In this document: positions 1-64,000 of the stretch, one piece after another
How the letters are laid out: each line of letters starts with the position of its first letter
How positions within the stretch are numbered: the first letter of the stretch is position 1
From: Microbacterium sp. AB
GTDB lineage: Bacteria; Actinomycetota; Actinomycetes; Actinomycetales; Microbacteriaceae
Reading direction: 5' to 3'
Length of the DNA stretch: 64,000 nucleotides
Assembly (NCBI RefSeq): GCF_032878875.1
Contig: NZ_CP118157.1
Coordinates: forward strand, 186,001-250,000
Notes under the pieces: model-generated
What the model saw: the letters and a program-made list of their open reading frames with translations, nothing else
Told to the model about the DNA's origin: nothing
Databases searched by the model: none
Translations under genes and position numbers: made by a program

Positions 1-279
1 GATGACGGACTCGATCGCGATGCGCAGATCGAAGATCTGCTGCACGTCGTCGAGGTTGAGCGGCGCGACCGCCGTGCCGCGGCGAGCGGTGATCGTGACG
101 AGGCCCTCGTTGCTGAGCCATTGGAGCGCGTCGCGGATGGGAGTGTGCCCGAGCCCGGTGACCTCCACGAGGCGCGCCTCGCTGAGCAGCTCGCCCGGCC
201 GGAGCTCGCACCGGATGATCTGCTGCCGAATGATGTCGTGCGCTTGCTGCGCCTTCGTGCGCTTGGTCCCTGACGTCAC
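1..279 (-). CDS. GntR-family transcriptional regulator, N-terminal part (cut by window edge)
   Basis: Reading the minus strand from a GTG at 279 gives 93 codons open to the window edge. The N-terminus is a GntR winged helix: after the start, residues about 14-70 run through HDIIRQQIIRCELRPGELL, then SEARLVEVTGLGHTPIRDAL and a wing ending RRGTAVAPL. The following LDDVQQIFDLRIAIE matches the beginning of an FCD (FadR C-terminal) ligand domain, so this is a FadR/FCD-type GntR. AGGGAG lies about 10 bases before the GTG. It diverges from the amino-acid/hydantoin-type catabolic operon that starts at 389 and is its probable local regulator (inferred from position). The ligand domain lies outside the window. 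Confidence 0.85.
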   Translation of the reverse strand, partial: MTSGTKRTKAQQAHDIIRQQIIRCELRPGELLSEARLVEVTGLGHTPIRDALQWLSNEGLVTITARRGTAVAPLNLDDVQQIFDLRIAIESVI

Positions 280-388
280 TTATCCGGCTCCCTGGTCGAG
301 CATGACGCGCTGTTGCGCGCGAATCAAATATATCTGCTGATGCATTAATCGGCGGTCGCGGCTCTGCGAACGCCCACGAAAGGCCCTC
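280..388. promoter_or_regulatory. Divergent promoter/operator region between GntR gene and catabolic operon
   Basis: This 109-bp gap separates divergent genes and holds the only AT-rich patch nearby (about 326-352). There, ATATAT and ATGCAT are separated by CTGCTG, an imperfect ATnnAT-type palindrome. Size and placement suit a GntR operator and both promoters, but no convincing -35/-10 pair could be fixed. Confidence 0.4.
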
Positions 389-1360
389 ATGAATCGCCAC
401 GACGTCGACTGGCTCGGATACTGGCCCGCCGCACCCACGCCCTTCACGTCCGCGGGCGACCTGGACGAGACGGCCCTCGCGCAGCTCATGGAGCTCTACG
501 TCTCCCAGGGCGTGCACGGCGTGCTCCTGAACGGGAGCACGGGGGAATGGTTCAGCCAGACGCCCGAGGAGCGGCGGCGCGTCGCCGAGATCGCCGTCGA
601 CGCCGTCGACGGCAGGATCCCGGTGGTCGTCGGCGTCACCTCCTACACGATCGCGGAGTCCTCGGAGCTCGCGCGCCACGCGGCGCGCGCGGGGGCCGCC
701 GGGGCGCTCGCCACGCCGCCGCCGTACGTCCACCCCTCCGCGGCGGAGATCGTCGCGTTCTACGAGCAGGTGAGCTCTGCGACCGAGCTGCCGTTCATGG
801 TCTACAACTGGCCGCGCGGGACCGCGGTCGACATGGCGCAGGTGCCCGGTCTGATGAGCGCGCTCGCGGACATCCCCCATGTCGCCGCGATCAAGGACTC
901 GACGGGCGACTGGAACGCGATGGTCTCCACGCTCGAGGAGGTCGGCGATCGCGTGCGCGTGTTCGGCAGCCTCGCGCACCGGAAGGGGCTCGCGCTCATG
1001 CTCGGGCTCGGAGGGGACGGCGCGATCGACGGCGGCGGCGTGGGCGCGCCGTACGCGGTGCCCTTCTTCGACGCCGTGGCCGACGGCAACGCGGAGCTGG
1101 CGCGCTACTGGGTCGACAAGTATCAGGCGATCAGCGGGCGGCTCATCGCACCCGACTACGCCGGCAGGTTCGCGTCGCCGATCTCTCAGCTGAAGGCCGC
1201 CATGTGGCTGCTCGGACAACCCGGAGGCGTCGTCAGGGAGCCGCTGTCGCCGCTCGTCGAGCCCCGGGCGGTCGCTGCGATCGCGGAGATCCTGCGCGAG
1301 GCGGGTCTCATCGTCCGCGAGGCGCGACTGCGCGCCGCCCTGGCGGGAGAGATCGCGTGA
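389..1360 (+). CDS. Dihydrodipicolinate synthase (DapA/NanA) family aldolase or deaminase
   Basis: A 323-residue class I aldolase-type TIM barrel of normal family length. The family motif GSTGE is at residues 49-53, the catalytic tyrosine in VYNWPR is Tyr139, and the Schiff-base lysine in AAIKDSTGD is Lys169. Members form a Schiff base with a 2-oxo acid and catalyse aldol cleavage/condensation or decarboxylating deamination. This is probably not the biosynthetic DapA: it opens a catabolic operon behind a GntR regulator and is followed by an FAD amine oxidase and two amidohydrolases. Catabolic relatives handle 4-hydroxyproline-derived pyrroline carboxylates or sugar acids. The exact substrate cannot be read from the sequence. 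The downstream gene overlaps its stop by 4 bp. Confidence 0.85.
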   Translation: MNRHDVDWLGYWPAAPTPFTSAGDLDETALAQLMELYVSQGVHGVLLNGSTGEWFSQTPEERRRVAEIAVDAVDGRIPVVVGVTSYTIAESSELARHAARAGAAGALATPPPYVHPSAAEIVAFYEQVSSATELPFMVYNWPRGTAVDMAQVPGLMSALADIPHVAAIKDSTGDWNAMVSTLEEVGDRVRVFGSLAHRKGLALMLGLGGDGAIDGGGVGAPYAVPFFDAVADGNAELARYWVDKYQAISGRLIAPDYAGRFASPISQLKAAMWLLGQPGGVVREPLSPLVEPRAVAAIAEILREAGLIVREARLRAALAGEIA

Positions 1361-2535
1361 GAGGCACCGCCGACGTCGTCGTCATCGGCGGGGGAGTGCT
1401 CGGCGCCGCCACCGCCTTCGAGCTGAGCGAACGCGGACACGACGTCGTGCTCCTCGAACGAGCCCTCCCCGGACGCCAGGGATCGGGGACGACCGCCGGA
1501 AACCTGCACATCCAGGCCATCCACCCCGAGCGGCCCGGGCAGGACGTGCCCGTCGACACCGCCCGCCTCCTCCCGCTGCAGCGCGAGGCGAGCCTCCTCT
1601 GGGACGAGCTCGAGGCGCGCCTCGACGCGGACCTGGAGGTGACGCGCTCCGGCGGCTTCACGGTCGCCGAGACGGATGCCCAGGAGCGGGCGCTTCGCGA
1701 GAAGCATCGGTGGGAGCGGGCGGCGGGCGTGCCGACGGAGGTGATGGACGGGGACTCCGTCCGCGCGGCGTCCCCGTCGATCGGGCCCTCCGTGCGCGCC
1801 GCCACCTACTGCGCGTGGGACGGCTATGCGAACAGCCTGCTGGCGATCCCCGCCTACCTCCGGCGCGCCTCCGGGCTGGGGGCGCGCGTCTACGCGCACG
1901 CGCCCGTGCGCGCCCTCGACAGGCGCCCGGAGGGGACATGGCTCGTGACGAGCGATGCCGGCGAGTTCGAGGCCCCCTTCGTCGTGAACGCCGCGGGCCC
2001 GTGGATCCAGGAGGTGATGGCGCTCGCCGGTGCGCGCATCGCCATGGCGCCGATCGCGATCCAGATGCACGAGACGGTCCGCGCGGGCCGTCTCCTGGAG
2101 GTGCTCGTGCAGCATGTCGGCCGAGGGCTCTCGGTCAAGCAGGTGCGCACGGGGAACGTCGTGATCGGAGGGGGCTGGCCTGCGGGAGCGCTGCGCCTCG
2201 GGGACTACACGCCCATCGACGAGCGGAGCGCCGACGGCAACATGTCCGACGCACGCCGCATCGTCCCGGCCGTGTCGGCCCTCCGGCTCTCGAGGGCGTG
2301 GGCGGGGCCCCTCGCCGCCACGCCCGACGAGATGCCCGTGGTCGGCGCCGTCCCGGGCCACGACGGGCTCTTCGTCATGGGCGGCACCTACGCGTTCACG
2401 TTCTCCCCTCTCTGGGCCCGCACGATCGCAGAGCTCATCGGCCGGGCCGCCCCCGCGATCGAGGTGGACGACCTGGGCCCGGGCCGCCTCCTCTCCCCCT
2501 CCACCGTCGGACATCGTCAGGAAGCGGTCATCTGA
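1357..2535 (+). CDS. FAD-dependent oxidoreductase, DadA/glycine oxidase (DAO) family
   Basis: A 392-residue flavoprotein starting at a GTG inside the GTGA overlap with the previous gene. The N-terminus has the dinucleotide-binding motif VVVIGGGVLGAATA (about residues 7-20) with the ribose-binding acidic residue in LLERA at about 34. Near the C-terminus, VVGAVPGHDGLFVMGG is the usual second FAD contact of the DAO fold. Such enzymes oxidise amines, sarcosine, D-amino acids or D-hydroxyproline to imines, passing electrons to oxygen or the respiratory chain. Coupling to a DapA-family enzyme is reminiscent of D-hydroxyproline oxidation followed by pyrroline-carboxylate deamination, but no epimerase gene is present here. 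Cytoplasmic; no signal peptide. Confidence 0.85.
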   Translation: MRGTADVVVIGGGVLGAATAFELSERGHDVVLLERALPGRQGSGTTAGNLHIQAIHPERPGQDVPVDTARLLPLQREASLLWDELEARLDADLEVTRSGGFTVAETDAQERALREKHRWERAAGVPTEVMDGDSVRAASPSIGPSVRAATYCAWDGYANSLLAIPAYLRRASGLGARVYAHAPVRALDRRPEGTWLVTSDAGEFEAPFVVNAAGPWIQEVMALAGARIAMAPIAIQMHETVRAGRLLEVLVQHVGRGLSVKQVRTGNVVIGGGWPAGALRLGDYTPIDERSADGNMSDARRIVPAVSALRLSRAWAGPLAATPDEMPVVGAVPGHDGLFVMGGTYAFTFSPLWARTIAELIGRAAPAIEVDDLGPGRLLSPSTVGHRQEAVI

Positions 2536-3827
2536 TGCACAACACGAACGCGCGCGCCCCGCGGCCGGGCATGCCCGGCCATCCGGACTCGCTGTGGCTC
2601 GTCGGCGGTCACATCGTCGACGTCGTCGCCGGGACCGTGCTCGAGGGCCGCAACGTCGAGCTCCGCGGCGGACGCATCGTCGCGGTCACGCCCTCGCCCG
2701 CGCCCGTCGGCGCGAACGTCCTGGACATCGGCGGGCGGTTCGTCGTGCCGGGACTCGTCTCCGTCCACACGCACCTGACGATCGTGTATCCGTTCGAGGA
2801 CACGGACCTCCACGAGAGCAGCGGCGCGAGCGCTCTGCGTGCGCTCGCGCGGGCGGGCGACGCCCTGCACGCGGGGGTGACGACCGTGCGGTGCCTCGAC
2901 GAGCGCAACGACGCCGACATCGTGCTGCGCGCCGCGGTCGCGCAGGGATGGGCGGACGCGCCGCGCATCTTCGCCGCCGGCCGCGCGATCGGCGTGACGA
3001 ACGGTCACGGCAAGGGGCTCGGCGGCATCAACGCCGACGGGCACGACGAGTTCCTCAAGGCCGCGCGGGCGTCGCTCGAGCGTGGCGCCGACCACGTGAA
3101 GGTGTTCATCACGGGTGGGATCGCGCACGCGAACGAGAGCTACAGCGGCGCTCAGATGACCCCGGAGGAGATGCGCGCCGCCGTTCGCGCGACGAGGGAG
3201 GCAGGAGGCTACGTCGTCGCGCATGCGGGCGGAGGCGGCGCGATCAGCGAGGCGATCGACAACGGCATCCGCCACTTCGAGCACGGCTACGATCTCGACG
3301 ACGCCGTGATCGAGAAGATGGCGCGGGCGCGGGCGTACCTGTCGCCCACGCTGTCCGTCACCTCGAGCCCCGGATGGATGAGGGCGCACGGCTTCACCGA
3401 GTGGCAGATCGAGCTCGCGGCCCGGGTCGGCCCCGTCCACCTCGCCTCGGCCCGCCGCGCCATCGCGCGGTCGGTCGATCCGGCGGACCTCGACGGCGAG
3501 GGCATCCGGATCACGGTCGGCACCGACTACCTCCCCGGGGAGCCGCACGACGGCACATCGTGCCACGTCAGGGAGATGGAGTACCTGGAGCAGGCGGGCA
3601 TGGCGCCGGAGAGCGTCCTGCGCGCGGGGACCTGGGAGGGTGCCCGGTCGATCGGCGCGCAGGCGCTGTTCGGCGCCATCGCCGAGGGGTCGGCCGCGGA
3701 CATCGTCCTGACGATCGAGGACCCGACTCGCACGGTCTCCGCGCTCCGGACGATCGACACCGTGATCCAGGAAGGCCGGATCGTCCGCTCGGCGCTCGTC
3801 GGGAGCACGTGGGGAGCGCGGACATGA
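2535..3827 (+). CDS. Metal-dependent amidohydrolase, prolidase/imidazolonepropionase-like
   Basis: A 430-residue amidohydrolase-superfamily enzyme whose ATG overlaps the preceding stop (TGATG). The metal-ligand set is complete: HTH at residues 78-80, the bridging lysine in HVKVF (Lys189), His230 in VVAHAGG, His250 in FEHGYD and the catalytic Asp331 in VGTDYLPGE. The flanking beta-sandwich segments (VDVVAGTVLEGRNVELRGG and the C-terminal SAADIVL) match the Xaa-Arg/Xaa-Pro dipeptidase and imidazolonepropionase-like subgroup. It probably hydrolyses an N-acyl or peptide-like bond in the substrate handled by this operon; the substrate is unknown. Cytoplasmic, no signal peptide. Confidence 0.85.
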   Translation: MHNTNARAPRPGMPGHPDSLWLVGGHIVDVVAGTVLEGRNVELRGGRIVAVTPSPAPVGANVLDIGGRFVVPGLVSVHTHLTIVYPFEDTDLHESSGASALRALARAGDALHAGVTTVRCLDERNDADIVLRAAVAQGWADAPRIFAAGRAIGVTNGHGKGLGGINADGHDEFLKAARASLERGADHVKVFITGGIAHANESYSGAQMTPEEMRAAVRATREAGGYVVAHAGGGGAISEAIDNGIRHFEHGYDLDDAVIEKMARARAYLSPTLSVTSSPGWMRAHGFTEWQIELAARVGPVHLASARRAIARSVDPADLDGEGIRITVGTDYLPGEPHDGTSCHVREMEYLEQAGMAPESVLRAGTWEGARSIGAQALFGAIAEGSAADIVLTIEDPTRTVSALRTIDTVIQEGRIVRSALVGSTWGART

Positions 3828-3897
3828 CGGGGTCGGCCGGGCGGGTCGGCGGACAGGTCGCGGGCGCGGAGACGCGCCGCGAAGGGAGGACGAGAGG

Positions 3898-5295
3898 ATG
3901 ACGATCGAGCTGATCGTGCGCGGCGGGACCGTCGTGGAGCCGACGTGGCAGGGGCCGGCGGACCTCTTCGTCGAGGAGGGGAGGGTGGCGGCGATCGTGG
4001 CGCCGGGCGCCGCCGCGCCCGCGGGGTCGGAGAACGCGCGCGTGATCGACGCGACCGGTCGTCTCGTCATGCCCGGCGGCGTGGACCCCCACTGCCACGT
4101 CGGATACGCCTCGGGAGAGTTCACGTCGCTCGACGACTACCGCGGCTGCACGCTCGCGGCGCTGCACGGCGGGACGACGACGATCGTCGACTTCGCCATC
4201 CCGTCGCCCGGGCAGCGACCGCTGGACGTCGCCCGCGCGCAGCGGGCGAAGGCGTCGGAGGGCCTCTGCGACAGCGCGCTGCACGCGTCCGTCGTCGCCT
4301 GGGACGACTCGACGGAGGAGCAGCTGCGCACGCTCGCGAGCGAAGGCATCGTCACCGTGAAGATGTTCACGACGTACCGCGGCGAGACGATGGCCGACGA
4401 CGACACGATCCTCAGGACGATGCAGACCCTCGCCGACATCGGCGGGATGGTCGTCATCCATTGCGAGGCGAACCACATCATCGAGGAGGACCAGCGCAGG
4501 GCGCAGGTGCGAGGCGAGATCGACGCCGGGCACATGAGCGGGACGCGGAGCGCGCTCGCCGAGACCGCGGCCGTCGCGGAGGTCCTGGCGATCGCGGAGA
4601 GGCTCGGATCGCCGATCTACTTCGTGCACCAGTCCACGCCGGCCGCCATCGAGCTCGTCTCGGCCGCGAGACGACGCGGGATCCCGGCGTACTCGGAGGG
4701 CGTCGCGCATCACCTCGTGCTGGACGACGGGAAGTACGCCGGCCCGGAGCCGGAGCGATACGTCTGCTGCCCGCCGCTGCGGGACCGCGAGACGGTCGAC
4801 GCGCTCGGCGGCTATCTCTTCAACGGGGAGATCACGACCCTGGCGAGCGATCACTGCTGCTACGACCTCGCGCAGAAGCGCGAGCATCCCCACGACGTGA
4901 GGTCGATGCCCAACGGCCTTCCCGGCGTCGAGACGCGTCTCCCCGTCGTCTTCAGCGAGTACGTCGTCGGGAAGGGGCTGTCCCCGCAGAGGTTCGTCGA
5001 GCTCTCCGCCGCCAACCCGGCGAGGGTCAACGGGCTCTACCCTCGCAAGGGAGCGCTGCAGCCGGGATCCGACGCGGACATCGCCATCTGGGACGCGAAG
5101 GCGGTGTGGACGATCGGATCCGGCGGGCTGCACATGGCCACGGACTACAGCCCCTACGAGGGGATGGAGATCACGGGCAGGCCCACCACGGTGATCGTGC
5201 GCGGGCGGGTCGTGATCGAGGGCGGCGAGCTGGTCGATGGCACTCCTCGTGGCCGTCACCTTCCGGCGGGTGCCGTCGACCTCACGGTGTTCTGA
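3898..5295 (+). CDS. Dihydropyrimidinase / hydantoinase family cyclic amidohydrolase
   Basis: A 465-residue D-hydantoinase/dihydropyrimidinase homologue of family length. Its binuclear metal centre is complete: His65 and His67 in VDPHCHVGY, the carboxylatable Lys155 in VTVKMF, His188 in VVIHCEAN, His244 in YFVHQS and Asp318 in LASDHC. The family opens cyclic imide or amide rings such as hydantoins and dihydropyrimidines. AGGACGAGAGG lies just before the ATG. It follows the prolidase-like gene by 70 bp and probably shares its transcript. No N-carbamoyl hydrolase is adjacent, so the ring-opened product's fate is unclear. It ends the catabolic operon; the ribosomal-protein promoter follows within 10 bp of its stop. 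Confidence 0.88.
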   Translation: MTIELIVRGGTVVEPTWQGPADLFVEEGRVAAIVAPGAAAPAGSENARVIDATGRLVMPGGVDPHCHVGYASGEFTSLDDYRGCTLAALHGGTTTIVDFAIPSPGQRPLDVARAQRAKASEGLCDSALHASVVAWDDSTEEQLRTLASEGIVTVKMFTTYRGETMADDDTILRTMQTLADIGGMVVIHCEANHIIEEDQRRAQVRGEIDAGHMSGTRSALAETAAVAEVLAIAERLGSPIYFVHQSTPAAIELVSAARRRGIPAYSEGVAHHLVLDDGKYAGPEPERYVCCPPLRDRETVDALGGYLFNGEITTLASDHCCYDLAQKREHPHDVRSMPNGLPGVETRLPVVFSEYVVGKGLSPQRFVELSAANPARVNGLYPRKGALQPGSDADIAIWDAKAVWTIGSGGLHMATDYSPYEGMEITGRPTTVIVRGRVVIEGGELVDGTPRGRHLPAGAVDLTVF

Positions 5296-5303
5296 CCTCC
5301 GAC

Positions 5304-5333
5304 TTGGGGCATCCGCGCCGCGTCGGGTACTAT
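5304..5333 (+). promoter_or_regulatory. Promoter of the rpsF-ssb-rpsR-rplI operon
   Basis: TTGGGG at 5304-5309 and TACTAT at 5328-5333 are separated by 18 bp, a reasonable sigma-70 type pair, in an otherwise GC-rich gap just after the hydantoinase stop. Transcription would start near 5340, giving a leader of about 105 nt before rpsF. Confidence 0.6.
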
Positions 5334-5339
5334 ATGAAG

Positions 5340-5445
5340 GTTGCGCGGCTGCAGCCCTGCCTGCGTCGGTCCGCGCGACGTGCAACACACCCTCCTGATA
5401 CCGGGAAATGCCCGGCATCCGTTCAAGTCCGAAGGAGGTGGGTCA
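5340..5445 (+). promoter_or_regulatory. Structured 5' leader of rpsF (candidate autoregulatory leader)
   Basis: The leader can fold. GTTGC (5340-5344) pairs with GCAAC (5382-5386) and GCGG (5345-5348) with CCGC (5371-5374), leaving a one-sided bulge. A second hairpin, CCGGG-AAATG-CCCGG, begins at 5401. The Shine-Dalgarno AAGGAGGTG is at 5432-5440. S6:S18-binding leaders are known upstream of rpsF in many bacteria; whether this is one is inference. Confidence 0.35.
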
Positions 5446-5808
5446 GTGACGCACCAGTACGAACTCATGGTCATCATCCAGCCTGAGGTCGACGAGCGCC
5501 AGGTCCCCACACATCTCGACAAGTTCCTCTCGGTCATCACCGACAACGGTGGTTCGATCGAGAACGTCGACATCTGGGGCAAGCGCCGTTTCGCATATGA
5601 GATCCAGAAGAAGACCGAGGGCATCTACGCCGTCGTCAACTTCACCGCGACCAGCGAGGCGACGGTCGAGCTCGACCGTCAGCTCAAGCTCAGCGAGCTG
5701 ATCATCCGCACCAAGGTGCTGCGCGCCGAGGAGGCCATCGCCCTGGTGGCGGCCGAGGCGAAGCGCGCCGAGGAGAAGGCTGCTCGCAAGACGGCGGCGA
5801 AGGCCTAG
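5446..5808 (+). CDS. rpsF: 30S ribosomal protein S6
   Basis: A 120-residue S6 homologue. It begins [17 protein letters not shown], has the central segment [18 protein letters not shown], and ends in an alanine/lysine-rich tail typical of actinobacterial S6. The GTG at 5446 is chosen over upstream in-frame starts because AAGGAGGTG sits at 5432-5440 and the family N-terminus aligns here. S6 binds 16S rRNA with S18 in the platform of the small subunit, and rpsR is two genes downstream. First gene of the conserved rpsF-ssb-rpsR-rplI operon. Confidence 0.98.
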
Positions 5809-5814
5809 AGCATC

Positions 5815-6369
5815 ATGGCCGGCGAAACCGTCATCACCGTCGTGGGAAACCTCACGGCTGACCCCGAGCTGCGCTACACGCAGAACGGCCTGCCCGTGGC
5901 GAACTTCACGATCGCCTCGACGCCGCGCAACTTCGATCGCGCGTCCGGCGAGTGGAAGGACGGCGAAGCCCTCTTCCTCCGTGCCAGCGTCTGGCGCGAG
6001 TTCGCCGAGCACGTCGCCGGCTCGCTGACGAAGGGCATGCGCGTCGTCGCACAGGGCCGCCTGCGTCAGCGCTCCTACGAGACGAAGGAGGGCGAACGCC
6101 GCACCTCCATCGAGCTCGAGATCGACGAGATCGGACCCTCGCTGCGCTACGCCACCGCCCAGGTCACCCGTGCCGCCGGAGGCGGCGGGGGCAACTACGG
6201 CGGCGGCAACAACGCCGGTGGCGGCAACGCCGCTGTCGGCGGCAATGCGGGCTACGGCCAGCAGCGCCCCGCGCAGCAGACCTCGGACGAGCCCTGGGCG
6301 ACGCCCGGGCAGTCCGGCGCCGACGCATGGAGCACCCCGGGGTCGTTCTCGGACGACACCCCGTTCTGA
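5815..6369 (+). CDS. ssb: Single-stranded DNA-binding protein
   Basis: A 184-residue SSB. The N-terminal OB fold (about residues 1-115) starts [20 protein letters not shown] and contains the FTIASTPR and [15 protein letters not shown] strands. A glycine/asparagine-rich linker (about 120-150) follows, then an acidic tip ending SDDTPF, the protein-interaction tail through which SSB recruits replication and repair partners. Position between rpsF and rpsR, 6 bp after the rpsF stop, is the classic bacterial arrangement and links SSB synthesis to growth. Confidence 0.98.
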
Positions 6370-6399
6370 TCCCCCCACTCGTTTTCCTAAGGACCTGAA

Positions 6400-6654
6400 A
6401 TGGCTGGAAAGTCCAGCGGCGACCGCCGCAAGCCGCGGAAGGGCGCGAAGAACGCCGCTCCCGCGAAGTCGATCCGGGTCGGCGTCATCGATTACAAGGA
6501 TGTCGCGACCCTTCGCAAGTTCATCTCGGAGCGCGGCAAGATCCGCGCCCGTCGTATCACCGGCGTCTCGGTGCAGGAGCAGCGTCTGATCGCTCGCGCG
6601 ATCAAGAACGCGCGCGAGATGGCGCTCCTGCCCTACGCAGGCGCCGGCCGCTAA
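6400..6654 (+). CDS. rpsR: 30S ribosomal protein S18, cysteine-free type
   Basis: An 84-residue S18. The conserved core is visible as [19 protein letters not shown], followed by [20 protein letters not shown] and the end [10 protein letters not shown]. It has no cysteine, so it is the form that does not bind zinc. S18 pairs with S6 on the 30S platform. The preceding sequence CTAAGGACCTGAA carries the ribosome-binding site. Confidence 0.97.
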
Positions 6655-6663
6655 GGAGCACCC

Positions 6664-7119
6664 ATGTCGAAGCTGATTCTCACGAACGAGGTCGACGGCC
6701 TGGGCAGCGCCGGAGACGTGATCGAGGTCAAGGACGGGTACGCCCGCAACTACCTCATCCCCCAGGGCTTCGCCGTCTCGTGGAGCCGCGGTGGCGAGAA
6801 GCAGGTCGCGGTCATCCGCGCGGCCCGCGAGGCTCGCGCGATCGCGACCCACGACGAGGCCGTCACCCTGAAGGACGCCATCGAGAACGCGCGCGTGCGC
6901 CTGGCCGTCAAGGCCGGCGCCGAGGGCCGCCTCTTCGGCTCGGTCAAGCCGGCCGACATCGCCCAGGCGGTGTCTGATGCCGGCATCGGCGAGCTGGACA
7001 AGCGCAAGATCTCGGTGCCCTCGCCGATCAAGGTCGTGGGCGACCACGAGGCGCTCGTGCGCCTGCACGACGAGGTGACCGCGGTCATCTCCCTGCAGGT
7101 CGTCGCGCTCAAGAAGTAG
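6664..7119 (+). CDS. rplI: 50S ribosomal protein L9
   Basis: A 151-residue L9 of normal length. The N-terminal domain (about 1-50) contains the signature [20 protein letters not shown], followed by the long connecting helix and a C-terminal domain ending [16 protein letters not shown]9 binds domain V of 23S rRNA near the L1 stalk. It is the last gene of the operon and is followed directly by a strong hairpin terminator at 7131-7176. Confidence 0.97.
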
Positions 7120-7130
7120 CTCTCAGAGCG

Positions 7131-7176
7131 ACGCGGAAGCGGCGCGGGCCCCTCGGGGTCCGCGCCGCTTCCGCGT
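7131..7176 (+). terminator. Hairpin terminator after rplI
   Basis: A perfect 17-bp stem (7131-7147 with 7160-7176) encloses a GC-rich 12-base loop that can pair further (CCC with GGG). It starts 12 bases after the rplI stop. There is no U tract, as is common for hairpin terminators in GC-rich actinobacteria. Confidence 0.8.
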
Positions 7177-7237
7177 GCCCGGGGAGTCTTCCCCATCCCA
7201 CGAAATCCCCCGACACATGGGACGCGGGGTCTTGCCG

Positions 7238-7437
7238 TTGTACACAGTTGGGTGTAGCCGACGTCAACCTTCAAGCCCTCCTTTAATCACACTCCCGTCC
7301 ACAGGGTGTGGGAATCGAAATGCCCTGGTCAAGGAGCAATAATGGAGGTGCGCGCCCCGGGTGCGTGTCCTTTCTCCACAGTGTGATTCCACATCATCCA
7401 CGGCGTTTTGCGCAGGTCCTCCACAGAGTTATCCACA
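7238..7437. promoter_or_regulatory. Cluster of DnaA-box-like sites upstream of dnaB
   Basis: The 7177-7549 gap has no gene and is AT-richer than its surroundings. It holds one perfect consensus DnaA box, TTATCCACA (7429-7437). All on the same strand, six further near matches occur: TTGTACACA (7238-7246), CCGTCCACA (7295-7303), TTCTCCACA (7372-7380), GATTCCACA (7385-7393), TCATCCACG (7394-7402) and TCCTCCACA (7417-7425). The four between 7372 and 7425 lie close together just before the perfect box. This could regulate dnaB by DnaA or titrate DnaA. It is not the usual dnaA-dnaN oriC context. Confidence 0.55.
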
Positions 7438-7549
7438 GGCCTCGTTGAAGGTGCGGAGCAGCGGGCCTAGCGTGAACGCGGCGGATGTCGGTGGTCGATG
7501 CTGTCGTGGAGCATGAGCACCCCCGCAGGGGCGGAGAACAGGAGCGCGC

Positions 7550-8929
7550 GTGTCGATCGCTGAAATCGGGCAGGACCGTCTCGGGGGTCCTCGGGAGCAC
7601 GAGCGCACGCCCCCCCACGACCTCATCGCCGAGCAGAGCACGCTCGGCGGGATGCTGCTCTCGAAGGACGCCGTCGCCGACGTGATCGAGACGTTGCGGG
7701 GCCCGGACTTCTACGTCCCCAAGCACGAGGTCATCTTCGAGGCCGTCCTGTCCCTCTACTCGCACGGCGAGCCGACCGACGTCGTGGCCGTCACCGACGA
7801 GCTCATCAAGACCGGCGACCTCCAGCGCGCCGGCGGCGCGGACTATCTGCACTCGCTGACGTCGATCGTGCCGACCGCCGCCAACGCGGGCTACTACGCC
7901 GGCATCGTGGCCGAGCGCGCGCTGCTGCGCCGCCTCGTCGACGCGGGGACGAAGATCGCGCAGATGGGGTACCAGGGCCAGGGCGAGGCCGTGGAGCTCG
8001 TCAACGCCGCGCAGGCCGAGATCTACAACGTCACGGGCACCGAGCAGACCGAGGACTACGTCCCGCTCACGGTGGCGGTCGACGCCGCCGTGGAGGAGAT
8101 CGAGGCGGCGCGCGGGCGCGACGGCCAGATGACGGGCATCCCCACCGGCTTCGGCGAGCTCGACCAGCTGACGAACGGTCTGCACGGCGGCCAGATGATC
8201 ATCATCGCCGCGCGCCCCGCGATGGGGAAGTCGACGCTCGCGCTCGACTTCGCGCGTGCCGCCGCGATCAAGAACGACATGCCGACGATCTTCTTCTCGC
8301 TCGAGATGGGCCGCAGTGAGATCGCCATGCGCCTGCTCAGCGCGGAGGGCGCCATCCCGCTGCAGTCGATGCGGAAGGGCAACCTCGACTCCCGCGACTG
8401 GACGACGGTCGCCTCGACCCGGGGCCGTATCAACGACGCGCCGCTGTACATCGACGACAGCCCGAACATGACGCTCGTCGAGATCCGCGCGAAGTGCCGG
8501 CGTCTGAAGCAGCGCGCCGGCCTCAAGATGGTCATCATCGACTACCTGCAGCTCATGACGAGCGGCAAGAAGGTCGAGTCGCGCCAGCAGGAGGTGTCGG
8601 AGTTCTCGCGCGCCCTGAAGCTCCTCGCCAAGGAGATCCAGGTGCCGGTCATCGCGCTGTCGCAGCTGAACCGAGGCCCCGAGCAGCGCCAGGACAAGCG
8701 CCCCCAGGTGAGCGACCTGCGCGAGTCGGGCTCGATCGAGCAGGACGCCGACATGGTCATGCTGCTGCACCGCCCGTCGGTGTACGACAAGAACGACAAC
8801 CCCGGCGGCGCCGAGCTCATCGTGGCCAAGCACCGCAACGGGCCCACGGCGAACATCGAGGTCGCCTTCCAGGGCCACTACTCCCGCTTCGCCGACATGG
8901 CGCCCGTGAGCGAGTTCGGCGGGGAGTAG
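7550..8929 (+). CDS. dnaB: Replicative DNA helicase DnaB
   Basis: A 459-residue DnaB. The N-terminal domain (about 20-125) binds primase. After a linker, the RecA-like domain opens at TGIPTGFGELDQLTNGL, with Walker A ARPAMGKST at 221-229, Walker B MVIIDYLQLM, and the arginine-finger region LSQLNRGPEQRQDKRP with DLRESGSIEQDADMV. It unwinds DNA ahead of the fork as a hexamer. The start is the GTG at 7550, preceded by AGGAG. No intein interrupts it, although actinobacterial DnaB often carries one. It lies downstream of the rplI terminator and the DnaA-box cluster, so it probably has its own promoter. Confidence 0.98.
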   Translation: MSIAEIGQDRLGGPREHERTPPHDLIAEQSTLGGMLLSKDAVADVIETLRGPDFYVPKHEVIFEAVLSLYSHGEPTDVVAVTDELIKTGDLQRAGGADYLHSLTSIVPTAANAGYYAGIVAERALLRRLVDAGTKIAQMGYQGQGEAVELVNAAQAEIYNVTGTEQTEDYVPLTVAVDAAVEEIEAARGRDGQMTGIPTGFGELDQLTNGLHGGQMIIIAARPAMGKSTLALDFARAAAIKNDMPTIFFSLEMGRSEIAMRLLSAEGAIPLQSMRKGNLDSRDWTTVASTRGRINDAPLYIDDSPNMTLVEIRAKCRRLKQRAGLKMVIIDYLQLMTSGKKVESRQQEVSEFSRALKLLAKEIQVPVIALSQLNRGPEQRQDKRPQVSDLRESGSIEQDADMVMLLHRPSVYDKNDNPGGAELIVAKHRNGPTANIEVAFQGHYSRFADMAPVSEFGGE

Positions 8930-9205
8930 GCGCCGCCGCCGCCGTTCGTATCGCCGCCGCACGACCACACGCGTCGCCTCCTCTGGAGCAGCAGATCCTC
9001 GTCGAAGAGGCACAGGATCTCGCCGCAGAAGACCTGGTCGCTCTGTGCTCGGCCGTGCCGGACCGCCGAGCCCGCCCCGGATCATGGCGGAGGCGACGTG
9101 AGAAAAGGCTCCAGGCCCTTGTTCGGCCCGTCGGCAGGAGGGCCACCTCGACCCCGTTGCGGAGCCTTGTCCGAGACGGGTAGCCACGGTCGGCTCTGTC
9201 CGTGC
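8930..9205. other. Intergenic stretch without a recognisable gene
   Basis: 276 bp between the convergent dnaB and membrane-protein genes. Open frames exist on both strands, but none has a start with a ribosome-binding site or a recognisable motif. No clear hairpin terminator was found. Confidence 0.5.
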
Positions 9206-9661
9206 TCACGGCGTAGAGGCTATGGTGCGACTGGTGATGATGGCGACGGGGACGTGTCCGGCGCCGAGGACGAGGGCGGCGGCCGCGATCCACGGATTGC
9301 TGAGCCATGCCGCGGTGGCGAGGAACACCCCGACCGGCAGGATCGCCATCGGAACCGGAACCCGCCACAGAGGCTCGTAGAGCAGCGTGTGTAGACGTCC
9401 ATCGATGAGGTATCGGGTCCACAGCGCGTAGTACGCGACCAGCGCGATGGCAGCGGGAAGCGTCCACCACCACACAATGTTCCCCGGTCGCGTGATCGCG
9501 GGAAGGACGAGGCACAGTGCTTGGCCCGCGCGTTCCAGCCATTCCAGGGGGCGTGGCGCGTGCGCGGCGGGCGTCTGGTCGCGGGGTGGGAACCAGATCA
9601 GGAGGAGGTTGGGGGCGAGCGCGGCGATGCTCACGACCAGTCCGAGCGGTGAAAATCCCAC
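9206..9661 (-). CDS. Small multi-pass membrane protein of unknown function
   Basis: A 151-residue protein from a GTG at 9661 with at least three, probably four, hydrophobic segments: near residues 4-24 (LGLVVSIAALAPNLLLIWF), 50-80, and in the C-terminal half (MAILPVGVFLATAAWL and WIAAAALVLGAGHVPVAII). The loop after the first helix is proline- and arginine-rich. I do not recognise the family. It stands alone, convergent with dnaB and flanked by two gene-poor stretches. Codon use looks like that of real genes on this strand. Confidence 0.6.
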   Translation of the reverse strand: MGFSPLGLVVSIAALAPNLLLIWFPPRDQTPAAHAPRPLEWLERAGQALCLVLPAITRPGNIVWWWTLPAAIALVAYYALWTRYLIDGRLHTLLYEPLWRVPVPMAILPVGVFLATAAWLSNPWIAAAALVLGAGHVPVAIITSRTIASTP

Positions 9662-10120
9662 GATCGAAAGGCTATCGAGCGATGCGGCGCTCTCAGCGGC
9701 GTGGCTTGGGTGCCGTCGCTTGAGCCGTTGCCGATAATCTCAAACCGGGGAATCCAAGCCTGTGCCGAGACCGCTCCGGATCGCGCTTGTCGTGGTCGCG
9801 TGGTTCAACCTCCTCTCGCCGTTTCTCCAGCGCGCCGGTCGCCAGCCGGGGTTCGATCGCCGCTGAGTCTCGGGTTCTCCGCGGCTGACGGTGTCGGAAG
9901 CCGTACTGTCCGTCCGACGCCTTGCGGTTCGCAGGACTTTAGAGCGTCAGCGATCGCCAAGAAGCTCTTCTGCGGGCCCGGCACGGGCGCTGGGCTGTCG
10001 AGGATCCAAGGTCAAAGTCGCGATCGCGAGCGGGCCCATCGTGCGACAACCGCGCGGTGACACCTCGCCGTCCGACGACCGTCGCCACGTCAGAGATCAC
10101 CCGGTCTGCGACCTCGCCCC
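9662..10120. other. Gene-poor region, possible decayed sequence
   Basis: About 460 bp between two minus-strand genes. Apart from the 34-codon frame at 9762-9866, no reading frame looks coding. Base use is more even and the third-position GC bias is lost, as expected for non-coding or decayed DNA. Confidence 0.45.
9762..9866 (+). CDS. Very short membrane-like ORF or gene fragment
   Basis: A GTG-started frame of 34 residues, with a basic start (VPRPLRIAL), one hydrophobic stretch (VVVAWFNLLS) and a polar tail ending in RR before TGA. It resembles the first transmembrane segment of a larger membrane protein, so a truncated remnant is as likely as a real small protein. No good ribosome-binding site is visible. 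Confidence 0.2.
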   Translation: MPRPLRIALVVVAWFNLLSPFLQRAGRQPGFDRR

Positions 10121-11011
10121 TCACAGCCCGAGCTGATCGAGTCTCTCCTCGAACCGCACCTGCACGTCCTCGGGCTCGTCGTCCTCGATCTCGGTCCAGA
10201 TGGCGTCGAGCTCCTTCTGCACCGACTCCGGGAGCGCGGCGAACTTCTCGTCCCACGCGGCGATCGGCGTCCAGTAGCCGATGACCTTGAACCGGGTGGC
10301 GGGCAGGTCGAGCTCCTTGCGCAGGTACTTGCGAACGTCACGCAGCGCCACGGTCTCTCCGGCCACCCACACGTACCCCTCGTCGAGCGGGAGCCGGTCG
10401 TCGACGATGCCGCGCACGAGCTGGCCGAGCGCGCTCGGACCGTGTCCGTTGCCGCCGATCATCCAGGTCACCTCGACATCAGCGCCGATGGCGAGGGGGA
10501 TCCGGTCCTCCTCGCTCGGCACCTCGAGCACGACGCGGGTGCGGACACCCTCCGGAGCGTCTGCGGCGATCCGCGCCGCCGCGGGCAGCCCGGTGAGGTC
10601 CGCCACGAGCACCTGCCAGGTGATCCCGGACGGAGGCGAGTACAGACCGGTCGGCGCGTTCAGTCCGAGCACGTGGCCGGGCTCGGCACGAGCAGCCCAC
10701 GGGCCGGCGACGCCCGCCTCATGGATCACGAAGTCGATGTCGAGCTCGCCGGCATCCGGGCGCACGCTGCTGATCGTGTACGTGCGCATCGGGGCTTCCG
10801 GCGCGCCCTCGGGGGTCTCCCACCAGTCGCCCGCGGGTACGGGCAGCGAGACGTCGGTGGGGTCGTCGCCGTGCGGGAAGAACACCCGCACATACTCGTC
10901 GCCGATGCCGGTGCTGAGGAAGCCCGCGACGCCGTCACCGCCGAGTGTGATGCGCACGAGCGTCGGGGTGAGCGTGGTCGTGCTGCGGACGATGCCGCGG
11001 TGGATGCTCAC
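10121..11011 (-). CDS. Siderophore-interacting protein (FAD-dependent ferri-siderophore reductase, SIP/ViuB family)
   Basis: A 296-residue SIP-family flavoprotein. An N-terminal FAD-binding barrel contains the RTYTISSVRP motif (family RxYTxR-like segment). Next come HEAGVAGPWAARAEPG and the NAD(P)H-binding half with LVADLTGLPAAARI, WMIGGNGHGPSALGQLVR, YVWVAGETVALRDVRKYL and the C-terminal YW segment. These enzymes reduce ferric siderophores in the cytoplasm to free the iron. Its GTG overlaps the stop of the ABC half-transporter upstream, and it is the last gene of the seven-gene iron operon running leftwards from 18522. In mycobacterial IrtA a SIP domain is fused to an ABC half-transporter; here it is a separate, coupled gene. 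Confidence 0.9.
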   Translation of the reverse strand: MSIHRGIVRSTTTLTPTLVRITLGGDGVAGFLSTGIGDEYVRVFFPHGDDPTDVSLPVPAGDWWETPEGAPEAPMRTYTISSVRPDAGELDIDFVIHEAGVAGPWAARAEPGHVLGLNAPTGLYSPPSGITWQVLVADLTGLPAAARIAADAPEGVRTRVVLEVPSEEDRIPLAIGADVEVTWMIGGNGHGPSALGQLVRGIVDDRLPLDEGYVWVAGETVALRDVRKYLRKELDLPATRFKVIGYWTPIAAWDEKFAALPESVQKELDAIWTEIEDDEPEDVQVRFEERLDQLGL

Positions 11012-12834
11012 GAACTCTCCGTCTCTTCGGGGGTGGGGGAGGGAGGGGGCGTGCTCCGTGTCTGGGCGAGCCAGAAGTCTCGGTAGGCGCCGTCGGTCGC
11101 GAGCAGTTCCTCGTGCGTGCCCTGCTGCAGGGCCCGGCCGTCGGCGAAGACGACGATCTGCTCGGCGGTGACGGCCTGCTGCAGCCGGTGCGCGATGAGC
11201 AGAGCGGTCCGGCCCCTGCGCAGTGCGGCGATCGCCTCCTCCACGGCGTCGCGATGATGCAGGCCGACGTCTGCGGTCGCCTCGTCGAGGATCACCACAT
11301 CGGGGTCGGCGAGGAAGGCCCGCGCGACGGCGAGCTGCTGGATGCGTCCCTCGTCCAGCGGCACGACCGGGTCGGCGGACGGATGATGCTCGCCGTCGTC
11401 CTCGGTGAGCATCGCGTCGACCGCCCACCGGGCTCCGACGGCGTGCAGGGCCGCGACCACATCGTCGAGGCTCGCATCAGGAGCGGCCAGCCGCAGGTTG
11501 TCGGCGATCGTGCCGCGGAAGTGGTGGAGCTCCTGCGAGAGGTAGTACGGCGCGCTCGCGTCCGAAGTGAGATGCACGCTGCCCGACATCGGCGGATGAT
11601 GGCCGGCGATGACCCGGGCGAGCGTGCTCTTGCCCGAGCCGGAGGCGCCGACCAGCGCGGCGGTGGTGCCCGGCTCGACCTGGAGCGTCACCTCGCTGAT
11701 CCCGCGACCGGTCGTCGGGTAGCGGAACGTCACGTCGCGCACATCGATCCCCGCCGGCTCGATCCGCGCCGTGCGTCGCGGCGCAGCATCCGCACCCGAG
11801 TCCCGCGCGCGTGCCGGGGCAGCCGCGGGGGCGAGGTCGATGACGCCCACGAGTCGCGCGAGCCCGATCGCGGCCCGCTGGATGTCGTCGAGACCGAAGA
11901 TCAGCTGCCCGACCGGGCCGAACAGGCGATGGAAGAGGAGCGCCGCGGTGGTCACCGCGCCCACAGTGATCACGCCGCCGGACTGCAGCAGGAATCCGGT
12001 CCCGAGGATCGCGGCCAGGCCGACGAGCTCGCCGCCGTTGATCCACCGGAACAGCCGGTTCGTCGCCCGCACGCCCTCGATCTGCATCCGGATCGAGGCC
12101 TCGGCGCGCTTCCGCACGCGTTCGAGCGCCTGGTCCTGCTCGTTGAACGCGGTCAGCGTCTCGATGCCCTCGACCGCGTCGAGCACGGCCTGGCTGCGCG
12201 CGGCCTCGCGCACGCGCACCTCGCGGAACACCACGCGCGACTTCCGCAGGAATGCGCGGGTGCCGAGCACGTAGAAGGGCGCCGAGGCGATCCCGGCGAG
12301 GGCGAGCCAGGGGTCGAGAGCCGTCAACGCGACCACCGCGACCCCGATCCCGAAGCCCGCCGACAGCAGGGTCGGCGCGACGTTCCCGCCGGCCTCCGCC
12401 ACCGCGTCGACGTCGCCGGTGACCCGGGAGAGCAGGTCGGCGCTCTCGCCGTCGTCGACCTCGCTCACCGGGAGCCGCATCGCCGAGGCGAACACGTCTT
12501 CGCGCAGGTGGGCGAGCATGTCCTGCACCAGCCCGGTGAGCACCCGCACCGCCCACAGCATCACCACGGTGGCGCCGATCGCCCCCAGGCCCGCCCCGGC
12601 GACCCAGCCGGCGATGGTCGCGAACCCCGCGTCGGACGCGACGGCATCGACGATGCGGCCCAGGCACGCGGGCATGACGATCCCGAGAGCGGATGTCGTG
12701 AGGAAGAGCACCGCGACGGCGATGGCTCGGCCCGGATGCTGTCGCAGCAGCGCGCCGACGACGGCGCGCACGCGCGCGCCCGAGGCGATCGGCAGCAGCG
12801 GCGCTGTCGAGGTCAGGTCAGTCATGTCGAGCAT
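11008..12834 (-). CDS. ABC exporter-fold half-transporter A (TMD-NBD) with degenerate signature motif
   Basis: A 608-residue protein: six-helix membrane domain (about residues 20-310) then an ATPase domain. Walker A is intact (GASGSGKST), Walker B is VVILDEAT and the H-loop is LLIAHRL. However, the signature that should read LSGGQ reads PLDEGRIQQL. The preceding gene (half-transporter B) has the opposite defect, so the two probably form a heterodimer with one working ATP site. Context (siderophore receptor, FecCDE, SIP protein) and the IrtAB precedent suggest transport of a siderophore or ferri-siderophore. The ATG at 12834 follows AAGGA and overlaps gene B's end; a second ATG at 12825 is possible. 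Confidence 0.85.
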   Translation of the reverse strand: MLDMTDLTSTAPLLPIASGARVRAVVGALLRQHPGRAIAVAVLFLTTSALGIVMPACLGRIVDAVASDAGFATIAGWVAGAGLGAIGATVVMLWAVRVLTGLVQDMLAHLREDVFASAMRLPVSEVDDGESADLLSRVTGDVDAVAEAGGNVAPTLLSAGFGIGVAVVALTALDPWLALAGIASAPFYVLGTRAFLRKSRVVFREVRVREAARSQAVLDAVEGIETLTAFNEQDQALERVRKRAEASIRMQIEGVRATNRLFRWINGGELVGLAAILGTGFLLQSGGVITVGAVTTAALLFHRLFGPVGQLIFGLDDIQRAAIGLARLVGVIDLAPAAAPARARDSGADAAPRRTARIEPAGIDVRDVTFRYPTTGRGISEVTLQVEPGTTAALVGASGSGKSTLARVIAGHHPPMSGSVHLTSDASAPYYLSQELHHFRGTIADNLRLAAPDASLDDVVAALHAVGARWAVDAMLTEDDGEHHPSADPVVPLDEGRIQQLAVARAFLADPDVVILDEATADVGLHHRDAVEEAIAALRRGRTALLIAHRLQQAVTAEQIVVFADGRALQQGTHEELLATDGAYRDFWLAQTRSTPPPSPTPEETESS

Positions 12835-14458
12835 CCGATCCTTCGGAGGGGAGCTCGATGACCCGGTCACAGGCGCCGAGCAGCACCGGCGAGGTGGTGA
12901 TCACGATGACGGTCTCGTCATGATCCGAGAGCGCCCGGGCGATGTGCGCCTCCGTGATGGCGTCGACCGCCGAGGTCGGCTCGTCGAGTACCAGGACATC
13001 GGCATCCGTGTGCAGTGCGCGTACGATCCCGATGCGCTGCCGCTGCCCGCCGGAGAGGCGTCGTCCGGCTTCGCCGACCTGCGACTCCCAGCCGCCGACC
13101 TGCGCCACGGTGTCGTGCAGGGCCGCCATGTCGACGAGGGCGGCGAGCGGAGGCTCATCCACCCCGTGGCCGCGGACGGCTTCGCGCAGAGTCCCGCTCA
13201 CGATCGTCTGCCCATGCGGCGGGGCGACGACGCGGCGGCGGTACTCCACCGGATCCAGGTCCGTCAGATCCCGGAGCTCCCCGTCGACCGCGAGTGAGAC
13301 CCGGCCGCGATCGGGGCGCGTGCGCAGGCCGAGAAGGCGGGAGAGGGCGCGAGCCGTGTCGCTGTCGGCGGGGCGGATGCCGAGCAGCTCCCGCCCGCGC
13401 ACCTCCACGAGCGGAGAAGCCGAGCCCGCACGGAACGTCAGCACGACGTCGTCCGCCGGTTCCGCGGGGTTGGCGTGCGGCGCGACCGGCGGGTCGAGGA
13501 GATCCTCGGCATCGATCACCTCGGTGAGCCTCTTGGCCGAGGCGAGCTTGTGGACCCAGTTCGAGGGGAACGATCCCGCGTAGGCGAGGTACCCGCTGAT
13601 GAACTGGGCGAGCCCGAGCACCGTCACCAGTTCGCCGATGCTGATGCGGCCCTCCGCGGCGAACCACGCCGACATGCCTGCGAGCGCGGTTGTGGCGACC
13701 GCGGCCAGCGTGCCGCCCACCGCCTCGTAGGAGGCGAGCGACCGGCCGGCGACGGTCGCGGCCCGGCGGGACGTGTCGCTCGCCGCGACGTAGCGCCGCA
13801 CGGCCTCCTCGCGCGCGCCGATCCCCACGAGCACCCGGAATCCGCTCATGAAGTCGGCCGCGACCGCCCCGGCCTCGGTCGCCGCCTGCTGCTCGGCGAA
13901 GCCGCGACGTTCGAGCGGACGCGAGACGACCTGCATCACGAGCATCATCGCGATGGTCGAGCCGAACACGACGATCGTCGCGACGGGCGAGATCACCAGC
14001 ATCGTCAGCCCTGCCCCGATGATCGCGGCGATCGTGGAGCACTGCTGCGCCACCGACCAGGCGACCCCGGCTACCCGGTACGTGTCGGAGGTGACGAATG
14101 TCAGCGCCTCACCCGGGGTCATCGTGCGGCGGGAGAGCCGGGGGCGAAGCATCCGGGAGAGGGTGAGGTGGCGCAGGGCCTGCTCGCCGTGGCCGTAGAT
14201 CGACACCATCAGTCGGGAGGCCGACTGGTAGCTCGTGGTCAGAACGAGGAACGTGCCTACCAGCACGCCGCCCCAGGTCGCGAGCGCGACCGGGTCGGCG
14301 GGGAGCACAGCGCGGTCGATCGTCGCACCGATGATGACGGGGATCGTCGCCTCGGCGAGCGCGTGCACGATGAGGAGCGCGGTCGCTCCGACGAGGGCCA
14401 TACCGCGTCCCTCCGACGTCAGCGCGATCCCGAAGAGCCGCCGCGGAGTGTTCGTCAC
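12818..14458 (-). CDS. ABC exporter-fold half-transporter B (TMD-NBD) lacking Walker A
   Basis: A 546-residue protein with a six-helix membrane domain (about 10-300) and an ATPase domain. The signature is intact (RRLSGGQRQRIGIVRAL) and Walker B/D-loop is VLVLDEPTSAVD. The position of Walker A reads LLGIRPADSDTARAL, without the glycine loop or lysine. The Q-loop glutamine is not evident (VVAPPHGQ), and the H-loop histidine is replaced in VIVITTSPVL. It can therefore supply a signature but probably cannot bind or hydrolyse ATP itself. GTG at 14458 within a GTGA overlap with the FecE-type gene. Partner of half-transporter A; part of the iron operon. Confidence 0.85.
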   Translation of the reverse strand: MTNTPRRLFGIALTSEGRGMALVGATALLIVHALAEATIPVIIGATIDRAVLPADPVALATWGGVLVGTFLVLTTSYQSASRLMVSIYGHGEQALRHLTLSRMLRPRLSRRTMTPGEALTFVTSDTYRVAGVAWSVAQQCSTIAAIIGAGLTMLVISPVATIVVFGSTIAMMLVMQVVSRPLERRGFAEQQAATEAGAVAADFMSGFRVLVGIGAREEAVRRYVAASDTSRRAATVAGRSLASYEAVGGTLAAVATTALAGMSAWFAAEGRISIGELVTVLGLAQFISGYLAYAGSFPSNWVHKLASAKRLTEVIDAEDLLDPPVAPHANPAEPADDVVLTFRAGSASPLVEVRGRELLGIRPADSDTARALSRLLGLRTRPDRGRVSLAVDGELRDLTDLDPVEYRRRVVAPPHGQTIVSGTLREAVRGHGVDEPPLAALVDMAALHDTVAQVGGWESQVGEAGRRLSGGQRQRIGIVRALHTDADVLVLDEPTSAVDAITEAHIARALSDHDETVIVITTSPVLLGACDRVIELPSEGSDARHD

Positions 14459-15243
14459 GGCGTCCGCCGACCGAGCGGGAGCACGAGCGGTGTTCCCGAG
14501 ACGGGATCGGTGATCACCTTGCAGGGCAGGTCGTACACGGCGTCGACGAGCTCGGCGGTGATGATCTCCCGCGGGTCGCCCTGCGCCACGATGGTCCCGT
14601 CGCGCATGGCCACCAGGTGGGTGGCGTAGCGGGCGGCGTGGTTCAGGTCGTGCAGCACCGCCACGAGCGTCGTGCCGCTGCGGTGCAGGTCGGCGAACAG
14701 CTCCATCAGGTCGATCTGGTGCGCGATGTCGAGGAACGTGGTCGGTTCGTCGAGCAGCAGGTGCTTCGTCTGCTGGGCGAGGGCCATCGCCACCCACGCG
14801 CGCTGCCGCTGTCCGCCGGAGAGCTCGTCGACCAGGCGGCGCGACAGATCGGTGACGCCGGTGGCTGCCATGGCCTCGGACACCGCGCGCTCATCGGCGC
14901 TGCTCCAGGTGCGCATCGTGCTCTGGTGCGGGAATCGTCCGCGGCCGACGAGATCGGCCACTGTGATGCCGTCGGGGGCGATGGACGACTGGGGGAGCAG
15001 CCCCAACTTGCGCGCGGCCTCCTTCGGCTTGAGCGAGCGCAGCTCGTCGCCGTCGAGGAGCACGGCACCGGTGGTCGGGCGCAGCAGACGGGCGAACCCG
15101 CGCAGCAGGGTCGACTTGCCGCACGCGTTCGGGCCGATGATGATCGTGAACGAGTCGTCGGGCACCTCGAGCGACAGGTCGGAGATGATGGGGGTCTCTC
15201 CGTAGCCCACCGTGATGTCGCGGGCCAGCAGCGAGGCGGTCAT
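14455..15243 (-). CDS. Iron-siderophore ABC transporter, ATP-binding protein (FecE/FhuC type)
   Basis: A 262-residue ATPase with all motifs: Walker A GPNACGKST (about 36-44), Q-loop LLPQ, signature ELSGGQRQRAW, Walker B HLLLDEPTTFLD and H-loop VLHDLNHAARYA. The IAPDGITVADLVGRGRFPHQ segment is typical of the ferrichrome/enterobactin class. It would energise the FecCD-type permeases encoded just upstream, forming an importer with the lipoprotein at 17461-18522. ATG at 15243, 11 bp after the permease gene. Confidence 0.95.
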   Translation of the reverse strand: MTASLLARDITVGYGETPIISDLSLEVPDDSFTIIIGPNACGKSTLLRGFARLLRPTTGAVLLDGDELRSLKPKEAARKLGLLPQSSIAPDGITVADLVGRGRFPHQSTMRTWSSADERAVSEAMAATGVTDLSRRLVDELSGGQRQRAWVAMALAQQTKHLLLDEPTTFLDIAHQIDLMELFADLHRSGTTLVAVLHDLNHAARYATHLVAMRDGTIVAQGDPREIITAELVDAVYDLPCKVITDPVSGTPLVLPLGRRTP

Positions 15244-15254
15244 GGGTGTTCCTT

Positions 15255-16358
15255 TCAGGTGCGGCGCGCGTATTGGGCGGCCAGCAGCCAGGCGAGATAG
15301 ATGCCGCCGACCGAGACCGTCACGACGCCCACCGGCACCGCGACGAGCTGGGCGACGGCATCCGACACCACGACGAGGGCAGCGCCGGTGAGCATCACGG
15401 ACACCGTGCCCATCGGGGTGTTCGAGCGGGTGAGGCGCTGCGAGATCTGCGGAGCCGCGAGCGCGATGAACGAGATGGGACCGGCGGCGGCGGTGACGAG
15501 GGCGATCAGGGCCACGCCCAACACCATCGCCGCGAGGCGGGTGCGCCCGGGGCTGATCCCCAGCGAGGTCGCCGCGTCGTCGCCCATCTCCAGCACGGGC
15601 AGTGTCCGGGCCAGCGGGAGGGAGAGGAGGGTCACGATCACGAACACGATCGCGGCGGGGATGAGCTGGTCGAAGCCGAGCGAGGCGAGTGAGCCCGCGC
15701 CCCACGTCGCTGCCATCATCGCCTTCTCGACGCTGACCGAGATCAGGATCCAGGAGGTGAGTGACCCGAGTCCGGCGGAGACGCCGATGCCGACGATGAT
15801 CAGACGGAACGACGACATCGTGTTCTTGCTGGCCAGCACGTAGACGAGCAGAGCGGTGAACAGGCCTCCGACGAGCGCGCCCGCCGCCTTGAGCATGTAC
15901 GTGTTCAGCTCGAGGACGACCATCACGAGCGTCACGCCGAACTGGGCGCCGGTCCCGAAGCCGATGATGTCGGGGGAGCCGAGCGGGTTGCGGGTGAGCG
16001 ACTGGAAGATGCCGCCGGCGAGGGCGAGCGCCGCGCCGCACAGCACCGCGAACAGCGCGCGGGGCAGACGCCACTCGAAGACCACCTGGCGGATGTCGGG
16101 GTCGGACGAGGGGTCGACGATCGCCCGGATGACCGAGGCGAAGTCCACCTCGTATGCGCCGATCGTCGTCGAGGCGAGACCCGCCCCGAAGATGACGACG
16201 AGGAGCACGACGCACACGATCACGGACCGCACCGGGAGGAGTGCGGCGATGCGTGAGGTCTCGATCCGGATGAGGCGGCGCCCGTGGTCGACCGGTGCGA
16301 GCTCGGGGTGCGGGGCTTCGACGCTCGGAACGGCGACGGGTTTCTGGTCGATGCTCAC
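15255..16358 (-). CDS. Iron-siderophore ABC transporter, FecCD-family permease
   Basis: A 367-residue FecCD permease with about ten membrane helices. Family landmarks include WRLPRALFAVLCGAALALAG, FQSLTRNPLGSPDIIGFGTG and the coupling region LGISPGRTRL. It has an extra N-terminal hydrophilic stretch of about 40 residues. It starts at a GTG overlapping the stop of the partner permease gene, so the two are translationally coupled and presumably form the membrane heterodimer. Confidence 0.93.
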   Translation of the reverse strand: MSIDQKPVAVPSVEAPHPELAPVDHGRRLIRIETSRIAALLPVRSVIVCVVLLVVIFGAGLASTTIGAYEVDFASVIRAIVDPSSDPDIRQVVFEWRLPRALFAVLCGAALALAGGIFQSLTRNPLGSPDIIGFGTGAQFGVTLVMVVLELNTYMLKAAGALVGGLFTALLVYVLASKNTMSSFRLIIVGIGVSAGLGSLTSWILISVSVEKAMMAATWGAGSLASLGFDQLIPAAIVFVIVTLLSLPLARTLPVLEMGDDAATSLGISPGRTRLAAMVLGVALIALVTAAAGPISFIALAAPQISQRLTRSNTPMGTVSVMLTGAALVVVSDAVAQLVAVPVGVVTVSVGGIYLAWLLAAQYARRT

Positions 16359-17464
16359 AGTCCGCTCACCCGCTTACGGCGCACGAGGATGATCAGGATG
16401 GGTGCTCCCAGGAGGGCGGTGACGATCCCGACGCGCAGCTCCCCGCTGGGAAGGACGATGCGGCCGAGGATGTCGGCGAGCAGCAGGAACGCGGGGCCGA
16501 TGATCATCGAATAGGTCAGCACCCAGCGCTGATCGGGGCCGGTGAACCAGCGGACGATGTGCGGGATCATGAGCCCGACGAAGGCGATGGGGCCAGCCGC
16601 TGCGACGCTGGTTCCGGCGAGCAGCGTGACCGCGATGATGACCAGCACGCGGGTGGTCCGCACGCGCGCGCCGAGGGACTGCGCCAGATCGTCGCCCAAC
16701 GCCAGGGCGTTCAGGGAACGTGCGCAGAGAAGGCCGATCAGGAGACCTGTGACGATCAGGGGCACCGCCCACGTGAGCTGGTCGAGGGTGCGTCCGCCGA
16801 TCGAGCCGACTCCCCAGAAGCGCATGACCTGGAGGGTGCTGTGATCGCGCAGCACGATCGCGGTGGTGAAGCCGGTGAACGCGGCACCCAGGGCGACCCC
16901 GGCGAGGGTGAGCTTCATGGGCGTCGCGCCGGAGGCTCCGAACGAGCCCAGGAGATAGACGAGCATGGTGAGGACGAAGGCTCCGAGGAGGGCGAAGGGC
17001 ACGTAGGCGCCCGGGATCGTCAGCCCGAGCACGCCGACCGCGAACGTGACGGCGAAGGATGCCCCGGCGTTCACGCCGAGGATGCCGGGGTCGGCCAGCG
17101 GGTTGCGGGTGAAGGCCTGGATCAGCCCGCCGCACACGGCCAGCGCGGCGCCCACGACGATGCCGAGCAGGGTTCGCGGCACCCGCAGTTCGCCCACCAT
17201 GAGGTGCAGCGGGTTCTCGTCGTCGTATGCGAAGAGCGCCCGGAGCACTGTGACGGGGTCGATCGCGCGGTTGCCGACCGTGAGCGACGCAACGGCGGCG
17301 ACCACCAGCACCACCGCCGAGACGACGAGTCCCGCCACGAGCGCCCCGTTGCGATGCGGGGAGTCGTGTGCGCGACTCCCCGCATCCGTGTTCGAGACGT
17401 CCGCGCCGTCTTCCGTCACCAGTGGAGCCGGGGGAGAGGTCGGCCGGGACATCTCCGACGTCAC
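16355..17464 (-). CDS. Iron-siderophore ABC transporter, FecCD-family permease
   Basis: A 369-residue FecCD permease. After a hydrophilic N-terminus of about 35 residues it shows the conserved ELRVPRTLLGIVVGAALAVC, IQAFTRNPLADPGILGVNAG, VGSIGGRT and the coupling helix LALGDDLAQSLGARV. GTG at 17464 overlaps the receptor gene's stop by 4 bp. It works with the other permease, the FecE-type ATPase and the lipoprotein receptor to import a ferric siderophore. Confidence 0.93.
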   Translation of the reverse strand: MTSEMSRPTSPPAPLVTEDGADVSNTDAGSRAHDSPHRNGALVAGLVVSAVVLVVAAVASLTVGNRAIDPVTVLRALFAYDDENPLHLMVGELRVPRTLLGIVVGAALAVCGGLIQAFTRNPLADPGILGVNAGASFAVTFAVGVLGLTIPGAYVPFALLGAFVLTMLVYLLGSFGASGATPMKLTLAGVALGAAFTGFTTAIVLRDHSTLQVMRFWGVGSIGGRTLDQLTWAVPLIVTGLLIGLLCARSLNALALGDDLAQSLGARVRTTRVLVIIAVTLLAGTSVAAAGPIAFVGLMIPHIVRWFTGPDQRWVLTYSMIIGPAFLLLADILGRIVLPSGELRVGIVTALLGAPILIILVRRKRVSGL

Positions 17465-18522
17465 TTCCCGTCGATGGTCGGCTCGCCTTGCAGCGCGGCT
17501 GCGAGGTCGTCGACGTACTTCGGGAGGATGTACTTCAGCGAGAGCACGGTCGGCGCGCTGATCGCGGACGCCTCGGCATCGTCTGCGTAGATGACGTAGG
17601 CGCCGTTGGCGACCGGCTCCCAGCGCGAGACGACTTTGTTCTCGACCGTGTACTCGCCCTCGTCCACGCTGCCGCCCCAGGCCGCGAAGAGGTCGGCCTG
17701 TACGTCGTAGAGCTTCTCGAGGCTGACGCCGGTGTACCAGTTGTCGCCCTCGGCGCTCGCGAGGAAGCTGTCCATCGCTGAGGTCGAGGTGAAGCCGAGC
17801 GCCTCCGTGATGCGCACGCGGGGGTCGTACTCCAGGTAGACGCCGAGGTCGGTTCCGCCCTCGTTCAGGGTCAGGCCCCAGACGAACGTCTTGTCGTCGA
17901 ACTCGGGGTGCTCGCCGGCGAGGGTGGCGATCTGTTCCTCGGTCTCGGCGATCAGCTCCTCGGCCTTGGCATCCTCAGACATGGCCTTGCCGACGGTGCG
18001 GGTCATGCCCTCCCACGTGCCCGGGTTCCAGGGCCCCTCGATGTAGGGCACGGTCGGCGCGATCTCGCTCAGGCGCTCGTACTCGATGTCGGACACCCCG
18101 GAGTAGAGGCTGAGGATGAGGTCGGGCTTGAGCTCCTTGATCGCCTCGTAGTTCGGGCCGTCCTCGACGAAGGGGATGATCTCGGGGGTGTCCCCGTACT
18201 CCTCGGTGACGAACTCCTCGAACCAGGGCTGGTAGCCGCTCTCGTCCGCGCCCCAGACCTCTTCGATGCCGACCGGGTTGGTGCCGAGTGCGGCCACGAT
18301 GTCCGGCGTCATCCAGCCGAGGGCCACGATGCGCTGGGGCTTCTCGGGGATCACGGTCTCGCCATGGCCGTGCTCGATGACCACGCCGTCCGTGGAGGCG
18401 GGCGCGGGCTCGGTGCCTTCACCGGACGCCGAGCACCCGGCGAGGGCGAGGGCGGCGGCGATGGCTGCGGCGACGAGCGCGGCACCTCGGCGGTTCATCG
18501 GGCGCGCGGGAGCGTGCGTCAT
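17461..18522 (-). CDS. Iron-siderophore ABC transporter, substrate-binding lipoprotein
   Basis: A 353-residue FepB/FhuD-type receptor. Signal peptide with a basic start (MTHAPARPMNRRG), a hydrophobic core and lipobox LAGC at about 28-31. Periplasmic-binding folds follow, with ETVIPEKPQRIVALGW and LKPDLILSLYSGVSDIEYE typical of class III binding proteins. The ATG at 18522 is chosen because AAGGAG precedes it; an upstream in-frame ATG would extend beyond the signal peptide. First gene of the iron operon, 51 bp downstream of the iron box at 18574-18592. Confidence 0.93.
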   Translation of the reverse strand: MTHAPARPMNRRGAALVAAAIAAALALAGCSASGEGTEPAPASTDGVVIEHGHGETVIPEKPQRIVALGWMTPDIVAALGTNPVGIEEVWGADESGYQPWFEEFVTEEYGDTPEIIPFVEDGPNYEAIKELKPDLILSLYSGVSDIEYERLSEIAPTVPYIEGPWNPGTWEGMTRTVGKAMSEDAKAEELIAETEEQIATLAGEHPEFDDKTFVWGLTLNEGGTDLGVYLEYDPRVRITEALGFTSTSAMDSFLASAEGDNWYTGVSLEKLYDVQADLFAAWGGSVDEGEYTVENKVVSRWEPVANGAYVIYADDAEASAISAPTVLSLKYILPKYVDDLAAALQGEPTIDGK

Positions 18523-18573
18523 GGTTCTCCTTCGGGAAGGGGGAGGGGAATGCCGCGTCAACGCGGCAAGAAG

Positions 18574-18592
18574 TTAGGTAAGCATGCCCTAA
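18574..18592. promoter_or_regulatory. IdeR/DtxR iron box
   Basis: TTAGGTAAGCATGCCCTAA matches the IdeR/DtxR consensus TTAGGTTAGSCTAACCTAA at 15 of 19 positions, with both outer arms intact. It lies in the promoter region of the siderophore operon, predicting repression by an iron-loaded IdeR/DtxR protein and induction in iron limitation. Confidence 0.8.
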
Positions 18593-18690
18593 CAGAATGA
18601 TGTTAGAACGCCGATTCGACGCTCAGTGTTGCTCTATCGACGACTTGTATCGCTGAACCGACAATGTCCGTCGGCCCAGCCCCGCGGAGG

Positions 18691-19533
18691 TCAACGCCAG
18701 TACAGCTGGTGGGCCGCATCGGCCTGCACGCGTGCCACGTGCTGCCGCGGCGTGATGCCGAACCGCTCCTTGAAGCTCGCGGAGAACGCGCTCGTCGTGG
18801 CGTATCCGCAGCGGTGCGCCGCCGCCCCGACCGGTGTGCCGTCGATGATCAGCCGAGCGCCGAGGGTCATCCGCACGCCGGTGCGCCAGCGCCCGAAGCT
18901 CATCCCGACGTCGTTCTGGAAGATGCGGAGGACCGTCCGCTCGTGGAGTCCGTGTGCGAGGAGCAGGTCCCTGGCGCTGCGGGGATCGCCGGGGTAGGCG
19001 AGCACAGCCTGCACGAGCGGCCGCACGCGCTCATCAGCGGGCATCGGCACCTCGCCCCACTCGCTCGCGGCCTCCGGAACGGGCTGCTGCAGCATCTCGA
19101 TGAGCACCGACTGGATGCGCACGCGCAGATCGGTCGGCATGTCGTTGATGCCGAGGTGGAGGAGCATCTCCTGCACCGCGCGGGGCACGAGCACCCGGGT
19201 GACGTCATCGATCGGCACGATCAGCGACGAATCCGGGATGTAGGTGTAGCAACCGGTCGAGTCGGCCTCATGGTGAGCGGTGTGCGGAGTGTGCGCAGGG
19301 ATCCACATCCCCTGGCCCGGGGCCAGACGCCACATCGCATCCTGCAGGTGCACCCAGACGGTGCCGCGGTAGCACCAAGCGAGCATCGGGTCGGGGTGGC
19401 TGTGCGGGGGCGAGAGCGGGCGAGTGCCCGTGTCCTCGGCCGTGACGACGCCGGTCCCCATCAGATACGGGGCGTTGACGGCCGACGGATGCGACGGGCT
19501 CGCCGCCCAGTCATCCTGCCGATAAGAGTTCAT
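18691..19533 (-). CDS. AraC-family transcriptional regulator, cupin sensor domain
   Basis: A 280-residue regulator. The N-terminal half is cupin-like (PPHSHPDPMLAW and MWIPAHTPHTAHHEADS). The C-terminal AraC domain has two helix-turn-helix units: ARDLLLAHGLHERTVLRIFQ and the conserved VGAAAHRCGYATTSAFSASF with FKERFGITPRQH. The ATG at 19533 has GGAG upstream; a longer in-frame start exists. It lies 168 bp upstream of the siderophore operon in the same orientation, so it probably controls iron uptake together with the iron box. That role is inferred from position; AraC regulators of siderophore genes are common. Confidence 0.85.
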   Translation of the reverse strand: MNSYRQDDWAASPSHPSAVNAPYLMGTGVVTAEDTGTRPLSPPHSHPDPMLAWCYRGTVWVHLQDAMWRLAPGQGMWIPAHTPHTAHHEADSTGCYTYIPDSSLIVPIDDVTRVLVPRAVQEMLLHLGINDMPTDLRVRIQSVLIEMLQQPVPEAASEWGEVPMPADERVRPLVQAVLAYPGDPRSARDLLLAHGLHERTVLRIFQNDVGMSFGRWRTGVRMTLGARLIIDGTPVGAAAHRCGYATTSAFSASFKERFGITPRQHVARVQADAAHQLYWR

Positions 19534-20309
19534 CCCGTGCTCCGTGAGGAGGCCGCCTGCGCAACCGCGACGAGGTGCCGCTGAGCCTGCCACGCCTGCC
19601 CCATCGTAGTCGGCGCGGCTCGATCTCCTCCTTGTTCACGCCGGTCGAGAGCAGACGAGAGCGCACAGCGCGCAGGTTGCAAAGCAAGAGGTCGTCCCCC
19701 GCGGGCAGGGGCGAGGACCGAGACCGCGAAGAATGCGGCTCCGATACGCCCCGCGAACTCTTCTGGCAGGCCCTCGTCGGTGAGCAGGTACCGCGTCATC
19801 ACCGCGATGCGCACCTGGAGGAGACGGTGGGCTTCGAGGTCTGGGTCCGTCGAGTCGGGCGCACCACTCGATATGTGAAGGTCGTCGAGCGGCGGCGCGT
19901 ACTGGCCCGCGAGATTGCCGGACGCGTGAGGGAACTACGTCTCTCCGAGCCACATCGAGTAGATGGACCAGGGCGTCACCTCGCTCGAATCAACGGCCGA
20001 CGGCCCTCTCGCCGCGTGGACGTGCCCCCTCCGTCGCGAGGGCCTCGCTGCACGCTGCCTGGAGGTGCGGCTCGGTGTACGAGCCAGCGCCGAGGGTGAG
20101 GAGGAAGCGCTCGAACCCGGACACGGTGTCCCCTTCCCGGACGGTCGACGACGGTGGACATCATGTTCGCCCGGGAAGCGCGGAGACACGACGGCGGCCG
20201 ACATCTCGGGTAACGCGAGCGAGCCGACGGGTCGGTGGCGGGTGGGTGGCGGCCTGGTTGCGGGTCCGTGTCGTGGCCACCGGACGTGAGCGCTCGTAGC
20301 GTTGCAGAC
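19534..20309. other. Gene-poor region with possible gene remnants
   Basis: About 780 bp without a confident gene. On the minus strand, short stretches look protein-like in changing frames: a 44-codon frame at 19990-20124, a separate frame ending in VTPWSIYSMWLGET near 19935, and a frame reading MTRYLLTDEGLPEEFAGRIG near 19760. The switching frames suggest decayed coding sequence. None could be assigned to a family. Confidence 0.4.
19990..20124 (-). CDS. Short ORF, unknown; possible gene remnant
   Basis: A GTG-started frame of 44 residues beginning VSGFERFLLTLGAGSYTEPH, with AAGGGG about 6 bases upstream of the GTG. The ribosome-binding site and natural-looking composition argue for coding. 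Its isolation, short length and abrupt basic end (RGERAVGR) argue for a truncated remnant. No family recognised. Confidence 0.25.
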   Translation of the reverse strand: MSGFERFLLTLGAGSYTEPHLQAACSEALATEGARPRGERAVGR

Positions 20310-20906
20310 ATGAACGGCAAGAGCGGCAGGAACGAGACGAGGGTCAGCGCGCTGCGTAGGAGCGCGGGCTGGACGCAAGAGCGGCTCTGTGAGCAGAGCG
20401 GTGTTCCCGTGCGGACGATCCAACGGCTCGAGGCCGGCAATGAGACGAGCCTCGAGACGCTTTCCCGCATCGCGGACGCGTTGAAGGTCGAGGTTCGGGA
20501 CCTGTTCGTGACGACCGACGGCGCCGGGTTCGCCGCGGCGATCGACGGCCTCGACGATCGGCGCGCACGGGTCCGCCGACATCAGTGGGTCTTGAACATC
20601 GTGGGTTGGGCTGCGATCTCGGTCGGCGTGCTCGTCGGCGCGGGAGGAGCCTGGAGCGGGCCGGATCGCTTCTTCACGTATGCGATCGGCGGTCTGGTCG
20701 CCCTGACCGCCGGGCTGTGGGCGGTGCGCGGTCGGCCGCGGTGGCTGCCGATGGCGGCCGTGTGGGTCACGGCGGCGGTGAGTCTGCTCTACCTGCTCGC
20801 ATTCGGGTGGGCGTGGTGGGTGTACGGGTGCGTCGCGGTGGTCGTGATCGCGCTCGGCGCCCTGCTGACCTGGCTGCTCGTCGTCGAGACGCAGCGCAGC
20901 GTGTGA
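20310..20906 (+). CDS. XRE-family DNA-binding protein with C-terminal membrane domain
   Basis: A 198-residue protein. The N-terminal HTH_3 domain (about 8-70) includes LRRSAGWTQERLCEQSGV and VPVRTIQRLEAGNETSLETL. About four hydrophobic segments follow (about 95-195: VLNIVGWAAISVGVLVGAG, FFTYAIGGLVALTAGLWAV, LPMAAVWVTAAVSLLYLL, CVAVVVIALGALLTWLLVV). Such membrane-tethered XRE proteins often regulate their own neighbourhood. No Shine-Dalgarno is visible, but TAGCGT lies 7 bases before the ATG, which fits a leaderless transcript. Target unknown; the oxidoreductase at 20978 follows after 71 bp in the same direction. Confidence 0.8.
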   Translation: MNGKSGRNETRVSALRRSAGWTQERLCEQSGVPVRTIQRLEAGNETSLETLSRIADALKVEVRDLFVTTDGAGFAAAIDGLDDRRARVRRHQWVLNIVGWAAISVGVLVGAGGAWSGPDRFFTYAIGGLVALTAGLWAVRGRPRWLPMAAVWVTAAVSLLYLLAFGWAWWVYGCVAVVVIALGALLTWLLVVETQRSV

Positions 20907-20977
20907 CCCCTGTGCGCGGCCGACGGCGGCGGTGATGCGTCGCCGTCCGTCCACGTCGACAGCGAGAGGGGGATGCG

Positions 20978-21511
20978 ATGGTCCGGCTCTACCGGCGCGA
21001 CGGCCGCGCCGCCGCGCGGCTGCGCAGCATGTATCCGAACGGGCGTGCCGATCGACGGGCCAAGGCGTACGCGCGGGTGTGGGCGGCCGTGTTCGGGACC
21101 GGTTTCATCGGGCGGCGCTGGATCGCCCTGGAGGTCGTGGGGCGCCGCACCGGGACGCTGCGCCGGGTGCCGCTGGGGATGGCGCGACACGAGGGGCGCT
21201 GGTACCTGGTGTCGATGCTCGGTGAGTGCGCATGGGTGCGCAACGTACGGGCTGCTGACGGCCGGGCCGCGATCAAACGCGGCCGTCGGCGTCCCGTGCG
21301 CCTGGTCGAGGTCCGCGTCGAGAGCCGCGCACCCATCATCAAGGCCTATCTGCAGAAGGTGCCCGGCGCCCGCCCGCACATCCGAGCGGACCCGGATGCG
21401 CCTGTGGAGGATATCGCCGCGTCGGCGCCGCGGGTGCCGGTGTTCGCGATCACCCGGCCTCAGGCGGCCCGGCTGGCAGAGAGCCCGGCGACGGGACGGA
21501 CCGTCAGATGA
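20978..21511 (+). CDS. Deazaflavin (F420)-dependent nitroreductase family protein (DDN/DUF385-like)
   Basis: A 177-residue protein with the split-barrel signature of the DDN/F420-binding nitroreductase family. EVVGRRTGTLRRVPLGMARH is followed by GRWYLVSMLGECAWVRNVRAA, where family members contact the deazaflavin phosphate. Members reduce nitro compounds or quinones using F420H2. The ATG at 20978 follows GAGAGGGGG. It lies downstream of the XRE-membrane regulator, possibly co-transcribed. Family assignment is good; substrate unknown. Confidence 0.75.
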   Translation: MVRLYRRDGRAAARLRSMYPNGRADRRAKAYARVWAAVFGTGFIGRRWIALEVVGRRTGTLRRVPLGMARHEGRWYLVSMLGECAWVRNVRAADGRAAIKRGRRRPVRLVEVRVESRAPIIKAYLQKVPGARPHIRADPDAPVEDIAASAPRVPVFAITRPQAARLAESPATGRTVR

Positions 21512-21632
21512 GGCGTGCAAGGCGGTTCTTGCGTGTGTTCTGCGCGATGATCCACGCGATGTCGGGCTCCGTGCCGTCGAGGGCGCGGAACGCGGCCAGA
21601 CCCGGGTCGGGGTCGGCGGCGATCGCGACCAC
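21504..21632 (-). pseudogene. Short coding remnant of unknown origin
   Basis: A minus-strand frame of 42 residues from a possible GTG, starting VVAIAADPDPGLAAFRALDG and ending NTRKNRLARLI before TGA. It has strong third-position GC bias and a natural amino-acid mix, but no ribosome-binding site, and it overlaps the 3' end of the plus-strand gene by 8 bp. It looks like the C-terminal piece of a lost gene; family not recognised. Confidence 0.3.
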
Positions 21633-21664
21633 ATGCGATCTCGGACGCCGGTGGTCACGAGCGC

Positions 21665-22564
21665 CTACGTGAGCGCGCCGGGCGTGATGTCTGCGAGGAA
21701 GTCGAGGATGGCCGCGGCGAGGCGCTCGGGTGCCTCGAGTGCGACGTAGTGGCCGACGCCGTCGAACTCGACGCTGGCGATCGGTCCCGTGACGATCTGG
21801 GAGAGCGTTCCCGCCGTGAACGGGCCACCGAAGCCTCCCACGGCCAGTGCGGGGATGGTCAGCTTGGTGGTCGCGCGGGAGCGGAAGTCCTCGCCTTCTG
21901 CGAGCATCGATCGGTACAGCCCGACGGGGCCGTTCCAGCCTCCTTCGCGCGCGAACGCGCGGGCGAATTCCGCGACATCTGCATCGCTGATGGATCCTGG
22001 GACGGCGGTCATCGACGGGAAGGCCCAGGTGCCGAGGAGCTCGTGTTCGCGGCCGGTGAAGAGCAGGCGGGCGATTCCCGGCGCGGCGAGAGCGCCGATG
22101 TGCCAGGAGCCGCCGTGGGTGATGTCGCCGAGGTTCTCGAGACCGAAGCCGGCGAGGCCCATCTCGGTGGCGATGATGCTCCGCACATCGTCCGGGTGCT
22201 CGGTGGCGAGGCGGTAGAGCGTGCCGCCGGCGATGTCCTGTCCGGCGAGGTGCACGGGGCCGACGTCGAGCGCGGTGATCAGCTCGTGCAGGTCCTCGGC
22301 CGCCTGAGCACTGGTGAAGCCGGCTTCGGCGACAGTGGAGTCACCGAAGCCGCGGAGGTCCACGGCGAAGACGCGGTACGTGTGAGCGAGGAGCGGGATG
22401 AGCTTGTGGAACGCCCACCACGACTCGGGGAAGCCATGCACGAGCAGGATCGGCGATCCCTCCGTGCCGGCGGAGACATAGTGCAGGTTCGCGTCGCCGA
22501 CGGCGGCGACGTGGTGCTGGACCTCGGGGATGGACGCGCCCGTGGGGGTGACCCGGGTGATCAT
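21665..22564 (-). CDS. Alpha/beta hydrolase, epoxide hydrolase-like
   Basis: A 299-residue alpha/beta hydrolase. The oxyanion-hole motif is LLVHGFPESWWAFHKLIP, and LRGFGDS follows. The nucleophile elbow reads AGQDIAGG, so the nucleophile is aspartate, as in epoxide hydrolases and dehalogenases. The catalytic histidine is in FDGVGHYVALEAPE. GAGGAG precedes the ATG at 22564. It diverges from a MarR regulator across two inverted-repeat operators, so it is probably the MarR target, responding to a reactive or xenobiotic compound (inference). Confidence 0.85.
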   Translation of the reverse strand: MITRVTPTGASIPEVQHHVAAVGDANLHYVSAGTEGSPILLVHGFPESWWAFHKLIPLLAHTYRVFAVDLRGFGDSTVAEAGFTSAQAAEDLHELITALDVGPVHLAGQDIAGGTLYRLATEHPDDVRSIIATEMGLAGFGLENLGDITHGGSWHIGALAAPGIARLLFTGREHELLGTWAFPSMTAVPGSISDADVAEFARAFAREGGWNGPVGLYRSMLAEGEDFRSRATTKLTIPALAVGGFGGPFTAGTLSQIVTGPIASVEFDGVGHYVALEAPERLAAAILDFLADITPGALT

Positions 22565-22581
22565 GGCTGCTCCTCGACCTA

Positions 22582-22628
22582 TTGACAACGAGGTTGCCTA
22601 CTTTAGGAGTTGACAACTGGGTTGTCAA
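22582..22628. promoter_or_regulatory. Twin inverted-repeat operators for the divergent MarR regulator
   Basis: A perfect palindrome TTGACAAC-TGG-GTTGTCAA lies at 22610-22628, and an imperfect copy TTGACAAC-GAG-GTTGCCTA at 22582-22600, 28 bp apart. TTGTCA (22622-22627) can act as -35 for marR, with TAGACT (22645-22650) 17 bp away as -10. MarR binding to the perfect site would therefore block its own promoter. Confidence 0.75.
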
Positions 22629-22656
22629 GAAGCGACGGCCGCCGTAGACTCCGTGC

Positions 22657-23184
22657 GTGGAGAGTATGAGCGGCGCCGGATTCGCACGGCTCGTACTCGG
22701 CGCGTTCGATTCGATGGTCGAGCAGGTTCGCGCGGAGCTTGCGCGTGCGGGACACCCCGACCTCACTGTCGCCAACGAGTTCGCCATTCAGGCGATCGAC
22801 GAAGGCGCGAGCAGTGCCGCCGACCTCGCCCGAGCACTCGGGGTGACCCGCCAGGCGGCGGCGAAGACGATCACATCCCTCGAAGGACTCCGATACGTCA
22901 CGCGCACATCCGATGAGGAAGATGCGCGACGAAAGCACCTGGTCGTGACCGACCATGGGCATGAGGCCGTCGCCATCGGCGCCACCGCCTTCGATGATGT
23001 CTACCAGCGCTGGCACTGCACCGTCGGCGCGGACACTGCGGCAACGGTGGAGGAGGCGCTGCGCACCCTCACCGACCGGAAGGAGGCTGCCGAAGCCGAC
23101 GCGCGATGCCGTCACCGCCGGCCGCGTCGCGCCGATTCTCCTCGAGCCGACCCCGCAGGATCGGCCGATCACCCTGATCCGTAG
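22657..23184 (+). CDS. MarR-family transcriptional regulator
   Basis: A 175-residue winged-helix regulator. The recognition region reads SSAADLARALGVTRQAAAKT (about 50-70), followed by the wing RTSDEEDARRKHLVVTDHG. The core ends near residue 145 (EEALRTLTD). The last 35 or so residues are Arg/Pro-rich and unlike the family, possibly a read-through tail after a 3' lesion. The GTG at 22657 has no Shine-Dalgarno but has TAGACT 6 bases upstream, a leaderless geometry. Divergent from the hydrolase, with two operator repeats between. Confidence 0.85.
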   Translation: MESMSGAGFARLVLGAFDSMVEQVRAELARAGHPDLTVANEFAIQAIDEGASSAADLARALGVTRQAAAKTITSLEGLRYVTRTSDEEDARRKHLVVTDHGHEAVAIGATAFDDVYQRWHCTVGADTAATVEEALRTLTDRKEAAEADARCRHRRPRRADSPRADPAGSADHPDP

Positions 23185-23257
23185 ACGCGACCGCCCTCTC
23201 TCCCGCCGTGAAGAGCTCTTCCTCACCCACATCCATCCAGACGCTCCGTGACGGCCC

Positions 23258-23545
23258 GTGTTCTTGACGCCGGTATCCGATCGTCCGAGGCGGCGGGCTG
23301 TCATGGCCCTGTCGCCGGGGCCGACGGCGACGGAGTTCTACAGCACCTCCGGGACCACGCAGAGCGGAGTGCGGTTCCAGACTCCCGCTCAGGTCGTCGC
23401 GACCGCACTCCGCGCGCTGCGGCGGAGGAATCCGCCGGTCAGCGTCATCTCGGGAACACGCAACCGCTGGATCAGGCGGGTGATGACGACACTGCCGAAG
23501 AACGCCGCGTTACGCTTCGCGGCATCGAGTCCCGCTGGTGCCTAG
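23258..23545 (+). pseudogene. Short-chain dehydrogenase (SDR) remnant, 5'-truncated
   Basis: The frame contains only the C-terminal part of a classical SDR: VMALSPGPTATEFYSTSG (the PG-motif after the active site), then QTPAQVVATALRALRRRNPP and a hydrophobic tail. The glycine-rich NAD(P) motif and the YxxxK active site are missing, and the region upstream contains no matching frame. About two thirds of the gene has been lost, so no enzyme activity is expected. Confidence 0.65.
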
Positions 23546-23589
23546 CGCTCGACTCTTCCCCGGTCTGTCGGATCGATCCGATCCCATCC

Positions 23590-23853
23590 TCAGACCGGGG
23601 GCTCGCCGCTGTCCGTCGTGCGTCGCGTGGTGATCTGCTCGCCGCTCGCGGGATCGACCGCTGTGCGCGACGTCGACACGGCGCTCCGGCGGCGGAAGAC
23701 GAAGACGAGGCTGATGAGGAAGACCACCGCCCCGGCGCCCATCAGGATGTAGCCGATCAGGGGGAGGTCGACGGCGCCGCCCAGATCGACGTTCACGGCG
23801 AACGCGAGGATCGCGCCGATGACGAAGAGGGCGATTCCAGATCCGATACCCAT
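23590..23853 (-). CDS. DUF6458-like small membrane protein
   Basis: An 87-residue protein with two transmembrane segments: MGIGSGIALFVIGAILAFAV (about 1-20) and LIGYILMGAGAVVFLISLVF (about 30-50), followed by a polar tail with TAVDPASGEQITTR. Layout and sequence match the actinobacterial DUF6458 family, whose function is unknown. The second ATG (23853) is preferred over the one at 23859 because AAGGAG is then at proper spacing. Single gene. Confidence 0.8.
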   Translation of the reverse strand: MGIGSGIALFVIGAILAFAVNVDLGGAVDLPLIGYILMGAGAVVFLISLVFVFRRRSAVSTSRTAVDPASGEQITTRRTTDSGEPPV

Positions 23854-24081
23854 GGTCATCTCTCCTTCCGGGCGACGAAGGCCCTGTCTCCCGCGAGCCG
23901 GAGGCGTCGGGTGGCCTCCGGCCGGTGCCCGCGGGATAAGCCCTGTGTAGCAAGGCGCAGGCGCTCCCGTCGCCCGATTGACACGATGGTGTCGGCGGAG
24001 TAGCCGACGAGGGCCGCGCGGACGGCGCAATCGTCCGCTGTCTCCGGTCAGTGCTTACTATGAGGGTGCGAGGGGGCGTAT

Positions 24082-25482
24082 ATGACGGAATCCGGGTCCG
24101 AACCGCCGCGGGTCGTGGTGATCGACGACGATCCCGATGTCGCGCTGTTCACGCAGCGGATCCTGATGAAGCGCGCGGGGTGCGTGGTGGAGGTCTTGAC
24201 GGACCCGCTCGAGGCGCGGGGAATCGTCGGACGGTTCGTCCCCGACGTGGTCGTCACGGATATCGAGATGCCCGGAGTGAACGGGCTGGAGCTGATGGCG
24301 CAGCTGAGGCGTGAGAGCCCCGGCCTGAAGATCGTCGTGATGACCGCGCACGTGTCTGTGGAGTATGCGGTGTCGGCGCTTCGCGAACATGCGGACGAGT
24401 TCCTGACCAAGCCCGTCGACTCGGCGGAGCTGGTCTCGATCGTCTCCCGGCTGGCAGCGGAGTCGCGTCGCGTGCGCGAGCAGCAGCGTGAGCAGGTCGT
24501 GCTCGCGATCGGCGCCCATCCGGACGACGTGGAGATCGGGGTGGGCGCGACCCTCGTCGCCCACCGCGCGGTCGGGGACACGGTCGTGGTGCTGACGCTC
24601 TCGCGGGGGGCGCGGGGCGGCGACGTCGACCGTCGTCAGCACGAGTCGGTCGCGGCTGCGGAGCTGCTGGGCGCACGGCTTTTCCTCGAGGACCTGTGGG
24701 ACACCCGGATCGCTCGTAGCGACGAGCCGGTGGACATCATCGAACGGGTCGTGCGGGAGGTGCGCCCCTCCAGCGTGTACACGCACAGCTCCCATGACCG
24801 GCATCAGGATCATCGGGCCGTCCACGAGGCGACCATGGTCGCCACCCGGGACATCCCCGTCGTGGGCTGTTATCAGAGCCCGTCGAGCACGGTCGACTTC
24901 CGCCCGAACCGGTTCGTGACGGTCGACGACCACATCGAGGGGAAGCTGCGGCTGCTGGACTGCTATCGGTCCCAGTCGGACGTCCGCGGGTACCTGAAGC
25001 CGGACTTCGTGCTGGCCACGGCTCGGTACTGGTCGCGCTTCGGCACGGGCACGAGCGCGGAACCGCTGGAGATCGTTCGCGATGCCGCGGGGATCTCGGG
25101 AAGGCTTTCGGCGCAGGGCGTCGCGGTCACCTCGCTCGCGCTCCTGCTGCCATATCTTCTCGGCGTCGAGCCCTGGCAGGGCGAGAACCCGGCCGATGTG
25201 TGGCACGCCCTCTTCGCCCCCGGCGTGCTCGTCCTCGCGGCCCTCACGCTCAACGAGCTCTCGCGCAGGGTGCGCGTCCAGGTCGTCCGGCTGCGGGAGA
25301 GGGAGGCGAGACAACGCGAAGCCGAGCTCTTCAGCCGAAGCCCACGGCGGCACCATCGACGTCGACAGCCGGGAGGGAGCCGGCACGACCTTCACCGTGA
25401 CGCTGCCGTCCCCCGCGAGAACGTGAACCCCGCGGAGCATCCGGGAGCCCGACGCCGACCGGGCCGAGGAACTGCCGGCTGA
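24082..25482 (+). CDS. Response-regulator receiver domain fused to PIG-L deacetylase, running into a histidine-kinase remnant
   Basis: A 466-residue frame. Residues about 9-125 are a receiver domain with the acidic pair DDD (15-17), phospho-acceptor Asp60 in VVVTDIEMPG, Thr88 and Lys110. Residues about 138-330 are a PIG-L/LmbE deacetylase with AHPDDVEIG (145-153) and the metal-site segment SSHDRHQDHRAVHEA. A GlcNAc-type de-N-acetylase under phosphorylation control is expected. From about residue 338 the frame enters membrane helices and a coiled coil that look like the N-terminus of a sensor kinase, then a basic nonsense tail. The last part is probably a deletion scar rather than native. The ATG follows GAGGGGGCG. 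Confidence 0.75.
   Translation: MTESGSEPPRVVVIDDDPDVALFTQRILMKRAGCVVEVLTDPLEARGIVGRFVPDVVVTDIEMPGVNGLELMAQLRRESPGLKIVVMTAHVSVEYAVSALREHADEFLTKPVDSAELVSIVSRLAAESRRVREQQREQVVLAIGAHPDDVEIGVGATLVAHRAVGDTVVVLTLSRGARGGDVDRRQHESVAAAELLGARLFLEDLWDTRIARSDEPVDIIERVVREVRPSSVYTHSSHDRHQDHRAVHEATMVATRDIPVVGCYQSPSSTVDFRPNRFVTVDDHIEGKLRLLDCYRSQSDVRGYLKPDFVLATARYWSRFGTGTSAEPLEIVRDAAGISGRLSAQGVAVTSLALLLPYLLGVEPWQGENPADVWHALFAPGVLVLAALTLNELSRRVRVQVVRLREREARQREAELFSRSPRRHHRRRQPGGSRHDLHRDAAVPRENVNPAEHPGARRRPGRGTAG
25094..25426 (+). pseudogene. Sensor histidine kinase remnant with large internal deletion
   Basis: The N-terminal piece (25094 to about 25335, in frame with the PIG-L gene) has two hydrophobic segments (VAVTSLALLLPYLLGV and FAPGVLVLAALTLNEL) and a charged coiled coil. 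Around 25335 the sequence jumps, in the next frame, to AEAHGGTIDVDSREGAGTTF and VTLPSPART before TGA at 25424-25426. That is the G2 box and end of a HATPase domain. The dimerisation/phosphoacceptor domain and most of the ATPase domain are missing, so the kinase cannot work. Confidence 0.7.
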
Positions 25483-25676
25483 ACGACGTGCCGGCCGCGC
25501 GGCGGCCTCTCCTCCCCGTCCATGACCCGCGACCCGTCCGTCGCGCGGAGGCGCGGACGACGAAGCATCGCGTTACACGTCGACTCGTGGGGTCATATTC
25601 TCCGTGCCTCGTGCGCGGCCTCCCTACGCTGGCCGCGTCCCCTCCCACCCCCCCCGATTCCTCAGGAGACGCGTCG

Positions 25677-27401
25677 ATGTCGGACCTTCGCACCCCGATC
25701 GAGAGCGGCAAGCCCGCCCGCAGGAGATGGCCGTGGCTCATCGCCGCGGGCGCCGCGGTCGTCGTCGTCGCGGTCGCGATCACCGCGGCGGTGCGCGCAG
25801 GCGCGGGCGCCGGCGCACAGGCGCAGGACGCCGGAGACGGCGCTCCCGTCTCCGGGGGCACCCTCGAGTTCGCGCTGATCGACTACCAGCGCAGCCCCGA
25901 CCCTCACTGGGGCACCAACTACGCCGAGTCGATCGTCGCCGACAACATCACCGACAAGCTGACGTGGCAGGACCCCGACACGGGCGAGATCACGCCCTGG
26001 CTCGCCGAGTCGTGGGAGGTGGACGAGGCGCTGACGGAGTTCACCTTCCATCTCCGCGACGACGTGACCTTCTCCGACGGGACGCCGTTCGACGCCGAAG
26101 CCGTCAAGGCGAACTTCGACCAGTACGTGAACGGCGACGCATCGCTCGGGATCAACCCGAACGGCGCGGTGCTGTTCCCGGGCTACCTCGAGACGGCGGT
26201 GGACGACGAGTTCACCGTCACGGTCCGGTTCTCCCAGCCGAGCGCGAGCTTCCTGCAGGCGTCTTCGTTCACGGCGAACGCCGGCCCGGGCTTCCTGTCG
26301 CCGTCGACGCTCGCCCTGAGCGCGGAGGAGCGCACCGACCCCACGAAGATCATCGGCACGGGGCCGTTCGTGTACGAGGAGTGGACCGAGCAGGTGCGCA
26401 CGGTCCTCGTCAAGCGGGACGGGTACGACTGGGCTCCGCCCGCGATCGATCACGACGGCGAGGCGTACCTCGACCGGATCGTGTTCAACACGATCCCGGA
26501 GTCGAGCGTGAGGACGGGGGCCCTGCAGTCGGGCGAGATCGACGCGACGCTCGACGTGGGGACGACGGACGAGGAGCCCCTCGAGGCCGCCGGATTCGAG
26601 ATCGTCTCGCGCCAGGTCTCGGGGACGGCCATCTTCTTCAACTTCAACACGCAGCTGTTCCCGACGAACGACATCGCGGTGCGCAGGGCCATCCAGCTCG
26701 GATGGGACCGCGACGCGCTCGAGCAGACGGTGCTCACCGACAACTACTCCGTCGCCACCTCCGTGCTCGCAGACTCGGTCCCGGGCTATGCGGACCACAG
26801 CGACACGGTGCTGCGGTACGACCCGGAGGAGGCGAAGAGCATCCTGGAAGAGGCCGGATGGCGGGCCGGAGACGACGGCGTCCGCATCAAGGACGGCGAG
26901 CGCCTCGAGGTGTCGCTCATCGGCATCAGCAACCTCGTGGCGAACAGGCCCGCCTACGAGTCCGTCCAGCAGGACCTCGCCGAGATCGGCATCGACCTGC
27001 AGCTGAACGTCTTGCCGCTGGCGGACTATGCGGCGGCGTCGGCCTCCGCCGTCAGCGACTGGAACATCACCGCCGCGAACCGCTCGCGCAACGACCCCGC
27101 CGTCCTCAACCTGCAGTACAGCCCGATCATCGGCAACGGCTCCTATATCGCGGACGACTTCGAGGGGCGAGACGAGATCGTCGATCGCCTCGGCAGCCTG
27201 GAGCTCACCCTCGATCCCGACGAGCGCACCGCGTACGCCGAGGACGCCCAGGACCTCCTTCTCGAGGAGTACGCCCTCGTGAACCCGGTCTACTACCCGT
27301 CACAGGTCATCGCGCACGCGCCCTCCGTCCACGGCATCATCTTCGACGCGCAGGCGCGGAACCACTTCGTCGACACCTGGAAGGACGACTCCGCCTCGTG
27401 A
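25677..27401 (+). CDS. ABC transporter substrate-binding protein, family 5 (Dpp/Opp type), membrane-anchored
   Basis: A 574-residue extracytoplasmic binding protein. Recognisable segments include GGTLEFALIDYQRSPDPHWG, YAESIVADNITDKLTW, LRDDVTFSDGTPFDAEAVKA and IGTGPFVYEEW. The N-terminus has a basic stretch then one hydrophobic helix (about 20-42), but no lipobox cysteine, so it should be held by an uncleaved anchor. The whole protein has no cysteine and no methionine other than the initiator. It is the first gene of the proposed organosulfur cluster, overlapping the first monooxygenase by 4 bp, and should feed the DppBCDF-type transporter at 35778-39334. AGGAG precedes the ATG. Confidence 0.92.
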   Translation: MSDLRTPIESGKPARRRWPWLIAAGAAVVVVAVAITAAVRAGAGAGAQAQDAGDGAPVSGGTLEFALIDYQRSPDPHWGTNYAESIVADNITDKLTWQDPDTGEITPWLAESWEVDEALTEFTFHLRDDVTFSDGTPFDAEAVKANFDQYVNGDASLGINPNGAVLFPGYLETAVDDEFTVTVRFSQPSASFLQASSFTANAGPGFLSPSTLALSAEERTDPTKIIGTGPFVYEEWTEQVRTVLVKRDGYDWAPPAIDHDGEAYLDRIVFNTIPESSVRTGALQSGEIDATLDVGTTDEEPLEAAGFEIVSRQVSGTAIFFNFNTQLFPTNDIAVRRAIQLGWDRDALEQTVLTDNYSVATSVLADSVPGYADHSDTVLRYDPEEAKSILEEAGWRAGDDGVRIKDGERLEVSLIGISNLVANRPAYESVQQDLAEIGIDLQLNVLPLADYAAASASAVSDWNITAANRSRNDPAVLNLQYSPIIGNGSYIADDFEGRDEIVDRLGSLELTLDPDERTAYAEDAQDLLLEEYALVNPVYYPSQVIAHAPSVHGIIFDAQARNHFVDTWKDDSAS

Positions 27402-28657
27402 GCGAGCCGGCGCGCGAGCTGCATCTCAACGTCAACATCCTCAACGCCGGGGTGTTCGGCGGATCCTGGCGCGTGCCCGAGAACGACCCGCTCTCGGCCT
27501 ACGCGTGGGATCACTACGTCGACATCGCGAAGAAGGCGGAGCTCGCGAGGCTGGATGCGATCTTCCTCGCCGACGGGCCCGGTCTCGAGCCCGACCTCGC
27601 CTACCGCCCCGGCAACGGCTTCGAGCCGAGCGTGCTGCTGGCGCGCATCGCCGCCGAGACCGACCGCATCGGGCTCATCGGGACGTTCTCATCGAGCTAC
27701 AACGACGCCGACGAGCTCGCGGCCCGGCTGGCGGGCATCGACGCGCTCTCCGGCGGCCGACTCGGCTGGAACGTCGTCACGACGGCGGGCGCCGCCGCGG
27801 CGGCGAACTTCGGCCGCCCGGTCGAGCCCGCGCACGCCGCACGATACGCCCGCGCCAGCGACGTCACCGCCCGGGTCATCTCGGTATGGGCGGGGCAGGA
27901 CGGCGTGCCGCGGGTGCCCGCCTCGCCGCAGGGCCGCCCGGTGCTCGTGCAGGCGGGGGCGTCGAAGGACGGGACCCGGCTGGCGGGGGAGCACGCCGAG
28001 GCCGTCTTCACGGCCGCGCAGACGATCGACGAGGCGCTCGCTCTCCGCAGAGCGATCGACGAGCAGGCCGCCGCGTTCGGCCGCCGGCCCGAGCACGTCG
28101 TGATCCTCCCCGGCCTGTCCACCGTGGTGGGGAGCACCGAGGCCGAGGCGCGGGAACGGCGCCGGCTGCTCGCGGATCTCGTGCCGGAGCCGTACGCGCT
28201 CCGCCGCCTCGGCGGGCAGCTGGGCATCGACCTGAGCGCGGTCGACCTCGACGAGGCCGTGCCGCGGGGCGCGTTCCCCGTGCCGGAGCAGGCGGCCGGC
28301 TCGCAGACCTTCTACCGCCTCGTGCTCGGCATCATCGAACGCGACCGGCCGACGTACCGGCAACTGCTGCGCACGCTCGGAGGCGGCGCAGGGCACCGCA
28401 TCGTCGTCGGCACTCCCGAGCAGATCGCCGACGACATCGAGCGGTGGTTCCGAGCCGGCGCCGCAGACGGGTTCAACGTGATGCCCGACGCGCTGCCCAG
28501 CGGGTTCGACCACTTCGCCGAGCAGGTCGTCCCCGAGCTGCAGCGGCGGGGGCTGTTCCGCACCGAGTACGCCGGCGACACCCTGCGCGACCATCTGGGC
28601 CTGCCGGTGCGGGAGCCGCTCCGCGGCTCCCCGCCGGTGCTGTCCGCGACCTGGTGA
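27398..28657 (+). CDS. LLM-class flavin-dependent monooxygenase (NtaA/SnaA/DszA family), short-lid form
   Basis: A 419-residue luciferase-like monooxygenase. Family landmarks are HLNVNILNAGVFGGSWR at the start, LSGGRLGWNVVTTAG (FMN-site region), GRPVLVQAGAS, and the C-terminal phosphate-binding VGTPEQIADDIERWF with DGFNVMP. It would use FMNH2 and O2 to oxidise the imported compound. Compared with the paralogue at 34306 it lacks about 35 residues between VISVWAG and ASPQGRP, the segment that normally covers the active site. The next gene, a shortened homologue, keeps that segment. No cysteine, one internal methionine. GTGA overlap with the binding-protein gene. Confidence 0.9.
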   Translation: MSEPARELHLNVNILNAGVFGGSWRVPENDPLSAYAWDHYVDIAKKAELARLDAIFLADGPGLEPDLAYRPGNGFEPSVLLARIAAETDRIGLIGTFSSSYNDADELAARLAGIDALSGGRLGWNVVTTAGAAAAANFGRPVEPAHAARYARASDVTARVISVWAGQDGVPRVPASPQGRPVLVQAGASKDGTRLAGEHAEAVFTAAQTIDEALALRRAIDEQAAAFGRRPEHVVILPGLSTVVGSTEAEARERRRLLADLVPEPYALRRLGGQLGIDLSAVDLDEAVPRGAFPVPEQAAGSQTFYRLVLGIIERDRPTYRQLLRTLGGGAGHRIVVGTPEQIADDIERWFRAGAADGFNVMPDALPSGFDHFAEQVVPELQRRGLFRTEYAGDTLRDHLGLPVREPLRGSPPVLSATW

Positions 28658-28673
28658 AGAGAGACGCCCCACC

Positions 28674-29555
28674 ATGACCACGAGCACTCCCGTCATCGTG
28701 CAGCTCCCGCTGCCCGGCGCATCCGCCGACCCGCTCCGGGCCGCCGCCTGGACGCGTGACGCCGTCGCGGCCGCCGCCGAGCTCGGTGCGGAGGCGGTCC
28801 TCATCCCGCACGGCGAGGAGCCCGCGCTGGACCCGACGGTCCTGGCCGGGCTGCTCAGCGCCGACGGCATCGACATCCCGCTCATCGTCGAAGCGCGCAC
28901 CGGCGGACACGCGCCCTTCAACCTCGCCCGGCGGCTGCAGACCCTCGCACGCATCACCGGCGGGCGCGCCGGCCTCTACCTCCGCGACACGGGCGTGGAT
29001 CCGGTCACCGCCGCCTCGCGGCCGGGTGCGGCCGCAGCCTCGGCCGTGCTCGGGGAGTACGTCCGCGTGCTCCGTCGTCTGTGGGACAGCTTCCCCGAGT
29101 CCGCGCTCCTGGGCGATCGCGACGCCGGTCTGTTCGCCGACGTCGACCAGATCGCTCCCGCCCGTCATCGGGGCGAGACGTACGGCGTCGAGGGCGCCCT
29201 GAACGTGCCGATCGCGCCGGGTCGGCGCCCCGTCGTCCTCGTCGACGCGGAGTCGCTGGACGGCGATGCCCCCGTCGACGCGGTCGTCTCCCGCACGGGG
29301 ACGCCCCTCGCGGGAGCGTCCTCCTACCGGCCGCTCGTCTGGCGCCCCGCGGCCGTCGACGCCGGCTTCGCGCCCGGGGCCGCACCGCCGTCCGGCGGGG
29401 TGCTGCTGCGCATCGACGCCTCGCCGGCCGAGACCCCCGCCCACCTCGAAGCGGCCCTCGACGCCCTGGTGCACGAGACCGGCCGCGGCGCAGGCCCGGC
29501 CGGCGACGGCGCGCTGCTGCAGCGGCTTCGGACGGCGTCCGCCGCGGCGGCATGA
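28674..29555 (+). CDS. Degenerate LLM-family protein, possible non-catalytic partner
   Basis: A 293-residue relative of the LLM monooxygenases. HAPFNLARRLQTLARITGGR aligns with the FMN-site strand-helix of its neighbours, but the following conserved NVVTT is replaced by LYLRDT. It retains the full insertion segment (WDSFPESALLGDRDAGLFAD, then an HRGE element and VEGALNVP). It lacks the C-terminal VGTPEQIADD phosphate-binding part. It therefore probably cannot bind FMN alone. It lies 16 bp after the full-length LLM at 27398, which lacks exactly that insertion segment, so a LuxAB-like heterodimer is plausible (inference). No cysteine and no internal methionine. Confidence 0.75.
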   Translation: MTTSTPVIVQLPLPGASADPLRAAAWTRDAVAAAAELGAEAVLIPHGEEPALDPTVLAGLLSADGIDIPLIVEARTGGHAPFNLARRLQTLARITGGRAGLYLRDTGVDPVTAASRPGAAAASAVLGEYVRVLRRLWDSFPESALLGDRDAGLFADVDQIAPARHRGETYGVEGALNVPIAPGRRPVVLVDAESLDGDAPVDAVVSRTGTPLAGASSYRPLVWRPAAVDAGFAPGAAPPSGGVLLRIDASPAETPAHLEAALDALVHETGRGAGPAGDGALLQRLRTASAAAA

Positions 29556-29590
29556 CCGGACGACACCACGAGAAGCGAGACGGATCCCGA

Positions 29591-30970
29591 ATGACCGAGA
29601 CTCCCCGCGACGCCCACGAGTTCGGCTTCAGCACCGAGCAGGTGCACGCCGGCTACCTCGGCGAGGCCGGGCACGGCGCCCGCATCACGCCGATCTACCT
29701 CAGCGCGGGGTTCGTCTTCGACGACTTCGAGCACGCCAGGGCCCGCTTCGCCGGCACCGACCCCGGGTACGTGTACTCCCGCATCAACAACCCCACCAAC
29801 GCGGCGGTCGAGAAGCTGCTCGCCGACCTCGAGCACGGCGCGGGCGCGACGCTCGTCGGCAGCGGCCAGGCGGCCGCCACCGTCGCCCTGCTCAGCGTGC
29901 TGAAGGCGGGCGACCACTTCCTCAGCGCCCCCAGCATCTACGAGGGCACGCGGGCGCTGTTCCGCGGCAACTTCGCCCGGTTCGGCATCGAGGTCGAGTT
30001 CGTCGACGACCCGAACGACCCCGCCGACTGGCATCGCCGGGTGCGCGACAACACGCGCCTGTTCTTCGGGGAGGCGATCCCCAACCCGAAGAACGACCTC
30101 ATCGACATCGAGGCGATCGCGACGTCGGCGCACGAGCACGGCGTGCCCTTCGCGATCGACTCGACCGTCCCGACCCCGTACCTGCTGCGGCCGATCGACC
30201 ACGGCGCGGACATCGTGTTCCACTCCACGAGCAAGTTCCTCGCGGGGCACGGCAACTCGATCGGCGGGGTCGTCATCGATGCGGGCCGGTTCGACTGGGC
30301 CGCGCATCCCGACAGCTATCCGCACCTGCACCAGCCGATCTTCGACGACGGCGTGGAGACCGCGACCTGGGTGGACAAGTTCGGCCTCAAGGCCAACTTC
30401 GCGTTCGCCCGCGCGGTCGTCGCCGGCCGGTTCGGCACGAGCCTGTCGCCCTTCAACGCCTTCCTGCTGCAGCAGGGCATCGAGACGCTCTCGCTGCGCC
30501 TGGACCGGCACGCGCGCAACGCGCTCGCGGTGGCGACCTGGCTCGAGCGGCAGCCGGAGGTGTCCGGCGTCGACTACCCCGGCCTGCCGTCCAACCCGTT
30601 CCACGCCCTCGCGCAGAGGTACTACCCGCGCGGGGCGGGGTCCGTGTTCGCGTTCACCCTCGCCGGCGGGCAGGAGGCGGCGAAGACGCTCTACGACGCG
30701 GTCGAGGTGTTCACGCGGATGACCCACATCGGCGACGTCCGCTCGCTGATCCTGCATCCCCCGACGACCACGCACTCCAGGCTCTCCGCAGCGGAGCGCG
30801 AGCAGGCCGGGATCCATCCGGGCCTCATCCGCCTGTCGGTGGGCATCGAGGACGTCGAAGACCTCCTCGCCGACCTCGACCGGGCGTTCCGCGTGCTGCG
30901 CGGCGAGAATCCGCCGTCGCTGCGCGGCGCCGGCGGCGACGCCGAGTTCACGCCGGCGGACGGGCTGTGA
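29591..30970 (+). CDS. O-acetylhomoserine sulfhydrylase-like PLP enzyme (Cys/Met metabolism family)
   Basis: A 459-residue Cys/Met-metabolism PLP enzyme. YVYSRINNPTNAAVEKLLAD, the PLP-phosphate loop LVGSGQAAATVA, and the Schiff-base lysine Lys215 in FHSTSKFLAGHGNSIGG are all present, as is HPPTTTHSRLS near the C-terminus. The length of about 440-460 fits the MetY subfamily, which makes homocysteine or cysteine from O-acetylhomoserine/serine and sulfide or a thiol. In this cluster it would assimilate sulfur released by the monooxygenases, or cleave a C-S bond. One internal methionine, no cysteine. GTGA overlap with the next gene. Confidence 0.88.
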   Translation: MTETPRDAHEFGFSTEQVHAGYLGEAGHGARITPIYLSAGFVFDDFEHARARFAGTDPGYVYSRINNPTNAAVEKLLADLEHGAGATLVGSGQAAATVALLSVLKAGDHFLSAPSIYEGTRALFRGNFARFGIEVEFVDDPNDPADWHRRVRDNTRLFFGEAIPNPKNDLIDIEAIATSAHEHGVPFAIDSTVPTPYLLRPIDHGADIVFHSTSKFLAGHGNSIGGVVIDAGRFDWAAHPDSYPHLHQPIFDDGVETATWVDKFGLKANFAFARAVVAGRFGTSLSPFNAFLLQQGIETLSLRLDRHARNALAVATWLERQPEVSGVDYPGLPSNPFHALAQRYYPRGAGSVFAFTLAGGQEAAKTLYDAVEVFTRMTHIGDVRSLILHPPTTTHSRLSAAEREQAGIHPGLIRLSVGIEDVEDLLADLDRAFRVLRGENPPSLRGAGGDAEFTPADGL

Positions 30971-32148
30971 GCCCGCCCGTGGGGGCTCCGCCGTCGACGG
31001 AGCGGATCCGCGCCGCGATCGCCCCCGTCCTCGACCGGCTTCGTGCGGAGTCGGCGCGGCGAGACGCCGAACGCGAGCATCCGTACGCCGAGATCCGCGA
31101 ACTGGCCGCCGCCGGGGTGCTCCGGTTCCGGATCCCGGCCGCGGACGGCGGGGCGGGCGCGAGCGTCCGTCAGCTCGCGGAGCTGATCATCGACATCGCC
31201 GCCGCGGACCCGAACGTCGCGCAGGCGCTCCGACCGGGCTTCCTCGTCGCCGAGTCGCTCGTCACCGGCGCGCTCGCGGGCGAGGAGCGCCGGGCCGTCC
31301 TGGAGCGGGTGCTGGCGGGAGACCTCTTCGCGGGCACCGTCAACGAGAGCGCGGGCAGGCCGGGCGGGGTGCGGACGCGGCTGGTGCGCGACGAGCACGG
31401 ATGGCGCATCGACGGGCGGAAGTTCTACAGCACCGGCGGGCTGCACGCGCAGTGGTTCTCGGGCACCGCTCTCGACGAGCAGGACCGGATCGTCGGGTTC
31501 ACGGTGCCCACCGACCGGGACGGCGTCGTCCGGCTCGACGACTTCGACGCCATCGGGCAGCGCCTGACCGCGAGCGGAAGCACCCTGCTGCAGGGCGTGC
31601 GCGTCGCACCGGGCGAGCTCGGCGAGCCGGACGCCCGCAAGCGCCATCCGCACGGATCCCTTGCGCACCTCGTCCTCGCGGCCACCCTCGCGGGCATCGC
31701 GGCGGCGGCTCGGCAGGACGCCGTCGACGTGGTCGGCGACGTCGCCCGGCCCATCAAGCACTCGACGGCGACGCGCGCGGCCGACGACCCCTACGTCCGT
31801 CTCGTCGCGGGGCGGATCGCCACCGCGGCGTTCACGGCGCGCGCGCAGGTCGTCGCCGCGGCGGAGGCGCTCGACCGTCACTGGGCGACGGGAGACGAGG
31901 ACACCGCGGTGGGGGCGGTCGTGTCCGTCGCCGAAGCCTACGTCGGGGCGGGGGAGCAGGCCCTGGCGGCGGCGGAGCTGCTGTTCGACGTCGGCGGGGG
32001 GACGCTCACCCGGAGGGATCTCGGCTTGGACCGGCACTGGCGCAACGCCCGCACCATCGCGAACCACAACCCGCGGGGCTGGAAGGCCGCCGCGATCGGC
32101 GCCTGGCTGCTGGCGGGGGAGAGCCCGCCGGCCAACGGTCTGTTCTGA
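30967..32148 (+). CDS. Acyl-CoA dehydrogenase-fold flavin monooxygenase, SfnB/DszC-like
   Basis: A 393-residue protein with the acyl-CoA dehydrogenase fold, including VLRFRIPAADGGAGASVRQL, a beta domain with GWRIDGRKFYSTGGLHAQWF, and a C-terminal helical domain ending LDRHWRNARTIANHNPRGWK. The last motif is typical of SfnB/DszC flavin monooxygenases rather than true dehydrogenases. Relatives oxidise organic sulfides and sulfones with reduced flavin. GTG start within a GTGA overlap with the MetY-like gene. The entire protein lacks cysteine and internal methionine. A second copy of the family is at 41463-42764. Confidence 0.88.
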   Translation: MSPPVGAPPSTERIRAAIAPVLDRLRAESARRDAEREHPYAEIRELAAAGVLRFRIPAADGGAGASVRQLAELIIDIAAADPNVAQALRPGFLVAESLVTGALAGEERRAVLERVLAGDLFAGTVNESAGRPGGVRTRLVRDEHGWRIDGRKFYSTGGLHAQWFSGTALDEQDRIVGFTVPTDRDGVVRLDDFDAIGQRLTASGSTLLQGVRVAPGELGEPDARKRHPHGSLAHLVLAATLAGIAAAARQDAVDVVGDVARPIKHSTATRAADDPYVRLVAGRIATAAFTARAQVVAAAEALDRHWATGDEDTAVGAVVSVAEAYVGAGEQALAAAELLFDVGGGTLTRRDLGLDRHWRNARTIANHNPRGWKAAAIGAWLLAGESPPANGLF

Positions 32149-32204
32149 ACGTCCCGGCACCCGCACCGCCGACCGACCCCCACACCACGAAAGGCGCACA
32201 CACC

Positions 32205-33221
32205 GTGAGCTACCAGCCCTCCGACGACCGCTACGAGAACGTGAGCTGGCGTCGAGCCGGCACGACCGGCCTGACCCTCCCCGAGTTCGCCTTCGGCCTG
32301 TGGCAGAAGTTCGGCGACCGGTCCCCGTTCGAGACGCAGCGCGAGATCGTGCTCGCCGCGTTCGACGCGGGCATCGTCCACTTCGACAACGCGAACCGGT
32401 ACGGTCCGCCTCACCGCGCCGCCGAGAAGAACTTCGGCCGGATCCTGCGCGACGACCTGGGGGCGTGGCGCGAGGAGCTGATCCTGACCACGAAGGCCGG
32501 CAACCCGATCGGCCCGAGCCCGTATCACCGAGGGGGGTCGCGCAAGAACCTGCTGCAGAGTCTCGACCACAGCCTGCGCGACCTCGGCACCGACTACGTC
32601 GACGTGTTCTACTTCCATCATCCCGACCCGGCGGTCCCCCTCGAGGAGACCGTCGGCGCGCTGGCCACGGCCGTGCAGTCCGGCAAGGCCCTGTACGCGG
32701 GCGTCTCGAACTTCTACGACCGTGACGAGGCGCACCGCGCCGCCGCCCTCCTGAAGGACGCGGGGGTGCCGCTCGCCCTGCACCAGTCCCGGTACTCGAT
32801 CTTCGACCGCCGTCTCGAGCTGCAGGACGTGCTGGGACAGTCCGAGCAGGACGGTGTCGGGCTGGTGACCTATTCGCCGCTCGCGCAGGGACTGCTGACC
32901 GACAAGTATCTCGACGGCGTGCCCGCGGGCGCGCGGGCGGTGGACAGCGACTTCCTGTCCACCGCCGACATCACCGAGCAGTACCGGAGGCGGGCCCGGG
33001 CGCTGAACGAGCTGGCCGGCCTGCGCGGCCAGTCCCTCGCCCAGCTGGCGCTGCAGTGGGTGCTGCGCCGCCCCGAGGTGACCAGCGCGCTGATCGGGGC
33101 GAGCTCCGTGGAGCAGCTGCACCACAACCTGAAGGCCCCGGCCTTCGCCCCGCTGACGGAGGAGGAGCTGGCGGTCATCGACACGCACGGCGTGCACGGC
33201 ACAGGGCTGCGGATCGCATGA
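32205..33221 (+). CDS. Aldo/keto reductase (YghZ/Kv-beta-like)
   Basis: A 338-residue aldo/keto reductase barrel. VHFDNANRYGPPHRAAEKNF holds the catalytic Asp and Tyr, the catalytic Lys is in LILTTKAGNPIG, and the catalytic His is in VFYFHHPDP. NADPH-site features LVTYSPLAQGLLT and LIGASSVEQLHHNL follow. GPSPYHRGGSRKNLLQSL resembles the YghZ/Kv-beta branch. Probable role: reducing an aldehyde or ketone left after oxidative C-S cleavage. GTG start, with GAAAGG about 12 bases upstream. No cysteine and no internal methionine. ATGA overlap with the following LLM gene. Confidence 0.9.
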   Translation: MSYQPSDDRYENVSWRRAGTTGLTLPEFAFGLWQKFGDRSPFETQREIVLAAFDAGIVHFDNANRYGPPHRAAEKNFGRILRDDLGAWREELILTTKAGNPIGPSPYHRGGSRKNLLQSLDHSLRDLGTDYVDVFYFHHPDPAVPLEETVGALATAVQSGKALYAGVSNFYDRDEAHRAAALLKDAGVPLALHQSRYSIFDRRLELQDVLGQSEQDGVGLVTYSPLAQGLLTDKYLDGVPAGARAVDSDFLSTADITEQYRRRARALNELAGLRGQSLAQLALQWVLRRPEVTSALIGASSVEQLHHNLKAPAFAPLTEEELAVIDTHGVHGTGLRIA

Positions 33222-34309
33222 CCGCCACTGCCGGCACCTCGTCGCGCGCGACGCCGCCGGAGACCGGATCCGGCGTGCTGGCGGGCAAGCGCCTGGGCTT
33301 CCTGCTGCACCTCGACTCCGACGCCGACCCCGCCACGTCCTACCGGCAGGCGATCGAGCTCTTCCGGTTCGCGGAGGAGGCCGGATACGACTCCGGCTGG
33401 GTGATCCAACGGCACTTCCGGCAGGGCAACGAGCACGTCTCCTCCCCGCTCGTGCTGCTGGCGGCCATCGCTCAGCACACGAGCCGGATCCGTCTGGGCA
33501 CGGGGGTGCTGGTCCTCCCGCTGGAGGATCCCCTGAAGGTGGCCGAGGACGCCGCCACGCTCGACGTCCTCGCCGGCGGACGCCTGGAGCTGGGGATCGG
33601 GTCGGGCCCTTTCCCCGGCGCCTGGGAGGCGTTCGGCCGGGACCTCGACGAGCGGCCGGCGCTCTGGGAGACGAGCGTGTCCCGGCTGCACGAGGTGCTC
33701 GAGGGCGCCCCGCTCAACGGCCTCGGCGAGAGGCTGCACCCGCCGGGCGCGGGCGTGCGCGGCCGGCTGTGGCAGGCCATCTCCAGCGCGCCGGACGTCG
33801 CGTTCGCGCAGGCCCGCACCGCCGGCGCCGCGGGCGACGGACTGCAGCTGTCGCGTGCGACCGACTGGAACCGCCACCAGAGCCCGGATGCCCAGGCCGC
33901 CCTCGTCGACGCGTACCGGCAGGCGCTTCCCGCCGGCGTCGCGCCGCGCGTGCTCGTGTCGCGCGCGGTCTACCCCGACGCCAGCCGGGCGCAGGCGCTC
34001 TCCCGGCTCGTCGACGGCGCCCGCCGCTGGCAGAGCTGGTTCGGCGCGCTCGGACGCGACGAGGCCGCCAGGGTCTCCCCGGAGGAGTACCTGGTGCGCG
34101 ACCACACCCGCTTCGGCGAGGCCGAGGCCATCGCCGAGGGCCTCGCGCACGACGCGGGCGTCGTCGCCGCCACGGAGCTGCTGGTGAGCTTCCCGCCGGC
34201 GTCCCCGTCGATCCGCGAGCATCGGCGGCTGCTGGAGGCGACTGCCCACGACCTGGCGCCGCTGCTCGGGTGGCGACCGGCATCCGGCGATGAGAAGGAG
34301 GACGCGTGA
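33218..34309 (+). CDS. LLM-class oxidoreductase, bacterial luciferase-like subtype
   Basis: A 363-residue luciferase-like protein of a different branch from the NtaA-type neighbours. It shows FRFAEEAGYDSGWVIQRHF, SPLVLLAAIAQHTSRIRLGT, VLVLPLEDPLKVAEDAATLD and VLAGGRLELGIGSG, the classical luciferase-like core, then IAEGLAHDAGVVAATELLVS near the end. Its segment HRHF-like glutamine/arginine/histidine run (WVIQRHFRQG) is characteristic of this subgroup. Cofactor FMN is likely, substrate unknown. It overlaps the neighbours on both sides by 4 bp. No cysteine and no internal methionine. Confidence 0.85.
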   Translation: MTATAGTSSRATPPETGSGVLAGKRLGFLLHLDSDADPATSYRQAIELFRFAEEAGYDSGWVIQRHFRQGNEHVSSPLVLLAAIAQHTSRIRLGTGVLVLPLEDPLKVAEDAATLDVLAGGRLELGIGSGPFPGAWEAFGRDLDERPALWETSVSRLHEVLEGAPLNGLGERLHPPGAGVRGRLWQAISSAPDVAFAQARTAGAAGDGLQLSRATDWNRHQSPDAQAALVDAYRQALPAGVAPRVLVSRAVYPDASRAQALSRLVDGARRWQSWFGALGRDEAARVSPEEYLVRDHTRFGEAEAIAEGLAHDAGVVAATELLVSFPPASPSIREHRRLLEATAHDLAPLLGWRPASGDEKEDA

Positions 34310-35661
34310 GCACCTTCCACCTGAACCTGTCCCTCATGACGCCGGGCCACTTCCGCGGCGCGTGGCGGCTGCCCGACCGCGATCCGCTCGCCTGGATCGA
34401 CGTCGCCCGCTACCGTGAGCTCGCCCGGCAGGCAGAGGCGGCCCGCATCCACGCGCTCTTCCTCGGCGACTCCCCGGGGCTCGGGCGGGCGATCGCCGAG
34501 CACCCCGAAGCGGGGCTCGATCCGACCGTCCTCTTCTCCCACGTCCTGGCCGGCACCCGCGGGCTCGGCGCGATCGCGACGGCCAGCAGCACCTACAACA
34601 GCCCGTACAACCTCGCCCGCCGCTACCTCGCCCTCGACCACGTCACCGGGGGCAGGGCCGCGTTCAACGTCGTGACCACGTTCTCCCCGAACGCCGCCGC
34701 CGCGTTCGGGTACGACCGGACGCCGGAGAAGTCCGAGCGGTACCGGCGCGCCGACGAGTTCGTCCGCGCCGTGCTGTCCCTGTGGGACGGATGGGACGAC
34801 GACGCGATCGTCGGCGACCGGACGTCCGGCAGGTTCGCGGACCCGGGGCGGATCCACCGCACGGAGCTCCACGGCAAGTCCGTCCGCCTGGAGGGCGCAC
34901 TGTCGGTGCCGCCGTCGCCGCAGCGCCGTCCCGTGCTCGTGCAGGCCGGAGGCTCGCCCGGCGGCCTCGCGCTGGCGGCCCGGTACGCCGACGTCGTGTT
35001 CACCGTCGGGCAGACCCTCGGCGACGCCGTCGCGTTCCGGGACGGCACGAGGGAGCGCGCCGCGGCTGGGGGCCGGGACCCCGGGCAGGTCGCGATCTCG
35101 CTCGGCGTGGTCGTGCTCGTCGCGGCCACGGAGCGAGAGGCGCGCGCCCGCGTGGAGGAGCTGGTCGACGCCTCCGACCCCGTCGAGGCCGCGCACGGGG
35201 TGGCCCGTCAGCTCGGCCTGGACCCGGCGGCGATCACGCCGGACACCGTGCTGACCCCCGACGTCCTCGACGCCGCCCCGGACCCGCCCGGATCGGCCGG
35301 GTTCCATCGCAGCATCCGCGCTCTGCTGAGCGAGCATCCCTTGACGGTCAGGGAGCTGTTCATCCGGTCCGCGTCCGGGTCGGGGCACCGCCTGCTCGTC
35401 GGCACGCCCGAGCAGATCGCCGACGACCTCGAGCAGTGGCACGGCGCCGGGGCCGCCGACGGGTTCACGATCATGCCCGCGGACACCGCCGTCGACTTCG
35501 GGCGCTTCACCGAGTCGGTCGTCCCGATCCTGCAGCGCAGGGGCCTGTTCCACCGCGACTACGAGGCAGACACGCTGCGCGGGAACCTCGGCCTCGCCCC
35601 GCTCGCGCCCGGTCACGACCGCGCGCTCGCGACACGGGAGCCGTCGGCCCTCCCCGCGTGA
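34306..35661 (+). CDS. LLM-class flavin-dependent monooxygenase (NtaA/SnaA/DszA family), full-length
   Basis: A 451-residue monooxygenase with every family landmark: LSLMTPGHFRGAWRLPDRDP, TASSTYNSPYNLARRYLALD, VTGGRAAFNVVTTFSPNAA, the complete insertion WDGWDDDAIVGDRTSGRFAD with HRTELHGKSVRLEGAL, RRPVLVQAGGSPGG, and the C-terminal VGTPEQIADDLEQW plus DGFTIMP. It is the reference for seeing what the paralogues at 27398 and 40173 have lost. It should be an FMNH2-dependent oxygenase needing a separate flavin reductase, which is not encoded in the cluster. Two internal methionines, no cysteine. Last gene before the transporter genes, 116 bp downstream. Confidence 0.92.
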   Translation: MSTFHLNLSLMTPGHFRGAWRLPDRDPLAWIDVARYRELARQAEAARIHALFLGDSPGLGRAIAEHPEAGLDPTVLFSHVLAGTRGLGAIATASSTYNSPYNLARRYLALDHVTGGRAAFNVVTTFSPNAAAAFGYDRTPEKSERYRRADEFVRAVLSLWDGWDDDAIVGDRTSGRFADPGRIHRTELHGKSVRLEGALSVPPSPQRRPVLVQAGGSPGGLALAARYADVVFTVGQTLGDAVAFRDGTRERAAAGGRDPGQVAISLGVVVLVAATEREARARVEELVDASDPVEAAHGVARQLGLDPAAITPDTVLTPDVLDAAPDPPGSAGFHRSIRALLSEHPLTVRELFIRSASGSGHRLLVGTPEQIADDLEQWHGAGAADGFTIMPADTAVDFGRFTESVVPILQRRGLFHRDYEADTLRGNLGLAPLAPGHDRALATREPSALPA

Positions 35662-35777
35662 GGCGCCCGTCATCATGTTTCGCCGGATGGCGATCCGTGA
35701 CGACATGCCGGGCTCCCGGGCCGCGAGTGCCGATACCGTCGCTACCCACCCCGTCCACCGCTCGGAAGAGGACTCCC

Positions 35778-36728
35778 GTGCTCCGCTACGTCGCGCTCAA
35801 GGCCGGCCGGGCGCTGTTCGTGGTCTGGGCCGCGTTCACCCTCACGTTCCTGCTGCTCTTCGTGCTGCCCGCCGATCCCGTCGACCTGCTGTTCGACCCG
35901 GCCGAGCTGGGCACGATCCCGGAGGACGTGCGCGCACAGGTCGCCGCGAACTACGGCTTCGACAAGCCGCTGATCCTGCAGTACCTCGACCGGCTCGCCC
36001 ATGCGGCCGTCGGCGACTTCGGCAACTCCGTGCAGTCGGGGCGGCCCGTGACCCGGGCGCTTCTGGAGGTGCTGCCGAGCACGCTCGTGCTCGCGGTCGG
36101 CGCGCTCCTGCTCGCCGTCCTGATCGGGTTCGCGATCGCGCTCGCCGCCGCCGCCACCCGCCGTCCGTGGCTGCGGAACCTCCTCGAGTCGCTGCCCTCC
36201 GCGTCCGTGTCGGTCCCGGTGTTCATGTTCGGCATCCTCCTGCTGCAGATCTTCTCGTTCACTCTCGGCTGGTTCCCCTCGTTCGGGGACGCGGGATGGC
36301 AGAGCCTCGTCCTGCCGCTCGTCACGCTCGCGATCCCGGTGTCGGGCCCGATCGCGCAGCTCCTCGTCCGGAGCTTCGCGAGCGAGCTGGAGTCGGGCTA
36401 CGTCACGACGAGCCTCGCGAAGGGCGCCACGCGGGGCCGCATCATCGTCGGCGACGTGTTCCGCAACGCGAGCCTGCCCGCGCTGACGATCGCGGGCATC
36501 ACCTTCGGCAACCTCATCGCGGGCTCCGTCATCACCGAGACGGTGTTCGCCCGCCCCGGGATCGGGCGGCTCACGCAGGGGGCCATCAACACCCTCGACG
36601 TGCCGGTCGTCCAGGGCATCGTCGTGCTCGTCGCCGCCAGCTTCGCGCTCATCAACCTCGTCGTCGACCTCGTCTACCCGCTGCTCGACCCGCGCCTGCG
36701 TGCCTCGCTCGCCGCACAGACCGTCTGA
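35778..36728 (+). CDS. ABC transporter permease, DppB type
   Basis: A 316-residue inner-membrane permease with six predicted helices. The first is followed by the periplasmic loop PADPVDLLFDPAELGTIPED, and the coupling motif TSLAKGATRGRIIVGDVFRN is of the EAA type. ITETVFARPGIGRL and LVDLVYPLLDPRLR close the family pattern. It pairs with the DppC-type permease 9 bp downstream. GTG start at 35778 with GGAAGAG upstream. One internal methionine and no cysteine, unusually low for a polytopic membrane protein. Confidence 0.93.
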   Translation: MLRYVALKAGRALFVVWAAFTLTFLLLFVLPADPVDLLFDPAELGTIPEDVRAQVAANYGFDKPLILQYLDRLAHAAVGDFGNSVQSGRPVTRALLEVLPSTLVLAVGALLLAVLIGFAIALAAAATRRPWLRNLLESLPSASVSVPVFMFGILLLQIFSFTLGWFPSFGDAGWQSLVLPLVTLAIPVSGPIAQLLVRSFASELESGYVTTSLAKGATRGRIIVGDVFRNASLPALTIAGITFGNLIAGSVITETVFARPGIGRLTQGAINTLDVPVVQGIVVLVAASFALINLVVDLVYPLLDPRLRASLAAQTV

Positions 36729-36737
36729 GGACCGGAC

Positions 36738-37625
36738 ATGACCATCGAAACCGCTGAGCCCCGCACCTCGCCCGACTCGACGCCGGCCGTCCTCGTCAGG
36801 GGACGGAGCGCGCGGCGCCTGGGCGGGATCCTGCGCCAGCCGGTCCTCGTGCTCGCCTGGGTCGTCGTCCTCGTCGCGATCGGCTGGGCGATCGCCCCCG
36901 GCCTCTTCACGCCGTACAGCCCGTATGCGGGCGACCCCGCCCTGAGCTTCTCGCCGCCGAGCGCCGAGCATCCCTTCGGCACCGACCGGCTGGGGCGCGA
37001 CCTGCTCGCGCGGTCGGTGTACGGAGCGGGCACGACCCTCTCCGCGACCCTGCTCGCCGTCCTCATCGCGTTCGTCGTCGGCACTCTCGTCGGTCTCGTC
37101 GCGGGATACCTCGGGGGCAAGACCGACACGGTCGTCATGCGCGTCATCGACGTCTTCCTGTCCATCCCGAGCCTCCTCCTGGCGATGGTGATCGTCTCCG
37201 TCCTCGGCTACTCGACGCACAACATCGCCCTCGCCGTCGGCATCTCGTCCATCGCCTCGTTCGCACGTGTCATGCGCTCCGAGGTGATCGGCATCGTCGG
37301 CCGCGACTACGTGCGCGCCGCATACGGGCTCGGCGTCAGCCGGATCGGCGTCGTCCTGCGACACGTCGTGCCGAACTCCCTCGGCTCCGTCGTCGCGCTC
37401 GCGGCCCTCGAGATCGGCACCTCGATCATCGCGGTCGCCTCGCTCGGCTTCCTCGGCTACGGCGCCCCTCCGCCCGAGCCGGAATGGGGACTCCTCGTCG
37501 CCGAGGGGCGCGACTACCTGGCCGTCCACCCGTGGATCTCGATCCTGCCGGGCGTCGCCCTCGCCCTCGTGGTGCTCTCCACGCACCGGATCAGCACCTC
37601 CTTCCGAAAGGACCACCGCCGATGA
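36738..37625 (+). CDS. ABC transporter permease, DppC type
   Basis: A 295-residue permease of the DppC/OppC type. After an N-terminal cytoplasmic stretch and first helix it has HPFGTDRLGRDLLARSVYGA, the family hallmark, then the coupling helix AAYGLGVSRIGVVLRHVVPN and FLGYGAPPPEPEWGLLVAEG. It forms the membrane channel with the DppB-type protein. ATGA overlap with the ATPase gene downstream. Three internal methionines, no cysteine. Confidence 0.93.
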   Translation: MTIETAEPRTSPDSTPAVLVRGRSARRLGGILRQPVLVLAWVVVLVAIGWAIAPGLFTPYSPYAGDPALSFSPPSAEHPFGTDRLGRDLLARSVYGAGTTLSATLLAVLIAFVVGTLVGLVAGYLGGKTDTVVMRVIDVFLSIPSLLLAMVIVSVLGYSTHNIALAVGISSIASFARVMRSEVIGIVGRDYVRAAYGLGVSRIGVVLRHVVPNSLGSVVALAALEIGTSIIAVASLGFLGYGAPPPEPEWGLLVAEGRDYLAVHPWISILPGVALALVVLSTHRISTSFRKDHRR

Positions 37626-39334
37626 CCGCCCCGATCGTCGTCGAGGCGCAGGCCGACCTCGCGGAGCCGGCCGAAGCGCTCCTGAGCATCACAGGGCTCG
37701 AGATCGACTACCGTGCCGAGCGGCGCACCTGGGCGCCGGCTGTCCGGGGCGTCGACGTGCGCGTCGACCCGGGGGAGTTCGTCGCGCTGGTGGGGGAGTC
37801 GGGCTCCGGGAAGACGACGCTCGTCCAGGGAGCGCTGGGCCTGCTCCCGTCCGCCGCCCGCATCCGCGGCGGGTCGATCGCGTACTCGGGCGTGGACGTC
37901 ACCGGATGGCCCGATCAGCGGATGGCGCGCGTGCGCGGCAGCTACGTCGGCTTCATCCCGCAGGACCCGGCCACCTCGCTCAACCCCGTCAAGAAGATCG
38001 GCCGGCAGGTCGTCGAGGCCGTCGCGTTCAACGAGTCGCGCACGGCCTCGGCCGAGGAGCATCGCGACGCGGCGCTCGAGAGCCTGCGGACGGCGGGCCT
38101 CGCCGACGCGGGGCGGGTCTTCCACCAGTACCCGCACGAGCTCTCCGGCGGCATGAAGCAGCGCGCCCTCATCGCCATCGCCCTCGCGGGGAAGCCGAGG
38201 ATCATCGTCGCCGACGAGCCGACGAGCGCTCTCGACGTGACGGTGCAGCGACGCATCCTCGACCACCTCGAGCGCCTGCGCCGCGAGCTCGGGATCGGCA
38301 TCCTGCTCGTCACCCACGACCTCGGCGTCGCGCTCGACCGCTCGGACCGCATCCTCGTCATGCAGCGCGGCGAGATCGTCGAGCACGGCGCCGTCCGCGA
38401 CCTCGTCGACAACCCGGCGAGCGCGTACACCCGGAGGCTGCTCGACGCCGCCCCGGCGCGTCACGCCGGACGCCTCGCACCGACCTCCGGCGCCGTCCGG
38501 GAGCCGGGACAGGCGCACGTGCTCCGCGCGGAGGGCCTCGAGAAGCGCTACGTCGCGGGAGCCGGCGGCAAGCGCGCCGTCGTCAGCGCCCTGGACGGCG
38601 TCGCGCTCACCGTGCGCGAGGGCACGACGCACGCGATCGTGGGGGAGTCGGGGGCGGGGAAGTCCACTCTCGCGAGCATCATCGCGGGCTTCGCCTCGCC
38701 CGACGCCGGCACCGTCCACGTCGGCGAACGCGAGATCACGTCGCTCGGGCGGCGGGAGCTGCGCGACGTCCGCCGCGACCTGCAGTTCGTGTTCCAGAAC
38801 CCGTTCACCTCCCTCGACCCGCGATTCACCGTCGGCAAGATCGTCGCCGAGCCGCTCCGGGCCTTCCGGGCGACGGCCTCCCCGGCCGCGCTCGCTGCTC
38901 GCGTGAGCGAGCTGCTGCGAGCGGTGTCCCTCGACGACGGCTACCTGCGCCGGACGCCCGCGCAGCTGTCCGGCGGGCAGCGGCAGCGGGTCGCCATCGC
39001 CCGCGCCCTCGCGCTCAGCCCGCGGATCCTCGTGCTGGACGAGGCCGTGAGCGCGCTGGACGTGTCGGTGCAGGCGCAGATCCTGCAGCTGCTCGTCGAC
39101 CTTCAGGCGGAGCTCGGGCTGAGCTACGTGTTCGTCACGCACGACCTCGGCGTGGTGCGGCTCATCGCCGACGACGTCACCGTGATGAAGGACGGCGCCG
39201 TCGTCGAGACGGGGCCCGCCGCCGAGGTGTTCGCCGCGCCTCGGCACGAGTACACGCGGACGCTTCTCGACGCCATCCCCGGCACCCGTCGCGTCGTCGA
39301 CACCCCGTTCCACCCGGCAGGAGACCTCCCATGA
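37622..39334 (+). CDS. Fused double ATP-binding protein of the oligopeptide-type ABC transporter (DppD-DppF fusion)
   Basis: A 570-residue protein carrying two complete ATPase domains. The first (about 20-280) has Walker A GESGSGKTT, signature ELSGGMKQR and Walker [13 protein letters not shown]. The second (about 305-560) has Walker A GESGAGKST, signature QLSGGQRQR and Walker B ILVLDEAVSALD. This replaces separate DppD and DppF and matches the two permeases directly upstream. With the binding protein at 25677 it makes a complete importer. Four internal methionines, no cysteine in 570 residues. Confidence 0.95.
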   Translation: MTAPIVVEAQADLAEPAEALLSITGLEIDYRAERRTWAPAVRGVDVRVDPGEFVALVGESGSGKTTLVQGALGLLPSAARIRGGSIAYSGVDVTGWPDQRMARVRGSYVGFIPQDPATSLNPVKKIGRQVVEAVAFNESRTASAEEHRDAALESLRTAGLADAGRVFHQYPHELSGGMKQRALIAIALAGKPRIIVADEPTSALDVTVQRRILDHLERLRRELGIGILLVTHDLGVALDRSDRILVMQRGEIVEHGAVRDLVDNPASAYTRRLLDAAPARHAGRLAPTSGAVREPGQAHVLRAEGLEKRYVAGAGGKRAVVSALDGVALTVREGTTHAIVGESGAGKSTLASIIAGFASPDAGTVHVGEREITSLGRRELRDVRRDLQFVFQNPFTSLDPRFTVGKIVAEPLRAFRATASPAALAARVSELLRAVSLDDGYLRRTPAQLSGGQRQRVAIARALALSPRILVLDEAVSALDVSVQAQILQLLVDLQAELGLSYVFVTHDLGVVRLIADDVTVMKDGAVVETGPAAEVFAAPRHEYTRTLLDAIPGTRRVVDTPFHPAGDLP

Positions 39335-40176
39335 CGCATCCGCGGCCCCTCATCGCTCTCGTGGGCGACCTCCCCGCCCTGCTGCGCTCGGGGGACCCGG
39401 GGCTCCTGTCGGAGCTGCGGCGTGCGGCGGATGTCGTGGGCGCCGTGGTCGTCGGAGCCGGGGGCCGCCCGCAGCAGCTGGACCCCGTGGCGGCGGCGAC
39501 GTCGCTGACCGTCCGTGCGCCGGGGCTTCCCGCGCTCGTCTCGTCGGACGGCCTCCGCGATGCGCCGTACAACGCCGCGCGGCGCTTCCTCTCGCTCGAC
39601 CATCTCAGCGGGGCGCGCAGCGGCGTGGTCTTCCGATCCGGAGACGGCGACGCGGAGCGGACGGCGGAGCGCATCCGCGTGATCCGCGCGCTCTGGAACT
39701 CGTGGCCGGTCGAGACCCTGCTGGCCGACCGCGAGCGCGGCGTCTACGCGACGACGGACGGCATCCGGCGGATCGAGCACGACGGGGAGCACTACCGGGT
39801 CGCGGGCGCGCTCAACACGCCCACGAGCCGTCAGGCCGAGCCGGTGTCCCTCTGGCATGTGACGTCGGAGGCCGAGCTCGCCGCCGCAGGGGGCCTCGTG
39901 GACCTCGTCGTCGTCGATGACGCCGCGCTCGCGGACGCCTGGGCGGGGTCGGAGGCCGAGGGCCGGCCGGGCCTCGTCTCGGCGGGCGTCGAGCGGGAGG
40001 ATGCGGCGCTCTCGCTCGTCCGCGTGGAGTCGCTGCCGGCGTTGCAGGACGTGCTGGACGCGGCGCGGCCGCTCGAACCCGGCGTGCTCTCGGGGACGCT
40101 GCGCGCGCGGCTCGGCCTCCCCGAGCGCCGATACGACCTGACGGACAAGCCCCTCGCCTTCGGAGGCGCACGATGA
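39331..40176 (+). CDS. Degenerate LLM-family protein, possible non-catalytic partner
   Basis: A 281-residue shortened LLM relative. APYNAARRFLSLDHLSGARS aligns with the FMN-site region of the full-length enzymes, but their NVVTT strand is replaced by GVVFRSG. The insertion segment is fully kept (WNSWPVETLLADRERGVYAT, then EHDGEHYRVAGALNTP). The C-terminal tail LSGTLRARLGLPER resembles the tail of the active paralogues, while the VGTPEQIADD phosphate site is gone. It overlaps the ATPase gene and the full-length LLM at 40173 by 4 bp each. The arrangement mirrors the 27398/28674 pair in reverse order. No cysteine, no internal methionine. Confidence 0.75.
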   Translation: MTHPRPLIALVGDLPALLRSGDPGLLSELRRAADVVGAVVVGAGGRPQQLDPVAAATSLTVRAPGLPALVSSDGLRDAPYNAARRFLSLDHLSGARSGVVFRSGDGDAERTAERIRVIRALWNSWPVETLLADRERGVYATTDGIRRIEHDGEHYRVAGALNTPTSRQAEPVSLWHVTSEAELAAAGGLVDLVVVDDAALADAWAGSEAEGRPGLVSAGVEREDAALSLVRVESLPALQDVLDAARPLEPGVLSGTLRARLGLPERRYDLTDKPLAFGGAR

Positions 40177-41444
40177 CCGACCGCACCGACCACCTCACGC
40201 TCAACGTCAACCTCCAGGCCTTCGGGCAGCGGCCGGCCGCCTGGCAGTTCGGCGACCACGACGCCGACACCCTCATCCGCCCGGAGCACTGGATCGCATC
40301 CGCGAAGGCGGCCGAGCGCGGCCTCCTCGACGCGGTCTTCTTCGCCGATCAGCCCGCCCTCCACAATCCCGATCCGCGTCCCGGAGCGCAGCTGGAGCCC
40401 ATCGCGCTCGCGGCGCTCCTCACCGCCGCGACCGAGCACGTCGGCGTGATCGCCTCCGCATCGACCACGTACAACGACCCCGTGGAGCTGGCCGAACGAC
40501 TGCTCGGCACCGACGTCGTGACGGGCGGCCGGCTGGGATGGAACATCGTCACGACGTACAACCCCGCCGTGTCGGGGAACTTCGGCGTGGACGCGAACCC
40601 CGACCGCGCGACCCGCTACGAGCGCGCCGGCGAGTTCGTCGACGCCGTCAAGACGGTCTGGGCCGGAGCCGCGGGAGACGGCGGCTTCCGCTTCGACGGG
40701 GAGCACTTCCGCTTCGAGGGCGTCACGGCCGTCCCGCCGTCGGCGCAGGGAACGCCCGTCCTGTTCCAGGCCGGCGGGAGCGCGCAGGGGCGCGACCTGG
40801 CGGCTCGCCACGCCGAGGGCGTGTTCGCCGTCGAGCTGACGCTGCCGCGCGCGATCGAGAACTACGCGGACCTCACGCGCCGCGCGGCCGCGCTCGGACG
40901 CCGCCCGGGCCTGCCGAGGATCACCCCCGGTCTCTCGCTCGTCATCGGCAGCACGGTCGAGGAGGCGCGACGCCGGTTCGACGACTTCGAATCGCGGGTG
41001 CCCGACAGCTACGCGCTCGGATCGCTCAGCAACGTCATCGCGCACGACGCGAGGACGCTCGACCTCGACGCGCCGATCCCCGCCGACATCCTCGACAAGC
41101 CCTGGAACCCCGACGAGCATCCGACGTCGGCGGGCTACCGCCTCACCTTCCTCGACTGGATCCAGGAGCGCCGCCAGCAGACCGTGCGCGAGATCCTGCG
41201 GGACTTCGGAGGGTACGGCGCGCGCATCGTCATCGGCACCCCGGAGCAGATCGCCGACGACATGGAGCTCTGGTTCCGCTCCCGTGCGGCCGACGGCTTC
41301 AACCTCATGATCGACCACTTCCCCGACGGGCTCGTCGCCTTCGCCGACGAGGTCGCGCCGCTGCTGCAGCGGAAGGGCATCCACAAGCGCGAGTACGACC
41401 ACACGACGCTGCGCGAGGTGATCGGCGCCGGGACCGCCGGATGA
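40173..41444 (+). CDS. LLM-class flavin-dependent monooxygenase (NtaA/SnaA/DszA family), shortened-lid form
   Basis: A 423-residue monooxygenase with LTLNVNLQAFGQRPAAWQF, SASTTYNDPVELAERLLGTD, VTGGRLGWNIVTTYNPAVSG, TPVLFQAGGSAQGRDLA and the phosphate-binding end VIGTPEQIADDMELWF with DGFNLMIDHF. Between VKTVWAG and VPPSAQG it has only about 18 residues, compared with nearly 40 in the paralogue at 34306. Its coupled upstream neighbour (39331) retains the long version. Two internal methionines, no cysteine. It ends the plus-strand run, 18 bp from the convergent SfnB-like gene. Confidence 0.9.
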   Translation: MTDRTDHLTLNVNLQAFGQRPAAWQFGDHDADTLIRPEHWIASAKAAERGLLDAVFFADQPALHNPDPRPGAQLEPIALAALLTAATEHVGVIASASTTYNDPVELAERLLGTDVVTGGRLGWNIVTTYNPAVSGNFGVDANPDRATRYERAGEFVDAVKTVWAGAAGDGGFRFDGEHFRFEGVTAVPPSAQGTPVLFQAGGSAQGRDLAARHAEGVFAVELTLPRAIENYADLTRRAAALGRRPGLPRITPGLSLVIGSTVEEARRRFDDFESRVPDSYALGSLSNVIAHDARTLDLDAPIPADILDKPWNPDEHPTSAGYRLTFLDWIQERRQQTVREILRDFGGYGARIVIGTPEQIADDMELWFRSRAADGFNLMIDHFPDGLVAFADEVAPLLQRKGIHKREYDHTTLREVIGAGTAG

Positions 41445-41462
41445 GCGGGGCCCCGCCCGTCC

Positions 41463-42764
41463 CTACTCGCCGGGGCGGAACGGCGGCACCTCCGACGGTG
41501 CTCCGTCCGCGTCGAAGGGCGAGAACGGGCTGCCGTAGAAGCGCCCGTTGACGAGGTAGTCGCCGAGCAGCCGGGGCTTCACCGCCACCGGGTTGTGGGA
41601 GGCGATCGTGCGGGCGTTGCGCCAGTGCCTGTCGAGCGCCTTGCCGGCGTCGGTCAGGCTCGCGCCGGCGGCGTCGAACAGCCGGGTGGTCGCCTCCAGC
41701 GCGGTCTCGATCACCGCGACCTGGTTCGCGAGCGTGTAGACGCTGAGCCTCTCGTACGGTTCGCGGTCGCCGTCCCGGAGGAAGAGCGCGTTCGCGTGCT
41801 CCAGGACGTCGGCCGCCGTGCGCACGAGGCTCTGCGCCGTGACGTACGACACGGAGAGCGACCCGACCACGTCGAGCGCGTGATCGCCGAAGGCCTCCTT
41901 CCTCGGCGGCCGAGACACGTTGAGCGCGATCGCCTCGTCGAGGACCTCCCTCGTGATCCCCGAGAGCGTCGCGAGGTGGTAGAGCTGCACGAAGCTCTGG
42001 TGCTGGGCGACCTCCTGGTCGATCGGGATGATCCCGAGCGGATGGACCCGCGCCTCCGAGAGGAGGGTGCTGCCGCTCGCCGACGTGCGCTGGCCGAAGC
42101 CGCGCCAGTCGTCCGCGCGCTCCACGCCGGGCTGGTCCGTGGGGACGATCGCCCAGACCGGGCGCCCGTCCTCGTCCTCGGCCGAGGCGCGGATGTAGTC
42201 CGCGTACAGCGATCCGCTCGAGTAGTACTTGCGTCCCGAGACGACCCACTCGCCCGACGCCGTCCGCCGGGCCGTGGTCACGGGGGCACCCGGGGCGGAG
42301 GTCTGCGCGTTGCCGAAGACCCTCCCCGACACGATCTCCGCCGTCCAGTGCGCTCGCGCCTCAGGGGAGACGTCCGGCTGATGGCGCAGCACCTCGATGA
42401 AGCTGAGATGCCCCCGCAGGGCGTTCGCGACGCCGGGATCGGCGGCGCCCAGATCGGCGAGCAGGGCGAACAGGTCGACGAGCGGGATGTCGATGCCTCC
42501 GTCGGCCTCGGCGACCCGCAGCCGCGTGAACCCGGAGGCGATCAGCGCTGTGATGCCCGCCGTCTGCCGCCCGCCCGTCCTGTCGGCGTCCGCGGCGTCG
42601 TGCCGGATGATCGAGAAGGCGTCGGCGAACCGTGCCCGGAGGTCCCCGAGACGCCCGGAGCCGCGTGCCTCGGCGAGCTCGTCGAGGCCGATGCGCCGGG
42701 ACGCCTGTCGCCGCCCGAAGACGGGCGCCGCGGGCGACGCCGGCTCGACTGCTCCGGTGCTCAT
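41463..42764 (-). CDS. Acyl-CoA dehydrogenase-fold flavin monooxygenase, SfnB-like
   Basis: A 433-residue SfnB/DszC-type protein, convergent with the plus-strand cluster. It shows ASGFTRLRVAEADGGIDIPL, GNAQTSAPGAPVTTARRTAS, GEWVVSGRKYYSSGSLYADY, FGQRTSASGSTLLSEARVHP and the terminal LDRHWRNARTIASHNPVAVK shared with the other family member at 30967. SfnB-like enzymes are linked to sulfone and alkanesulfonate use under sulfur limitation. The protein has no cysteine and no methionine except the initiator, which ties it to the same sulfur-poor set despite the opposite orientation. AGAGGAA precedes the ATG at 42764. Confidence 0.88.
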   Translation of the reverse strand: MSTGAVEPASPAAPVFGRRQASRRIGLDELAEARGSGRLGDLRARFADAFSIIRHDAADADRTGGRQTAGITALIASGFTRLRVAEADGGIDIPLVDLFALLADLGAADPGVANALRGHLSFIEVLRHQPDVSPEARAHWTAEIVSGRVFGNAQTSAPGAPVTTARRTASGEWVVSGRKYYSSGSLYADYIRASAEDEDGRPVWAIVPTDQPGVERADDWRGFGQRTSASGSTLLSEARVHPLGIIPIDQEVAQHQSFVQLYHLATLSGITREVLDEAIALNVSRPPRKEAFGDHALDVVGSLSVSYVTAQSLVRTAADVLEHANALFLRDGDREPYERLSVYTLANQVAVIETALEATTRLFDAAGASLTDAGKALDRHWRNARTIASHNPVAVKPRLLGDYLVNGRFYGSPFSPFDADGAPSEVPPFRPGE

Positions 42765-42886
42765 GCGGCGTTCCTCTCGTCTGCCTCGTCCGTCGAAGGC
42801 CTCTTCCGTGAACGAGGGAAGCCTATGACCGCAGGCTCGTGGACGTGCCCTTTTGTATCGCCGCATTGCGCGGGGGCGTCGACGGG

Positions 42887-42921
42887 GCGGCCCCCGCGTC
42901 CGTCGTGGACGCGGGGGCCGC
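42887..42921 (-). terminator. Hairpin terminator downstream of the DUF2848 gene
   Basis: A perfect 15-bp GC-rich stem (42887-42901 with 42907-42921) with loop GTCGT, placed 18 bases beyond the stop of the minus-strand gene at 42939. It should separate that transcript from the SfnB-like gene further down. Confidence 0.75.
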
Positions 42922-42938
42922 GGGCTCGACCGCCGCGA

Positions 42939-43628
42939 TCAGCCGATGGGCTCCGGCATCCGCGCGACGTCGTACACGACGCGCGAGGTCTCGCCCGTCG
43001 CCTCGTCGAGGAGCTCGACCTCCCACCGATCGGCGAACTGGTCGACTCCCTCGATCATCGGGATCGTCCCCGAGATGAGCGCGACTCCCGGCTCGTGCTC
43101 GCCTCGCTCGCGCAGGACGTCGAGCCAGGAGGACGGCGAGAGGAGGTCGCCGACGCGGCCGTCCTGGATGAGGACGCGGCCGGCTCCCACCCAGGCGCGG
43201 AGGCGGAGACGGTCCACCCGGTCGCCGAGGTCGACGAGGCGCCACGCACGGCGTCCGAGGACGTCCGGTCCCGCGTTCTTGCTCCAGGCGACGCCGTGCA
43301 CCTCGAGCGCGCGGTCGGTGTGGTCGCAGGCCGCCGTGAGGAGGACGTCCTCGGGGCGCGGGCCCGCGATGACGACGCCCCACTCCGCCTCGCCGGAGGT
43401 CTGGGCGTGCTGCGCGTCGACGAGGCCGGTCTGGCGCGCCAGGTAGGGCGAGACCGGGTAGAGCGAGGGCGTCGTGCTCGGCGCGGGCACTCCGAGCGCG
43501 GCGAGCTCGTCGATGTGCAGGCGCACCTGCTCCTGATCGCGCCCGGCGTACCCGGCGTTGTAGAGCCTCTGGATGTCGACGTCGACGGTCTCGTCGCGGC
43601 CGATGATGTCGAAGGTCAGTCGGGTCAT
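42939..43628 (-). CDS. DUF2848 family protein
   Basis: A 229-residue protein matching DUF2848 in length and pattern: LYNAGYAGRDQEQVRLHIDE near the start, YPVSPYLARQTG, EAEWGVVIAG, SKNAGPDVLGRRAWRLVDLG and LISGTIPMIEG toward the end. The family resembles fumarylacetoacetate-hydrolase folds; its reaction is not established. It diverges from the MHS-type transporter across a TGTATAC operator candidate, suggesting they share a regulator and a substrate. Contains one cysteine and two internal methionines. Confidence 0.8.
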   Translation of the reverse strand: MTRLTFDIIGRDETVDVDIQRLYNAGYAGRDQEQVRLHIDELAALGVPAPSTTPSLYPVSPYLARQTGLVDAQHAQTSGEAEWGVVIAGPRPEDVLLTAACDHTDRALEVHGVAWSKNAGPDVLGRRAWRLVDLGDRVDRLRLRAWVGAGRVLIQDGRVGDLLSPSSWLDVLRERGEHEPGVALISGTIPMIEGVDQFADRWEVELLDEATGETSRVVYDVARMPEPIG

Positions 43629-43732
43629 GTGCGCTCGTTCCTCTTGTTACGGGGAGGGAAAATCATCCGCCCGTTGTTGCGTATATGTCTTGTATACCGC
43701 AAGTATGTGAAGATCCCGATTGGAGCGAACAC
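43629..43732. promoter_or_regulatory. Divergent promoter region with GntR-type operator candidate
   Basis: This AT-rich gap between DUF2848 and the transporter contains CTTGTATACCGCAAG (43689-43703), a CTTG/CAAG-bounded site with core TGTATAC. The same core recurs at 45754 in front of the GntR gene. FCD-type GntR repressors commonly bind TTGTATACAA-like sequences, so this is a probable operator. Confidence 0.55.
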
Positions 43733-45085
43733 ATGAGCGACAGCACATCCGCCGGCCCGACGAAGCCGCCCGTCGACAGACGCGCACTCGCCAAGGCCTA
43801 CACCGCCAGCCTCACCGGAACATCGTTGGAGTGGTACGACTTCGCCGTGTACTCCACCGCCGCAGCGGTCGTCTTCCCCGTCCTCTTCTTCCCGGAGAGC
43901 GACCCGCTGACCGGGGCGCTGCTGGCTTTCTCGACGTACGCGGTGGGCTACCTCTCGCGTCCCATCGGCGGCATCGTGTTCGGCCGGCTCGGCGACAAGG
44001 TGGGGCGCAAGCGCGTGCTCGTCCTGACCCTCCTCATCGTCGGCATCGCCACCTTCCTCATCGGCGTCCTCCCGACCTACGCGTCGATCGGCGCGGTCGC
44101 GCCGGTCATCCTGGTGCTCCTCCGCTTCGCGCAGGGCGTGGGCGTCGGCGGGGAGTGGGGCGGGGCCGTGCTGCTCTCGAGCGAGTTCGGCAGCCCGCGT
44201 CGTCGCGGCTTCTGGGCGTCGGCCGCGCAGGTCGGCCCGCCCGCCGGAAACCTCCTCGCCAACGGCGTGCTGGCGTTCCTCACCCTCGTGCTGACGGAGG
44301 AGCAGTTCCTCGGCTGGGGATGGCGCGTGGCGTTCCTCCTGTCCGCCGTGCTCGTCGCCTTCGGGCTGTGGATCCGCCTCGCCCTCGAGGACACGCCGAT
44401 CTTCCGGGCGATCGAGGAGAGCGGCGACCGCCCCCAGGCTCCGATCCGCGACGTCTTCCGCTATGAGCGGCGCGGCCTGCTCGCCGCCATCCTCAGCCGC
44501 CTCGCGCCCGACATCCTCTACGCGATGTTCACCGTCTTCACGCTCACCTACGGGCTCACGCAGCTCGGGATGGAGCGATCGGAGGTGCTCACGGCCACTC
44601 TCGTCGGGTCGGCCTTCCAGCTCGGGCTCATCCCCCTCGCCGGATGGGTGAGCGACCTCGTGAACCGGCGTCTCCTCTACGCCGCCGCCGCGGTGGCCGC
44701 GGCCGTCTGGCCGTTCGTCTTCTTCACGATGGTCGGCGGCGGATCGCAGACGCTCTTCGTCCTCGGCGTGGTCGTGGGCCTCGGCATCCACTCCTTCCTC
44801 TACGGCCCGCAGGCGGCGTTCATCACCGAGCAGTTCAGCCCGCGGCTCCGGTACACGGGGTCCTCGCTCGCCTACACGATCGCGGGCGTGTTCGGCGGCG
44901 CGCTGGCGCCGGTCATCTTCACGGCGCTGCTCGACGCGACGGGCGGATGGGTCGCGCCCGCGATCTACCTGGCGGTCGCGGCCGCCCTCACGGTCGTCGG
45001 CGTGCTCCTCGGCCGCAACCCGCACCACGCCGAGGACGACGAGTACCTCGAGCGGCTGAGCGTGACGGCCGGCGCGCAGGCCTAA
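43733..45085 (+). CDS. MFS transporter, metabolite:H+ symporter (MHS) type
   Basis: A 450-residue twelve-helix transporter. Family signs are the start TGTSLEWYDFAVYSTAAA, the conserved loop 2-3 motif FGRLGDKVGRKRVLVLTLL, LRFAQGVGVGGEWGGAVLLS and the late GPQAAFITEQFSPRLRYTGS, all typical of the MHS branch, which imports carboxylates, shikimate or betaines with protons. It sits between a DUF2848 protein and a nitrilase-type hydrolase, so the imported compound may be an amide or carboxylate that these enzymes degrade. Its stop overlaps the convergent GntR gene's stop by 4 bp. TTGGAG precedes the ATG. Confidence 0.92.
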   Translation: MSDSTSAGPTKPPVDRRALAKAYTASLTGTSLEWYDFAVYSTAAAVVFPVLFFPESDPLTGALLAFSTYAVGYLSRPIGGIVFGRLGDKVGRKRVLVLTLLIVGIATFLIGVLPTYASIGAVAPVILVLLRFAQGVGVGGEWGGAVLLSSEFGSPRRRGFWASAAQVGPPAGNLLANGVLAFLTLVLTEEQFLGWGWRVAFLLSAVLVAFGLWIRLALEDTPIFRAIEESGDRPQAPIRDVFRYERRGLLAAILSRLAPDILYAMFTVFTLTYGLTQLGMERSEVLTATLVGSAFQLGLIPLAGWVSDLVNRRLLYAAAAVAAAVWPFVFFTMVGGGSQTLFVLGVVVGLGIHSFLYGPQAAFITEQFSPRLRYTGSSLAYTIAGVFGGALAPVIFTALLDATGGWVAPAIYLAVAAALTVVGVLLGRNPHHAEDDEYLERLSVTAGAQA

Positions 45086-45747
45086 GCGCCGGAGAGGATC
45101 GCGTGCAGCGTCTTGGAGAGGTGCTCGTCGATCGCCCGATCGATGAGCACCCGATCGCCGGAGCGCAGGGCGTCGATGATCTCCGTGTGCTCCCTGCTGA
45201 CCGCGTCCCAGCGGCGGGGGCCGCTCGCGAGGGCCGTCACTCCCACGCGCACCTGCCGCTCGCGGAGTCCGGCGTAGGTGCGAGACAGCAGTGCGCTCCC
45301 CGCCGCGTCGACCAGCGTCTGGTGGAACTCCCGGTCGAGCTCGATGCACTGCCGTGCGGTCGCCGGATCGAGGGAGACGCGGCCGGACGTCAGCGCGTCC
45401 TGGTCGCGCACGATCTCCGCCATCCGCTCGTGCGGCGAGAGCCCCGCCGCCAGTGCGCGCCCGGCCGCATGGTGCTCGATGAGCGCCCGCAGGTCCATGA
45501 GCTCGGACATCTCGCGAGGCGTGAGCGGCGAGACGAGAGCCCCGCGTCGCGGCTGCAGCTGCACGAGCCCCTCGGAGGCGAGGATGAGCAGCGCCTCGCG
45601 CACGGGGGTTCGCGAGACGCCGATCTCGGCCGCGACGTCCTGCTCGTTGATGAACGCGCCCTCGATGCGCGGGTCGGCCAGCATCAGGCGAAGGTGCTCG
45701 AGCGCCCGCTCGCGGCCCGAGAGCGGTGGCGTCGACGGGTGAGGCAT
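45082..45747 (-). CDS. GntR-family transcriptional regulator (FCD type)
   Basis: A 221-residue FadR/FCD-type GntR. Winged helix at about 10-75 (INEQDVAAEIGVSRTPVREA, then LASEGLVQLQPRRGALVSPL). The FCD domain at about 85-210 has metal-ligand-like residues in DLRALIEHHAAG, DREFHQTLVDAAGS and SREHTEIIDALRSGD. It diverges from the nitrilase gene across TGTATACAAC (45754-45763), its likely autoregulatory site, and the related site at 43689 suggests it also controls the transporter and DUF2848 genes. Confidence 0.92.
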   Translation of the reverse strand: MPHPSTPPLSGRERALEHLRLMLADPRIEGAFINEQDVAAEIGVSRTPVREALLILASEGLVQLQPRRGALVSPLTPREMSELMDLRALIEHHAAGRALAAGLSPHERMAEIVRDQDALTSGRVSLDPATARQCIELDREFHQTLVDAAGSALLSRTYAGLRERQVRVGVTALASGPRRWDAVSREHTEIIDALRSGDRVLIDRAIDEHLSKTLHAILSGA

Positions 45748-45753
45748 TCTTCA

Positions 45754-45763
45754 TGTATACAAC
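45754..45763. promoter_or_regulatory. GntR operator candidate (TGTATACAAC)
   Basis: TGTATACAAC contains the GTATAC palindromic core shared with the 43689-43703 site and lies in the 53-bp divergent gap between the GntR and nitrilase genes, overlapping where both promoters must be. Confidence 0.55.
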
Positions 45764-45800
45764 ACGCCGTCGCGGGCGTGACCGAGAGAGGAGCCATGCC

Positions 45801-46592
45801 GTGCGCATAGCCATCGCCCAGATCGTGAGCACCGAGGACCCCGCGGGGAACCTCGCCCAGGTGGAGGAGCAGACGGCTCGTGCGGCGGACGCCGGCGCGG
45901 AGGTCGTCGTCTTCCCGGAGGCGACGATGTGCCGCTTCGACGGGCCGCCGCTGTCGGGCGTCGCCGAGCCGCTCGACGGCCCGTGGGCCGGCGAGGTGCG
46001 CGCGATCGCCGCGCAACACGGCGTCACGGTGGTCGCCGGGATGTTCACCCCCGGCGACGACGGTCGCGTGCGCAACACGCTGCTCGTCGCCGGCGCCGCG
46101 GAGGCCGCGTACGACAAGATCCACCTCTTCGACGCCTTCGGGTACCGGGAGTCGGCGTCCGTGGAGCCCGGGGCGGCGCCTGCGGTCTTCACCCTCGACG
46201 GCGTCGGCATCGGGCTGGCGACGTGTTACGACGTGCGGTTCCCCGGGCTGTTCACGGCGCTCGCCGATGCGGGCGCCCAGGTCGTGATCGTGTGCGCGTC
46301 GTGGGGCTCGGGGCCCGGCAAGCGGGAGCAGTGGGAGCTGCTCACGCGCGCCCGCGCGCTCGACGCGACCGTCTTCGTCGTCGCGAGCGGCCAGGCCGAT
46401 CCCCGCACGATCGGTCGTGACGACCCGGTCGGCTCTCCGACGGGCGTCGGCGCGAGCGGCGTCATCGCCCCCGACGGCGTGGAGATCGCACGTCTCGGCG
46501 CCGCGCCGGAGACGCGCGTCCTCGACCTCGACGTCGCCCGCGTGGCCGAGGTCCGCGAACGGCTGCCCGTGCTGCGCAACCGGCGGATCTGA
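45801..46592 (+). CDS. Carbon-nitrogen hydrolase (nitrilase superfamily amidase)
   Basis: A 263-residue nitrilase-superfamily enzyme with the complete Glu-Lys-Cys triad: Glu40 in VVVFPEATM, Lys106 in AYDKIHLFD and Cys142 in LATCYDVRFP. It also has CASWGSGPGKREQWELL and SGVIAPDGVEIARLGA. This layout is nearest to the omega-amidase/predicted amidohydrolase branch. It would release ammonia from an amide. The GTG at 45801 is used; an overlapping out-of-frame ATG lies 6 bases upstream after AGAGGAG. Probably controlled by the divergent GntR. Confidence 0.9.
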   Translation: MRIAIAQIVSTEDPAGNLAQVEEQTARAADAGAEVVVFPEATMCRFDGPPLSGVAEPLDGPWAGEVRAIAAQHGVTVVAGMFTPGDDGRVRNTLLVAGAAEAAYDKIHLFDAFGYRESASVEPGAAPAVFTLDGVGIGLATCYDVRFPGLFTALADAGAQVVIVCASWGSGPGKREQWELLTRARALDATVFVVASGQADPRTIGRDDPVGSPTGVGASGVIAPDGVEIARLGAAPETRVLDLDVARVAEVRERLPVLRNRRI

Positions 46593-46698
46593 CGGCTCGA
46601 CGGAGAGGTCGAGCCTCCGTCTCCGCGCCGGCGCAAGGGGGTTCGCCCGCGGGCGCGCATCGGATACGGTCGGCCCATACGAGCGACGAGGAGGAATC

Positions 46699-46884
46699 GT
46701 GGGACGAGACGACATGACGGACGACGAGAAGCGGCACGACCAGCTCACGACCGCGCCCGAGGCGACGGAGGAGGACGCGAAGCCCCGCATCGAGGTGACG
46801 GAGCACGACGGCGTCACGCGGATCGACGTCGCCGACGACGCCGCCGTCCGCCCCGGCGGCGGGGAGCCGGGCGAGGACGCATAG
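46699..46884 (+). CDS. Small acidic hypothetical protein
   Basis: A 61-residue hydrophilic protein (VGRDDMTDDEKRHDQLTTAP at the start, EVTEHDGVTRIDVADDAAVR later), rich in Asp and Glu and without hydrophobic helices. AGGAGGAA sits 5 bases before the GTG, an excellent ribosome-binding site, and a strong hairpin follows the stop, so it is probably expressed. No family recognised. A possibly disordered protein-binding or multiactin-like role cannot be judged. Confidence 0.6.
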   Translation: MGRDDMTDDEKRHDQLTTAPEATEEDAKPRIEVTEHDGVTRIDVADDAAVRPGGGEPGEDA

Positions 46885-46893
46885 CGACCGCGT

Positions 46894-46944
46894 CCGCGGT
46901 GAGGGCTCACACGGATCCCTGCGATCCGCGTGAGCCCTCCGCGG
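46894..46944. terminator. Bidirectional hairpin terminator between convergent genes
   Basis: A long, slightly imperfect stem pairs 46894-46917 with 46923-46944 (arms CCGCGGTGAGGGCTCAC and GTGAGCCCTCCGCGG at its base), with a 5-base loop. It fills the gap between the small acidic protein gene and the convergent dehydrogenase gene. Confidence 0.8.
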
Positions 46945-48003
46945 TCAGGCCGCCGCGCCGCTGCGGACGAGCACCTTCGCGCCGTTGCCCCCGCGGAGCG
47001 AGCGGATGGCGTCCACCACGTCGTCCAGATCGACCTCCTGCACCCATCCGGTCGTGTCGTAGCGGCCCTCCGACATCGCCTGGATGACGGCGTCGAAGTC
47101 GTCCTGGGTGTAGCCGAGCACGCCGACGATCTCGGTCTCGCTCATCACGAGCTGCGTGGGCAGGAAGTCCATCGTGCGCTCGTGGAGAGCCACGACGACG
47201 AGACGGCCGCCCGGCGTGAGGTTCGCGAGACCCGACGTGATCGAGGGGCCGACGCCCGCCGCGTCGAACGCGGCGTCCACTCCGTCGCCGTCCGTGAGGT
47301 CGGCGACGGCGGACGCGAGATCGTCGTTCACGGGGTCGACGGTCGTCGCCCCCAGCGCCTCGATGATGGCGCGTCGATCGGCGCTCGGCTCGGAGACGAG
47401 CACGCGTTCGACGCCCTGCGCGCGGAGCGCGAACCAGACCCCGATGCCGATCGGGCCGGCGCCGGCGACGAGGGCGGAGCCTCCGGCCTGGACGTTCGCA
47501 TGGGCGACCGCGTGCCATGCGACGGACATGGGCTCGACGAGCGCGCCCAGCCGCAGGTCGACGCCCTCGGGCAGCTTGTGCAGCTTCGCGGCGTCCACCG
47601 TCGTGTACTCGGCCATCCCGCCGCCGTGCGCGTTGAGGCCGTGGAAGGCGATCGTGCGGCAGGCGTTGAACATGCCGCGACGGCAGGCCGCGCATGTGCC
47701 GCATCCGTAGACGGGCCAGACGGCGACGTCGTCGCCGACCGCGACACGGTCGACGCCCTCGCCGACCTCGACGACCGTGCCCGAGAACTCGTGGCCGAGG
47801 ATCTGCGGCGGCATCGCACCCGTCACCGGATGGGGCTTCGTGAGGTCGAGACCCGACGCCTCGGGGGCGTAGTACACGTGGAGGTCCGACCCGCAGATCC
47901 CGGCGAACGCGTTGCGCAGCTTCACCTGTCCGGGACCCGGCGACGGCTCCTCGACCTCTTCGATACGGACATCCTCTTTCGCGTGGAACCGTGCGGCGCG
48001 CAT
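46945..48003 (-). CDS. Zinc-dependent alcohol dehydrogenase (butanediol dehydrogenase-like MDR)
   Basis: A 352-residue medium-chain dehydrogenase. Catalytic zinc ligands are Cys37 in GICGSDLH and His71-Glu72 in GHEFSGTV; the structural zinc cysteines are 101, 104, 107 and 115 (GCGTCAACRRGMFNAC). The nucleotide motif is LVAGAGPIGIGVW. The YYAPEASGLDLTKPHPVTG insertion is typical of 2,3-butanediol dehydrogenase-like members. The ATG at 48003 is preferred over 48009 because AGGAAAGG then has normal spacing and MRAARFH matches the family start. Single gene. Confidence 0.9.
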   Translation of the reverse strand: MRAARFHAKEDVRIEEVEEPSPGPGQVKLRNAFAGICGSDLHVYYAPEASGLDLTKPHPVTGAMPPQILGHEFSGTVVEVGEGVDRVAVGDDVAVWPVYGCGTCAACRRGMFNACRTIAFHGLNAHGGGMAEYTTVDAAKLHKLPEGVDLRLGALVEPMSVAWHAVAHANVQAGGSALVAGAGPIGIGVWFALRAQGVERVLVSEPSADRRAIIEALGATTVDPVNDDLASAVADLTDGDGVDAAFDAAGVGPSITSGLANLTPGGRLVVVALHERTMDFLPTQLVMSETEIVGVLGYTQDDFDAVIQAMSEGRYDTTGWVQEVDLDDVVDAIRSLRGGNGAKVLVRSGAAA

Positions 48004-48144
48004 GCGCATCCCCTTTCCTGAGCACAGCCGTCGACAGATGTCGATGACACGTCCATTCTCTCGCGGCTCCGCCTCGGAGGTCTGGGCCAGGTCGACGCCG
48101 GGTCGCTCTGCCGTCCGGGGGTGTCGATCCGCCATGCTGGACGC

Positions 48145-48648
48145 ATGCTCCGGCTCCTCCTCCTCCGGCACGCCGAGGCCGGCTGGCCGCACGGCGTCGA
48201 CGACATCGACCGCCCCCTCTCCCCGCAGGGCATGAGGGATGCCCGGCGCGTCGGCGCGTACGTCGCCGACCAGGACCTCGTCCCCGATCTCGCGCTCGTC
48301 TCGCCGGCACGGCGCACCCGGGAGACGTGGCGTCTCGTCGGCGGATCCTGGGAGAGCCCGCCCGAGCACCTCGTCGACGACGACATCTATGCCGCGTCGA
48401 CGCGCGGCCTGCTGCAGGTCGTCCGGGAGCGCGGGGGAGACGCCTCCTCGCTCGTCCTCGTCGGGCACAGTCCCGCCGTGCCCGACCTGCTCGCGACGCT
48501 CGCCGCGCCCGATCAGCGCCGATGGGTTCCGCTCCACTACCCGCCCGCGGCCCTCGCGGTCGTCGACCTGGCGATCGAGCGGTGGGCGGATGCGGCTCCC
48601 GGCCTGGGGACGGTCGAACGCGTCGTCACGCGACGCGACGACGACTGA
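48145..48648 (+). CDS. Histidine phosphatase family protein, SixA-like
   Basis: A 167-residue histidine phosphatase. The catalytic RHAEAG motif (LLLLRHAEAGWPH) is at residues 6-11, the second arginine in SPARRTRETW, and the C-terminal catalytic histidine in LVGHSPAVPDLL. Length and pattern fit SixA-type phosphohistidine phosphatases. The ATG at 48145 lacks a Shine-Dalgarno but has CATGCT 6 bases upstream, compatible with a leaderless message. Divergent from the alcohol dehydrogenase. Confidence 0.88.
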   Translation: MLRLLLLRHAEAGWPHGVDDIDRPLSPQGMRDARRVGAYVADQDLVPDLALVSPARRTRETWRLVGGSWESPPEHLVDDDIYAASTRGLLQVVRERGGDASSLVLVGHSPAVPDLLATLAAPDQRRWVPLHYPPAALAVVDLAIERWADAAPGLGTVERVVTRRDDD

Positions 48649-48665
48649 CGATCCGGCGACCGCGC

Positions 48666-49004
48666 TCAGGCGCGCGTGACACGCAGGTTCTCGGACGCCC
48701 ACTCCCCGAGCATGGCGAGCGCGGGGATGAGGTGCTCCCCGGCGGGTGTCAGGACGTACGTGACGGACACGGGCGGGCCCGCGTTCACCTCGCGCCTCAC
48801 GAGCTCGACCGAGGCGAGCTCGGAGAGCCGGTCCGAGAGCACGGCGTCGCTGATCCCGGTCACGGCCCGCCTCAACGCGACGAAGGAGAGAGCGCCGCGG
48901 CTGAGGGCGTCGAGGATCATGCCGTTCCAGCGCTTGCCGAGCACCGAGAACGCGAGGGCGACCGCGGCGTCGCACGGCGATCCGTCGTTCTCGCTCCCTC
49001 GCAT
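48666..49004 (-). CDS. HxlR-family transcriptional regulator
   Basis: A 112-residue winged-helix HxlR protein. VLGKRWNGMILDALSRGALS is the signature start, followed by LRRAVTGISDAVLSDRLSEL (recognition helix) and VTYVLTPAGEHLIPAL. The cysteine at residue 11 matches the position of redox-active cysteines in some HxlR/YodB sensors of quinones and diamide. It diverges from an azoreductase/quinone reductase gene across a perfect 11-bp inverted repeat. GGAGG precedes the ATG. Confidence 0.9.
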   Translation of the reverse strand: MRGSENDGSPCDAAVALAFSVLGKRWNGMILDALSRGALSFVALRRAVTGISDAVLSDRLSELASVELVRREVNAGPPVSVTYVLTPAGEHLIPALAMLGEWASENLRVTRA

Positions 49005-49034
49005 GCCTCCACCCTACCCGTGCTACGCTCCCGA

Positions 49035-49061
49035 GAGTCGCTCTGGTTTACAGAGCGACTC
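49035..49061. promoter_or_regulatory. HxlR operator: perfect inverted repeat
   Basis: GAGTCGCTCTG (49035-49045) and CAGAGCGACTC (49051-49061) form a perfect 11-bp inverted repeat around GTTTA, centred in the 81-bp gap between the divergent HxlR and azoreductase genes. Confidence 0.8.
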
Positions 49062-49085
49062 ATCGTAACCGATCGGAGATCCCCC

Positions 49086-49727
49086 ATGACACTGTTCCGC
49101 CTGGATGCGAGCATTCTCCCCGCGACGTCCTCCAGCCGTGCGCTCGCCGACATCGTCGAGGCCGAATGGACGGCCGCTCGCCCCGGCTCGACCGTCGTGC
49201 GACGCGATCTGGCCGCCTCGCCCGTGCCCGCCACGGTCTGGCAGAACGCCGTCACCGCCGGATTCACCCCCGAGGCCGACCGCACCGACGCGCAGCGCGA
49301 GGCGCAGGCGCTCGCGAAGACGTTCGCCGACGAGCTCGTCGACGCCGAGGCGCTGCTCTTCGCCGTGCCGCTCTACAACTACGGCGTCTCGCAGCACTTC
49401 AAGACCTGGTTCGACGTCGCGTACGCCGACGAGCGGATCAACCCGACCGGCACCGCCCTGCGCGGCAAGCCCGCGACGCTCGTCACCGTGCTCGGCGGCA
49501 ACTACGGTCCCGGGACCCCCAAGGAGGGCTGGGACCACGCGACGCCGTGGATCCGTCGTGTGCTCGAAGACGTCTGGGGGCTCGACCTGCGCGTCGTGGA
49601 GCGGCCCTTCACCCTCGTCGGCGCGAACCCGGCGCTCGAAGAGTTCGCCGACCTCGCGGCCTCGCTCAAGGAGACCGCCGAGGACGCCGCGCGCACCGCC
49701 GGACGCGAGATCGCCGAAGCCGCCTGA
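49086..49727 (+). CDS. FMN-dependent NAD(P)H azoreductase/quinone reductase (AzoR-like flavodoxin fold)
   Basis: A 213-residue flavodoxin-fold reductase. FRLDASILPATSSSRALAD is the N-terminal FMN-phosphate loop, FAVPLYNYGVSQHFKTWFDV is the AzoR-family isoalloxazine-binding region, and LVTVLGGNYGPGTP follows. It reduces quinones or azo compounds using NAD(P)H, commonly as an electrophile-stress response, which fits HxlR control. It contains no cysteine and no internal methionine, like the sulfur cluster proteins. It could in principle supply reduced flavin, but that is speculative. Confidence 0.9.
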   Translation: MTLFRLDASILPATSSSRALADIVEAEWTAARPGSTVVRRDLAASPVPATVWQNAVTAGFTPEADRTDAQREAQALAKTFADELVDAEALLFAVPLYNYGVSQHFKTWFDVAYADERINPTGTALRGKPATLVTVLGGNYGPGTPKEGWDHATPWIRRVLEDVWGLDLRVVERPFTLVGANPALEEFADLAASLKETAEDAARTAGREIAEAA

Positions 49728-49734
49728 TCCTGCG

Positions 49735-49770
49735 GCGGGATCGCCGGCTCCTGAGCGCCGGAGATCCCGC
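49735..49770 (+). terminator. Hairpin terminator after the azoreductase gene
   Basis: GCGGGATCGCCGG (49735-49747) pairs with CCGGAGATCCCGC (49758-49770) with one mismatch and a 10-base loop, starting 7 bases after the stop. The right arm has the CCGGAGATCC word that also begins the nearby 64-bp repeat. Confidence 0.6.
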
Positions 49771-49806
49771 GAGCCCGAACGCCGCAGATCGCCCGCGCCC
49801 TGAGCG

Positions 49807-49870
49807 CCGGAGATCCCGTGAACACCGGACGGATTCCTGCCGGATGGTCCGGGTTTCGCGGGATCTCCGG
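49807..49870. repeat. 64-bp palindromic intergenic repeat, copy 1
   Basis: The element begins CCGGAGATCC and ends GGATCTCCGG, with 16-bp arms (49807-49822 and 49855-49870) that pair with one mismatch. A second 64-bp copy at 52871-52934 is identical at 47 of 64 positions, with the differences concentrated in the loop. Together the copies bracket the mod genes. Confidence 0.7.
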
Positions 49871-49938
49871 TCCCGGGGGCCGGATGCGGGCTGGGCCGGA
49901 TGCGGGCTGGGCCGGATGGGGGATCGCGGCCGGGCGGC

Positions 49939-50601
49939 TCACGCGATGATGCGCCCCGCGGCCATCCGCACGGTGCGGTCGGCGAGCGCCGAGACGTCGC
50001 CGGGGTCGTGACTGACGAGGACCGCCGTGCGCCCCTCGAGCGCACGCGACAGCAGGATGCGCAGCTCGGGGGCCGCGTCGACGTCGAGCGCGGCGGTGGG
50101 CTCGTCGAGCAGCAGCACGGCCGGCTCGGCGGCGAGGGCGCGGGCGAGCGAGACGCGCTGCGCCTGGCCGCCGGACAGATCCGTGGCGCGGCGCTCGGCG
50201 AGATGCCGCACGCCGACCTCGACGAGCCAGCGTTCGGCGGCGTCGCGCGCGGCGGATCGGGAGAGACCGGATGCCCGCGGGCCGAAGGCGACGTTGTCGC
50301 GCACCGAGAGGTGCGGGAAGAGCAGCGTCTGCTGCGCCATGAGCACGATGCCGCGACGGTGCGGCGGGATCCAGCGTCCGTCGCCCGCCAGCGTCGCGCC
50401 GTCCAGCTCGATCCTCCCGGCGTCGGGCCGGAGGAGCCCGGCGAGCAACGTGAGCACGGTCGACTTCCCTGCGCCGTTCGGGCCGACGATCGCGAGCGTC
50501 TCGCCGTGCGCGGCCGACAGCGAGACCTCGACGTCGCGCTCGGCGACGCGCGCCTCGATCGACAGGTACGCGCTCACGGCTGAGCCCTTCGGGGCCGACA
50601 T
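49939..50601 (-). CDS. modC: Molybdate ABC transporter ATP-binding protein, lacking the C-terminal MOP domain
   Basis: A 220-residue ATPase: Walker A VGPNGAGKST, Q-loop MAQQTLLFPHLSVRDNVAFG, signature DLSGGQAQRVSLARAL, Walker B LLLDEPTAALD and H-loop VLVSHDP. ModC proteins usually exceed 340 residues because of a C-terminal molybdate-binding (TOBE/MOP) domain. This one stops right after the ATPase fold, while a MOP domain occurs in the HTH protein encoded upstream at 52396. Four bp after modB, translationally coupled. Confidence 0.85.
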   Translation of the reverse strand: MSAPKGSAVSAYLSIEARVAERDVEVSLSAAHGETLAIVGPNGAGKSTVLTLLAGLLRPDAGRIELDGATLAGDGRWIPPHRRGIVLMAQQTLLFPHLSVRDNVAFGPRASGLSRSAARDAAERWLVEVGVRHLAERRATDLSGGQAQRVSLARALAAEPAVLLLDEPTAALDVDAAPELRILLSRALEGRTAVLVSHDPGDVSALADRTVRMAAGRIIA

Positions 50602-50605
50602 GCGC

Positions 50606-51454
50606 TCACGGCTGCACCCGCCGCGGACGGTAGGCGAGCACGACGCCGATCACCGCGAGCACGATGAGCACGAGCGAGAGGGCCACGGCCGATGCGCTGT
50701 CGCTCTCGCGCACGAGGTACACCTGCAGCGGCAGCGTGCGCGTGACGCCCTGCAGGCTGCCTGCGAACGCGAGCGTGGCCCCGAACTCCCCGAGCGCCCG
50801 CGAGAACGACAGGATCGCGCCCGAGAGGATGCCCGGGGCGATGAGCGGCAGCGTCACGCGCCACAGCACGCGGCCGGGGGATGCGCCGAGCGTCGCCGCG
50901 ATCGCGCCGTAGCGCGTGCCGGCGGATCGCAGGGCGCCCTCGACGCTCATGACGAGGAACGGCAGCGCCACGAACGTCTGCGCCATGACGACGGCGACCT
51001 CCGTGAACGGGATCTGGACGCCGACGACGCCGAGCGCCTGCCCGACGAGGCCCCGGCGGCCGAACGCGTAGAGCAGGGCGATCCCGCCGACGACGGGCGG
51101 CAGCACGAGAGGCACGAGCACGAAGGCCCGCAGCGCCTGCTGGCCCGGAAAGCGCGCCCGCGCGAACACCGTCGCGAGGGGGATGCCGATGACGAGGCAT
51201 ATCCCGGTCGAGACGAGTGCCGTGCGCAGGCTCAGGGCGAGCGCGTCGAGCGACGACTCGCTCGTCAGCAGCGGCCAGAAGTCACCCCACTCGGCGCGCA
51301 GGACGAGCGCGGCGAGCGGGACGAGGATGAAGGCGAGGCCCAGCGCCGCGGGAGCCCAGATCCACCGGGGCAGGTCGGTCGTGACCGCGTGGGCTCCTCG
51401 CGATGCCCGCCCCGTCCGCTCGTCCTGTGTCATACGGGGCGATCGAGCGGACAC
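50606..51454 (-). CDS. modB: Molybdate ABC transporter permease
   Basis: A 282-residue permease with about six helices (first around residues 33-52). The family signature is PPVVGGIALLYAFGRRGLVG, followed by VAVVMAQTFVALPFLVMSVE and the coupling helix AATLGASPGRVLWRVTLPLI with GALGEFG-like SRALGEFGATLAFAGSLQG, typical of ModB. GTG at 51454 has GGAG ten bases upstream; an in-frame ATG at 51433 is a possible alternative. Between modA (108 bp upstream) and modC. Confidence 0.9.
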   Translation of the reverse strand: MSARSPRMTQDERTGRASRGAHAVTTDLPRWIWAPAALGLAFILVPLAALVLRAEWGDFWPLLTSESSLDALALSLRTALVSTGICLVIGIPLATVFARARFPGQQALRAFVLVPLVLPPVVGGIALLYAFGRRGLVGQALGVVGVQIPFTEVAVVMAQTFVALPFLVMSVEGALRSAGTRYGAIAATLGASPGRVLWRVTLPLIAPGILSGAILSFSRALGEFGATLAFAGSLQGVTRTLPLQVYLVRESDSASAVALSLVLIVLAVIGVVLAYRPRRVQP

Positions 51455-51562
51455 GACGCAGGAACTCCGAGCGCGGACTCCGGGGACAGGGGCGCGATCG
51501 CGCGGGTCGCGCGGCTCGGACGCATCGCGATTCCTGCACGGTGCCGCGTGGGTGTCATCCGC

Positions 51563-52360
51563 CTACTCCGCGGGGAGGAACCCGGCCGCCGTGAGCTCCT
51601 CCTGCGCGTGCTCGCCGAGGACGAAGTCGACGAAGTCCTGCGCGAGCTCGGGGTCGTCCGCTCCGGTCAGCGGCGCGATCGGGTAGTCGTTCAGGGCGTC
51701 CTGCGCCTCGTCGAACGGGATGCCCTCGACGCTGTCTCCGGCGCCGAGCACATCCGTCGCGTAGACGAGCCCGGCATCCGCCTCGCCCGCCGTGACCTTG
51801 CCGAGCACGTCGGTGACGGCGTTCTCCTCGCTCACGGGCGTCAGCTCGACGCCCGTGGACTCCTCGACCTTCTGCGTCGCGGCGCCGCACGGCACCTCGA
51901 CGGCGCACACGACGAGCGTGACGTCGGGGTCGGCGAGATCGGCGAAGCTCGTGATGCCCGCCGGGTTGCCGGCGGGCACCGCGATCTCGAGCACGTTGCG
52001 CACGAACAGGACGGGGTCGGCCGCCGTCAGCCCCTCCGCGACGACGGAGTCCATCGTGCTCGTGTTCGCCGCGGCGAACACCCCCGCGGGCGCGCCCTCG
52101 ACGATCTGCGTCGCGAGCCCCGACGAGCCGTCGAAGTTCAGCTGCACCGTCACACCGGGGTTCTCGGCCTCGAAGTCGTCCGCGAGGGCGGTGAACGTCT
52201 CCGTGAGCGATGCGGCCGCGAAGACCTGCAGCTCGCGCTCCTCGGGGGCGGGGCTCGCCGTCTCCTCCGCCGCGGGCGTGCCGGAGCAGCCGGAGAGGGC
52301 GACGGCGCCGATCGCGGCGACGGCGAGGAGGGCGGTGCGGATGGCGGGGCGTGCGGTCAT
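51563..52360 (-). CDS. modA: Molybdate-binding lipoprotein
   Basis: A 265-residue periplasmic-type binding protein. Signal peptide with lipobox LSGC at about residues 24-27, then LQVFAAASLTETFTALADDF, the ModA hallmark beginning, VQLNFDGSSGLATQIVEGAP with the oxyanion-binding serines, and VCAVEVPCGAATQKV. It captures molybdate (or tungstate) for ModB and ModC. AAGGAAA precedes the ATG at 52360. 35 bp downstream of the HTH-MOP gene. Confidence 0.93.
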   Translation of the reverse strand: MTARPAIRTALLAVAAIGAVALSGCSGTPAAEETASPAPEERELQVFAAASLTETFTALADDFEAENPGVTVQLNFDGSSGLATQIVEGAPAGVFAAANTSTMDSVVAEGLTAADPVLFVRNVLEIAVPAGNPAGITSFADLADPDVTLVVCAVEVPCGAATQKVEESTGVELTPVSEENAVTDVLGKVTAGEADAGLVYATDVLGAGDSVEGIPFDEAQDALNDYPIAPLTGADDPELAQDFVDFVLGEHAQEELTAAGFLPAE

Positions 52361-52395
52361 GGCTGCGTTTCCTTCTCGGGCGTTCGGAGGGCGGT

Positions 52396-52788
52396 TCAGG
52401 GGGTCTCGACGAGGACGGTCGTCGCCTTGACGACGGCGACCGCGACCGAGCCGGGCTCCAGGCCCAGCTCGTGCACGGCCTCCGTGCTCATGAGCGACAC
52501 GACGCGGTGCGGGCCGCACTGCATCTCGACCTGGCTCATGACGGTGTCGCTCGTGACGGCGGTGACGAGCCCCACGAAGCGGTTGCGGGCGGACCTCCCG
52601 CCCGTGGTCGGGTCGTCGGGGAGGTCGGCGTGCGCCCGCGCGAGCCGCGCGAGCTCGAGGCCGTCGACGACCTTGCGCCCCGCGTCGTCGACCGCGGACG
52701 AGAGCGTGCCGTTGTCGATCCAGCGACGCACGGTGTCGTCGCTCACGCCCAGGAAGCGCGCGGCGTCGCGAATGCGGATGCCCGGCAT
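52396..52788 (-). CDS. Helix-turn-helix protein with molybdate-binding MOP/TOBE domain
   Basis: A 130-residue two-domain protein. The N-terminus (about 1-60) is an excisionase/MerR-like helix-turn-helix (IRDAARFLGVSDDTVRRWID, then NGTLSSAVDDAGRKVVDGLE). The C-terminus (about 65-130) is a single MOP/TOBE domain: SARNRFVGLVTAVTSDTVMS, QVEMQCGPHRVVSLMS and LGLEPGSVAVAVVKATTVLV. It probably senses molybdate and regulates modABC, which follows on the same strand. GAGGAGAA precedes the ATG. Confidence 0.88.
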   Translation of the reverse strand: MPGIRIRDAARFLGVSDDTVRRWIDNGTLSSAVDDAGRKVVDGLELARLARAHADLPDDPTTGGRSARNRFVGLVTAVTSDTVMSQVEMQCGPHRVVSLMSTEAVHELGLEPGSVAVAVVKATTVLVETP

Positions 52789-52870
52789 GATTCTCCTCGC
52801 AGATGCGGATGTTTCAGCGATGCTATCCCGCATCCGCGCGCTCCGAGGAAAGGACGCCGCGTCCCGAACA

Positions 52871-52934
52871 CCGGAGATCCTGTGAAAGCCGGAGCGATTC
52901 GGCGCTCTCCGTCCGGTCTTCGAGGGATCTCCGG
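52871..52934. repeat. 64-bp palindromic intergenic repeat, copy 2
   Basis: Same boundary words as copy 1 (CCGGAGATCC...GGATCTCCGG), the same total length of 64 bp and 47 of 64 identical positions. The arms 52871-52886 and 52919-52934 pair with three mismatches. It sits between the HTH-MOP gene and the NYN gene, outside coding sequence. Confidence 0.7.
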
Positions 52935-53061
52935 CGCCCGGGCGCATCGTGCCGGCGTCCGGGCGTCTTCGCGTCGTGCGGCCGTCGGCGGAGGACGCGC
53001 GCCGCCCCTCGTAGGATCGGACGAGGACCTCTCCACCGCGGAGCGGCCGGAGGAGGGGCGC

Positions 53062-53628
53062 ATGCGCGCGACCGGAGAAGACGTCACCTGGGTGCTCGTC
53101 GACGGCGAGAACATCGACGCGACGCTCGGGACGTCCATCATCGGCCGGCGGCCGCAGCCCGAGGAGCGTCCCCGCTGGGACCGGCTCGTCTCCTTCGCGA
53201 CGCGGGAATGGGGGCGGCGCGCGCAGGGCGTGTTCTTCATCAACGCCTCGTCGGTCATCCCGCAGAGCTTCGTGCAGGCTCTCAAGGCGATGGACTACGA
53301 GGTCGTCCTGCTCGCCGGCGCTCCGGACGAGAAGGTCGTCGACATCGCCATCCAGCGCACGCTGCAGGCGCTCGCCGGCCGCGACGACGACGTCATGCTC
53401 GTCAGCCACGACGGCGACTTCCTCGACGACGTCGCGGCCCTCATCGACGACGAGCGCCGCGTCGGCGTCGTCGCCTTCACCGAGTTCCGCAACGCGGGCT
53501 ACAACGCCGTCGCCGGCCTGCAGAAGTTCGACCTCGAGTACGACGCCGCCGTCTTCGACGCGCAGCTGCCGCGCCTGCGGGTCATCCCCATCGACGAGTT
53601 CGACCCCATCAGCTTCCTCGGCGCCTGA
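53062..53628 (+). CDS. NYN domain protein (PIN-like ribonuclease fold)
   Basis: A 188-residue NYN-domain protein. The conserved acidic residues are Asp12 in WVLVDGENIDATLG, an aspartate in MDYEVVLLAGAPDEKVVDIA and the pair in VMLVSHDGDFLDDVAALIDD, which would bind metal in the active site. The family includes LabA-like proteins and RNases. The ATG at 53062 follows GGAGGAGG. Function in this organism is unknown. Convergent with the EamA transporter, 16 bp apart. Confidence 0.88.
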   Translation: MRATGEDVTWVLVDGENIDATLGTSIIGRRPQPEERPRWDRLVSFATREWGRRAQGVFFINASSVIPQSFVQALKAMDYEVVLLAGAPDEKVVDIAIQRTLQALAGRDDDVMLVSHDGDFLDDVAALIDDERRVGVVAFTEFRNAGYNAVAGLQKFDLEYDAAVFDAQLPRLRVIPIDEFDPISFLGA

Positions 53629-53644
53629 CGCGCGGCTCCCGGCG

Positions 53645-54625
53645 TCACCCGCGCTCGTCGCCCGCGGAGGGCCCCGCCGCGGGCCGCGCGGGCGGGAGGG
53701 GGATCGCCCCCGTGGGCGTCGCGACCGCGTCGCCCACGACCGCCTCCCCGCTGCGTCGCGCGGCGAGGGCGGTGCCGGCGCTCGCGACCACGACGAGCGC
53801 GATCGCCGTCAGGCGCAGCGGACCCGCCTGCTGGCCGAGCAGCAGCCATCCCGCTGCGGCCGCGACGACGGGCTCGAGGCTCAGCAGCACGCCGAACACG
53901 CGCTGCGGCAGGCGGCGGAGCGCCATCAGCTCCAGCGTGTACGGCACCACGGAGGCGAGCAGGGCGGTGCCGACCGCGAGGGCGAGCAGCCGGGGGTCGG
54001 CGGCGACGACGCCGACGGCCGGCACGCCGAACGGGAGGAGCGCGACGGACGCGATGAGCAGCGCGATCGCGAGACCGCCCATCCCGGGGATCACCCGGCC
54101 GACGCGTGCGCTCGTCCGGATGTAGAGGGCCCAGAAGCCCGCGGCGACGAGCGCGAACGCCACGCCCAGCGGATCGAGGGAGCCGGAGCCCATCGCGCTG
54201 TCGACGCCGAGCAGCGCCATCCCCGCCAGCGCGACGCCCACCCAGGCGACGTCGAGCATCCGGCGGGTGAGGAAGGCGGCGAGGACGAGCGGCCCGAGGA
54301 ACTCGATCGCGACCGCAGCGCCGAGGGGGATGCGCTCGAGCGAGGCGTAGAAGAAGCCGTTCATCGCGCCGAGCGCGAGCCCGAAGGCGGTGACGGCGAT
54401 CCACTGGTCGCGGCTCCAGCGCGCGATCCGCGGCCGCACCGCGACGAGCACGACGATCGCCGCGATCGAGAGCCGCAGCGCCGTGACGCCCCACGAGCCG
54501 AGGGCGGGGAAGAGCTGCACGGCGAGCGCGGCGCCGAACTGGAGCGAGACGCACGATCCGATGATGAGCCCGGTCGAAGCGGCCATCCCGCCGGACGGTC
54601 GGGTCGGGGAGCGCATGAGGTCCAT
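53645..54625 (-). CDS. EamA/DMT-family transporter (RhtA-like)
   Basis: A 326-residue ten-helix drug/metabolite transporter with two EamA repeats. The first includes LFPALGSWGVTALRLSIAAI and LALGAMNGFFYASLERIPLG with AVAIEFLGPLVLA, the second PYTLELMALRRLPQRVFGVL and LEPVVAAAAGWLLLGQ. The pattern matches RhtA-like amino-acid exporters. The tail after residue 295 is a proline/alanine-rich cytoplasmic stretch. Two nearby ATGs (54625, 54616) could start it. Divergent from topoisomerase IB. Confidence 0.85.
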   Translation of the reverse strand: MDLMRSPTRPSGGMAASTGLIIGSCVSLQFGAALAVQLFPALGSWGVTALRLSIAAIVVLVAVRPRIARWSRDQWIAVTAFGLALGAMNGFFYASLERIPLGAAVAIEFLGPLVLAAFLTRRMLDVAWVGVALAGMALLGVDSAMGSGSLDPLGVAFALVAAGFWALYIRTSARVGRVIPGMGGLAIALLIASVALLPFGVPAVGVVAADPRLLALAVGTALLASVVPYTLELMALRRLPQRVFGVLLSLEPVVAAAAGWLLLGQQAGPLRLTAIALVVVASAGTALAARRSGEAVVGDAVATPTGAIPLPPARPAAGPSAGDERG

Positions 54626-54725
54626 TCTCACCGCTGTCGGTCGGCCCGGCGACGCCTTCCGGTGGAACGGGAGCCCCCTGTCAAGGGCTCCCGGCCCTCG
54701 GGCGGCCCGGGAGAGACTCTCAGGC

Positions 54726-55727
54726 ATGGTCAGGCTGCGGCGCACGTCTCCCGAGGAGCGCGGATGGACGCGCCGACGCTCAGGCCCGGGCTTCGCCTAC
54801 CTCGACGAGCACGGCGAGCGGCTGCCGGAGGACGCGGTGGCCCGCGTCACGGGGCTCGTCATCCCGCCGGCCTGGACGGACGTGTGGATCACGCCGCATG
54901 TCAACGGCCACCTCCAGGCCGTGGGCACGGACGACGCGGGCCGGCGCCAGTACCTGTACCACCCGCAGTGGCGCGCGCGACGGGACGCCGAGAAGTTCGA
55001 CCGCGTGCTCGGCTTCGGCGAGGCGCTCGGCCGCTCCCGGCCGCGGATCCTCGAGGACCTCTCGCGCCGCGGCATGCCGCCCGAGCGCGCGTGCGCGACG
55101 GCCGTGCGGCTGCTCGACCTCGGCTGCTTCCGCATCGGCGACGACGTCTACGCCGACCGGCACGGCAGCTTCGGCCTCACGACGCTCGAGCGGGGGCACG
55201 TGCGGCGCGCGGGCGAGGCTCTCGTCTTCCGGTTCACGGGGAAGTCCGGCGTCGGCCACCGCATCGAGATCGACGACGCGGCGGTGGGGAGGGCGATCGA
55301 CGCCATGCGCCGGAGGGGGGACGGAGAGGCGACCCTCCTGTCGTTCCGCGACCGCGGCGGGTGGCACCGGCTCACTCCCGCGCTCGTGAACGACTACGTT
55401 CGCGCCTCGACGGGGGTGGAGGCCACGGCCAAGGACTTCCGCACCTGGCACGCGACGGTCCTCGCCGCAGCGACGCTCGCGGAGCACGGCGAGCAGGCGG
55501 CCTCGGCGACGGCACGGCGCCGCGCCGTGGCCGCGACCATGCGCGACGTCGCGGCCTTCCTCGGCAACACCCCCGCGGTGACGCGCACGTCGTACGTCGA
55601 CCCGCGCGTGGTCTCGGCGTACGACGAGGGCAGGACGATCGCGCGCGCCGTGCGCGGACGGCATGCCGACGACGACGCGCGTCAGCTCGCCGTGGAGCGC
55701 GCGACGCTGCGGCTCATCCGCGGGTAG
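54726..55727 (+). CDS. DNA topoisomerase IB
   Basis: A 333-residue poxvirus/bacterial-type topoisomerase IB. The N-terminal domain (about 20-100) has IPPAWTDVWITPHVNGHLQA and the Arg/Lys-rich YLYHPQWRARRDAEKFDRV. The catalytic domain has YADRHGSFGLTTL, the catalytic lysine in FRFTGKSGVGH (Lys173), KDFRTWHAT (Arg239, His242) and the nucleophile Tyr290 in RTSYVDPRVV. It relaxes supercoils through a 3'-phosphotyrosine intermediate. Its 3' end overlaps the convergent PucR gene by 14 bp. Confidence 0.95.
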   Translation: MVRLRRTSPEERGWTRRRSGPGFAYLDEHGERLPEDAVARVTGLVIPPAWTDVWITPHVNGHLQAVGTDDAGRRQYLYHPQWRARRDAEKFDRVLGFGEALGRSRPRILEDLSRRGMPPERACATAVRLLDLGCFRIGDDVYADRHGSFGLTTLERGHVRRAGEALVFRFTGKSGVGHRIEIDDAAVGRAIDAMRRRGDGEATLLSFRDRGGWHRLTPALVNDYVRASTGVEATAKDFRTWHATVLAAATLAEHGEQAASATARRRAVAATMRDVAAFLGNTPAVTRTSYVDPRVVSAYDEGRTIARAVRGRHADDDARQLAVERATLRLIRG

Positions 55728-57327
55728 ACGCCCCGGGCCGCTCGGGATCCAGGACCACGAACGCGGCCCACACGTCCGCCCGCACCGCGAAGGACCCGAG
55801 ATCCCTTCCGAGCAGGCGCGCGGCGAGGTCGATGCGGGAGCGGACCGTGTGCCGGTGGACCCCCAGGGCGCCCGCCGCGGCGTCGTACTCGCACCCGCTC
55901 GCGAACCACGTCCGCATGGTCGTCAGCAGCGCCGTGCCGTGGGTCTCGTCGTATCGCGTCAGCGGCGCGAGCACGGAGCGCGCGACCTCTCCCGCGCCGG
56001 CCTGGGCGACGAAGGCGAGCACTCCCTCCCCGGCCAGCTCGGAGAACCCGGTGACGCCGGCCGGCGCATCGGCCCGGCGCCGCAGCGCCTGCTCCGCCTG
56101 CTCGAGCGCACGCCCGAACCCGGCATAGCCGGTCGCCTCGGAGAGCCCGATCCGCGCCTCGAACCTCTCGACGAGCTGGGTCAGGACATCCGTCGCGCCG
56201 TCGGGCGCGCACAGCACGAGCGACGCGTCGCCTCGCGCGAAGAAGAGCTCGCCGGGACGCGATGCGACGCGCAGCTCGAGCACCTCCGACACGATGTCGA
56301 GGTCTGCGCCGCGCACCGCGACGGCGGCGACGCGGATCGGCTCTCCCGGCAGAGGCCCCCACATCTCGGCGGAGATGCGGGCGACGAGCGACGGGTCGCC
56401 GCCGCGGAGCGCATGCAGCAGGCCGGAGCGCAGGTGCCCGCGCGCGTTCACGAGGTCGCGGTTCTGCTGCAGCGACAGCCAGGCGAGGGCGACGACGGAG
56501 TTGACGACCTGCTGGCCGGCCTGGTCGATGTCCTCCGCCCGCCCGACGGCGAGCACGCCGCGGAGCTCGCCCGCGGCGCCGAGCGTCTGCAGCGCGTAGT
56601 CGCGCCCGGTGAGGAGGACGCGTCTGCTGGCGTGCCGCCCCCCGGCCAGCAGCGCCGTGACCTCGCGCCGCATCTCCGCCGCGTCGTCCGCGTTCAGCGG
56701 CTCCGGGAATGCGCGGTCGAGATCGCCCGTCGCGCCGTACAGGCCCACCCAGGCGCCCAGGTGCCGCGACAGCTCGGCGAGCGTCGCGCCCAGGCCGTCG
56801 GGCCGCAGCGCGGCCAGCGAGATCGCCCGCTGGGCGGTCAGCGCCCAGATGCCGCGGGAGTACTCGGCCGCCGCGAGCGCGTTCGCGTTCGCCCTCGCCA
56901 CGGCGATGAAGGGCGTCTGGTAGGGCACCTCGAACAGCGGGATCCCCGCCCGGGCGCAGGCGACGACGAGGGAGGAGGGGGTCCCGTCCCTCACCACCTC
57001 CGTCCCGAAGCCCAGGCCGGTGACGCCGCGGTCCCGGAGACGGGCGACATACTCCGCGGTGTCGCCCTCTGCGATGCTCCCGTCGAACTGCGTCCCGGTG
57101 GTCAGCAGCACGTTGCCCTCGACGAGGAAGGGCGTTGGATCCGCCAGGTCGGAGCTGTGCACCCAGGAGATCGGACGGTCAAGCGCTCCGGCGGGCAGCC
57201 CCGTCTCGTCGCCGAGCAGCCGCAGGGACAGCGCGGGGTCGCGGAGCAGGGAGCGCAGGGTGGGCGGCGTCGTCGTGCTCGAGGTGGGGAGCGGTGCGGG
57301 GGAGCCCGATGCGGCGATGGTCGACAT
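55714..57327 (-). CDS. PucR-family transcriptional regulator
   Basis: A 537-residue PucR-type regulator. The N-terminal PucR domain (about 20-140) includes [28 protein letters not shown] and [17 protein letters not shown]-like central region follows, then the C-terminal helix-turn-helix (about 480-525) in [20 protein letters not shown]. PucR members control purine, amine or amino-acid use. It diverges from a polar amino-acid ABC transporter (57762 onward) and is its likely regulator. Three internal methionines and two cysteines or fewer show the low sulfur baseline of some proteins here. Confidence 0.9.
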
Positions 57328-57761
57328 GGAGTCATGTTCTCATGACCGGATTCGACATCGTGTCGATCACCTCGGATGTCCGCGCCTGCGTATCATGCGG
57401 GGACATCCCCGTCCCCCGGCGCATTCCGATAAAAGGGGATAATCGCTCGATTCGCGTCCTTCCGGAGAGACGGATATTTTCTCGAGCGCTTTTCTCATCC
57501 GCGACATTCCTCGTCGCCGGAACGGAAGAGAACGCGCGTCGAAACCGGACGGAATCGCGGGGCGGGCATCGCTTCCTCCCTGGAAAGACGGGCTCTCAGG
57601 CCATGCGCGCCTCGACGTCCGTGTGCATCCGAGCGATATCCGACGGGCTTTGCCGGAAAAGCGGAAATCGCGCCATCGTGCAATCGGCGGGAAATCGAGA
57701 CGAAACATTCCGGGGTCAGGATCGTCTACGTCACGATCCGAGGAATCAGCAGAGGAAACTC
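57328..57761. promoter_or_regulatory. Long divergent control region between PucR and the amino-acid ABC operon
   Basis: 434 bp with no convincing gene and clearly lower GC than the flanks. GATAAT (57438-57443) is a -10 candidate without a clear -35. A perfect hairpin GGATCGT (57719-57725) with ACGATCC (57733-57739) and a 7-base loop lies 22 bp before the ATG of the ATPase gene, with AGAGGAA between. The length leaves room for several PucR sites or a structured leader; no known riboswitch consensus was recognised. Confidence 0.5.
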
Positions 57762-58553
57762 ATGACCCCGTCACCGGAAGCATTCGGCGCCAGCAGCGAC
57801 ACGGACATCCCCAAAGTCGCACTCGACCGGATCCGGAAGACGTATGGCGAGAACGTCGTCCTGGACGACGTCACCCTTCACGTCCGGCAGGGCGAGGTGG
57901 TGTCGATCATCGGCCCGTCGGGTGCGGGGAAGAGCACCTTCCTCCGCTGCGTGAACCTTCTGGAGGTCCCCGACTCCGGCACCGTCCGGGTCGGCGAGCA
58001 CGTCCTCGACGCCGGCGGGCGGCACACGGACAGGCAGCTGGAGGAGCTCCGCCGGGTCGCGGGGATGGTGTTCCAGTCGTTCAACCTCTTCCCGCACAAG
58101 ACCGTGCTGGAGAACGTCTCGCTCGCGCAGCGCCGCGTGCTGGGACGGTCGAAGGAGGAGGCGGACGAACGCTCCCGGCAGCTGATCGACAGGGTGGGCC
58201 TCGCCGCGAAGTACGACGAGCACCCCCGGCGGCTCTCCGGCGGACAGCAGCAGCGCATCGCCATCGCACGGGCGCTCGCACTCGACCCGGAGGTGATGCT
58301 CTTCGACGAGCCGACCTCGGCGCTGGACCCGGAGATCGGCCTCGAGGTGCTCGCCGTGATGCAGGAGCTCGCGGAGTCGGGCATGACGATGATGGTCGTC
58401 ACGCACGAGATCGAGTTCGCGCGGAAGGTCGGCGACCGCCTCGTCGTGATGGCGGACGGCGGCATCCTGGAGGAGGGCGACCCCGCCGAGGTGATCGCGA
58501 ACCCGAAGGAGGACCGGACGCGGCGGTTCCTCGGGGCGGTGGTGCGCCGGTGA
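57762..58553 (+). CDS. Polar amino-acid ABC transporter ATP-binding protein
   Basis: A 263-residue GlnQ/HisP-class ATPase. Walker A is [10 protein letters not shown], then the family-specific [19 protein letters not shown]-loop [18 protein letters not shown], signature [16 protein letters not shown], Walker [15 protein letters not shown] and H-loop [12 protein letters not shown]. It is the first gene of a four-gene operon with two permeases and a binding protein. AGAGGAA precedes the ATG. Regulated, by position, from the PucR-facing intergenic region. Confidence 0.94.
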
Positions 58554-59188
58554 TCGCGTTCTTCGAGGCGCTGCCCGCCGCGCTGGGGACGACGCTGCTG
58601 GTCTCCCTCTCGTCGCTCGTGATCGGCGCGGTCGCGGCCGTGCCCCTCCTGCTGGGGAGGGTCTCCCGCAACCGGCTGCTCTCGGGCGCGACCCGCGCCC
58701 TCATCGAGGTCGTCCGCGGCGTGCCCCCGGTCGTGTGGGTGTTCATCGTGTTCTTCGGCGTCGAGATCGGCTCGTTCCGGTTCGACCCGATGCCGGCCGC
58801 CGTCCTCGCCTTCTCGCTGATCTCCGCGGCGTACATCGCCGAGGTCTACCGCGGCGGGTACCTCTCCGTGAAGGCGGGTCAGTTCGAGGCCGCGGCCGCC
58901 CTCGGCCTGAGCCGGACCCGCGCGTTCGCCGACGTCGTCGCCCCGCAGCTGTTCCGGGTGGCCGTCCCGGGCGTCGTCGCCTACGCCGTCGGCCTGCTGA
59001 AGGACACCTCGATCGTGTCGATCATCGGCGTGGCGGACATCGTGTTCGCCGCCAGCCGCGCCATGCGGGCGACGGGCGACCCGATCCTGCCCTTCCTCGT
59101 CGTCGCCGCGCTCTACCTCGCGATCTCGCTCCCGATCGGCCTGCTCGGCCGGGCGGTGTACACCGCCCTCCGGAAGAAGGTGGCCTGA
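58550..59188 (+). CDS. Polar amino-acid ABC transporter permease
   Basis: A 212-residue HisM/GlnP-family permease with five helices. The N-terminus [20 protein letters not shown], then [19 protein letters not shown] and the coupling segment [20 protein letters not shown] with [20 protein letters not shown] are classical for the family. The GTG overlaps the ATPase stop by 4 bp. It forms a heterodimer with the next permease. Confidence 0.93.
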
Positions 59189-59189
59189 G

Positions 59190-59915
59190 ATGTTCGTCGA
59201 GGACTGGCTGAGCTGGCTGCCGTCGATGCTGGAGGGTCTCTGGACGGCCCTCGGCGTCACGATCCTGGCCCTCGTCGTGGGTCTCCCGCTCGGCGCGCTG
59301 CTGGGCATCGGGTCGTCGGTGCGGACGCGGTCCGTGCGCGCGGCATGCGTGACGATCGTCGAGGTCGGTCGCGGCATCCCCGCGCTCGTGTTCCTCTATC
59401 TCGTGTACTACGGCCTCACCGAGTTCGGCCTCACCCTCACCAGCTTCGCGGCCGCCGTCGTCGGCATCGGCCTGACGACCGCCGCGTACTCGAGCGAGCT
59501 CTTCCGGGCGGGCTTCGAGTCGGTGCCGTCGGGCGAGCGGGAGGCCGCGCGCGCCCTCGGGATGAACGGGTTCTTCACGATGTGGGACGTCATCGTGCCG
59601 CAGGGGCTCGCGGTGGCGCTGCCCTCCCTCATCGGCCTCGCGATCCAGATGTTCCAGGCCACCGCGCTCGCCTACCAGATCGCGCTCCCCGAGCTGCTCT
59701 CGCGCGCCTACAGCACCGGCACGCAGACGTTCCAGTATCTGTCGGCGCTCGCGCTGGCCGGTCTGCTCTACCTCGTCGTCACGATCCCCCTCAGCTTCCT
59801 CTCCCAGCGCATCGCCGCCGGATCGTCTGCGGGCGGCCGGCGGCGCCGGGGGCGCAGATCGCGCAGGTCGATCGTCCCCTCGACGACCGCGCTGCCGGTC
59901 GTGCGCGCCCGCTGA
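59190..59915 (+). CDS. Polar amino-acid ABC transporter permease
   Basis: A 241-residue permease of the same family: WLPSMLEGLWTALGVTILAL, VEVGRGIPALVFLYLVYYGL and the coupling helix FESVPSGEREAARALGMNGF with VPQGLAVALPSLIGLAIQMF. An unusual basic C-terminal tail of about 30 residues (SAGGRRRRGRRSRRS) extends into the cytoplasm. It starts one base after the stop of the partner permease. Confidence 0.93.
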   Translation: MFVEDWLSWLPSMLEGLWTALGVTILALVVGLPLGALLGIGSSVRTRSVRAACVTIVEVGRGIPALVFLYLVYYGLTEFGLTLTSFAAAVVGIGLTTAAYSSELFRAGFESVPSGEREAARALGMNGFFTMWDVIVPQGLAVALPSLIGLAIQMFQATALAYQIALPELLSRAYSTGTQTFQYLSALALAGLLYLVVTIPLSFLSQRIAAGSSAGGRRRRGRRSRRSIVPSTTALPVVRAR

Positions 59916-59967
59916 CGCCCCTGGCCTCCGTCCCCATCCCCTCGCACACATCAGGAGAACGATCCGC

Positions 59968-60810
59968 ATGAACAAGCGCCTCACCGCCACAGCCCCGTTC
60001 GTCGTCCTCTCGCTCGGAGTCGCCCTCGCCGGGTGCGCGAGCGAGGACACGACCGCCGACGCGGTCGCCGACGACTGCACGCCCGCCCACGCCGACCTGC
60101 CCACGATCGCCGAGGGCACTCTCACGATCGGCATCTCCGACATGCCGCCGCTCGTCACCCCCACCGGCGAAGACGGCTACGAGGGGCTCGACGCCGACAT
60201 CGTCAACGGCTTCGCGGCCCTCGAGTGCCTCACGGTCGAGCCCGTGGACGTCGGCGCGACCGCCGCGGTCACGGCCGTGCAGCAGGGGCGCGTGGACACC
60301 TCGCTGGGCGGCTGGTACCGCACCGAGGAGCGCAGCGAGGTCGTCGCGCTGAGCTATCCGATGTATCTCGACGGCCTCATCGTCGCCGCGCCCGAGGCCT
60401 ACGAGACCTTCGACGACCTGGACGGGCTGACGGTGGGAGTCGTCCAGGGGTACAACTTCGTGGACGAGCTCGAGGCCCTGTTCCCCGGAAGGGTCAACAC
60501 CTACCCGGAGCCCACGCTCCTGGCGGAGGACCTCTCCGCCGGGCGCATCGACGCGGCCTTCGACGTGGCCTCCGCCGCCGTCGTCTACGGCGGTGCGACG
60601 ATCTCCTCCCTCGAGCCGGACGACCGCGTCCGCCAGTCGGTCCTGCCCGCCCAGACCGGGCTCCCCTTCTCGCACGAGAGCGAGGCGCTCGTGGCCGCCT
60701 TCGACGACTACCTCCAGACCATCCACGAGGACGGCACGCTGAAGGAGTACCTCGAGAAGTGGGACCTCGACCCCGAGCTGTCGGACGTCGGCGAGCCGCG
60801 GTTCGTCTGA
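59968..60810 (+). CDS. Polar amino-acid ABC transporter substrate-binding lipoprotein
   Basis: A 280-residue class II (family 3) binding protein. Signal peptide MNKRLTATAPFVVLSLGVAL then lipobox LAGC at about 20-23. The core shows TLTIGISDMPPLVTPTGEDG, EGLDADIVNGFAALECL, VQQGRVDTSLGGWYRTEERS and GLTVGVVQGYNFVDEL. It probably binds a polar amino acid or small amine. AGGAGAA precedes the ATG. Last gene of the operon. Confidence 0.93.
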   Translation: MNKRLTATAPFVVLSLGVALAGCASEDTTADAVADDCTPAHADLPTIAEGTLTIGISDMPPLVTPTGEDGYEGLDADIVNGFAALECLTVEPVDVGATAAVTAVQQGRVDTSLGGWYRTEERSEVVALSYPMYLDGLIVAAPEAYETFDDLDGLTVGVVQGYNFVDELEALFPGRVNTYPEPTLLAEDLSAGRIDAAFDVASAAVVYGGATISSLEPDDRVRQSVLPAQTGLPFSHESEALVAAFDDYLQTIHEDGTLKEYLEKWDLDPELSDVGEPRFV

Positions 60811-60840
60811 TCCCCGCCCGACCCGGTCCGGTCGACTGGG

Positions 60841-60859
60841 TTAGGGTAAGCTAATAAGC
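60841..60859 (+). promoter_or_regulatory. Iron-box-like promoter element of the second siderophore operon
   Basis: TTAGGGTAAGCTAA (60841-60854) matches the first 14 positions of the DtxR/IdeR consensus at 12 sites; the third arm is poor. It contains TAAGCT (60847-60852), 7 bases before the GTG at 60860, so -10, start point and start codon would coincide in a leaderless, iron-repressed promoter. Confidence 0.6.
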
Positions 60860-61810
60860 GTGAACTCGCGCGCGGCATCCCTGGCTCTCGTCCCCCTCAT
60901 CGTCCTCGTCCCCCTCGCCGGCTGCTCGGCCTCCGTGCCCGAGCGGCCGGCGGTCGACGGTCGCACCGTCGACACCGTGCTCGGCGAGGTCGTCGTCCCC
61001 GCCGACATCGACTCGGTCGTCGTGATCGAGGGGCGCCGCGACCTCGACATCGTGCTGTCGCTCGGCCTGCCGCTCTCGGGCTACCCCTATGAGGAGCAGG
61101 GCGCCCTCGATCTCGAGTCCCCCCTCGCCGACGCCCTCGAGGACGCGCGGCAGAACGGCGCGGAGGAGCTCTTCCTCGCCGACGAGGTCAACGTCGAGGC
61201 GATCGCCACGGTCGCCCCGGACCTCATCGTGAGCCGCGTCGACGACGTCCAGCCCCTCCTCGAGGAGCTGACGGCGATCGCGCCCGTCCTCGCCATCGGC
61301 GACCAGGACACGAGCACGTGGCAGGACGATCTCCGCCTCGTCGCGGAGGCGACGGGCACGGAGGAGCGCGCGGAGGAGCTCATCGCGGGGTACGAGGAGC
61401 GCGTCGAGACGATCTCGGCGGAGTACGCGGACGTCCTCGCCGACCACGCCTTCGCGCCCATGAGCTACAACGGCGAGAGCGCCGAGGCGCGACCCAACCG
61501 TCTCCTCTCGCTCGTCCTGCGCGATGTCGGGGCGACGCCGTCCGCCGCGTTCGCGGACGTCATCGACGGTGGCGACGGCGAGTACAGCCTCGAGCAGCTG
61601 CTCCAGGGCTTCGGCGACGCCGACGCGATCGTCGCTCTCGTGAACGACCCGCAGACGTGGGAGCAGCTGCAGGCAGACCCGCTGTACCAGCAGCTCCCCG
61701 CGGTGCAGGAGGGCCATGCGGTGCGCTCCGACAAGCAGACGCACGAGGGCGCCGCGCTCACGGCCGAGCATGCGCTCGACGTCGTCGAGCAGCTGCTCGC
61801 GACCTTCTGA
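60860..61810 (+). CDS. Iron-siderophore ABC transporter substrate-binding lipoprotein
   Basis: A 316-residue FepB-like receptor. Signal peptide VNSRAASLALVPLIVLVPLA then lipobox LAGC at about 19-22. The class III binding fold shows VVIEGRRDLDIVLSLGLPLS, VNVEAIATVAPDLIVSRVDD and QEGHAVRSDKQTHEGAALTA. GTG at 60860 has no Shine-Dalgarno and fits a leaderless transcript from the iron-box-like promoter. First gene of the second iron operon. Confidence 0.88.
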   Translation: MNSRAASLALVPLIVLVPLAGCSASVPERPAVDGRTVDTVLGEVVVPADIDSVVVIEGRRDLDIVLSLGLPLSGYPYEEQGALDLESPLADALEDARQNGAEELFLADEVNVEAIATVAPDLIVSRVDDVQPLLEELTAIAPVLAIGDQDTSTWQDDLRLVAEATGTEERAEELIAGYEERVETISAEYADVLADHAFAPMSYNGESAEARPNRLLSLVLRDVGATPSAAFADVIDGGDGEYSLEQLLQGFGDADAIVALVNDPQTWEQLQADPLYQQLPAVQEGHAVRSDKQTHEGAALTAEHALDVVEQLLATF

Positions 61811-61815
61811 GCCGT

Positions 61816-62859
61816 ATGCGCGCCGCCCTGCCGCGAGCCGAGGACTCGACCGGGCGCCGACGCCGCAGCGTGCGCGCCATCGCGGCGGCGGCCGTCGTCC
61901 TCGTCGCGCTCATGGCGCTCAGCGTGCTCGTCGGATCGCGCGGCCTCTCCGCGGGGACGGTCCTCCTCTCACTCGTCGGCGACGCCGGTGCCGAGGCCGA
62001 GGCCATCGTCGGGGGACAGCGCATCCCGCGCACGATCGTGGGGCTCCTGGGCGGTGCGGCGCTCGCCGTCGCGGGCGTCGTCATCCAGGGGCACACCCGC
62101 AACCCGCTCGCCGACCCGGGGCTGCTGGGAGTGACCTCGGGGGCGGCGCTCGCCGTCGTCGTCGCCATCTCGGTCTTCGGACTGACGACGCCTGCGGGAT
62201 ACCTGTGGTTCGCCTTCGCGGGGGCCGCGGCGGCCACGGCGCTCGTGACGGCTCTGGGCGCGGCCGCGAGCCGGAGACGCGACGTGTCTCCCGCCTCCCT
62301 CGTGCTCGCCGGCGCCACCGTGTCGGCTCTGCTGAGCGCGGTGACGGGTGTGATCCTCCTGCTCGACGCGTCGACCCTCGACGTCTACCGGTTCTGGACG
62401 GTCGGCTCCCTCTCCGGCGGTCGGACAGGGGATCTCCTGCCGATCGTCGTGCCTGCGCTGACGGCGGGCGCGCTCGTGGCGGCGCTGCAGACGCGCGCGC
62501 TCGACGCCCTCGCGCTCGGCGACGACATCGCCCGGTCGCTCGGTCGGAGCCTGCTCCGCACGCGGCTCTGGGGGCTGGCGAGCGTCACGCTCCTCGCGGG
62601 CGGCGCGACCGCACTGGTCGGATCGCTCGGCTTCGTCGGACTGGCCTCGCCGCACATCGCGCGCGGGCTCGTCGGGACGGGGCATCGCTCGCTCATCCCG
62701 CTGTCCGCGCTGATCGGCGGTGCGCTCGTCCTCGCGGCGGATGTCGTGGCACGTGTCGTCGTCTCGCCGGCCGAACTGCCCGTCGGAGTGGTGCTGGCCG
62801 TCCTGGGCGGCCCGCTCTTCCTCCTCGTCGTCATCCGGCTGTTCCGGAGGGCGTCATGA
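61816..62859 (+). CDS. Iron-siderophore ABC transporter, FecCD-family permease
   Basis: A 347-residue FecCD permease with QRIPRTIVGLLGGAALAVAG, VIQGHTRNPLADPGLLGVTS, VGSLSGGRTGDLLPIVVPAL and LALGDDIARSLGRSLLRT as coupling region. ATG 5 bp after the receptor stop and an ATGA overlap with the next permease. Works with the partner permease and the ATPase whose start is at 63911. Confidence 0.92.
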   Translation: MRAALPRAEDSTGRRRRSVRAIAAAAVVLVALMALSVLVGSRGLSAGTVLLSLVGDAGAEAEAIVGGQRIPRTIVGLLGGAALAVAGVVIQGHTRNPLADPGLLGVTSGAALAVVVAISVFGLTTPAGYLWFAFAGAAAATALVTALGAAASRRRDVSPASLVLAGATVSALLSAVTGVILLLDASTLDVYRFWTVGSLSGGRTGDLLPIVVPALTAGALVAALQTRALDALALGDDIARSLGRSLLRTRLWGLASVTLLAGGATALVGSLGFVGLASPHIARGLVGTGHRSLIPLSALIGGALVLAADVVARVVVSPAELPVGVVLAVLGGPLFLLVVIRLFRRAS

Positions 62860-63914
62860 GCGGCGCCGTCCTCGTCTGGCGCGTCGGACCAGCGTCGGCG
62901 AGGACGCCCCGCCGCACGGTCGTCACGGTGATCGTCTCCGTCGTCGTCGTCGCGGCTCTCGCCGGCGTCTCGTTCGGCGTCGGCGACTACCTCGTCCCAC
63001 CGGATCGCATCGTCTTGACGCTTCTCGGCGAGGGCGACGCGCAGGAGACGCTCGTCGTGACGAGGCTGCGCCTCCCTCGCGTTCTCCTCGGCCTCCTCGT
63101 CGGCGCGATGCTCGGCCTCTCGGGAGCCATCGTGCAGACCACCGCGCGCAACGGACTGGCGAGCCCGGATCTGCTCGGCGTCACGGGCGGAGCGTCCGCG
63201 GGCGCCGTCGCGGTCATCGTCCTGGGCGGTGCGACGGGCTTCTCCTCGTTTCTGCACGGGGTCGGGACCACGGCCGCGGCGCTCGCCGGCGGACTGGCCG
63301 CAGGGGCGACCGTCGCGGTCGTCCTGCGCGCCACACGCGGAGGGCAGCTGCAGACCGTCCTCATCGGGGTCGGCGTATCCGCCCTGTTCAGCGGGCTCAC
63401 GAGCGGGATGCTCGTGGAGGCGAGCATCGACGACGCCGAACGCGCGAGCGCATGGCTCATGGGATCGCTCGGCGGGCGGGGCGTCGAGGAAGTGCGGCTC
63501 GCAGCGGGCGCGCTCGCGCTCGTCGTCGTGATCCTCGTGCCGCTCTCAGCGCGGCTCTCGGCACTCCACCTCGGCGAGGACACCGCGGCGTCGCTCGGGC
63601 ACCGCGTCCCGCGGCTCCGGGCGGGACTGCTCGTGTCCGCGGTCGTGCTCGCATCGATCGCCGCGGCGGTCGCGGGTCCCATCGGCTTCGTCGCGCTCGT
63701 CGCGCCGCACCTCGCACGCCTCGCGAGCCGGGCGCCGCGGGCGCCCTTGGCCGCGTCGGCGCTCGCGGGCTCTGCGCTGGTCACGGGCAGCGACATCGTC
63801 GCACGCGTCGTGGCGGCTCCGCTCCTCCTGCCCACGGGCGCCGTCTCCGCCATCGTCGGAGCCCCGTTCCTCATCTGGCTCCTCGTCCGCGAGAGAAAGG
63901 GCGTCGGCTCATGA
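62856..63914 (+). CDS. Iron-siderophore ABC transporter, FecCD-family permease
   Basis: A 352-residue FecCD permease: RLRLPRVLLGLLVGAMLGLS, VQTTARNGLASPDLLGVTGG, LMGSLGGRGVEEVRLAAGAL, LGEDTAASLGHRVPRLRAGL and VAGPIGFVALVAPHLARL. It overlaps both neighbours by 4 bp, forming the second half of the membrane domain in this operon. Confidence 0.92.
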   Translation: MSGAVLVWRVGPASARTPRRTVVTVIVSVVVVAALAGVSFGVGDYLVPPDRIVLTLLGEGDAQETLVVTRLRLPRVLLGLLVGAMLGLSGAIVQTTARNGLASPDLLGVTGGASAGAVAVIVLGGATGFSSFLHGVGTTAAALAGGLAAGATVAVVLRATRGGQLQTVLIGVGVSALFSGLTSGMLVEASIDDAERASAWLMGSLGGRGVEEVRLAAGALALVVVILVPLSARLSALHLGEDTAASLGHRVPRLRAGLLVSAVVLASIAAAVAGPIGFVALVAPHLARLASRAPRAPLAASALAGSALVTGSDIVARVVAAPLLLPTGAVSAIVGAPFLIWLLVRERKGVGS

Positions 63915-64000
63915 CGGGCGCGCTGCGAACCCACGGTCTCCGCGTCGACCTCGGCGGCCGCACCGTGCTCGACGACATCGGCGTCGACATCGCCGCCGGT
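63911..64000 (+). CDS. Iron-siderophore ABC transporter ATP-binding protein, first 30 codons (cut by window edge)
   Basis: The frame opens with ATG overlapping the permease stop and reads MTGALRTHGLRVDLGGRTVL followed by DDIGVDIAAG. That is the first strand pair of an ABC ATPase, ending just before Walker A would appear. Context (receptor and two FecCD permeases) makes a FecE/FhuC-type ATPase very likely. Confidence 0.8.
   Translation, partial: MTGALRTHGLRVDLGGRTVLDDIGVDIAAG

Follow-up and report, generated by a model that had tools for sequence, protein, structure and literature searches.

Why would fourteen adjacent genes of an actinobacterium encode proteins that contain no cysteine and hardly any internal methionine? 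The question is raised by a cluster at positions 25677-42764 of a 64,000-nt window, that is, the whole stretch of DNA analysed here, which corresponds to positions 186,001-250,000 of the forward strand of contig NZ_CP118157.1 of Microbacterium sp. AB (GCF_032878875.1). According to our own gene calls the cluster comprises 14 genes, 13 of them on the + strand as one run, and neither a regulator nor a flavin reductase is among them:

25483..25676, + strand: presumed promoter region of the 13-gene run; no shared motif established
25677..27401, + strand: SBP, ABC substrate-binding protein (SBP_bac_5), 574 aa; no Cys, no internal Met
27398..28657, + strand: LLM1, FMN-dependent monooxygenase of the NtaA/DmoA family, 419 aa; one Met (M362)
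28674..29555, + strand: LLMsh1, short LLM-like protein, 293 aa; no Cys, no internal Met
29591..30970, + strand: MetY-type O-acetylhomoserine sulfhydrylase (Cys_Met_Meta_PP), 459 aa; one Met
30967..32148, + strand: SfnB1, SfnB/DszC-like oxidoreductase with acyl-CoA-dehydrogenase fold, 393 aa; no Cys, no internal Met
32205..33221, + strand: aldo/keto reductase (AKR), 338 aa; no Cys, no internal Met
33275..34309, + strand: LLM2k, LLM with TIGR04027 (KPN_01858) as nearest family, 344 aa; no Cys, no internal Met
34306..35661, + strand: LLM3, NtaA/DmoA-family monooxygenase, 451 aa; two Met
35778..36728, + strand: ABC permease B (Opp/Nik type), 316 aa; one Met
36738..37625, + strand: ABC permease C (Opp/Nik type), 295 aa; three Met
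37622..39334, + strand: fused two-domain ABC ATPase (Opp DF type), 570 aa; four Met
39331..40176, + strand: LLMsh2, second short LLM-like protein, 281 aa, with a weak Pfam match below cut-off; no Cys, no internal Met
40173..41444, + strand: LLM4, NtaA/DmoA-family monooxygenase, 423 aa; two Met
41463..42764, - strand: SfnB2, second SfnB/DszC-like oxidoreductase, 433 aa; no Cys, no internal Met

A recount of the cluster gave no Cys and 14 internal Met in 5,589 residues, the latter confined to the seven proteins encoded at 27398, 29591, 34306, 35778, 36738, 37622 and 40173. An earlier note on this DNA had arrived at zero Cys and about 14 Met in the same seven of 14 proteins; only its total of about 5,608 residues needs correction. 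It had also counted about 15 internal Met in the 459 residues of DnaB, and the DnaB encoded at 7550 indeed has 15, together with one Cys. Both immediate neighbours of the cluster are ordinary: the upstream one (24082-25482, 466 aa) has 3 Cys and 5 Met, the downstream one (42939-43628, 229 aa) 1 Cys and 2 Met. Against a background of 1,005 proteins of at least 100 aa (0.456% Cys, 1.34% Met), sampled systematically from a third of the genome in 60 stretches of 20 kb, 25.5 Cys and 74.8 Met would be expected in the cluster. The ranking of Cys+Met content against the genome, proposed earlier as a check, has a twofold outcome in this sample. One by one, the cluster proteins are only moderately low (percentiles 4.5 to 26; length-aware beta-binomial P of 0.005 to 0.34). 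Jointly, they form the lowest of 541 overlapping sliding windows in 1.613 Mb of the 3.64-Mb genome, with a combined P of 2e-8, and the P for 14 Cys-free proteins together is 10^-7.8, genes being treated as independent in both cases. Seven of the 14 have neither Cys nor internal Met as compared to 15 of the 697 sampled proteins of at least 250 aa (P 3e-8), and the cluster is the longest Cys-free gene run in the examined stretches (14 genes; the next has 9). Absence of Cys alone is nevertheless weaker evidence than the earlier note implied, because 193 of the same 697 proteins lack it as well; much of the depletion signal is carried by Met.

The depletion is specific to the sulfur amino acids, as the ratios of observed to background content are 0.00 for Cys and 0.19 for Met but 0.74-1.25 for all other residues, with Ile, Phe and Asn normal and Lys slightly low (0.74). 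It is also confined to the coding frame, the ratios for ATG and TGY being 0.64-1.45 in the five non-coding frames. Finally, it is conserved across many actinobacterial genera. In 364 orthologs from 45 loci of other actinobacteria, which were located via LLM2k and are phylogenetically not independent, Cys and Met amount to 0.04% and 0.32%, as opposed to 0.70% and 1.41% in 248 flanking genes, and in all 32 testable loci (13 of the 45 were dropped from this test) the cluster is poorer than its flanks. Cys is likewise missing from 105 of 120 listed homologs of LLM2k, 108 of 120 of MetY and 103 of 120 of the ATPase, the last two sets including the cluster's own proteins. Since the depletion is sulfur-specific, frame-bound, conserved and absent from the flanks, sustained selection is by far its best reading. 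The strong selection that had been read from the complete loss of Cys is thus supported on these grounds, not on that of Cys alone.

We consider it likely that this is a cluster for organosulfur scavenging, which combines uptake, desulfurization and homocysteine synthesis, and that its proteins were purged of sulfur amino acids by long sulfur-sparing selection, the proposed reason being that a sulfur-starved cell requires large amounts of them. The Met residues that were retained fit this picture. Ten of the 14 are invariant in the orthologs, among them M362 of LLM1 (37 of 37 rows), all three of permease C (25 of 25) and three of the four of the ATPase (24 of 24), and three further ones are present in the majority of rows. 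The best explanation is that selection left no Cys, not even that of a lipobox, and few Met (four of 14) beyond the ortholog-invariant ones.

But could such scarcity arise without any saving of sulfur? High GC or a donor poor in Cys and Met might account for it, and the cluster does have 73.0% GC as compared to 71.9%, and its distribution is patchy, a close SBP (at least 68% identity) occurring in 2 of 198 genomes of the genus and 5 of 299 of the family, the own one included. However, an artefact of composition, GC or reading frame is ruled out by the frame test together with the residue ratios; the frame test, if accepted, already refutes a compositional or foreign origin, and none of the 32 hosts tested has flanks as poor as its cluster. 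The probability left to this explanation is negligible. Removal of oxidisable Cys and Met in response to peroxide leaking from flavin monooxygenases is suggested by the six LLM-family and two SfnB-like proteins in the cluster. This is hardly probable either, as SBP, AKR and MetY are no flavin monooxygenases and yet have 0, 0 and 1 such residues, whereas seven LLM proteins in the 44% of the genome covered have Cys+Met contents of at least 2%. It is also very improbable that the cluster serves nitrogen or chelate acquisition instead of sulfur supply. Its LLMs do belong to NtaA/DmoA, NTA and EDTA monooxygenases are among their closest solved structures, and the transporter matches nickel/oligopeptide families. 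Then again, DszA- and DmoA-type enzymes are also among the solved matches, the same run holds MetY and two SfnB/DszC-like proteins, and strong depletion is limited to the sulfur residues.

More weight, though still that of an unlikely explanation, is due to inheritance, by which structural or historical causes would have kept these families low in Cys and Met, with no sparing selection on the cluster. All eight full-length PF01053 proteins of the genome lack Cys and have 0-3 Met, and eight of ten SfnB-like proteins examined are low (0-2), so that neither family can tell cluster from family. Across the 120 matches listed, homologs of LLM2k are near zero, 91 of them having neither Cys nor internal Met. 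Permease C (1.0%) and the ATPase (0.7%) moreover lie inside the range of some paralogues, which we count against sulfur-sparing selection. However, inheritance does not readily explain why unrelated folds (SBP, permeases, ATPase, LLM, AKR, acyl-CoA-dehydrogenase fold and PLP enzyme) are depleted together, nor why the retained Met lie so largely at invariant sites. Paralogues in the same genome also differ: in the 44% of it covered, 37 LLM proteins range from no Cys+Met (11 proteins, all in low-sulfur stretches) to 2.7% and three other fused Opp-type ATPases from 2.4 to 3.6%, and permease paralogues reach 3.3%. The lipobox-like Cys absent here is kept by 13 of 14 SBP paralogues, the 14th having been called from a cut start.

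What would the cluster, read as one for sulfur scavenging, do? Its gene content is consistent with this role, as the earlier note had held for the LLM, SfnB and MetY genes, but the depletion lends no independent support through MetY, given the uniformly low PF01053 proteins of this genome. LLM1, LLM3 and LLM4 pass the cut-off of TIGR03860 (NtaA/DmoA; 381.5, 428.2 and 361.4 versus 279.7 bits), the short LLMs staying below it (85.7 and 82.1), and MetY passes that of TIGR01326 (OAH/OAS sulfhydrylase, MetY; 497.9 versus 495.1). By contrast, the SfnB-like pair (271.6 and 210.3) fails the SfnB equivalog TIGR04022 (430.9) and by sequence is thus to be called SfnB-like only, LLM2k (249.3) fails TIGR04027 (412.9), and SBP (355.4) fails TIGR04028 (468.5), its best NCBIfam match. 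A membrane-anchored SBP and the Opp-type transporter would import an organosulfur compound, whose sulfur would be oxidised by the SfnB/DszC-like flavin oxidoreductases. The NtaA/DmoA (DszA-like) LLMs, of which two would have a short LLM devoid of the FMN site as partner, may then break the C-S bond, setting free sulfite or a small sulfur species. The aldo/keto reductase may handle the carbonyl product, and MetY would fix the reduced sulfur into homocysteine; this order of reactions is a putative one. Reduced flavin would come from a source outside the cluster genes. By analogy with related bacteria, the cluster is presumably induced by sulfur limitation.

The pairing is suggested by the short LLMs themselves. 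LLM1 has all seven tested FMN-site residues. With S/T, H/K/R and F/Y exchanges allowed, so do 74 of 76 full LLM rows, whereas 32 of 37 short-LLM rows keep none, four keep one and one keeps two. Over its full length, the LLMsh profile aligns with 7e36_A (E 5e-48), LLM1 and LLM4 match 7e36_B, and a short LLM directly follows the LLM1 gene in 32 of 36 cases. LLMsh1 and LLMsh2 are therefore predicted from sequence to be partner subunits of LLM1 and LLM4, respectively. The StmO1-StmO2 / NtfO1-NtfO2 flavin monooxygenase (PDB 7e36) is a known heterodimer of one shorter and one full NtaA-family LLM. It is described as hydroxylating an antibiotic intermediate in PMC8027225, which gives 7C2R as structure entry for the NtfO pair; from entry title and matching residues we infer that chains A and B of 7e36 are NtfO1 and NtfO2. 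Different from that antibiotic pathway, the pairs here sit in a sulfur cluster, and their heterodimers are predicted from the genes.

With no Cys in its 574 residues, SBP has no lipobox and thus lacks the N-terminal Cys of a Gram-positive lipoprotein. A hydrophobic segment at about residues 21-39 is predicted to be an N-terminal signal anchor, and this Cys-free anchor may hold SBP at the membrane instead of a lipid.

Sulfur sparing itself has already been reported in Rhodococcus, where sulfur-starvation proteins are poor in Cys and Met and the induced MetY has a single Met and lacks Cys (PMC8557817, section 11). The strain concerned, R. qingshengii IGTS8, is an actinobacterium too, with few or no Cys and Met in MetY, SfnG and the Dsz enzymes. 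Whereas the section cited deals with selected proteins of one strain, a contiguous 14-gene run including its transporter is set here against its genome and 45 loci and is close to a floor of conserved Met. In Gordonia, SfnB, an NtaA/DmoA monooxygenase and O-acetylhomoserine sulfhydrylase are up on dibenzothiophene versus sulfate (PMC11852219, Table 3). The 4S (Dsz) and Sfn desulfurization systems share the DszA-like (NtaA/DmoA) LLMs and DszC/SfnB-like oxidoreductases with the cluster, which however has no DszB-type protein among its 14 and additionally contains the transporter, MetY and AKR. Clusters of the KPN_01854-01858 type (TIGR04027/TIGR04028) have SBP, two permeases, fused ATPase and LLM in common with it; to these it adds NtaA/DmoA LLMs, short LLMs, SfnB-like genes, AKR and MetY, and it is without their CMD and alkylhydroperoxidase-domain genes. 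Plasmid-borne proteobacterial copies of that type are depleted in Cys+Met in Roseateles (0.49% versus 3.2% in the flanks) and Paracoccus (three genes, 0.41% versus 4.0%), less so in Rhizobium (0.80% versus 1.7%), and the contrast is weaker in Variovorax (1.27% versus 2.28%). Sulfur function does not always bring depletion, as the Ssu/Tau-type sulfonate genes on one Rhizobium plasmid are undepleted (1.81% versus 1.70% in the flanks), which we also count against the main reading. Among the listed open-access literature nothing came closer to the cluster than the papers cited here, and the new part seems to be the cluster-wide, conserved and near-floor extent of the depletion together with the change of anchor.

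Does the depletion reach beyond the cluster? Low Cys and Met contents recur in six more stretches of the genome, five of them having been examined wholly or mostly for their LLM genes, so that their LLM content is partly one of choice. As other low-sulfur loci exist, the borders seen here are those of the cluster and not, as previously claimed, those of the regulon. Upstream regions of 21 of 23 low-sulfur genes served as input for a motif search. A first run gave a 16-mer with a log-likelihood of 71.6 versus eight nulls of up to 61.9 and a palindromic 20-mer with 45.3 versus nulls of up to 43.9, two other forms not exceeding the nulls. When the restarts were increased and 28 length-matched nulls were used, the 16-mer (73.4) fell within the null range (mean 65.5, sd 5.9, maximum 78.5), and a shared promoter motif was rejected. 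This outcome, like the lack of a regulator and a flavin reductase in the cluster, speaks against the sulfur-sparing reading.

For the supply of reduced flavin, an azoreductase at 49086-49727 has no Cys and no internal Met. It was not adopted, since its homologs (25 of 36 matches examined, own copy included) are all Cys-free but have 0-6 Met, seven being without, and its occurrence in 33 of 150 family genomes is mostly unlinked to the cluster. The genome encodes three PF01613 flavin reductases, all outside the cluster, of 324 aa (2 Cys, 5 Met), 192 aa (1 Cys, 1 Met) and 191 aa (1 Cys, no Met); two of the three are thus lowish and stay candidates for this supply. TauD had no match anywhere in the genome at E 0.001.

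We lean slightly towards a wider proposal, namely that a whole pathway from import to homocysteine stands near its functional sulfur floor, with the lipoprotein anchor exchanged for a Cys-free signal anchor and this state kept across actinobacterial genera, and that Cys+Met content could by itself suffice to predict a large regulon of sulfur limitation from DNA, since near-zero values also pick out the further LLM/ABC loci of this genome. It would then offer a sequence-only route to candidate sulfur-limitation genes in organisms never so cultured. While the literature found describes sulfur sparing for selected single proteins so far, a conserved, nearly sulfur-free multi-gene pathway shows the reach of element cost on protein sequence, and there is a hint that a binding protein's attachment to the membrane can be rewired so as to save one sulfur atom. 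The cluster is also a natural protein set that exposes the few indispensable methionines. As to the initiator Met, the second residue is Ser or Thr in 12 of the 14 cluster proteins versus 44% of the genes examined, which is suggestive of N-terminal Met excision.

The 14 proteins encoded at 25677-42764, whose genes were called from an ORF listing by our own script trained on codon use, comprise 5,589 residues, among them no cysteine and 14 internal methionines, the latter spread over seven proteins. This recount bears out the earlier note, which had put the count at zero Cys and about 14 internal Met, located in the same seven proteins. As background we used a systematic third of the genome (a single contig of 3.64 Mb), taken as 60 stretches of 20 kb, in which the 1,005 proteins with 100 aa or more contain 0.456% Cys and 1.34% Met; at these frequencies 25.5 Cys and 74.8 Met would be expected in the cluster. 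When Cys+Met is ranked in this sample, as the earlier note had proposed, the cluster proteins singly lie at the 4.5th to 26th percentile; jointly they are extreme (combined beta-binomial P = 2e-8, genes being treated as independent). Of the 697 sampled proteins of at least 250 aa, 193 are Cys-free and 15 are free of both Cys and internal Met, as compared to seven of the 14 in the cluster that are free of both. Among 541 overlapping windows, each of 5,000 residues and some of them from 20 stretches chosen mainly for genes of luciferase-like monooxygenases (LLMs), the cluster has the lowest Cys+Met content, 0.27%, the median being 1.59%. When the systematic third is taken by itself, the minimum over 194 windows is 0.52%, found in an LLM/ABC locus (121-138 kb), and the second lowest value is 1.05%. 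No other Cys-free run in the genome stretches examined is as long, the cluster having 14 genes and the next run 9.

The ratio of cluster to sample is 0.00 for Cys and 0.19 for Met and lies between 0.74 and 1.25 for every other residue, Val (0.86) also falling under all 59 blocks of the sample. Since, moreover, ATG and TGY show ratios of 0.64-1.45 in the remaining five frames, the depletion signal sits in the proteins and not in the DNA.

The same composition is found in relatives. The closest homologs with a name come from Microbacterium, which points to a host in the Microbacteriaceae and probably in that genus. For the LLM encoded at 33275, 120 homologs out of 1,352 were listed (59-90% identity); Cys is missing from 105 of them, internal Met from 104 and both from 91. 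Cys is absent from 108 of 120 listed homologs of MetY (Met 0.51%) and from 103 of 120 of the fused ABC ATPase (Met 0.74%), our own protein being counted in both cases. A scan of named genomes, with patterns which were derived from the LLM at 33275 and themselves happen to contain no Cys or Met, gave 45 loci, all actinobacterial as judged by their titles. In these, 364 orthologous genes (38% identity or more, coverage of one half or more) contain 0.042% Cys and 0.324% Met, as compared to 0.701% and 1.408% in 248 flanking genes (at least 100 aa, no similarity to the cluster). The comparison was confined to the 32 loci in which both kinds were represented by three or more genes, the other 13 being dropped; the cluster lies below its flanks in every one of them, although the loci are mutually related and hence not independent trials. 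Cys is absent from 23/23 orthologs of the substrate-binding protein (SBP), 36/37 of the aldo/keto reductase and 37/37 of LLM1, the LLM at 27398. In many relatives (L089-L094, L097, L098 and others) a second, divergent aldo/keto-reductase-like gene stands beside the first, with which it shares about 32-37% identity; the window has one.

The depletion is thus real, specific and conserved, and the sulfur-sparing organosulfur cluster of the earlier note is kept as its best explanation: long-term sulfur-sparing selection on a predicted organosulfur-scavenging cluster. The principle is already known, excerpts of a study on Rhodococcus describing sulfur sparing through Cys- and Met-poor proteins (PMC8557817); what seems to be new is its extent here, the floor of retained Met, the change of anchor and the predicted pairing of LLMs.

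Members of the same families elsewhere in our own genome served as controls. The eight full-length PF01053 proteins of the genome are all Cys-free with 0-3 Met, and of ten SfnB-like proteins examined (12 matches) eight have 0-2 Cys+Met, the other two having 4 (in 388 aa) and 5 (in 679 aa), so that these two families do not discriminate. Fused Opp-type ATPases range from 0.36 to 3.6% Cys+Met, and 37 LLM paralogues, from stretches partly chosen for LLMs, from 0 to 2.7%; the 11 LLMs without Cys or internal Met all lie inside the low-sulfur stretches. The LLM family has 50 matches in 3.64 Mb, seemingly many for this size, with some genes apparently split into two matches. The next lowest windows, at 93.7-111, 121-138, 3289-3306, 2955-2971, 435-452 and 460-476 kb, are candidates for the same sulfur-limitation set. 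Only that at 121-138 kb lies wholly within the systematic stretches, the other five being covered to 0 to 35%, so that the way they were picked accounts in part for their LLM richness but not for their low Cys+Met. These six (L069, L070, L011, L016, L074, L075, L058, L080, L083, L064) carry LLM, binding-protein and ABC genes. At 2962602-2970090 of the genome (L080), genes for an SBP, two permeases, an ATPase, an LLM and two small proteins form a Cys/Met-poor locus that resembles the KPN_01854-01858 type. At 3298431-3298528 a long, near-perfect inverted repeat seen by eye, probably a terminator, separates two convergent low-sulfur genes.

Positions of the 14 retained Met were compared in ortholog alignments whose rows include the window's own protein; ten are invariant.

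Retained methionines of the cluster proteins
LLM1 M362: invariant, 37/37 rows
LLM3 (34306) M390: invariant, 30/30 rows
LLM4 (40173) M379: invariant, 6/6 rows (few rows)
MetY (29591) M377: invariant, 5/5 rows (few rows)
Permease C (36738) M134, M150, M179: invariant, 25/25 rows
ATPase (37622) M178, M247, M522: invariant, 24/24 rows
ATPase M101: majority, 21/24 rows
LLM3 M11: majority, 21/30 rows
LLM4 M364: majority, 4/6 rows (few rows)
Permease B (35778) M150: minority, 5/25 rows

ATPase M178 lies within SGGM, which we take to be the ABC signature. As the M362 column is non-Met in three solved relatives of LLM1 (alignment read by eye), this residue would, by our reading, be a constant of the family only and not of the superfamily.

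The SBP (25677) is devoid of Cys; its start, MSDL..IE..RRRWPW, leads into a hydrophobic stretch at residues 21-39, whose mean hydropathy is 2.7. Similar starts are present in the called SBPs of L090, L091, L092, L104, L105 and L107 and, by eye, in upstream DNA of L089, L098, L099, L110, L132 and, more divergent, L115; the SBPs called elsewhere are truncated or begin late. A lipobox-like Cys is found in 13 of 14 SBP paralogues of the own-genome stretches examined, the called start of the 14th being truncated by the border of a stretch. We infer from these sequences that a Cys-free signal anchor may replace lipidation in the SBP.

The short LLM-like proteins at 28674 (LLMsh1) and 39331 (LLMsh2) match the NtaA/DmoA model over part only, and the predicted model of the former (mean pLDDT 86.7) resembles part of an LLM barrel, with TM-scores of about 0.5. 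A profile of 37 short LLMs matches 7e36 chain A, taken as NtfO1 from entry title and matching residues, over its length (E 5e-48). According to excerpts of PMC8027225, NtfO1-NtfO2 is a heterodimer, neither NgnO1 nor NgnO2 is active by itself, and mutating seven residues in the FMN site of NtfO2 lowered or abolished activity. Mapped via 7e36 chain B, likewise taken as NtfO2, the seven residues are all present in LLM1; LLM3 and LLM4 keep them too if H to K/R and T to S are allowed. With such substitutions allowed, 74 of 76 full-length LLM rows keep all seven sites, and of the 37 short LLM rows 32 keep none, four one and one two. A short LLM follows LLM1 in 32 of 36 cases. We predict that LLM1-LLMsh1 and LLMsh2-LLM4 form heterodimers.

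In L148, a 177-aa protein (2075-2608) without Cys or internal Met adjoins a PF01613 flavin reductase and, judged by eye from its start, may be another; in the window, an azoreductase/FMN-reductase-like protein (49086-49727) lacks both as well, 25 of 25 copies examined being Cys-free and seven Met-free.

A close SBP (68-80% identity) occurs in two of 198 genomes of the genus and five of 299 of the family, our own included; the cluster is patchy and perhaps mobile. Excerpts on Gordonia describe gene classes similar to the window's, likened by class, that go up on dibenzothiophene (PMC11852219) and, in NB4-1Y, two NTA-monooxygenase-like genes, again likened by class, that are expressed on fluorotelomer sulfur sources and hardly on MgSO4 (PMC7661421). 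KPN-type clusters were compared on proteobacterial plasmids for four of the matches listed, cluster and flank genes being hand-chosen from the annotation. That of Roseateles is also poor (0.49% Cys+Met versus 3.2% in the flanks), as are three genes in Paracoccus (0.41% versus 4.0%), whereas that of Rhizobium is less so (0.80% versus 1.7%) and Variovorax shows a weaker contrast (1.27% versus 2.28%); no depletion is seen in the Ssu/Tau-type genes of that Rhizobium plasmid (1.81%). Adjoining the cluster in the window, at 42939-45684, are a DUF2848 protein, an MHS-type transporter whose 450 aa include 3 Met, and a regulator of the GntR/FCD type.
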